From positions 9,132 to 37,579 of the IMG/VR virus record IMGVR_UViG_3300030103_004582: a DNA stretch of 28,448 bases, one strand, 5' to 3'. Within the stretch, counting starts at the first letter, position 1; the number at the start of each line of letters is the position of its first letter. Shown piece by piece: positions 1 through 28,448 of the stretch. A model generated the notes under the pieces. The model saw only the letters and a program-made list of their open reading frames with translations. It did no database searches and had not been told where the DNA came from. Made by a program: the position numbers and the translations under genes. This DNA is from a virus.

Positions 1-2901
1 TTTTTGACCTATATTTGCAATACCCGGTAATAATTCGCTAAATAGACTATTTCTACCATCAATTATTCTAGCACCTATAAATGCTTCAACTTCTAATTTA
101 TCACTTCTTCTTTCATACATTTCTGTATTTGCATAGTAATTAAATGATAATGCGTTTTGTAATCTACTAATAGGTCCTTGTAAGGATTGCCCACCTATAA
201 TATCAATAGATAATGTAACATCTGCCATCATTGGTTGTACACCTATACCTTCTGGATTTAAATCCCACTGAGGTGAATTACCAGTAGCATAAGTAATACT
301 TAAACTATTAATTGTGATTTTAGTGTTAATGTAATCACCTATTCTTAAAATACATATAGGTGGTCTACCAAAAGCTAAGTTTTGCGCTTTTATACCAGTA
401 GAGTTAGCTTTATCATATATACTAGGTCCCTGTCTTAAACATTGTTGTAAAAATGTTAATCTTGTGTTTAAACCTTCTGGCGTAGTTGAGTGGAATCCTG
501 GATGAAAATATTTAATTTTTTCTGAAATAGTTTCAAAATACTCAGGATATTCCTCCCCTATGAAATCAAAATATCTTGTTTCATCAATTCTTAAATTATC
601 TACTATTTGTGAATCTAAAGGTAGAGAAACTAAATTACTATTCATATCAGTTTGTTGGTGTTGTGCGGTATTATCATTAACCGCATCATAACTTATTTTA
701 ATGTCTACTCTCCTACTATTCTCATCACCACTTATGTCAATAACACTAGATTTTACAACAGTAGTAGAATTTACATTACTTATTGAGTTTACTACCGATT
801 CTACTTGTGCTTTGATGTCAGTAGCCCTTTTACTAGCCAACGTAGTTGCATTAGTTTCATCTTTAGATGCAAAACCATTGATATTAATTTTTACTGTTTT
901 ATCACTATTTTTTTGAATATTTAAAAATTCTGTTATAGATGCCGCATCGATACTTACACCTGTGTCACTATTTTTATCAAATTTTAATACGTATTTTTCA
1001 CTAGCACTATAGTTAGACGCAGTAGATTGTTGTTTTTGTATATTTAATTTTTTTTCTATTTCGTTTTTAGTATTTTGACTAACACCTTGGCTATTATCTA
1101 ATAAATCTAAAAACTCTTGTGGTGATATACAACCAGCAAAAAATCTTTCTATTTCATTTGTTCTTCTACCTCTATATGCATTTATTACTTTAGGGTGGTC
1201 AACCAATACCTTAAATTTTAACTGTCCGCTACGAGTAGAATTATTATATGTATATACAGGTTCACCTCTACCTATAAAATCTGTTTTAGTCCAATTGGCA
1301 CTCATATTCTCATCAAATCCTAAATCATATGGAGGAAACCACATAATTCTACCTTTATTTCTACTTAATGGATCGCCAGGTCCAATTTCATCTAATGTTA
1401 AATCTGCTAAATTATCTGCCCACGCTAAATTTTCAATAGATAACATATACTTTTTAAAAGATGTTGTTCTATCTATTTCTGTAGAATGTGTCTTAGGAAA
1501 ACCGTTACTTTGTAATACACTTAAAGATGCATTATCAGATGTAACAGAAAAACCTGGTTTATTTTTACTATCTGAACTAAATAAACCACTTTTTCTAATT
1601 GCATTACTATATTTATAAGGATTATTTGGTGTCCATACCCTACAAAATTTACCGTTTTTAATTGCAGATTCAAAAGATTCACTACTTATAGCATTACCTC
1701 TACTAATTAATCTACCTTTTACTCTATCTTTAAAAAACTTTTTAGTTTGATCTATGTACACATCATCAGAAAAGTTATTTACTAAATTTTGTGTCTCCGA
1801 TAATAAAGTTTTATTATTAAAATTATTACTATCTTTAAATTCCCAATAATAATTCCTACCAACTGTAGTCTGTCCTACTTGTTCTGAATTAATACCATCT
1901 GCACCATTAAAATCTTCAGAAGTAAAAGTAGTCATTATTTTACTACCTCTATTAGTAGTTCTTTCACTACCTATATAATATCTACTAGATGTACCACCAT
2001 CAGATGTTGATGATAATCTTCTGTCTGTATAATTTGGTACATATAAATTTAAACCTAAAGCATTAAATAAAAACGTTGTTTGATTGATACCTGTATTACT
2101 AATTAAAGAATTACTTCTTTGTTCTGTAGATATAACAGGAGAACTCTGATTTTTATCATTACTCTTACCCCCTTTATTACTTTTTAATTGTCTATTATAT
2201 TCTTGCCAACCTATCGATTCATCAGGTAGAATTCCTCCGTTTGAAGGTTCTCCTCTCATTCTATCTTCAAAATCAGTTGCTTCATCTTCAGGTGGTTGAA
2301 AATATGTTATAGCAAATTTAATTAAATCACTAGACATTTTATTTTGTATTTGAGAAACTTTACTAATAACGTTAGTTTTTAATTCTCCAGCACCTATAAT
2401 ACCTAAAGATGATTCATTGTTATAATTTAGTGTTGACATTTTGTCTATAACATCAAATGGAAAAGTAACATAAGGAGAATCTCCTCTACTTAATAAAGTA
2501 AAACTTTCAGTATTAGAAAATAAAGGGTATGGAATTCTATCTTTCACTGAAGAATCGAAATAAGGTTCAGAAGGTATTACAACACTAAATTCCTCATAAC
2601 CATCTGTCGGCGGAATATATCTGTTATTATTTACGTTTTGAGTGTCTCTGAAATTTTCTCCTTCCGTAATGATATTTTCATCTTCGTTATAAGAAATAAC
2701 AGTATTTTCACTTTGTACACCATTAACAGGTACTTTTACAATATTACCTATATCATCAAGTTTAGAGGTTAAACCCCCTTCAACTAAAGTTCTATTAGTT
2801 GGTGGAGGTAAATTTTTACTTAATAATATATCTCGTAAATCTTCAGTGCTTAACACACCAAAATTAGTAGTATATAATGTTTGATTTAAAATGCCTGACA
2901 T
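1..2901 (-). CDS. Large baseplate-type virion protein, C-terminus beyond left edge
   Basis: The frame is open without a stop from the ATG at 2901 to the first base of the window, giving at least 967 residues with no C-terminal end. It starts MSGILNQTLYTTNFGVLSTE. The body is polar and rich in Asn, Ser and Thr. The last visible part reads as an ordered beta domain: IGDYINTKITINSLSITY, then WDLNPEGIGVQPMMADVT, then a stretch containing IGG and LQNALSFNYYANTEMYE. That 'IGD...I.S...W...P....QP...V.....' order resembles tail-tube-initiator or baseplate hub domains of contractile phages, an identification made from memory of the families and not proven. It is the gene downstream of the tape measure, where baseplate genes normally lie. 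An ATATTTAT element lies 15 bases upstream of the start. No head-targeting-like leader is seen. Another large structural protein is possible. Confidence 0.6.
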   Translation of the reverse strand, partial: MSGILNQTLYTTNFGVLSTEDLRDILLSKNLPPPTNRTLVEGGLTSKLDDIGNIVKVPVNGVQSENTVISYNEDENIITEGENFRDTQNVNNNRYIPPTDGYEEFSVVIPSEPYFDSSVKDRIPYPLFSNTESFTLLSRGDSPYVTFPFDVIDKMSTLNYNNESSLGIIGAGELKTNVISKVSQIQNKMSSDLIKFAITYFQPPEDEATDFEDRMRGEPSNGGILPDESIGWQEYNRQLKSNKGGKSNDKNQSSPVISTEQRSNSLISNTGINQTTFLFNALGLNLYVPNYTDRRLSSTSDGGTSSRYYIGSERTTNRGSKIMTTFTSEDFNGADGINSEQVGQTTVGRNYYWEFKDSNNFNNKTLLSETQNLVNNFSDDVYIDQTKKFFKDRVKGRLISRGNAISSESFESAIKNGKFCRVWTPNNPYKYSNAIRKSGLFSSDSKNKPGFSVTSDNASLSVLQSNGFPKTHSTEIDRTTSFKKYMLSIENLAWADNLADLTLDEIGPGDPLSRNKGRIMWFPPYDLGFDENMSANWTKTDFIGRGEPVYTYNNSTRSGQLKFKVLVDHPKVINAYRGRRTNEIERFFAGCISPQEFLDLLDNSQGVSQNTKNEIEKKLNIQKQQSTASNYSASEKYVLKFDKNSDTGVSIDAASITEFLNIQKNSDKTVKININGFASKDETNATTLASKRATDIKAQVESVVNSISNVNSTTVVKSSVIDISGDENSRRVDIKISYDAVNDNTAQHQQTDMNSNLVSLPLDSQIVDNLRIDETRYFDFIGEEYPEYFETISEKIKYFHPGFHSTTPEGLNTRLTFLQQCLRQGPSIYDKANSTGIKAQNLAFGRPPICILRIGDYINTKITINSLSITYATGNSPQWDLNPEGIGVQPMMADVTLSIDIIGGQSLQGPISRLQNALSFNYYANTEMYERRSDKLEVEAFIGARIIDGRNSLFSELLPGIANIGQK

Positions 2902-2916
2902 AAATATTCTTTATAT

Positions 2917-2924
2917 ATAAATAT
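2917..2924 (-). promoter_or_regulatory. ATATTTAT element upstream of the baseplate-type gene
   Basis: On the coding strand ATATTTAT is followed by ATAA and ends 15 bases before the ATG at 2901. A second copy overlaps the start codon itself (AATATTTATG). The element recurs before most transcription units in this window, so it is probably part of a phage promoter; no transcription start is known. Confidence 0.35.
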
Positions 2925-3099
2925 TTAAAGGCTAAATTTCAGGAGATAAAATTATATATTATATATAATTAATAGATTATTACTAGTTTATTTATTATAT
3001 TTATTCTAGTTTTAATAATTATTTATAATTTTTAAGGTCTATTTCTGGTCAAATATAAGAAAATAATTTTAAAAAGTCAATAGTAGAAACAAATTTTTT

Positions 3100-5016
3100 T
3101 TAAGTTATATTATTAATTACTACCTCAATATCAGTTCCATCTGTTTTTATTTCAATCCCATTCACAATTTTTCGTGTAATTTCATCCTGAATCATTTGCA
3201 GTTGTGCAGGTGTAAATGTTCCAGACCCATTTATTGCAACATCTAAATTAATATTTTGATTTTTAGTTACTGACGCAGTAGGATTTCCTGTATTACCTGG
3301 ACCGCTATTAGGGTCACCTGTATTGTTGGTGTTACCGGGACCGGTATTTGTTGGTATTTTTGGTAAATTATTAATGAAATCATTTAATTCATCACCCATT
3401 TTACCCATAGTTTCTCCAAATTCATTAGTAGCATTAGTCCATTCATCTGATTCAAATAAAGCACCTGGTTTAAACGCTTCTTGAAATTGTTTTACGGCAA
3501 CATCCATAGTATTTTTCATAGGTGTTACTAAAGTCTTTTTCATATTTTCTGCAGTTATCTCATATAAATCTGTACCACCTGCAATTGCAGCTTTACCACT
3601 TTCTTTTAAACTCTGCAATTGTTCACTCATAGTTTGAGTGTTTATTGCAATATTTTTAAATAAATCACTATCTGTTTTACCTTCATTTGCATTAGCTTCC
3701 ATTATCTCATCAACCATAGATTCGTTAACTTCATCTAATCCTAATTCTTCACCGTTGTGTTGGATAACAAATTCTCCTTTTTCTTCTGAAAATTTAGCTA
3801 AAGATGCTAAGTTTTCTTTCATTTCATTATCACCAATAGCCGTAAACTTCATTTTAAGGTCGTTAATTTTACTAGATTGTCTAGCCATTTCAACCATTTT
3901 CTCTGTATTGATACCCAATTGATCACCTGCCGCTTTTAATTGCATTCTAGCTTCTGCGGGTAATTCGTATCTACCACTTTCTTCGTTAAATTGTAACATG
4001 TTTTTAGTCATGTCTTCCAATTTATTCGCTAATTCTTCTGGTTTATTACGAGCCATATACATAGTCTCAAAAGGATCACCAAATGCTTTTGCTATATCTC
4101 CACCCAACATCTGTAAGTTAGCTGCTGCTTCAATCGCCGCTTCTGGTTGATAGAATTTATCTGCCATTTGTAATACATCAGAAACATCAATCCTCATTTT
4201 AACCGCTTGTTTAGCCATTTCAGTCATACCTCTTACACCACTAGCAAATGAATATGATTGGATAGATTTCATATTACTTGATAGTTGTTTTACTACTTTT
4301 GATGCATTTAACCCTAATTTTTGAGATTCTTTAAAAACATCTTCTAATCCTTTAGTCATTGCGTTTGTAGAAATACCCATTAAGTCAAACATTTCTGCCA
4401 TTTTTGCAGTTTCAGAAGCACTTAAATTAACACCTCTAGATATTTTTTCAATGTTAATGACATCTTCATTATCTAAAATTTTCATTCTACCTGATTCATC
4501 TGCCATAGTTTCCATCATATTAGTAATATCTTCCATACTACCACCCATTTGTTCAACTTCTGGTAAAGTATCTTTAAATGTTCTAGTTAATCTTTCTTGA
4601 TGTGCTGCACCTGCACCAATATTTCTAGAAACCATTAAATATTCTTTGGCAATTTTTTGTGCGTAATTATATTGATCGGCACTAGTGGTTAAAAAGTTTT
4701 GAAATTGTCTATACGTAACCTTAACTTCTTGTGTAATTCTACCAGTAACTTCGTATTGAGATTTATATATTTTTTCTTGTTTTTCATAAATCTTAAGTAG
4801 TTCTTCTGCATTTTTTTTTTGTTCCTCAGTTTCAAGAGTAAGTTTACTTAAAGCTTCCTTTTTTTGTTTTATACCCTCTAATTCTGCCTTACGTTCATCT
4901 CTACTAATACCATCTAAACTGTCTCGCCAATTTTTACTTTCACGAATTAATTCTTTTTGATTTTTTAGTTTTTCTTTAAACCAATCATCACTACCTGGTG
5001 TGAATTCTCCTGCCAT
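3100..5016 (-). CDS. Tape measure protein
   Basis: This 638-residue protein sets tail length and lies inside the tube in contractile tails. Residues 1-100 are highly charged and probably coiled coil (DERKAELEGIKQKKEALSKL and following). Residues 100-540 are alpha-helical, rich in Met, Ala and Lys, with a characteristic block near 255-330 (YSFASGVRGMTEMAKQAVKM, then EAAANLQMLGGDIAKAFGDP) of the kind seen in tape measures of marine T4-like phages. Residues about 557-580 are a Gly/Pro/Asn/Thr linker with GPGNT repeats. The last 60 residues form a small beta domain. It begins seven bases after the stop of the 401-aa gene and has no Shine-Dalgarno sequence. It is shorter than many tape measures, which predicts a short tail. 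The call rests on composition, helicity and position between the gp26-like gene and the baseplate gene. Confidence 0.8.
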   Translation of the reverse strand: MAGEFTPGSDDWFKEKLKNQKELIRESKNWRDSLDGISRDERKAELEGIKQKKEALSKLTLETEEQKKNAEELLKIYEKQEKIYKSQYEVTGRITQEVKVTYRQFQNFLTTSADQYNYAQKIAKEYLMVSRNIGAGAAHQERLTRTFKDTLPEVEQMGGSMEDITNMMETMADESGRMKILDNEDVINIEKISRGVNLSASETAKMAEMFDLMGISTNAMTKGLEDVFKESQKLGLNASKVVKQLSSNMKSIQSYSFASGVRGMTEMAKQAVKMRIDVSDVLQMADKFYQPEAAIEAAANLQMLGGDIAKAFGDPFETMYMARNKPEELANKLEDMTKNMLQFNEESGRYELPAEARMQLKAAGDQLGINTEKMVEMARQSSKINDLKMKFTAIGDNEMKENLASLAKFSEEKGEFVIQHNGEELGLDEVNESMVDEIMEANANEGKTDSDLFKNIAINTQTMSEQLQSLKESGKAAIAGGTDLYEITAENMKKTLVTPMKNTMDVAVKQFQEAFKPGALFESDEWTNATNEFGETMGKMGDELNDFINNLPKIPTNTGPGNTNNTGDPNSGPGNTGNPTASVTKNQNINLDVAINGSGTFTPAQLQMIQDEITRKIVNGIEIKTDGTDIEVVINNIT

Positions 5017-5022
5017 AGTTCA

Positions 5023-6228
5023 TTACATTTCTAGTCTTGTTATCTTACCATTCCAACCTATTTGTGAACATACGGGTTTACCATTGGAATCGCAAAATTT
5101 TAAATTCCCATTTTGGTTCTCACCTCTTTCTGTACTAGAAAAAGTAATTAATAAATATTTTCCATCAGGATCTTTTAATTGCACGGTTTTACCTTTATTT
5201 AATGGACTTGCAGTCATTACCTCATATTTAACCTCATCACCTTTTTTAATATTACTTGAATTAGCTACACAAGTAGGGAAAGTGGTGTTATTTTCTCTAG
5301 GAGGAACTCCTGCACCACTATCATTATAATCCGTAGGTCTATTTTCATATTTTATTGTTATATTACTATAAACTATTAATTTATCAGAAACAGAACCTTT
5401 ATTAGCGTTAACTTTTAATTGTTTTTGATTTTTTACCCTAAAAAATTTACTTAGTAAACCTGAAAGATCTGATTCTATACCATCAAAAAGGTCTTTAATA
5501 TCATTATCCCATTTTTCACAATAAGGAGTATTGGTTATATTAGGATTATTATGAACGTATAAATTTCTAGTATCTAAATCAAACATTTCATTTTTATATC
5601 TTGAAATACAATCTAGTCTATATTCTTCAGTTAAATTTTTAGTATATTCATTTTGTGCTGGCAACCACGCGTTTAAATCATCTTCCCATTTTTTCATACA
5701 TGCGCTTTTATTTCCTTGTGGACATTTATTCTCTTCCTCTACAAGATCATCTGGATCAGTTAAAAATTGTCTGGCAAATCTAACACAATAACACACAGAA
5801 GCATGTCCTTTACCTTTCTTTTTTTGTCCTGACCTTACTCTAGACTTAGCACTTTTTATACCTCTACTGATTCTTAAAGCATCATAAACACCTGAAGTAA
5901 GTTGTTTACCTTTATATTTACCATCTTCAATAGTATAGGTAGTATTTGTAGTATTTTGAAAATGTTGTTCCAATTCAGATTGACTAGGAAACCCATCCGG
6001 CCATTTCCCATTAGACATATCTTTATAAATTTCTTCTATTTTTATAGGATTTTGTGGTGGTTTTTGATTTTGAACATCTATAATAGTTTGAATTTTATCA
6101 GCATCACTAACACTTCTATCACCTAAAGCATCATAACCAGAAACACTAACACTCTGCTCAACTATTAAGTTATCTATATCAATAATAACTTCTTTAATAA
6201 TATTATTAAAATATTCAATATTTTTCAT
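5023..6228 (-). CDS. Putative head-packaged cargo protein, Cys-rich, unknown function
   Basis: I do not recognise a family for this 401-residue protein. It opens with an Ile/Lys/Asp-rich leader (MKNIEYFNNIIKEVIIDIDN) followed by LIVEQ, so a T4-type prohead protease could cut after Glu24 (I-V-E/Q). The body is low in hydrophobics. A basic stretch near residues 122-141 (KSAKSR then RSGQKKKGKG) precedes nine cysteines at 146, 148, 169, 177, 207, 237, 320, 379 and 387. The C-terminal 130 residues look like a beta domain. It lies between the gp26-like gene and the tape measure, where tail phages rarely carry an unrelated gene. An ATATTTAT element sits 14 bases before the ATG, so it probably has its own promoter that also serves the tape measure gene. 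The packaging role is inferred from the leader only; a tail accessory protein is the alternative. Confidence 0.6.
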   Translation of the reverse strand: MKNIEYFNNIIKEVIIDIDNLIVEQSVSVSGYDALGDRSVSDADKIQTIIDVQNQKPPQNPIKIEEIYKDMSNGKWPDGFPSQSELEQHFQNTTNTTYTIEDGKYKGKQLTSGVYDALRISRGIKSAKSRVRSGQKKKGKGHASVCYCVRFARQFLTDPDDLVEEENKCPQGNKSACMKKWEDDLNAWLPAQNEYTKNLTEEYRLDCISRYKNEMFDLDTRNLYVHNNPNITNTPYCEKWDNDIKDLFDGIESDLSGLLSKFFRVKNQKQLKVNANKGSVSDKLIVYSNITIKYENRPTDYNDSGAGVPPRENNTTFPTCVANSSNIKKGDEVKYEVMTASPLNKGKTVQLKDPDGKYLLITFSSTERGENQNGNLKFCDSNGKPVCSQIGWNGKITRLEM

Positions 6229-6242
6229 AGTGCGATTTTTAT

Positions 6243-6250
6243 ATAAATAT
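6243..6250 (-). promoter_or_regulatory. ATATTTAT element upstream of the 401-aa gene
   Basis: The coding strand reads TTAATATTTATATAAAAATC, ending 14 bases before the ATG at 6228. It has the same core and similar flanks as the element before the 1030-aa gene, and lies just after the stop (6265) of the frameshifted extension of the upstream gene. Confidence 0.4.
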
Positions 6251-6264
6251 TAAGAAAAATTAAA

Positions 6265-6403
6265 TTATTCTTCTTTCTTAGTAAGATTACCAATAAATAT
6301 TCTTCTACTATAAGTAGGCATTATCATTATATCACTATATGAAAACTGACCTGTTTTTACTAAATAAGATATTTCTTTATGTAAGTGTAGTAGGTATTCA
6401 GAG
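6265..6403 (-). other. C-terminal extension of the gp26-like protein in the +1 frame
   Basis: Directly after the stop of the gp26-like frame, the +1 frame encodes about 44 residues: EYLLHLHKEISYLVKTGQFS, then YSDIMIMPTYSRRIFIGNLT, then KKEE and a stop at 6265. The 'F(T/S)Y(T/S)D...MP.Y.RR.FI' pattern is, from memory, the C-terminal signature of phage baseplate hub/tail chaperone proteins whose preceding motif is 'FFWP', here FGPNFLWP in the first frame. The two halves join naturally by skipping one base between 6407 and 6398. A fused product would be about 305 residues. Whether the join is programmed recoding, a real mutation or a sequencing error cannot be decided from sequence alone. This frame has no good start codon of its own. 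Confidence 0.6.
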
Positions 6404-7183
6404 TTTAGGCCATAAAAAATTCGGTCCGAATCTAAGAAAGCAACTAACGGATTCTCCCCCCTGAATCCGTGCGTTTGTATTAAAATCAATACCTGGTTCA
6501 TTATCATCAATATACTTTCGTAATGATCTAGAATCAATAAGTGGTATCTTTTTTAAGATATTTGAAATTATTATTTTATCTCTCTCACCATCAATTTCGG
6601 TAACACATTTCTCCAACCTAAGTGTTATTTTTTGAGAAACTTTTTCTTTACTTCTTTTCATCTGACTTTTGTCTGCAATATCAATTTCTTGTTCTTCTTT
6701 AGATGTTAAAAATTTAAACTTAATTAATTTTCCAGATTTAGGTAATTTAAAATCTATCTCACCATTAACATCTGGTTTAATCATTAATTTTTTTTGTTTT
6801 AACTGACTTAAATCTATCTCACCTTCTACATAATCACCACTATTTTCATCCCAAACTAATTGGGTATATTTCTCACCAAAAGCGGTAGAACGTAAAAATA
6901 TTAGAATAGCCATTCTATCTCCTTCTAACAATTCACTAACATCCATATTTAAATCTTTTACCTTTCTTTTAATAAGTAAATCAATCATCACATCTGGTTT
7001 TGCACTCAAATTAGGTGAACTAAGAATATTTTCATCCATTGCAGTTAAATATTCTACTTTAACTTGTTTTAATTTATTATCGTATAATAATCCCTGTGAT
7101 GGTAAATCTAACACATCGAAAGGTGTTCTTAAATCTTCAGGTACATAATTAGGATCTAAAGAATTTTGTATATTTTGCTCCAT
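6398..7183 (-). CDS. T4 gp26-type baseplate hub / tail assembly protein (frame-0 product)
   Basis: The protein has 261 residues in this frame. The N-terminal half carries the pattern of the T4 gp26 family: LPSQGLLYDNKLKQVKVEYL at residues 27-46, a helical segment, then ELLEGDRMAILIFLRSTAFG at 84-103. The C-terminal part has SRSLRKYIDDNEPGID at 218-233 and ends FGPNFLWPKL. The frame stops with CTC TGA at 6403-6398, while similarity to the family appears to continue in the +1 frame to 6265. It lies one gene upstream of the tape measure gene, the place where many phages make two tail-assembly chaperones by frameshifting. The start at 7183 gives MEQNIQNSLD; an ATATTTAT element lies 39 bases upstream. 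Assignment to the gp26 family is from motif recall. Confidence 0.75.
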   Translation of the reverse strand: MEQNIQNSLDPNYVPEDLRTPFDVLDLPSQGLLYDNKLKQVKVEYLTAMDENILSSPNLSAKPDVMIDLLIKRKVKDLNMDVSELLEGDRMAILIFLRSTAFGEKYTQLVWDENSGDYVEGEIDLSQLKQKKLMIKPDVNGEIDFKLPKSGKLIKFKFLTSKEEQEIDIADKSQMKRSKEKVSQKITLRLEKCVTEIDGERDKIIISNILKKIPLIDSRSLRKYIDDNEPGIDFNTNARIQGGESVSCFLRFGPNFLWPKL

Positions 7184-7222
7184 AAAACATTTTTTTATTA
7201 ATTTAATCTATTATTCTATTAA

Positions 7223-7230
7223 ATAAATAT
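7223..7230 (-). promoter_or_regulatory. ATATTTAT element upstream of the gp26-like gene
   Basis: The coding strand reads TTTAATATTTATTTAATAG, ending 39 bases before the ATG at 7183. It lies in the 63-base gap after the 867-aa gene and matches the recurrent element. Confidence 0.35.
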
Positions 7231-7246
7231 TAAATGTTGATTTTTT

Positions 7247-9850
7247 TTACTCTACGTAGCAAGGTAAAGTTTTGGCGAATTCTATTAATTCGGAAGTACA
7301 GTCACTTTTTGTCTTACCTTTTCTTTCACCATTAGCAGTAACTTTATCACACCAACCTTTAACAGGTAATTTAGCTAATTCAGTAAGTGTTTCATCGGTT
7401 ATAATAAATTGAAATGAAGGATTACCATTTACATCTTCATGTTTTGTATACAATTCACCTTCATTATCGGGACTTAACATACTAATAAAGGGTTTAAATT
7501 TACTTTTTGCAGCAAAATTATACATAGTTGCTTTCATAATATTACAACCCTCCTCTACACTTTTATTGTTTAAGATACTTTGCCATTTATAATCAGGTAA
7601 AGTTAAATCAAAATTTATTACAACTCCTAAATCTAAATTTCGAGTAGTTGTAGAATCTACATTGTCATCTGACACATCATTTTTCATATAATCTACTAAC
7701 GCATTAAATTGTTTATCTATAAATTCATCACTAGCCAACTTATTTACGTCTTGAAAATATTTTCTTGCTACAGTAGGTCCTTCAATATCTGTTTTTCTCT
7801 GTGTACCGTAATTCATTGCAAAACCCATTAAATTAATACCTTCTTCTGTGTTTTTCTTACCATTTGAAACTGTAAATTTACTTCCCAAATCGATTTGTTT
7901 ACCCTTACCTATATCTTTAGCCATAGTTTTTATTTCATCTTTAGATACAGAACCATCAGTAAATAATATTAAATCATTTAATTTTCTCTCAACTTCATTT
8001 TCTCCTGCCGCGTTCAATAATGTAATAATTAATTCTGCCTTTGTGGCTTGACATTTTCTTATTAATTTAGAAGCTAAATCAATACCCTTTCCATTTTTTA
8101 TTCCATCCCATCCTGAAACATCTACGTTAACATTAATATCCTTAGTTGCACCATCTTTCATATCATCAACTTCCTTTTTTGTTAATGCTAACGCTTCATT
8201 TCCACTAAGTATATTTTGTACTAAATTATTTTTAAACTCACCATCTACACCTATAACATTTAAAATTTTTGATAAATCCTTAACTGATTCATTATTATCC
8301 CCACCCTCATTTTTAATCAGATTAAAAGCTTCTTCTTTAGTATATTCGCACTTGTGATTTAATATCTCAACCAAATTTTTATTTTTTAGTAGTTTATTTA
8401 CTTGTTGTTTAATAGTAGATTTCAGTTTAGCATCAATCACACCTAGTAACCTCTGTAAATCAACACTAAATGTAAATAAATAATCTATAATTGAAGATCC
8501 TACACCCCATAAAGGTAAGGGGAAATAATGTTCAAAATAACCTTTAGGATCATATCTGTCAGTTACATCAACTAAATCTGTATTCATAAAAGTCCTAAAA
8601 CAATCCAAAAAATCCACCGGTTCAGTAAACTGAAGTAAATCTTTTTCAGTATATTTTGTATTAGGATTTGTTTCCATGTCATACTCCATATCTAAAAATT
8701 GTTCCATTTTATCTTTCCTTACACGTCTTAATTCACCATCTTCCTTAGTTATACAAGAAATAGTTTGTATCAATGCTTCTAAAGCCCATTCTATACCTAC
8801 TATTGAATAAACCCAATATTTATTTCTTTTAACTTTTGCAATTGCTCTTTCATTTAATCTTTGATTCTTTATTATTTCTGCAAGTAATTCTTCCGTTTTC
8901 TCCATAGAATTAGCACCTTTTAACTCATTTTTTAATATGGCTAACTCTTCCTCACTTAAACCTGATTTAAAGTTAAGATCATCCATTACTACTATAGTAT
9001 CACCATCTTTACCTCTAAAACTTACACCATCACTTATCTCAAACTTATTACTTCCGACAATTTCAAACTTATTCACAAAACCACCAACATTATTTTTATG
9101 TACTATTATATGATTACCACTAGTTTTATTAGTTAATACCACATACTCACTAATTGGGCTTTTAAGTTCAACACCTTTTAGCATCTCATCTAATTGAAGT
9201 TTTTTCAAACCTTTTGTTGCTTGTTTAGCAATATCATCACCAATCTTAATTCTAATATTCATTGGTAATTTAGGACTCATACCAACCCTATTTTTTATTA
9301 TATTTATTCTTATATCATCGGTTGCTTGTAATGGGAAATCAATATCATTTGTTTTTCTTTTCAAAACTTCTGGCATATCATCCCATAACTTATCAATTTC
9401 TTTAACTGCTTCATCTACAGTTTTACCATCTTTAGATAAATTATAAAATAAATTTGTATAAACATCTTCAGGTTTTGATTTCTCAACTATACGTACATTA
9501 TCTATAAAATTCTCTAATCCTTTTAATGCACTTGCACTAACACCTAAATCTACTAATGAGTTATTTAAACTAACCTTAAAACCCTGTGGGTCATCATCTA
9601 ATCTTCTTAATAATTTTTTTAATTCGTCAACATCTCCACTTAGTGCTCTTGCAACAACCGCTACTTCATCTGCAACAAATTTACCACTATTAAGGAAACC
9701 TCTAATTATTTTTCCAATACCACCTTCACCTTCAGTAATTAAAATTTTTTTCTTCAAATTTATGGATTCGTCATAATTAACTCTATTATCCATCCTTTCT
9801 AACATAAGGTTAAACTTTTTCTTATCTAAATAAATTAATTTTTTTTTCAT
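7247..9850 (-). CDS. Large putative head-packaged cargo protein, unknown function
   Basis: This 867-residue protein has no family I can name. The first 37 residues are very basic (MKKKLIYLDKKKFNLMLERM, then more Lys) and lead to ILITE/GEGG, a good match to the [I/L]-x-E site cut by T4-type prohead protease at Glu40. Residues 41-340 are mixed alpha/beta. Residues 346-366 are hydrophobic (WVYSIVGIEWALEALIQTIS) and could lie in or on a membrane. A second apolar patch, FPLPLWGVGSSIIDYLFTFS, lies near 443-462. The C-terminal half is charged and helical, ending in TLPCYVE. It starts nine bases after the 293-aa gene with no promoter element between, so the two are cotranscribed. Delivery into the host is suggested by the leader and by its position as an insertion in the tail operon; a structural role cannot be excluded. 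Confidence 0.6.
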   Translation of the reverse strand: MKKKLIYLDKKKFNLMLERMDNRVNYDESINLKKKILITEGEGGIGKIIRGFLNSGKFVADEVAVVARALSGDVDELKKLLRRLDDDPQGFKVSLNNSLVDLGVSASALKGLENFIDNVRIVEKSKPEDVYTNLFYNLSKDGKTVDEAVKEIDKLWDDMPEVLKRKTNDIDFPLQATDDIRINIIKNRVGMSPKLPMNIRIKIGDDIAKQATKGLKKLQLDEMLKGVELKSPISEYVVLTNKTSGNHIIVHKNNVGGFVNKFEIVGSNKFEISDGVSFRGKDGDTIVVMDDLNFKSGLSEEELAILKNELKGANSMEKTEELLAEIIKNQRLNERAIAKVKRNKYWVYSIVGIEWALEALIQTISCITKEDGELRRVRKDKMEQFLDMEYDMETNPNTKYTEKDLLQFTEPVDFLDCFRTFMNTDLVDVTDRYDPKGYFEHYFPLPLWGVGSSIIDYLFTFSVDLQRLLGVIDAKLKSTIKQQVNKLLKNKNLVEILNHKCEYTKEEAFNLIKNEGGDNNESVKDLSKILNVIGVDGEFKNNLVQNILSGNEALALTKKEVDDMKDGATKDINVNVDVSGWDGIKNGKGIDLASKLIRKCQATKAELIITLLNAAGENEVERKLNDLILFTDGSVSKDEIKTMAKDIGKGKQIDLGSKFTVSNGKKNTEEGINLMGFAMNYGTQRKTDIEGPTVARKYFQDVNKLASDEFIDKQFNALVDYMKNDVSDDNVDSTTTRNLDLGVVINFDLTLPDYKWQSILNNKSVEEGCNIMKATMYNFAAKSKFKPFISMLSPDNEGELYTKHEDVNGNPSFQFIITDETLTELAKLPVKGWCDKVTANGERKGKTKSDCTSELIEFAKTLPCYVE

Positions 9851-9859
9851 CTTTTTCTA

Positions 9860-10741
9860 TTATCTAATTAAGTTAACTACCATTTCTTTAATATCTCCTC
9901 CACTAACAGTTAAATTTGTAGTATTTGTATCTTGTAATAAACCATCCATATCTACACCATCAGGATCATATTGATATGTACTACCTGTACCATCACCGGC
10001 CATCCATCCACCGTATACACTTGATTCATCAATTTTATCAATTAATGACTGAATAGTTTTTTTGTTACCACTTTCATCATAAAAATTCATAAAAGTTATT
10101 TGACCGTATGTTGATGTAGTAGCAGTAGTACCTAAGTTAGTTATAGGTGCTTTATATTGTAAATATTTTATCTTTTCTGTTCGGTTAGCAGTCTCATTGA
10201 GTTTTACCCTCATTTCTATTGTGCCGGGAGTTACCGCTTTAGTATTACTCCAATTTTTATTGAATGTTTTTTTATAACTATCTTCAGTTGATAAATCAAT
10301 AGGTGTCTTAAGAGTTACATAAAAAGTAATCCAATCATTTTGCCAAAATTCTAATTTAGTTATTTGTGCTGGATAACTAATTGTACCTCTATTGTTGGAG
10401 TATAGGTAACATTTACCCCCTAAACTTGTTACTCCATAATTCATAGGACTTTCCACCAATCTAGGAAATTTTTTAATCATCATTTGAATTACTGATTGAT
10501 TAATACAATGTCCTACTTCAGTGTTTCTAGTTGGGTTTGCGGTATGATAGGCATTAACGAATAATTTAGCCTCATCTGCAGTTATGTCATTACCAGATGC
10601 AGTAAATTCTGTGGTATCTATTACAAAATCACCATTAGAATCGGGATTGGTAACTTGTTCCTTAACTAAATTACCATAAAGTCTCTCTTCAGTAAAAAGA
10701 CTTTTAATTCGTTCAATTTCCTCATTAATTTTTTTCTCCAT
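9860..10741 (-). CDS. Putative head-packaged cargo protein sharing a leader with the 147-aa protein
   Basis: The protein has 293 residues and no recognised fold. Its first 24 residues (MEKKINEEIERIKSLFTEER then LYGN) match those of the product encoded at 14522-14965 at 20 positions, although the remainder is unrelated. Possible protease sites are F-T-E/E at 18 and V-K-E/Q at 28. The body has a Cys pair (near 78 and 110, in GHCIN and GGKCYLYS) and then mostly beta-type sequence rich in Thr, Asn and Tyr. The last 50 residues are Gly/Asp-rich (GGWMAGDGTGSTYQYDPDG). An ATATTTAT element lies four bases before the ATG. It is followed closely by the 867-aa gene. The shared leader suggests a common destination, probably the capsid interior. 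Confidence 0.6.
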   Translation of the reverse strand: MEKKINEEIERIKSLFTEERLYGNLVKEQVTNPDSNGDFVIDTTEFTASGNDITADEAKLFVNAYHTANPTRNTEVGHCINQSVIQMMIKKFPRLVESPMNYGVTSLGGKCYLYSNNRGTISYPAQITKLEFWQNDWITFYVTLKTPIDLSTEDSYKKTFNKNWSNTKAVTPGTIEMRVKLNETANRTEKIKYLQYKAPITNLGTTATTSTYGQITFMNFYDESGNKKTIQSLIDKIDESSVYGGWMAGDGTGSTYQYDPDGVDMDGLLQDTNTTNLTVSGGDIKEMVVNLIR

Positions 10742-10745
10742 ATTA

Positions 10746-10753
10746 ATAAATAT
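10746..10753 (-). promoter_or_regulatory. ATATTTAT element immediately upstream of the 293-aa gene
   Basis: The coding strand reads GTTATATTTATTAATATG, with the core ending four bases before the start codon. If it acts as a promoter element, the transcript would be leaderless or start further downstream, so its role here is less sure than at the other sites. Confidence 0.25.
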
Positions 10754-10771
10754 AACTATATTATATAATGT

Positions 10772-13700
10772 TTACAATTCAATACCCCAATGTTTGGCAT
10801 TTTCTTTATCTGCCTCACTAAATTCTTCGTTTTTATTATTTTCTATTTCTAAGTTTTTTTCTAACTCTTTTAATTTATCTTGTTCGGGGGCATTTTCTAA
10901 TAATTCTAATATTTCATCATATTTTGTTATAATAAAAGTTTTAATTTCTTCTGTAGGTTTACCTTCCTTTTCCATTTGAGTGGCAGTATCTGTTATTTCT
11001 CTCAACCATTTACCTGTTTTTTCTAAAATAACTTTACCTATTATACTTTCCATCCCATTAAATACTATATCTCTTACATTTTTTTCTACTTTAATATCAT
11101 ATTTACTTAGTAAATTACCTACACCTATTCTAGTTTCAATATCTATCATATGTGCTAATAAATAATAACTAGCTAAATCTTCTATTTTTTGTTTTATCGC
11201 TAATGAAGAAGCGTCTTTTTTATTAATATCTTCTTTAGAAGTAAGTTTATTATCTATATCGTAACCTGTAAACTTTTTTAATGCGTCAAAACCTTTACTT
11301 AATGCCTTACCAATTTCTTCTCCATAACCTTGTACTAACCCAAATAAAGTTGCTTGTATTAAAGCTTCTTTATTACTAAACTTAGGTATATATTTTTTTA
11401 TAACTTTTTTAATGTCATAATCTACCTTTATTAAATCATCTAGAAATGGTTTAAGTTTATCTTTTTTAACTCCTTTTTTTGTTAACTGTTGTAAAATTTC
11501 TTTTTCTTTTGGAGTTAAGTTTTTCATACTTCTCATTATTTTTTCCAAACCGTCTACCGCTTTATTTGGCATTTTTTGAAAAGCGTCTATCACATCAGAT
11601 AATTGTTTTATTTCCTTAGATGAATATTCTGAAACTAAATCTCTTAATTTTTTACTCCATACATCCGCCGCTTCTGATTTAGTCATACCCTCAAGTGTAT
11701 TCTTAAATGCTTTATCATTTAACTCCGTTGTTATTTCACCTAAAGCTTTAGTCCATTTTACATTCTTTAAACCACCTTTTAATGCTTTATTTGTAAATTT
11801 CATCGCTTCTGCTCCACTAAACAATGCACCTACTAAAGTTAATCCCGCATTTAATTCCCAACCCTCATCTTGTTCAATTACATACCCAGCAGCACTCACA
11901 CCATCAATCGCAGCAGATAATGCCACATTTAATCCTGGTACGGGTATAAATAATACTGCAATAGATGCTACATCTGCAATACAATGCCAATCACCTACAC
12001 ACTTACTAGCCCAATCAGAAGTTTTTTCCCATAAACTTCGTACATCATTCTCTACCGCACTATACTCAACAATTTTAGACATATTAATAGTTGATCCATT
12101 TAATTTAAATGAATTAGTTGGGTTATTAACACAACCACAAGTTCCTAAATTTTTACCTCCACTGTACCACCATACACCACCTAGATTCTTTTGACTACAC
12201 ACAAGATTAAAAGTATTTTTATCATTATCTTTATAATCGAATGATTTTTCAACATCATAATAAGGTACAGGTGGGACTACTATTATTTGTTCATCTATTT
12301 TATGTTTTTTTGATTCGGCAACCACTTGTTTTGGGCGTCCATATTCATCAAACCAGTCCGTTTTCCAGGTGTTCCTACTATTTGGATTCCATCTTACTTT
12401 ACCATCTGATGGGTTTCTAAAATCTCCTACGGGTTTACTACAATATTCTTTATATTTACTCGCACTTTGACTCTCAAACCTTTCATTATGACTTGCTGAG
12501 GCGTCTATAATATGTAAATAAGTTTCAATCATTTGTTCTAAATTACTTTTTTCACCCATATTTCTTTGTGCTAAATCTCTTATTTCTGGTTCTTTAGGTT
12601 TTACTGGTGGCGGTTTAATTTTACCATTTAATTGATAATAATAAACCGGTCCATATTTTTTCCACGCTTTAGTAGTTTGTGGCCCAAATGTTCCATAACC
12701 CGGTGTTTTTTTATTTAAAGGTTTACCTGTTGTAGTCCACTGAGTTGGGTAATTTTTGTCTAACCAATTTTGGAATTTCTGTATAGGTTCTTTTTTAGTT
12801 AACTTTCTAGGTAATTTAATTTCACCTATTTGTGATTCTAATTCTTTAAGTAATGCATACCAATCAACTGGTTTAGGATCATTTTCTAAATCACTTTGGT
12901 AAGTATTGTTAGTTAGTAAATTATTAACATAATTAGGTCTGTACTTAGATGGATCATTACTGTCTTGATCTCTCCATGAATTATTTCTATAATCTTCTAT
13001 TGCAAAAGCATTATTTTTACTATTTATGATATCATTAATGGAGTTTTGTATGGTATTATATTTCTCACCGAATTGTTGTTTCCATTTTTTATAATCTTCT
13101 TTCCACCTTTTTAGGGATAATTTATACCTTTCACCTAATTCTATTTGTTCCTTTTTAAATGCTTCTTGACCCCAAATACTCAAAATATCTTCTTCAACAA
13201 CTGTTTTTAATTTAAAATATTCTTTTATTAAGTCACCTGGCCACAATAAATTGGTATTACCAATACCTATTCCACTACTATAAGGATTATTAAATACTTC
13301 TTCTAATTTACTTTTAGAATTACTAAATGTGAGTAAATTACATGCTAAACCGTCCCAATTACCTAGTTTTCGTAACCTATTCCAACTACTATAAACACTA
13401 TTATATGTCCCAATAGCGTTGTTTATAATATTTTTTTCACTTTTAGGGTTTAATAGTACATCATATGTAGAAGAAAGAATATTTCCCCCAACATCATAAG
13501 AATATCTTCCATCATCTTCCGCTCTACTATTAAAATCTTTAATGGTTACCATTTTTCCGTTATATTCATAAGTTACTGCACCCATATGAGGATCACCATA
13601 TTGTCTAGCTTTACACCAGTCCCAATCTGGACCAGGTATTCCTGCAACTATATTCCCCTTTGGTCTACATGCGACATAGGTATTTAACTCGTTAATACCA

Positions 13701-13864
13701 TAATTAATTTTTCCTGGTGCAGTACTATTTTGAATCCATCCACTTCCCAACTTTGGAGTTGAGATAGCCGCACCAGATATTCCATCTACTTCTTGTTCAC
13801 TAATAATTAAAAAATCATTATCAAAAACTTTTTTATACTGTGTTTCGGAAATTATAATTTTCAT
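10772..13864 (-). CDS. Giant putative cargo/virion protein with peptidoglycan-binding-like repeat
   Basis: This 1030-residue protein starts MKIIISETQYKKVFDNDFLI and then ISE/QEVDG, a probable [I]-x-E processing site at Glu23. Residues 24-340 are unassigned and Trp/Tyr-rich. Residues about 360-405 (IQKFQNWLDKNYPTQW, then GYGTFGPQTTKAWKKYG) match the pattern of a PG_binding_1 repeat, with its 'G.FGP.T..A' signature. A Pro-rich linker follows (PPPVKPKEP). Cys residues at 556, 576 and 578 lie in a Gly-rich patch. Residues 627-690 are an unusual glycine/alanine-rich hydrophobic segment (DVASIAVLFIPVPGLNVALS onward) resembling the pre-toxin regions of polymorphic toxins. The last 340 residues are charged helices. 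The gene has its own ATATTTAT element 17 bases upstream and follows the terminator of the tail tube gene. The domain calls are visual; no catalytic site was found. Confidence 0.6.
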   Translation of the reverse strand: MKIIISETQYKKVFDNDFLIISEQEVDGISGAAISTPKLGSGWIQNSTAPGKINYGINELNTYVACRPKGNIVAGIPGPDWDWCKARQYGDPHMGAVTYEYNGKMVTIKDFNSRAEDDGRYSYDVGGNILSSTYDVLLNPKSEKNIINNAIGTYNSVYSSWNRLRKLGNWDGLACNLLTFSNSKSKLEEVFNNPYSSGIGIGNTNLLWPGDLIKEYFKLKTVVEEDILSIWGQEAFKKEQIELGERYKLSLKRWKEDYKKWKQQFGEKYNTIQNSINDIINSKNNAFAIEDYRNNSWRDQDSNDPSKYRPNYVNNLLTNNTYQSDLENDPKPVDWYALLKELESQIGEIKLPRKLTKKEPIQKFQNWLDKNYPTQWTTTGKPLNKKTPGYGTFGPQTTKAWKKYGPVYYYQLNGKIKPPPVKPKEPEIRDLAQRNMGEKSNLEQMIETYLHIIDASASHNERFESQSASKYKEYCSKPVGDFRNPSDGKVRWNPNSRNTWKTDWFDEYGRPKQVVAESKKHKIDEQIIVVPPVPYYDVEKSFDYKDNDKNTFNLVCSQKNLGGVWWYSGGKNLGTCGCVNNPTNSFKLNGSTINMSKIVEYSAVENDVRSLWEKTSDWASKCVGDWHCIADVASIAVLFIPVPGLNVALSAAIDGVSAAGYVIEQDEGWELNAGLTLVGALFSGAEAMKFTNKALKGGLKNVKWTKALGEITTELNDKAFKNTLEGMTKSEAADVWSKKLRDLVSEYSSKEIKQLSDVIDAFQKMPNKAVDGLEKIMRSMKNLTPKEKEILQQLTKKGVKKDKLKPFLDDLIKVDYDIKKVIKKYIPKFSNKEALIQATLFGLVQGYGEEIGKALSKGFDALKKFTGYDIDNKLTSKEDINKKDASSLAIKQKIEDLASYYLLAHMIDIETRIGVGNLLSKYDIKVEKNVRDIVFNGMESIIGKVILEKTGKWLREITDTATQMEKEGKPTEEIKTFIITKYDEILELLENAPEQDKLKELEKNLEIENNKNEEFSEADKENAKHWGIEL

Positions 13865-13881
13865 TCTAATAGAGTTTTTAT

Positions 13882-13889
13882 ATAAATAT
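13882..13889 (-). promoter_or_regulatory. ATATTTAT element upstream of the 1030-aa gene
   Basis: The coding strand reads TTAAATATTTATATAAAAAC, ending 17 bases before the ATG at 13864. It sits immediately downstream of an intrinsic terminator, so transcription of the 1030-aa gene most likely restarts here. This is the best local argument that the element is a promoter. Confidence 0.45.
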
Positions 13890-13901
13890 TTAAAAGCATA
13901 G

Positions 13902-13925
13902 AAAAAGTCGCTTTATGCGACTTTT
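13902..13925 (-). terminator. Intrinsic terminator after the tail tube gene
   Basis: On the minus strand a nine-base stem AAAAGTCGC / GCGACTTTT closes a five-base loop (13912-13916) and runs into five T residues (13906-13902). It begins 24 bases after the tail tube stop at 13949 and insulates this highly expressed gene from the 1030-aa gene. Confidence 0.85.
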
Positions 13926-13948
13926 AATATTATATATGTTAATTTGAT

Positions 13949-14437
13949 TTAGAATACGTTAATTGCTCTATCAAACCTTAATGTACATGTAATGTCTGCT
14001 AAGTCAGAAGAACTATAATCTAAACCACCAAAATCAGCGTCATTTAATTGAGTACCTTCTAAAATCCATTTTTGTACTACTACACCTGTTGGATCTAACA
14101 TTTCTAATTCTACATTCTTTTTGTATCCTGCTGCGTATCCTTGTCTACCAGTTACAGATTCAGAGTGTAATCTTACCCATTCCATTAATGCTTGTGTTGC
14201 AGAAGGACCAATTGGATCTCTAAATGTAACAGAGATTGTTTCCCATCTAAATCTACCGATAACATACGTCTCAGTATTTAAAAATGGTATTGATACTTCA
14301 TCACTAGTGTATTTAGGTCTACTTGCAGTAGAAATCCACCATTCTTGAATACCTAAATCATCAGGAAATCTAAGAATCCATCTATTCTTTCTTAATGGTT
14401 CATAAGGAACCGGCATTCTCATTAATAAATCTGCCAT
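13949..14437 (-). CDS. 19: Tail tube protein (T4 gp19 family)
   Basis: This 162-residue protein is the subunit of the inner tail tube through which DNA passes. It is the usual length of the T4 gp19 family (about 160 residues). Recognisable parts are the N-terminal PLRKNRWILRFPDDLGIQEW, the region YVIGRFRWETISVTFRDPIG near residues 57-76, QALMEWVRLHSESVTGRQGY near 82-101, then VELEMLDPTGVVVQKWILEG, and the C-terminal DLADITCTLRFDRAINVF. Its codon use is less extreme than that of its neighbours, as expected for an abundant protein. It is flanked by its own ATATTTAT element (38 bases upstream) and by a strong terminator, so it is probably a separate transcript. In T4 it directly follows the sheath gene; here three leader-tagged genes lie between them. 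Confidence 0.95.
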   Translation of the reverse strand: MADLLMRMPVPYEPLRKNRWILRFPDDLGIQEWWISTASRPKYTSDEVSIPFLNTETYVIGRFRWETISVTFRDPIGPSATQALMEWVRLHSESVTGRQGYAAGYKKNVELEMLDPTGVVVQKWILEGTQLNDADFGGLDYSSSDLADITCTLRFDRAINVF

Positions 14438-14475
14438 AATTTCTTTTTTTTATCGTTGTTTTTTATTCTTTATTA

Positions 14476-14483
14476 ATAAATAT
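14476..14483 (-). promoter_or_regulatory. ATATTTAT element upstream of the tail tube gene
   Basis: The coding strand reads TTTAGATATTTATTAATAAAG, ending 38 bases before the ATG at 14437. With the downstream terminator it defines a single-gene unit for the tail tube. Confidence 0.4.
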
Positions 14484-14521
14484 CTAAAATTTAAAAAAAA
14501 CTAAATCTTTAATGTTTTTTA

Positions 14522-14965
14522 TTATCTTTCTAATTGTGAAGTAGGGTTATCTTGTGCCCTTTCGTCTTCTCTATTAGAACTAACAGAAAAATCTAAATCT
14601 TCTATAATAATCTCATTAGTCTCAATAGCCATTTTATACGTATCTATCGCATCTCCCACATGAAGAGTTAATCTATCATATGCGTCATTACTCATTTTAG
14701 ATTCATTTGATTTATCTATTATTTTTTCAACCTCATTAATAGTTTCTTCTAATTCTTCATTAAGTTCTTTTAACGCACCAGATAATTCATAAGCATATTT
14801 AGTATAACTATATCCAGTACCTCTAAACATTCCACCAATACCTTTTAATGTAGACTTTAAACCTTCATTTAAATTTTCTTTACCATTTTCTATATTACCG
14901 TAAAGTCTTTCCTCATTAAATAATGATTTCATTCTTTCAATTTCGTTATTTATATTCTTTTCCAT
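14522..14965 (-). CDS. Small helical putative head-packaged protein
   Basis: The protein has 147 residues and no recognised family. Residues 1-24 (MEKNINNEIERMKSLFNEER then LYGN) are nearly the same as the start of the 293-aa protein encoded at 9860-10741. A probable prohead protease site is L-N-E/G at residue 34. The rest is almost all helical and acidic: a Gly-rich turn (KGIGGMFRGTGYSY), a likely coiled coil (ALKELNEELEETINEVEKII) and a second helical part, ending in a polar tail (DERAQDNPTSQLER). Small, acidic, helical, leader-tagged proteins are typical of T4 internal proteins, which is the basis for the role suggested. The ATG follows the previous stop by 11 bases without a promoter element, so it is cotranscribed with the 136-aa gene. 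Confidence 0.6.
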   Translation of the reverse strand: MEKNINNEIERMKSLFNEERLYGNIENGKENLNEGLKSTLKGIGGMFRGTGYSYTKYAYELSGALKELNEELEETINEVEKIIDKSNESKMSNDAYDRLTLHVGDAIDTYKMAIETNEIIIEDLDFSVSSNREDERAQDNPTSQLER

Positions 14966-14976
14966 TTTAGTCTTTT

Positions 14977-15387
14977 TTATTTAAAATTATTTTCATGAGC
15001 TATACGCGCAATAGATTTTTTATGATATATTTTATTTGTATCCATTTTTAATTTAACCATATGTAATAAACTGTCTGCTCCATCAAACATGACTGACCCT
15101 TTAAAACTATCTCCAGCAAGATAATCATTATCATTTTTAAAGATTTCATTCGCTTCATAATATAAATCGGGATTTTTATCGAATGCCATAAACGCAGCTT
15201 CAATAATCGCCTCATCATCCATAAACACTCCCATCGCATCTAGTATTAATTTATATAGTTTTTTTGCGTCATCTAGATTTTCTATATATTCATAATCATA
15301 ATTTTGTTCTGTTAATACTCTTTTTACAATTCTTTTTAAGTCATTTTCAGTTAACTTAATTACTTTATCGTTTTTTTTAATTCTCAT
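14977..15387 (-). CDS. Small putative head-packaged protein with strong CTS-like leader
   Basis: The protein has 136 residues. The leader MRIKKNDKVIKLTENDLKRI followed by VKRVLTE/QNYDYE is an amphipathic basic helix ending in L-T-E at residue 27, close to the L-x-E sites cut by T4 gp21. Leaders of the form 'KLTE.DL.RIVKRVL.E' are, from memory, common in uncultured marine phage proteins. The mature part would be about 109 residues, helical and acidic, with no recognised domain. It is the first gene of a two-gene unit with the 147-aa gene, placed between sheath and tube genes; an ATATTTAT element lies 41 bases upstream. The function of the mature part is unknown. Confidence 0.65.
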   Translation of the reverse strand: MRIKKNDKVIKLTENDLKRIVKRVLTEQNYDYEYIENLDDAKKLYKLILDAMGVFMDDEAIIEAAFMAFDKNPDLYYEANEIFKNDNDYLAGDSFKGSVMFDGADSLLHMVKLKMDTNKIYHKKSIARIAHENNFK

Positions 15388-15428
15388 TACTTTGTATTTT
15401 AAAATATGGTTTATTTCACCATTTATTA

Positions 15429-15436
15429 ATAAATAT
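15429..15436 (-). promoter_or_regulatory. ATATTTAT element upstream of the 136-aa gene
   Basis: The coding strand reads CTAAATATTTATTAATAAATG, ending 41 bases before the ATG at 15387. It lies in the 68-base gap after the HAD gene. Confidence 0.35.
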
Positions 15437-15455
15437 TTAGTAATTAAATAAAATT

Positions 15456-16274
15456 CTATTTTTTAATTATTATTCGTTTCTTTTTAGGGTTATCAGGATC
15501 AGATGTATCATATACTAAAAATTTAACATCAGGATATAATTTTTTTAATTTCTCCTCAATGTACTTCTCCGCACTCTCAATATTACCTAAATCATCATCA
15601 CTAAAACCTATACTCATACCATTATATTCTGGATTATCTTTCATTTCTTTAACTGCACTAACTACTCTATCTACAAAAGTCTTTAATGCAATCATTTTAC
15701 CGACTTCTGGGTTTGTTACACTTACATCAGTATCAAATTCTTCTACAAACTCGTCAGAAGTCACAGGATAGTAGTCCTGTAAGTTTAGATATTGTTCTAT
15801 AGATGTACCATGTAAGTTAGATAACATTTTTTCTTTTTGTTCTTCAGTGAAAAGAGTGTCAATTATCACTTTTATACCATCTTTAATTGCTTTAGGTGGG
15901 TTTCCTCTAGCAGTTATTATAGAGAAGTCATTACCATATAATAATGCTTCTTTAAATTTATCAAAACTGGGACCAAAAGATTTTTTTCTTAATGCTTCTT
16001 TTGTGTCTCTTATAAATGCGTCATAATCTCTGAAATCTTTAAACGCATAATATAAGTCATCTTTTTCATATCTATAATCTTTACCAACTCTATTCCTAAT
16101 TTCTCTAAATTCTTCAGTACCTACTAAAACAGGTATCCATCCATCACCTACCTTTTTCTCTAAATAAATTTTAGTGGGCATAAATAAAATATTATCGTCC
16201 CAATCAAATGAATATGCTCTTTTTTTAAATTCCAAAAGTAGACTTTTTTGATATTGACTTAATTTTATTTTCAT
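15456..16274 (-). CDS. HAD-superfamily phosphatase-like protein with N-terminal packaging-type leader
   Basis: From the ATG at 16274 the protein has 272 residues. HAD motifs are visible: motif I FDWDDNI (Asp24 nucleophile, Asp26 acid/base), motif II IITARG (Thr121), a lysine in GKMIALKTF (Lys193 or Lys198) as motif III candidate, and motif IV GFSDDDLGN (Asp226-228). Asn28 replaces the common Thr/Val of motif I. This predicts a Mg-dependent phosphohydrolase of unknown substrate. The first 15 residues (MKIKLSQYQKSLLLE) form a basic leader ending in L-L-E, right before the catalytic domain, so the enzyme could be packaged in the head and processed. An in-frame TTG six bases upstream is less likely as the start because it lies in the terminator's T-run. 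No ATATTTAT element is seen; expression may depend on readthrough of that terminator. Confidence 0.8.
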   Translation of the reverse strand: MKIKLSQYQKSLLLEFKKRAYSFDWDDNILFMPTKIYLEKKVGDGWIPVLVGTEEFREIRNRVGKDYRYEKDDLYYAFKDFRDYDAFIRDTKEALRKKSFGPSFDKFKEALLYGNDFSIITARGNPPKAIKDGIKVIIDTLFTEEQKEKMLSNLHGTSIEQYLNLQDYYPVTSDEFVEEFDTDVSVTNPEVGKMIALKTFVDRVVSAVKEMKDNPEYNGMSIGFSDDDLGNIESAEKYIEEKLKKLYPDVKFLVYDTSDPDNPKKKRIIIKK

Positions 16275-16278
16275 AGAC

Positions 16279-16306
16279 AAAAAAAAGGTGGGAATAATCC
16301 CACCTT
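16279..16306 (-). terminator. Intrinsic terminator after the tail sheath gene
   Basis: On the minus strand a perfect nine-base stem AAGGTGGGA / TCCCACCTT with a four-base loop (16297-16294) is followed by eight T residues (16286-16279). It starts 20 bases after the sheath stop codon at 16327. The next start codon, of the HAD gene, lies only four bases beyond the T-run. Confidence 0.9.
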
Positions 16307-16326
16307 ATAATTATATTTTATTTATT

Positions 16327-19152
16327 TTAGATATCATCAAAAGATGCTCCAGTATTAGTAATATTAAATTCAATACTAATGTACTCTAAAGATCTTGTCG
16401 GTTTAATGAATATTCTACCATTTAATTCATTTCTGTCGATAGATTCTGGTGTATCATCTAATACAACTCTAAAGTCAGTTAAACCTCTTTCTTTTCTAAT
16501 ATTATCCAATATTGGATTAACTAATGAAAGGAATTGATTTCTTACAACATCATCATTCTGTTCGAATAATAATCTAATAGATACTGCCGAAATAAGTTTT
16601 CTAGCTTGTAATAACAATCTTCTAACATTAATTCTGTTAAGTGCCGTATCTTTAGATTGTAAGGTTTTATTACCCCAAATACAAACACCTACATCTGAGA
16701 ATGTTGCCATTGGATTAATTCTTCCTTCATATAAATCATCTCTTTGATCTAAAGTTAATTTTGTTCTCGCTTTAATTGCATTTGTAGTACCTCTGTTTAA
16801 ACCAGCTGCTGCGAACCAAGGGAACGCTACGTTATCCGTTAATGCAATGTTTCTAACAACTTCTAATGTTGGTGGTAACCAAATGTATTGATTATTTTCT
16901 GTATCATTCATCTGTAACCAAGGGAAGTAAGTTGCAGAATAGTTACTATCTATTCCTGAATCATCTAATATTCCTGTTGCTTCATCTGGTGTTAAAACAG
17001 TTTCTCCATCGCTACTAGTATCTGGTGTAGTAATTACATACAATGAATCTGCTCTATCATTTTCAACCATATCAACCGCTGCATCAATTAAGGAAGGTTG
17101 ATCTCTTAAATCTAATCCTGGTGTTGCAAAAACATTTATATTTACTGCTTCTGGATTATTATAAGTATATATTCCTTCTAAATATGCAAAGTAATCTGAA
17201 GTTATACCATCATCTCCTTCAGAAGTAGTATAAGTTGTAAACGTTCCATTAAGTAAACCTTCATTACCCTTACTACCAGTTTTGGTATATGAGTCAGTAT
17301 TTGTTCTGTCTAAACGATACACATCCCAACCATCAAAACCACCGTATGGTGCGAAAGTAAATTTCCTAGCAGTTACTTTTTCATATGGCCCACTTTGTAA
17401 AGATGCTTCAGTAGTAAATGCTGATATACCTACTTGTAATGATGGAAAATAACTATCATTACCTGCTGATATTTCTGCCCCTTTTGCGTTTACGTCTAAG
17501 TGAAAACCATCCGATTTACCAGTATACGCTACTTTAGTTACTGCGTCTAATCCTTTGTAATCGAAGAAATCTTGATCTACACCAATAGTCGTATTAAGAC
17601 CTAAATAGTATTTTCTTATTTGTGAGTTATTCAATGAAGGGTATTTTGTACCATACTCTATTTGTGGTGGTAATGCCGTAGTATCACCGATATAGTCTCT
17701 GACTTGTACTCCCTCAAAACCTGCAGGTACACCATTAGTTGGGTAATCGGTTGCCATATCTACCATAATATAATTACTTCTTAATGGGAATTCACCATCT
17801 GACGTACCAATTTTTCTACCAATAAATCCGTTATCTGTAGGGTCTAAAGAAAGTTTAGAAAATTTCTCTAAAACACTTAGATTGGCGTCATTATCATTAT
17901 ATCTTCTTACTATTAAATCAAATGTTTTATCATCTGGTTTAATGTTGATAATAGAAAATTTAATATCTCTGTTAGCTGCATTACCATCAGATATTGTAAT
18001 AAATCTAAATAATCTCTGAAGTTTATTACCCCTTAATTCAGATAATACGTATGGGGAAGCTGCAGACTGATATTTTTCTTCATAATTACTTAAATTATAA
18101 GTAGAATCTGCACTTATTCTAACAAAATCAATGTTTAAACCTCTTACTTTACCAGCAGTATTTAAATCATCTAAACTGTTAATGAACAATTCTTCTACAA
18201 AAAGTTCTGTTTCTTTATCTTGTGAACTAACACCAAAAACATTAGGTAAATAGTTCTTTTTAGTCTTATCTAAAGACACATTATAATCAAAGTCAACACC
18301 ACTACTTGTTGTACCATTTATTGTAAAACTACCAAAAGGGTTAGTTACAATTGAGGATGTATTTGTCATACTTACATCTGTTATACCTGATACTGTGTAA
18401 TCTAATATTTGATCTCCACCATAATTACCTCTAGATCTTAAAGTGGCAACCACACTACCATCAATATCATAAGATGATGCAGTATAAGTTACTACTGTAC
18501 CTGAAGTAACACCTGTTACAAAACCTGGTGTAGAACCAGATGTTGAAGTAACTTCCATTGAGAAAGTAGCACCAGAAAAGTCACTACCCACTTCTATATA
18601 TTTAGGTGAAGTTATTGATATAGTATCACCAGTTGCACTTAAACCTATTGCAGAAAAACTATTACTAATTTCCCCTTGATCATATAATTCTTGTAAAAGA
18701 GGATCACTAAATGTCATTGTAACTGGTGTTCCACCTGTACTCGCACTATAAGTTAATAATGTAGGATAAGAAGTAGTACCTATTACTTCTTCTGTTGATG
18801 GATCAAACTCTGCATCCAATGTAATACACCAAGCATTACCTGCTTTATATCCTGATAATCCTAATACTCTACTAACATAAAGTTGATTTGTTTGTGTTAA
18901 AAACGATCTAGCTATATAGTTAAGTTCATATTTTGGATATCCATTACCTTTATATTTTTCAGGGTTTAGGTTACCAAAATATGATGTGAATTCATCATAA
19001 TTAGAAATGAATACTGGTTCAAATGCAGGACCTTTAGGTGTTTCCCCTAGTAAACCTAATGTAGTTACCCCCACTTGTCTTGTTACGAATGTTAAATCCT
19101 TTTCTGATGTAAAAACACCTGGACTAACGAAAATTCTATTTGTTGAAGCCAT
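16327..19152 (-). CDS. 18: Tail sheath protein (T4 gp18 family)
   Basis: This 941-residue protein forms the contractile sheath. The N-terminus (SPGVFTSEKDLTFVTRQVGV, then LGLLGETPKGPAFEPVFISN, then YFGNL) is the typical sheath start, with the 'PGV...E' and 'GPA' motifs. The C-terminal 250 residues are the conserved core: AFPWFAAAGLNRGTTNAIKA, a helix with RINVRRLLLQARKLISAVSI, QNDDVVRNQFLSLVNPILDN, and the final strand LEYISIEFNITNTGASFDDI. Between residues 110 and 330 lie Ser/Thr/Gly-rich beta repeats that form extra outer domains; at 941 residues it is much longer than T4 gp18 (659). It has an ATATTTAT element 42 bases upstream and a strong terminator downstream, so it is probably its own transcript. 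Head-to-head with it lies the plus-strand RHH gene, whose operator is within 130 bases of the sheath start. Confidence 0.97.
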   Translation of the reverse strand: MASTNRIFVSPGVFTSEKDLTFVTRQVGVTTLGLLGETPKGPAFEPVFISNYDEFTSYFGNLNPEKYKGNGYPKYELNYIARSFLTQTNQLYVSRVLGLSGYKAGNAWCITLDAEFDPSTEEVIGTTSYPTLLTYSASTGGTPVTMTFSDPLLQELYDQGEISNSFSAIGLSATGDTISITSPKYIEVGSDFSGATFSMEVTSTSGSTPGFVTGVTSGTVVTYTASSYDIDGSVVATLRSRGNYGGDQILDYTVSGITDVSMTNTSSIVTNPFGSFTINGTTSSGVDFDYNVSLDKTKKNYLPNVFGVSSQDKETELFVEELFINSLDDLNTAGKVRGLNIDFVRISADSTYNLSNYEEKYQSAASPYVLSELRGNKLQRLFRFITISDGNAANRDIKFSIINIKPDDKTFDLIVRRYNDNDANLSVLEKFSKLSLDPTDNGFIGRKIGTSDGEFPLRSNYIMVDMATDYPTNGVPAGFEGVQVRDYIGDTTALPPQIEYGTKYPSLNNSQIRKYYLGLNTTIGVDQDFFDYKGLDAVTKVAYTGKSDGFHLDVNAKGAEISAGNDSYFPSLQVGISAFTTEASLQSGPYEKVTARKFTFAPYGGFDGWDVYRLDRTNTDSYTKTGSKGNEGLLNGTFTTYTTSEGDDGITSDYFAYLEGIYTYNNPEAVNINVFATPGLDLRDQPSLIDAAVDMVENDRADSLYVITTPDTSSDGETVLTPDEATGILDDSGIDSNYSATYFPWLQMNDTENNQYIWLPPTLEVVRNIALTDNVAFPWFAAAGLNRGTTNAIKARTKLTLDQRDDLYEGRINPMATFSDVGVCIWGNKTLQSKDTALNRINVRRLLLQARKLISAVSIRLLFEQNDDVVRNQFLSLVNPILDNIRKERGLTDFRVVLDDTPESIDRNELNGRIFIKPTRSLEYISIEFNITNTGASFDDI

Positions 19153-19194
19153 TTAATTTTTTATTTTAATCTTTTTTATTATTTTGTTTTTATT

Positions 19195-19202
19195 ATAAAT
19201 AT
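19195..19202 (-). promoter_or_regulatory. ATATTTAT element upstream of the tail sheath gene
   Basis: The coding strand reads TTGCATATTTATAATAAAAA, ending 42 bases before the ATG at 19152, with an AT-rich untranslated leader. The RHH operator repeats begin 47 bases further upstream, so the same repressor might touch this promoter. Confidence 0.4.
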
Positions 19203-19249
19203 GCAATTATTTTTGAAAGTAAGTGAATTATTTTAATATTCAGATATTT

Positions 19250-19280
19250 AGTATGATATTTTTCATACTTTTGTCATACT
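19250..19280 (+). promoter_or_regulatory. Three-half-site operator in front of the RHH gene
   Basis: AGTATGA (19250-19256) and TCATACT (19263-19269) form a perfect seven-base inverted repeat with a six-base spacer. A third copy, TCATACT, follows at 19274-19280, exactly 11 bases (one helical turn) after the second. The cluster ends 16 bases before the ATG of the RHH protein gene and overlaps the probable promoter (TATATAA follows at 19281). Repeated half-sites one turn apart are typical targets of ribbon-helix-helix dimers, so autoregulation is likely. Confidence 0.6.
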
Positions 19281-19296
19281 TATATAAAAAACAACT

Positions 19297-19455
19297 ATGA
19301 AAAGGACTAAAAATCTTAAAATTACACCCAAAACACATTTATTGTTAAAAACTTATTGTGAAGAAAATGGATTAAAAATGTTTGCATTTGTAGAAAAAAT
19401 AATAAAAGAAAAATGTGTCCCTAAAAAAGATTTGTACGGTGAAGTGGTAAGATAA
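19297..19455 (+). CDS. Small ribbon-helix-helix DNA-binding protein
   Basis: A 52-residue protein on the strand opposite to the surrounding tail genes. It reads MKRTKNLKITPKTHLLLKTY, then CEENGLKMFAFVEKIIKEKC, and ends GEVVR. The order is a basic strand (KNLKIT), helix A (PKTHLLLKTYCEENG), a turn, and helix B (MFAFVEKIIKEKC), which is the pattern of Arc/CopG/MetJ-type RHH proteins that bind DNA as dimers through the N-terminal strand. Upstream is a cluster of three TCATACT half-sites, a likely self-operator. Its stop is one base away from the stop of the convergent 96-aa gene, and its promoter region is shared back-to-back with the sheath gene. It could time late gene expression or repress only itself. 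The target is inferred. Confidence 0.7.
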   Translation: MKRTKNLKITPKTHLLLKTYCEENGLKMFAFVEKIIKEKCVPKKDLYGEVVR

Positions 19456-19456
19456 A

Positions 19457-19747
19457 TTATCTCACTATTAAAACTAAATCAAAATCTGGAGTTAATTCAA
19501 AATCACCTAACCATATAAGTTTATTATCTTCTATGTTATAATCCGTATTAACGACATACCTTAAACCGTTAACATATAATTCCGTTTTTTCTACATCATT
19601 AATGTTAACTTTAATTTCATCAAATATAGTTTGTCCTTTAATAGAAGGTTTTATACTAATTGCATTATAATTACTTACTCCCCTAAGTATTGCGTCCATT
19701 ATAGGTTTAGGATCTCTTACTACATAATTTCTAACTATCCTTTTCAT
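19457..19747 (-). CDS. Small structural-type protein of the tail module
   Basis: The protein has 96 residues: MKRIVRNYVVRDPKPIMDAI at the start, and TELYVNGLRYVVNTDYNIED followed by NKLIWLGDFELTPDFDLVLI at the end. The second half has the 'LYVNG.R....DY.....N.I.W......GD.L.V' pattern that is common in small beta domains of phage fibre and connector proteins. Its ATG overlaps the stop of the gp15-like gene (ATGA at 19747-19744), so the two are translationally coupled and the products probably act together in tail completion or neck. The exact role is unknown. Confidence 0.65.
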   Translation of the reverse strand: MKRIVRNYVVRDPKPIMDAILRGVSNYNAISIKPSIKGQTIFDEIKVNINDVEKTELYVNGLRYVVNTDYNIEDNKLIWLGDFELTPDFDLVLIVR

Positions 19748-20775
19748 TTTGCGTTTCCTATTACTGTTAAAAATGCAGGATTTGCTACATCTAATTTTGT
19801 TATTGTAATTTCTAATGAATCTCCATAAGAAACATCAAAAGGTAATGTTTTTACGTTACCATTTACTGTAACAGTAAAGTTACTAATATTTTGTTGTGAA
19901 ACACTACTGTAAATGGAGTCGTTTTCAATTGATAGTTGGAAAACATTAATACCTGGTGCAAATTGAATATTTAATTCGATTGATGTGTCTTCTTCTCTTT
20001 CTTTAATCTGGTGGGTAGCTAAATTAACATTTTCTGCAATTTCAAAGAAAGTAATTGCCCTACTAATTGCTGGTGTCACCTCAAACTGTTTTGGATCTAA
20101 TAAATAACCTAACATTTTTATACTGAATAATTGTACGTAGTATCTTTTCTCATCTAAATTTTGTATAGAACTTTCATCACCTATACTATCCATCATAAGT
20201 GGTATTGGGTGACCATTTACCCTAATATATTTTTCACCTGCAGAAAATGAGTCTAACATTAATCTATTTAACACATTTAAATCTCTCATTCTTGTACAGA
20301 ATAATCTAACTTCATAGTTTAAATCTACAGAAATAGGTTGTGGTATTTTATAAATGTCAAAACTTTTTATATTACCATCCCATGTAGGTATTTTCATATA
20401 TGTAAACGTAGGTTTTCCTGGCACATTAAAAGTTCCCGCATAATTAGTACCAGTTTGTGCATCTGGTTTTCTTATTATGGTAATAAAGGGCATTGTAATA
20501 TTTTTGTATTCATCTGAAAATTGCCAAGTTTTTGCAAATTCTGCCCATCTTTGTATACTTAAAAAAATAACTGGTACTTTTTCACCATTTAAAACTAAAC
20601 TTATATCATCCTCCATATATTGAACAAACTCTCTATCCATATCTTCGTGTAAAATACCTTTAGGTAGATATGTACCAGGATTAGCAATATCATTTAATAT
20701 ATTTTGTCTAGCCTCAAAACCCTCTGGAGTAGGGGTAAATTTTAAATTTTTTCTATAATTCTTAGGAAGTCCCAT
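19744..20775 (-). CDS. gp15-like tail completion / sheath terminator protein
   Basis: The protein has 343 residues. The central part, MPFITIIRKPDAQTGTNYAG followed by PTFTYMKIPTWDGN, then IPQPISVDLNYEVRLFCTRM, then a helix (DLNVLNRLMLDSF), then GHPIPLMMDSIGDESSIQNL and RYYVQLFSIKMLGYLLDP, matches the order of elements in T4 gp15 as I recall it: the strand 'SPIKMIYELSIFTRYEDDM', a helix, a 'D.IS.D....' loop and the final 'V.GW..P'. gp15 caps the sheath and tube and joins the tail to the head. Two N-terminal sections and a C-terminal beta domain (VTVNGNVKTLPFDVSYGDSL) make it longer than T4 gp15 (272). It lies between the neck-type gene and the sheath, as in T4-like genomes. This is a pattern-based call. 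Confidence 0.6.
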   Translation of the reverse strand: MGLPKNYRKNLKFTPTPEGFEARQNILNDIANPGTYLPKGILHEDMDREFVQYMEDDISLVLNGEKVPVIFLSIQRWAEFAKTWQFSDEYKNITMPFITIIRKPDAQTGTNYAGTFNVPGKPTFTYMKIPTWDGNIKSFDIYKIPQPISVDLNYEVRLFCTRMRDLNVLNRLMLDSFSAGEKYIRVNGHPIPLMMDSIGDESSIQNLDEKRYYVQLFSIKMLGYLLDPKQFEVTPAISRAITFFEIAENVNLATHQIKEREEDTSIELNIQFAPGINVFQLSIENDSIYSSVSQQNISNFTVTVNGNVKTLPFDVSYGDSLEITITKLDVANPAFLTVIGNAK

Positions 20776-20780
20776 TTTAA

Positions 20781-21302
20781 TTAAATACCTTTAAATTCAT
20801 CTTCAGGTGTAGGTACACATGTCACAGTTCTGTAAAAACCTTTATAACCTGCAATAGTGTGTGCGTTGTCTGATGTTATTATACCATTATTAGATACTGT
20901 CCAGTAAGTCATTTTATCTTCAGTTTCATGATATCCTATATAATCCCCATAATTAATCTCAACACCTAATTCATCTAAATGTGACTGATATACGCCTAAA
21001 GTTAGATTACCATGTTCTAAATGTCTTAAACTACCATTAGGATTCCAAGCCTCATTTTTAGGAGATTCCATTTGGAAATTAACAGTCAATTCAACCGGTG
21101 TTTTAAATCTTATTTCATTAGGTGCAGATTCTCCATATATATCATCAGTTAATGATTTACTTTGATCTACTTGAAAAAGAACTACTTTAATGTTTATGTC
21201 ACCCTCTAACCATTCTCTACCAAAATCTACTTCTAAATTAAAATCTTCTTGTGAAAAAAACTTGTTTACTCTCGTAATTGGGACTTTTCTGTTATTTTTC
21301 AT
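20781..21302 (-). CDS. Neck / head-tail connector protein, possibly gp14-like
   Basis: The protein has 173 residues and is mostly beta. It begins MKNNRKVPITRVNKFFSQED. Parts such as DDIYGESAPNEIRFKTPVEL and LGVEINYGDYIGYHETEDKM followed by YWTVSNNG resemble the T4-like neck protein gp14, which has an 'E..Y.E...E......' section and a later 'GD.I.Y......FE' section, but it is shorter than gp14 (256 in T4) and the match is weak. It is the first gene of the neck-tail unit and is five bases upstream of the gp15-like gene. It shares a palindromic ATATTTAT element with the divergent helicase gene; the element ends 13 bases before this ATG. Confidence 0.5.
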   Translation of the reverse strand: MKNNRKVPITRVNKFFSQEDFNLEVDFGREWLEGDINIKVVLFQVDQSKSLTDDIYGESAPNEIRFKTPVELTVNFQMESPKNEAWNPNGSLRHLEHGNLTLGVYQSHLDELGVEINYGDYIGYHETEDKMTYWTVSNNGIITSDNAHTIAGYKGFYRTVTCVPTPEDEFKGI

Positions 21303-21315
21303 GTATCTTTTACCT

Positions 21316-21327
21316 ATAAATATTTAT
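21316..21327. promoter_or_regulatory. Palindromic ATAAATATTTAT shared by divergent genes
   Basis: The 38-base gap between the neck-type gene (ATG at 21302, minus) and the helicase gene (ATG at 21341, plus) has a perfect 12-base palindrome at its centre. Each strand offers an ATATTTAT ending exactly 13 bases before the start codon of its gene. This symmetry suggests a bidirectional promoter element or a dimer binding site. Confidence 0.5.
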
Positions 21328-21340
21328 ACTTTGCAAAAAA

Positions 21341-23158
21341 ATGATTATAATTAGAAATATGTTAGATATAAAAGACATTAAAGGATTGAAAATTGAAGAA
21401 CTATTAGTTACATATAATGGTAAGAATCCCTATATTAATTATATAAAGAAAAAATATCAAACCGAAAAATCATATTTTTTAACTAATAGTCAAACAAAAT
21501 ATATTACTAATTATTTTAATTACATACCTAAAAATATTAATAAAATTGTAGAAATCACTGAATATTTTTCAAATCAATTAAAAGAAGAGTATAAATTGAC
21601 TACACCAATTAATAAAATATTAGTAGAAACTATATTGGCAGAAAGTGATAAAGCAATACACGCAATATGTAAATTTTATAAAAATCAAAAAGAAGTTAAA
21701 TTAATATGGATACCTAAAACTCAATTAATTGAAGATATTCACTATGAGGAAGTAGAAGTAGAAGTAGACTTTGAAAAGTACATAGATTTAGATAAAAGGG
21801 GTTGGAGAGCATTTAAACATCAAGAAGAAGGTATAGAATTTTTATTAAAAAATAAAAAATGTATTTTGGCGGATGATATGGGTTTAGGTAAAACATATCA
21901 ATCTATAGTTGCTGCATTAGAATGTAATGCAGAAAGAGTTTTAATTGTTTGTCCAGCATCTTTAAAAATAAATTGGATGAGAGAAGTACAAAACTTTTGT
22001 GAAGATGTCTCCATAATAAAGGGAAAACATTGGGATCCAGATAGATTTACTATTATAAATTATGATATATTAAAAAATTTTCATACTATAGAAGAAAGAG
22101 GTAAAAAATATGAAGACTGGGAATTAAGAAGAGAAATAGTTGAATTTAATCCAGATCTAATAATATTAGATGAAGCACACTTTGTAAAAAATCATAAAAG
22201 TATAAGGGGTAAAATTTTAAAAGATATTTCAAAAAGATTTTCTCCTAAAAGATGTTGGTTGTTAACAGGTACACCCATCGCTAATAGACCAATGGACTAT
22301 TATAATCTTTTATCCATAATAGAATGTGGGGTTGCAAATAATTGGGTACATTATGCTAGAACTTATTGTGAAGGAGTAAGATTTAAAAAAGGTGGTAGGT
22401 TTGTTTGGGTAACTAAAGGTGCTTCTAATTTAGAAGAATTAGCACAAAAAACTAAAAGAACTATCTTAAGACGTAAAAAAGAAGAAGTATTAGATTTACC
22501 AGATAAACTTATAACACCAATTTATTTAGAATTACAAAATGTAGACGGTTATAAAAATGTGTGGGAAGAATATTTGGCACAACGTAAAGTAGATGGTAAA
22601 AAAGGTAATCCCGCAAGAGATTTAGTAGAAGCTACATTGTTAAGAACTTTTATAGCTATGGAAACTGTTCCATATACTATAGAAAAAGTAGAAGAAGCAT
22701 TAGAACTAAATAAAAAAACTATTATATTTTGTAACTTCAATGACGAAATGGATGCGTTTATTAGGTATTTTGGAGATAAGTGTGTTTGTATAAGGGGAGG
22801 AATGTCAGATAAACAAAAACAATTGGCGGTTGATAGATTTCAAGAAGATGATAATTGTAAAGTTTTCGTAGGACAAATAAAGGCTGCCGGTGTAGGATTA
22901 ACCTTAACTGCTGCAGAGATAGTAATTATGAATTCATTAGACTGGGTACCGGGAAATCATGAACAAGCGGAAGATAGAGCATATAGGATAGGTCAAAATA
23001 AAACAGTTAATATATATTATATGTTAATAGATGAAACAATAGACACATTAGTGTGGGATATTTTAAATGAAAAAAAGAAAATCATCGGAACTATTATGGG
23101 TGAAGAAAATATTATAGAAGAATTTATTAAAAAGATTGAAAATGATGTGGAAAAATAA
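21341..23158 (+). CDS. SNF2-family DEAH helicase / annealing helicase-like ATPase
   Basis: The 605-residue protein has an N-terminal extension of about 155 residues, then a two-lobed SF2 motor. Visible motifs are I ADDMGLGKT (177-185), Ia VLIVCPASLKINW (200-212), II DEAH (277-280), III LLTGTP (307-312), IV TIIFCNF (460-466), V GLTLTAA (519-525) and VI EQAEDRAYRIGQ (541-552). The motif VI form with 'RAYRIGQ' is that of the SNF2/SMARCAL1 (HARP) group, which remodels forked or annealed DNA; in T4-like phages the comparable role belongs to UvsW, which lacks this signature. It probably acts in phage DNA replication or recombination. A second ATG at 21359 (MLDIKDIKGL) could be the start. Its end overlaps the following gene. 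The promoter element is the palindrome at 21316-21327. Confidence 0.92.
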   Translation: MIIIRNMLDIKDIKGLKIEELLVTYNGKNPYINYIKKKYQTEKSYFLTNSQTKYITNYFNYIPKNINKIVEITEYFSNQLKEEYKLTTPINKILVETILAESDKAIHAICKFYKNQKEVKLIWIPKTQLIEDIHYEEVEVEVDFEKYIDLDKRGWRAFKHQEEGIEFLLKNKKCILADDMGLGKTYQSIVAALECNAERVLIVCPASLKINWMREVQNFCEDVSIIKGKHWDPDRFTIINYDILKNFHTIEERGKKYEDWELRREIVEFNPDLIILDEAHFVKNHKSIRGKILKDISKRFSPKRCWLLTGTPIANRPMDYYNLLSIIECGVANNWVHYARTYCEGVRFKKGGRFVWVTKGASNLEELAQKTKRTILRRKKEEVLDLPDKLITPIYLELQNVDGYKNVWEEYLAQRKVDGKKGNPARDLVEATLLRTFIAMETVPYTIEKVEEALELNKKTIIFCNFNDEMDAFIRYFGDKCVCIRGGMSDKQKQLAVDRFQEDDNCKVFVGQIKAAGVGLTLTAAEIVIMNSLDWVPGNHEQAEDRAYRIGQNKTVNIYYMLIDETIDTLVWDILNEKKKIIGTIMGEENIIEEFIKKIENDVEK

Positions 23159-24062
23159 AATGGTATGGGAAAATATTAATATATTTTCTAAAGAAGAAGC
23201 AAAAAAAATAGAGAATTTATTCGAAACTAATTTACATCAATTCGGACTAACTGTAAATCATGGAAGTTTTAGACTTTCAGTTTATGAATCTACATTAAAT
23301 GATACATTTCCTGAAATACATAAACTTATAGTAAATAAGATTAAAAAAATACCAAAATTAAAAGATTATAACGTAACAAGATCTGCCGGTCTTAGATATA
23401 CTAAAGATGCGCCTTCTATGCCCCATCATTACGATGGAGATGATTATACCATTTTAATTTTTATTAATGATAATTATGAAGGTAGTGGTACTGTATTTCC
23501 GTTGTTGAAAAAAACTGCACATGCTTCAGAATTTGGTGTGGGAAACGCTCTTTTATTTTCAGGTAGAAAAATAAAGAGTTGGCATGGAGCATTACCTTTA
23601 AAAAGTGGTGTTAGATATACAATAAATGTAAGACTTAATAAAAAGAAAAACTTTTTTTTAATGGTAAAAAGTTTTTTTAAACTATTGATTTTATTCGCAA
23701 TTGAACCTATAATAAACAAATATGAACGTCGCCATAATAAAGAAATAAAAGATACAGAAAAAATAATTATGAAAACAGTACCAATAGTATTCAGTATGAA
23801 AGGTTGTCCACACTGTGACAATTTAAAAAACCAACTTAAAGAATCTAATATAGAATTTAAAGAGATAGATACAGATGATAAAGAAAATGAAGTATTATAT
23901 GAATCCTTTTCAAAAAAAGTTGGTAGTGATTTTTTACCTGCAGTAATTATAGGAAAAAAAGCATTTTTACCTGATAAATCATTTAAAACTATTGATGATG
24001 GGGTAAATATGATTAAGGAGTACCTTCAGGAGCTTTCTGATCGTGAGAACCATTTAGATTAA
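23142..24062 (+). CDS. 2-oxoglutarate/Fe(II) oxygenase fused to glutaredoxin
   Basis: From the ATG at 23142 (306 residues; ATGs at 23145 and 23160 are also possible, and all follow or overlap the helicase end) there are two domains. Residues 1-165 form a prolyl-4-hydroxylase-type double-stranded beta helix: iron ligands His96-x-Asp98 (PHHYDGDDYTILIFIND) and His148 (KSWHGALPL), and Arg158 (GVRYTINVRL) for 2-oxoglutarate. A basic/hydrophobic helix (FFLMVKSFFKLLILFAIEPI) and a charged linker follow. Residues about 212-295 are a glutaredoxin: VPIVFSMKGCPHCDNLKNQL with active-site Cys222 and Cys225, then the cis-proline motif FLPAVIIG. The oxygenase would hydroxylate an unknown phage or host target; the redoxin may keep it or its target reduced. 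The fusion is unusual. The 3' end overlaps the convergent gene by 50 bases. Confidence 0.85.
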   Translation: MMWKNKMVWENINIFSKEEAKKIENLFETNLHQFGLTVNHGSFRLSVYESTLNDTFPEIHKLIVNKIKKIPKLKDYNVTRSAGLRYTKDAPSMPHHYDGDDYTILIFINDNYEGSGTVFPLLKKTAHASEFGVGNALLFSGRKIKSWHGALPLKSGVRYTINVRLNKKKNFFLMVKSFFKLLILFAIEPIINKYERRHNKEIKDTEKIIMKTVPIVFSMKGCPHCDNLKNQLKESNIEFKEIDTDDKENEVLYESFSKKVGSDFLPAVIIGKKAFLPDKSFKTIDDGVNMIKEYLQELSDRENHLD

Positions 24063-24423
24063 AGTTATCGTTACCGTCACTATACTTTTCAATTAATGAA
24101 CCTAATTCATTAATTATATTATCATGTTCTTCTGTACCATTCCATCCCGCACCTTGTCCACTACCATGAAGTAAAGATTTTCTAATATCTTCTAATCCCT
24201 CAATAAGTTCTTCATTATTGGTGTCCGCTTCATAGGCGAATTGTATTGCAGATTCTATATCTCTAAGTGCAGAAGCCAAATGATTCATTGCCTTATGCAT
24301 TAAACCTACTGCAATATCAGTAGAACTATGTGTATCTGTTTTAGTATAAGGAAAAAGATTTTTTTCTACTTCGTAAGTAGTTTCTTCTCTTAAAATTTTT
24401 TTTATTAGGTTTCTTTTCATCAT
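24013..24423 (-). CDS. Small putative head-packaged protein, helical
   Basis: The protein has 136 residues from the ATG at 24423, or 135 from the next one. The N-terminus is a very short basic leader, MMKRNLIKKILRE/ETT, ending in L-R-E at residue 13, the same type as on the seven tagged genes of the tail module. The mature part is helical (GLMHKAMNHLASALRDIESA, then FAYEADTNNEELIEGLEDIR), with a Gly-rich turn (HGSGQGAGWNG) and a polar tail. No family recognised. It is a lone minus-strand gene between two plus-strand genes. Its 3' end overlaps the oxygenase-glutaredoxin gene by 50 bases, and its start is 41 bases from the divergent neck gene. An ATATTTAT element lies only three bases before the ATG. 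Confidence 0.6.
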   Translation of the reverse strand: MMKRNLIKKILREETTYEVEKNLFPYTKTDTHSSTDIAVGLMHKAMNHLASALRDIESAIQFAYEADTNNEELIEGLEDIRKSLLHGSGQGAGWNGTEEHDNIINELGSLIEKYSDGNDNFNLNGSHDQKAPEGTP

Positions 24424-24426
24424 TTA

Positions 24427-24434
24427 ATAAATAT
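24427..24434 (-). promoter_or_regulatory. ATATTTAT element upstream of the small minus-strand gene
   Basis: The coding strand reads TTAAGATATTTATTAAATG, with the core ending three bases before the ATG at 24423 (six before the second ATG). It is close to, but distinct from, the copy that faces the other way at 24439-24446. Confidence 0.25.
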
Positions 24435-24438
24435 CTTA

Positions 24439-24446
24439 ATATTTAT
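24439..24446 (+). promoter_or_regulatory. ATATTTAT element upstream of the gp13-like gene
   Basis: The plus strand reads CTTAATATTTATAAATAAATA, ending 18 bases before the ATG at 24465, at a spacing like that of the sites before the 401-aa and 1030-aa genes. It is arranged back-to-back with the minus-strand copy at 24427-24434. Confidence 0.4.
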
Positions 24447-24464
24447 AAATAAATACATAGAATT

Positions 24465-25619
24465 ATGGCAAATGCATTAAATGATAAATTAAAAGATGAA
24501 TTATTCACATTAATAAAGCATAGATTAGGTGCACCTATTAGAAAAATTGAATTAGATAATGATCAAATGTGTTCATTATTAGAAACTGCAATTGAAGACT
24601 ATGCACAAAGAGTACAAGATTGGTTAATAGAAAACCAATGGTCATCTTTACTAGGTAACGAAGCAGATAATATTGATATTGCTTTTGCACTAACCACTCG
24701 TTCACTAGATTTTGAAAGTAGGTTTTCGTACGCATATTCTAAACAAGTAGGTTTACAAGATAGAGGTCCGTGGGAAATGAAAAAAGATTATGTAACTATA
24801 GTTGCGGGACAACAAGTTTACCAAATACCTGGTGGTAGAGAAGTTAACGAAGTGTTATGGATAACACCAAACAGTACTGATCATGCATTATATTCATTTG
24901 CGGGTTTTGGAGACTATGGTTTTGGTGGTGGTTTCGGACAAGTACCTTACGCTGGGTGGGGTCAAGGTGGAGGATTAGGTAACGGTGGATTTTATGTTGC
25001 ACCTGCGTTTGACGTATTACTTAGAGCTTCTGATTTTAGTTTAAAATCTAAGTTATTGAGAAGTGAATTAACTCATAAGGTTACTGCAGGACCTAACGGT
25101 ACTAGATTACTACATTTAATGCCAATACCAGGAAGTAGACTATCTTTTAGTGCTGCCGGTTTAATAGGTAATCAGATAGGTTTAGCGGGAACTAAAGTGT
25201 GGTATTATTATTATGATACTAATGGTATGTCCGAAGATGAATTAAATTTATGTTTAAATGAGAATAAAGATATAATAAAATTACCTAATGATGTTCCACT
25301 ATCTAAATTAATGTATTCTGATTTAAATGAACCAACAAGAGTTTGGGTTAGAAGATATCTAACGGCATTATTTAAAGAAGCCTTAGGTAGAGTGAGAGGT
25401 AAATTTAGTGGTGCATTAAAAGTACCAGATGCTGAATTAACAATGGATTATGACAGTTTATTGAGTGAAGGTAAAGAAGAACAAACTAAATTATTAGAAG
25501 ATTTGGATGCTAGATTAGAAAGATTAAGTAACGCTAAACAATTAGAATTAAAAGCAGGTGAGGCAGAAAACTTAAATAAATCTTTACAATATAGACCTCT
25601 CGGACTGTTTGTTATCTAA
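24465..25619 (+). CDS. 13: Neck protein, T4 gp13-like (head completion)
   Basis: The 384-residue protein begins with helices typical of the gp13 family: LGAPIRKIELDNDQMCSLLE then TAIEDYAQRVQDWLIENQW at residues 21-59. The family role is to seat on the portal after packaging and prepare the head for tail joining. Residues 146-176 are an unusual Gly/Tyr/Phe-rich loop (FGDYGFGGGFGQVPYAGWGQ). The middle has a beta section with a WYYYYDTNG turn, and the C-terminus is a long charged helix (EEQTKLLEDLDARLERLSNA). The gene is on the plus strand while the other neck and tail genes are on the minus strand, and its 3' end overlaps the DNA polymerase gene by 36 bases. The call rests on recalled family patterns and the phage type. 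Confidence 0.75.
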   Translation: MANALNDKLKDELFTLIKHRLGAPIRKIELDNDQMCSLLETAIEDYAQRVQDWLIENQWSSLLGNEADNIDIAFALTTRSLDFESRFSYAYSKQVGLQDRGPWEMKKDYVTIVAGQQVYQIPGGREVNEVLWITPNSTDHALYSFAGFGDYGFGGGFGQVPYAGWGQGGGLGNGGFYVAPAFDVLLRASDFSLKSKLLRSELTHKVTAGPNGTRLLHLMPIPGSRLSFSAAGLIGNQIGLAGTKVWYYYYDTNGMSEDELNLCLNENKDIIKLPNDVPLSKLMYSDLNEPTRVWVRRYLTALFKEALGRVRGKFSGALKVPDAELTMDYDSLLSEGKEEQTKLLEDLDARLERLSNAKQLELKAGEAENLNKSLQYRPLGLFVI

Positions 25620-28448
25620 ACAATTTTCATCTACAATATTGTATTCTTCGAACATATATGTTGGGGATAAGTTTATTAAATCCCAAAACAACCTTTCTTC
25701 ATTAGTTATAGTTAATAAATCCTCTATTGTATCTTGATCACCTTCTTTCATAGGTTGTCCAGAAGTCAAAGTTAATTGTTTTTGAGTGAAATATTGTCTA
25801 TCTAAAGGTGTAGTAATTAAAATATCGTCTCTTACTTCCGGTGAGAAACATACTAATAAGGGTTTTATTCTTTTGTTAAATGCATCTATATACCTTTCTA
25901 TATTATATTCACCTGTAGCGTCAGGATTATTTTCTATTACATCATTAGGTATTAATCTACAATTAAGTTTAACTATAGAGTCACCCATAAGAGTTCCGTA
26001 TGCTTGATCAGTTGATATACCAGTGTTGGCTTCTTTATTTTTTGAATTACTACGAACCCAATTATCTTCAGACCATGACATCTCCCACCCATTTTTTAAA
26101 AGGGTATTCTTTTTTTCTTCATAATTTTTACCTTCTTTGGCAAACATATCCATCTGACTTTCACTCCACCCTTTCTTTGGTTTATTAACTTTTTGTACGT
26201 CACCGTGTGACTTTTTTGTACCAGTATTAACGTAATAAATAGTATCACCTAAATCTACAGTTAATCCTTCTTTTATAATTAATTCCATATGTGCTTGTTT
26301 AGGTAATGGGTTACCAGCAACATTTAATTGTAATGATCTTTTTTCATAATCTTTAACCGACATTCTAACTCTTGATTTATTAGCAATTTTAGAAAGTGGT
26401 ACTTCTTGATTATATATCTTTTCTATTGTGTCATAATATTCATTAACAAATTCGTATCCCTTACCTTTTAATAACATGTGAATACCCACATCTATAAATT
26501 CCGCAATGTACGTAGGTAATTTTTTAGATTTAATAGTGTTACCTACTAATTTTACTTTTCCATCGATTAAATCTGCATAATTTTTACGAGCTAAATTAAT
26601 AGTTGATTCACATATTTCATCTACATCTAATCCCATTACCCCTTTCATATACTTGTCATTATATTCTGCCACAACGGCATCTAACCCTCTATACGTTTTA
26701 CCTGTCTCATTAAATCTATGATTACCATTAGAAGTATATATATTATCTTCTACATACTGTGGTATAGAAAAGTTAAATCCATCAGTATCACCTACTAAAG
26801 GTCTAAATCCTTTTTTATTAAAGAATCTTATCATATGTCTTAAGTATTGTCTACCAGTACAAGTAATCTTTTCCCCCATATTACTATCACCCCAAGGAAA
26901 TACATTAGGTGCAGATATAGAACCGAACATACCATTATTTAATATTTTTAATGGTAATTGTTTTTTATCATAATATTCTGATTTTTCTTTTTCACCTAAT
27001 TTAGCGTGTTTAGATTTTAACTCTTTATATAAATTACGATAATCGTAATTATATTGAAGTAATCCTCTCATTGCTCCTGTGACATCACACTCAGTAAAAA
27101 CATTGTGTGTTAATTGAATAGATGGGTATAGAGATGCAAAGTCAAACTTCACTACATTTTCTGTAAACCCTACCTCTAATAGTCTAGATAATCCACCAGT
27201 AAAACCTTTAGTCGGCATAGTATGTGGTATACCTAACCCATTATGGTAAGACCACCCTAACATTAATAGTTTCCATGTGGCTGCCGTACCCATAGTTGAT
27301 GATCTCATAAATGAAGTAGGTAATATCTTCGATAAAAGAAAGGTTGCTTGATTAAATATATTATCTACCTTTTCGGTTTCCCATAAATCATCTATTAGAT
27401 ATCTTTCTACAATATATTTACCAGTAACTTGTTTACTATTATCTGGTAAATCACCACTAACTATACCCCACTCTCCATTTTCTTCTATAAACCAATACTT
27501 ATTATCTACATCTTCCCATACTTTACTAATCTTATCGCCTGGAATATAAACCCTATTAGGTTTTGCCGCATTAGAATACTTAGTAATGTATTTAAGACTT
27601 GCTTGTTTAATTGATGAATTAATTGCTTGTGCCCTTCTAACCGCATGATATACATCCATTATATTATAACCCCACATAACAGTTTGTTCATAATACTCCA
27701 TCTCAGGACCCATTTTTAAACTCTGTTTTTTTCTATAGAAAGGAATATTACCTAATGTTTTAGCAATTTGTCCTATTTCTAATCTTAATAGTTGTGCCCT
27801 TTTAACTATATAATACCAGTCAAAATTTTCTGAGTTATATCCCGCAATAATTGCTGGTTTAAGGTGATCTATAATTTTGAAAAAAGTTATAATAGCTTCT
27901 CTTTCCCTTTCCCTTAATTCTCTTCTTGTCCCACCTTCTATAGATAATACATGTTGAAATCCTCTATTATCTTTTATACCTATTTGAAAAATCCTACCAT
28001 CTGATGGATCTAAACTAGTAGTCTCAATATCAAAGGATAAACGATGTATATCATCATAATTTTCAAAACCTTTAAATAATCGTTTACCTGTTTGTATAAG
28101 AAATTGTTCTGTTGGGTTGATTGCTAAAAAATTATCTCTATGTTCTTCACTATATACTGGTGTACCACCTTCTTGAAAAAACTTTAATAAATCACCATAT
28201 GTACCCTTACATCTTACTAAAAACTTATAACCTAATTCTAACCTCTCAACTACCTCATTATTTTCGTCATTAATATTTAGTGGTATAAACTTAACTTTAT
28301 ACTCTTTCATTTTATCTTTTATCTTCCTTCTATCACCTTTATAAAAAACAGTCATATTAGGAGACTTCATCCATAAAAAAGGTTTTAACCTATGTTTTTC
28401 AATACGTTTTCCGTTTTCAGGGTCGTGAATTATTAGACTTATTTTATT
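25584..28448 (-). CDS. 43: Family B DNA polymerase (T4 gp43-like), start beyond right edge
   Basis: This is the replicative DNA polymerase. The frame stays open from the Met codon at 28370 up to the right edge, and the extra 26 codons read as real protein (IIHDPENGKRIEKHRLKPFL), so the true start lies outside; 954 residues are visible. Counted from the Met at 28370: exonuclease motif I SFDIETTSLD (Asp114, Glu116), Exo II YNSENFDWYY (Asp184), Exo III GYNIMDVYHAV (Tyr235, Asp239), polymerase motif A VVKFDFASLYPSIQL (Asp410), motif B LPLKILNNGMFGSISA (Lys475) and motif C VGDTDGF (Asp528, Asp530). Both proofreading and polymerase sites look intact. Motif B has Phe where many family members have Tyr (NNGMFG rather than N..YG). 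The C-terminus overlaps the convergent gp13-like gene by 36 bases. Confidence 0.97.
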   Translation of the reverse strand, partial: NKISLIIHDPENGKRIEKHRLKPFLWMKSPNMTVFYKGDRRKIKDKMKEYKVKFIPLNINDENNEVVERLELGYKFLVRCKGTYGDLLKFFQEGGTPVYSEEHRDNFLAINPTEQFLIQTGKRLFKGFENYDDIHRLSFDIETTSLDPSDGRIFQIGIKDNRGFQHVLSIEGGTRRELREREREAIITFFKIIDHLKPAIIAGYNSENFDWYYIVKRAQLLRLEIGQIAKTLGNIPFYRKKQSLKMGPEMEYYEQTVMWGYNIMDVYHAVRRAQAINSSIKQASLKYITKYSNAAKPNRVYIPGDKISKVWEDVDNKYWFIEENGEWGIVSGDLPDNSKQVTGKYIVERYLIDDLWETEKVDNIFNQATFLLSKILPTSFMRSSTMGTAATWKLLMLGWSYHNGLGIPHTMPTKGFTGGLSRLLEVGFTENVVKFDFASLYPSIQLTHNVFTECDVTGAMRGLLQYNYDYRNLYKELKSKHAKLGEKEKSEYYDKKQLPLKILNNGMFGSISAPNVFPWGDSNMGEKITCTGRQYLRHMIRFFNKKGFRPLVGDTDGFNFSIPQYVEDNIYTSNGNHRFNETGKTYRGLDAVVAEYNDKYMKGVMGLDVDEICESTINLARKNYADLIDGKVKLVGNTIKSKKLPTYIAEFIDVGIHMLLKGKGYEFVNEYYDTIEKIYNQEVPLSKIANKSRVRMSVKDYEKRSLQLNVAGNPLPKQAHMELIIKEGLTVDLGDTIYYVNTGTKKSHGDVQKVNKPKKGWSESQMDMFAKEGKNYEEKKNTLLKNGWEMSWSEDNWVRSNSKNKEANTGISTDQAYGTLMGDSIVKLNCRLIPNDVIENNPDATGEYNIERYIDAFNKRIKPLLVCFSPEVRDDILITTPLDRQYFTQKQLTLTSGQPMKEGDQDTIEDLLTITNEERLFWDLINLSPTYMFEEYNIVDENCLDNKQSERSIL

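Follow-up and report, generated by a model that had tools for sequence, protein, structure and literature searches.

Tagged genes in the window

The DNA analysed here, referred to as the window (28,448 nucleotides), comprises bases 9132-37579 of the 99,870-base virus record IMGVR_UViG_3300030103_004582. A check of the ORFs confirmed the eight genes listed in a preliminary description of this DNA, as well as the [ILV]xE motifs at residues 24, 40, 28, 23, 34, 27, 15 and 13 of their products. The motif, a putative cleavage site marked below by a slash, was found at the end of the N-terminal leader in 8/8 of these genes, which sit among tail genes, outside the head operon. Genes are named by their lower coordinate and leader classes by capital letters:

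5023..6228 (-): gene 5023, 401 aa, no known domain; leader 6157-6228, 24 residues, LIVE/Q
7247..9850 (-): gene 7247, 867 aa, no known domain; leader 9731-9850, 40 residues, LITE/G
9860..10741 (-): gene 9860, 293 aa; class A leader 10658-10741, 28 residues, VKE/Q
10772..13864 (-): gene 10772, 1030 aa; class C leader 13796-13864, 23 residues, ISE/Q
14522..14965 (-): gene 14522, 147 aa; class A leader 14864-14965, 34 residues, LNE/G
14977..15387 (-): gene 14977, 136 aa; class B leader 15307-15387, 27 residues, LTE/Q
15456..16274 (-): gene 15456, 272 aa from ATG; class C-like leader 16230-16274, 15 residues, LLE/F
24013..24423 (-): gene 24013, 136 aa; class E leader 24385-24423, 13 residues, LRE/E

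The mechanical listing of gene 15456 from a TTG codon placed the site at residue 17; the start was taken at the ATG two codons later, because homologues start there, which placed the site at residue 15. Searches of the eight bodies with Pfam and PHROGs gave no confident family, the best match being that of gene 14522 to a GP16.7-like PHROGs family (E 2.7e-4). The structure model of gene 9860 was poor (mean pLDDT 52.5).

Head module and ninth tagged gene of the record

The preliminary description had proposed looking in the rest of the genome for a gp21-like protease, for a major capsid protein with the same motif and for further tagged genes, and all three were found. A T4-type head module was present in the record, with a gp23-like capsid protein, a scaffold-like protein and a gp21-type protease, and the leader profiles detected a ninth tagged gene:

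Record 88582-90324: gp23-like capsid protein (PF07068, E 6.7e-63)
Record 90361-91863: acidic scaffold-like protein
Record 91978-92667, outside the window: Peptidase_S77 (gp21-type) protease gene (E 7.2e-27)
Record 97900-98748: ninth tagged gene, class C leader (E 2.5e-7)

The Peptidase_S77 profile matched record positions 92074-92550 with 89.9 bits, compared with a curated cut-off of 27. The N-terminal region of the gp23-like capsid protein contains the predicted site LLTE/A. In its relatives, [LI]xE was found at the aligned position in 37/37 ORFs examined, i.e. those that passed a motif filter among 80 loci picked by their capsid protein (the best 80 of at least 599 stretches); the next residue was mostly Ser, Thr or Ala. 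The nearest cultured capsid protein was that of Flavobacterium phage vB_FspM_immuto (37.7% identity, 70% query coverage), from which we infer that the host belongs to the Bacteroidota.

Leader families and controls

The preliminary description had held that sheath, tube, tape measure and helicase proteins do not carry the motif. This was refuted, since [ILV]xE ends at residues 13-40 in 15/19 window proteins of at least 100 aa, the sheath, tube, tape-measure-like and helicase proteins included; examples are the products of genes 3100 (IRE26), 13949 (IQE32), 16327 (LGE37) and 21341 (IEE20); across the whole record, the motif occurred at residues 13-40 in 44/75 proteins. The argument from the motif alone was therefore rejected, and its frequency favours a chance likeness, in which the N-termini of an AT-rich phage are rich in Lys, Ile and Glu, [ILV]xE is common, and the similarity of the eight genes has no meaning.

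Against chance stood the leaders themselves, which formed recurrent, strictly N-terminal families on unrelated bodies. The single shared tag that had been proposed gave way to several: in the window, class A was represented by genes 9860 and 14522, class B by 14977, class C by 10772 and class E by 24013, while the leader of 15456 resembles class C. A search of viral contigs for the class A core F-x-EERLYGN gave 50 stretches; an in-frame ATG was present 4-20 codons upstream in 45/52 DNA matches and absent in 7/52, and the proteins diverged widely downstream of the leader. The class B pattern LTExDLxRI[VI]xR and the class C pattern MKIII[ST]ExQYK were each found in at least 120 stretches. The consensus of class B is M-x5-LTESDLxRIVKRVI-x-E, and the nearest ATG was located precisely six codons upstream in 134/155 of the matches listed. 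After repeats and sequences with fewer than 40 residues remaining had been dropped, 136 distinct class B sequences were left among the matches listed. Position 16, which is absent from the search pattern, was Glu in 136/136 of these, and position 14, likewise absent from it, was Ile, Leu or Val in 134/136 and Met in 2; residue 17 was most commonly Gln (53/136). Conservation ended just past the Glu, and information had reached background by about residue 21.

The same ending was observed in the other classes. [ILVM]xE occurred near the leader end in 252/255 leaders of class B, 83/83 of E, 39/46 of A, 40/44 of G, 4/4 of D and 215/309 of C, compared with 28-33% (chance level) at matched positions of untagged proteins. 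Class C was thus the weakest for the site, 94/309 of its leaders being without [ILVM]xE near the end, and a portion of them may be uncut or cut elsewhere.

Profiles of six leader classes matched 741/4601 N-termini, compared with 2/3537 internal segments, one of them an evident upstream start call, and 1/4601 shuffled sequences; the 4601 are distinct ORFs from loci mostly fetched by their leader, so that these counts are not frequencies. In 80 loci picked by their capsid protein and not by leader, 12 of 1101 ORFs of at least 120 aa were matched at the N-terminus by the first profiles, as against 0 matches in internal segments and 0 in shuffled sequences. The class B pattern with its codon order reversed was found in 0 stretches, as against at least 120 in the forward order, and in a prokaryote genome collection the forward pattern gave 5 chance stretches, none with the leader. 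A tblastn search of GenBank phages with two window leaders gave nothing at E 10, a search weakened by short queries and the low-complexity filter. The invariant class B Glu, the profile controls and the reversed pattern, together with the swapping of leaders between bodies described below, led us to reject chance for the leader families; its probability is very low.

Exchange of leaders between bodies

The 741 tagged bodies were grouped by single linkage into 341 families, including 236 singletons. More than one leader class was found in 25/341 families, some of which were linked merely by shared domains or by overlap of the class B and C profiles; clean swaps were judged by eye (L138, L092/L119, 14522/L388/L099, L231/L215 and L273/L325). 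In the paralogue pair of L138, the junction reads VITE/GAGWKALWQAVK where the leader is of class A and IITE/GAGWKALWQAVK where it is of class C. L092 (class A) and L119 (class C) have the common body ..LKRAF..IDPKILT. Gene 14522, with a class A leader and LNE/GLKSTLKGIGGMFRGTGYSYTKYAYELSG, has the body homologues L388 (VEE/G) and L099 (LDE/G) under class B leaders.

Tagged ORFs were numerous in some records, i.e. 35/200 and 43/213 in the related records G035 and G038, respectively, many of them in tandem arrays, and the class B profile alone gave up to 15 matches per record. In vB_FspM_immuto, 7/277 mechanical ORFs matched the leader profiles, six of them being seeds of the D and G profiles that had been chosen by eye. 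The seventh match (E 0.0023) adjoins the protease gene.

The arrays would be expected if recombination spread a 5′ gene segment, with its ribosome site and start region, while the peptide had no role. Such an effect at the level of DNA or translation is very improbable, though a little less so than chance. Among the class B matches listed (122 distinct DNAs), mean entropy in the leader was 0.48 at the first codon position, 0.32 at the second and 0.97 at the third, the first two being partly fixed by the search pattern; the corresponding values after the leader were 1.84, 1.80 and 1.74. Moreover, the invariant class B residues use several codons, and one end rule is common to different leader classes.

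Pfam searches with 148 representatives of the 341 body families detected 18 Pfam families with one member each, including sigma-70 regions 2 and 4, acetyltransferase, lysozyme, cell wall hydrolase, DHH and peptidoglycan-binding families, and the majority of the tagged bodies matched no Pfam family. PADLOC, applied to the same number of tagged representatives, gave four weak families, likewise with one member each.

Conservation of leader and site in homologues of the window genes

Genes 9860, 14522, 14977, 10772 and 24013 matched the leader profiles with E 5.1e-6 or better; the matches of the first four arose partly by construction, as the sequences used to build the profiles included identical copies from sibling records. 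This applies to the E value of 4.1e-19 for gene 9860. The leader of gene 14977 gave E 3.2e-11 in a class B profile search of the record, and gene 24013 (E 5.1e-6) is itself one of the class E seeds. The leader of gene 5023 matched none of the leader profiles built here, and gene 7247 gave a marginal match (E 0.009) at residues 35-40.

Leader and site were retained in homologues of genes 5023, 7247, 9860, 10772 and 14522, far more than chance would give. For gene 5023 these were L113 (LIVE/Q) and L122 (LLLE/Q), and for gene 7247 L123 (LLIE/S), L101 (LITE/G) and L122 (LLTE/G), which supports both genes as tagged. The site was also present in homologues of gene 9860 (INE/Q in L096, L101 and L122; LVE/A in L098) and of gene 10772 (LNE in L101 and L127, LTE/Q in L092, LLE/Q in L125 and LKE in L108). 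The only homologue seen for the body of gene 14977 was one identical copy, other matches being limited to the leader, and the only one seen for the body of gene 24013 was the close relative L133.

The HAD-like protein of gene 15456

Gene 15456 contains the HAD-like motifs FDWDDN, ITARG, K and GFSDDD. FDWDDN, ITAR, K195 and SDDD, which we take to be the HAD motifs, were invariant in 17/17 aligned sequences of the family. The protein is thus a predicted phosphatase, as the preliminary description had called it, by virtue of these aligned motifs. A Pfam search gave no match at E 0.1. In fold comparisons of the structure model, the best Foldseek match (E 0.034) was not a HAD protein, and the HAD proteins listed by VIA-align, mixed with other folds, scored no higher than Z about 5.

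Leaders varied within the family: that of L315 is typical of class C, those of L235, L373 and L273 are different, and L183 has none. The bodies could still be aligned. In the model of gene 15456, mean pLDDT was 39 and 57 in the first two 10-residue blocks, 86-96 in the next sixteen and 54-87 in the remainder. The residue after the site was Phe in 12/12 near sequences, and the predicted cut of gene 15456 is the least certain of the eight because this Phe is kept in near relatives.

Co-occurrence of leaders, protease and capsid protein

Peptidase_S77 scored above its cut-off in 39/45 long records. Among 23 records picked by leader and selected for length, S77 and gp23 were both present in 18/23 and both absent from 5/23; the latter five were assumed to be fragments lacking the head module.

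These data bear on whether the leaders could serve another destination, i.e. as docking or localisation peptides for the tail or baseplate, the membrane, or a host or phage enzyme, uncut by the prohead protease and with the Glu acting as a helix cap. Some leaders do form amphipathic helices (hydrophobic moment 0.8-0.9 for B and E), the site is missing in 30% of class C, the window genes are flanked by tail genes, and part of the cargo resembles wall hydrolases. Such an explanation is nevertheless unlikely, considering that protease and gp23 co-occur with the leaders, that conservation in class B ceases right past the Glu, and that unrelated leader classes tend to one end, [ILV]xE, which is the T4 gp21 rule as set out in PMC9026906 and also fits the capsid protein of this record.

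The capsid-targeting reading of the preliminary description therefore survived in another form: its motif statistic failed, and exchangeable leaders ending in [ILV]xE, the S77 gene and the same site in the capsid protein took its place. It is very likely, judged from sequence, that the leaders are exchangeable N-terminal capsid-targeting propeptides, which would be cut by the gp21-type protease, and that the bodies are injected with the DNA. During prohead assembly, the scaffold core would be where the leader docks its cargo. The phage's own Peptidase_S77 protease would then cut after [ILV]-x-E, by the same rule as at the N-terminus of the capsid protein, and the freed bodies would stay beside the DNA inside the head until infection, when they would pass into the host. 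Besides core docking, cleavage and injection, we infer cargo roles in early take-over, counter-defence and wall passage.

Comparison with known systems

In T4, as described in PMC9026906 and PMC3012670, propeptides of 10-19 residues bring internal proteins into the prohead core and are removed by gp21; targeting and processing residues are separable (PMC9026906). The review PMC9026906 further contains the suggestion that capsid-targeting sequences let T4-like phages acquire various proteins. Among the internal proteins of T4, one acts against a restriction system and one is required for infection of a particular E. coli strain, according to PMC3012670 and PMC9391042.

The leaders described here resemble the propeptides of T4 IPI, IPII, IPIII and Alt in being short and N-terminal, in preceding unrelated proteins, in ending with [LI]xE and in occurring alongside a protease of the gp21 family and a gp23-like capsid protein. 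The T4 sequences have MKTYQEFIAE/A in common to IPII and IPIII, and ..STITE/A in IPI. When the leader profiles were run on T4 sequences, IPI-III showed no similarity (best E 0.11), and a 20 kb part of the genome with 46 ORFs gave no match. As far as sequence can tell, the leaders would work like those of T4, and common descent from the T4 leaders is not evident. Unlike in T4, there are at least five leader families, with lengths of 13-40 residues in the window, and leaders are swapped between bodies; the tagged ORFs of G035 and G038 also far outnumber the few of T4. Scale, several leader families and leader swapping are what is new relative to the T4 kind.

In SPN3US and phiKZ, the prohead protease strips N-terminal propeptides off several packaged proteins (PMC5694885), as is predicted here. 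The propeptides in that report are, however, mostly longer than 100 residues, with only one of T4 length, whereas short leaders recur on unrelated bodies in the present records. DarB of phage P1 also has an N-terminal packaging signal, its first 30 residues being sufficient to take a reporter to the capsid (PMC9024508); that study concerns one signal on one large protein, and P1 does not resemble T4 in the protease sense considered here. For the polyvalent proteins of phages and plasmids, too, injection of mixed activities with the DNA has been proposed (PMC5512222), but they unite many domains in one polypeptide, whereas the tagged proteins found here are separate and mostly small. A search of open-licence literature, with preprints and most subscription papers outside its scope, found no description of the leaders, no match to the leader peptide strings and no virion proteomics of vB_FspM_immuto.

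Implications for uncultured T4-like phages

The proteins injected by a phage decide the first minutes of infection, including counter-defence, and are usually unknown. If the tags are capsid-targeting signals, a few profiles would suffice to read the injected repertoire of many uncultured T4-like phages. The predicted cargo of such a delivery system includes a sigma factor, an acetyltransferase, wall hydrolases and enzymes of DHH- and HAD-like type, besides small proteins that are mostly unknown. The tagged bodies, most of them uncharacterised, are candidate counter-defence and take-over proteins, because internal proteins of T4 counter restriction or enable infection of a strain, and the leaders may serve as tools with which phage heads could be loaded with proteins. 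On balance, it seems probable that a large group of uncultured T4-like phages, probably of Bacteroidota, use head packaging as a general means of delivery, in which about one fifth of the genes would bear one of several exchangeable tags, removed by the protease, in some members, dozens of proteins would be injected per virion, and cargo would be recruited by gain or swap of a tag.

Bodies carrying leaders of different classes

The short N-terminal leaders that end at [ILV]xE, read as capsid-targeting propeptides, were observed in differing classes on one recurring segment and one recurring body in the viral loci (L) and longer virus records (G) compared:

L219:11452-11988, L272:2234-2968 and L048:11808-12245, zinc-ribbon-like segment, C-x-KCGWSWxLxEGGDDPYxCHKCG (by eye)
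L265, G035:38429-38842 and G038:102764-103204, body with a pattern like VVHxSNPxxRxxI

The zinc-ribbon-like segment followed leaders of differing classes. On the recurring body, by eye a candidate ADP-ribosyltransferase-like protein, the leader belonged to class C in L265 and to class E in G035 and G038. Record G035 also contained tandem small genes:

37350-45591, runs of adjoining small genes

Their leaders were near-identical (MNLQEHIRRVLREE, MKYLITESQLD), while the continuations differed.

Further tagged or neighbouring proteins were:

L304:3425-4030 and L290, ECF-sigma-like proteins with class C leaders (by eye)
L108:5448-8474, 1008-residue protein containing a homologue of the HAD-like protein (tagged window gene 15456)
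Window 23136-24062, plus strand, ORF in which a 2OG-Fe(II) oxygenase-like region, a hydrophobic segment and a glutaredoxin-like region (CPHC) are seen by eye

Sigma-70 regions were matched with Pfam in one of the 148 family representatives scanned, which may or may not be one of these ECF-sigma-like proteins. The N-terminus of the L108 protein itself likewise reached LNE, with Q after the presumed cut site. The 3' end of the ORF at window 23136-24062 overlapped tagged gene 24013 on the opposite strand.

Prohead protease genes and their surroundings

Matches to the prohead protease (gp21-type, Peptidase_S77) were obtained in two pieces in two records:

G019 (of locus L020), C1:33631-33825 and 34747-35205
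G021 (of locus L029), C1:7781-8098 and 9155-9334

In both, the pieces lay inside a single open frame, of 632 residues in one record and 621 in the other, a split such as an intein or a different insert within the protease would produce. In the cultured Flavobacterium phage vB_FspM_immuto, the prohead protease gene was adjoined by a small gene:

NC_055915, 125241-125468, 75-residue product with a class D-like leader, FDIHKWQAKFLKE followed by S after the presumed cut site (E 0.0023)

This leader and the position beside the protease would fit an internal head protein, for which the immuto product is a candidate.
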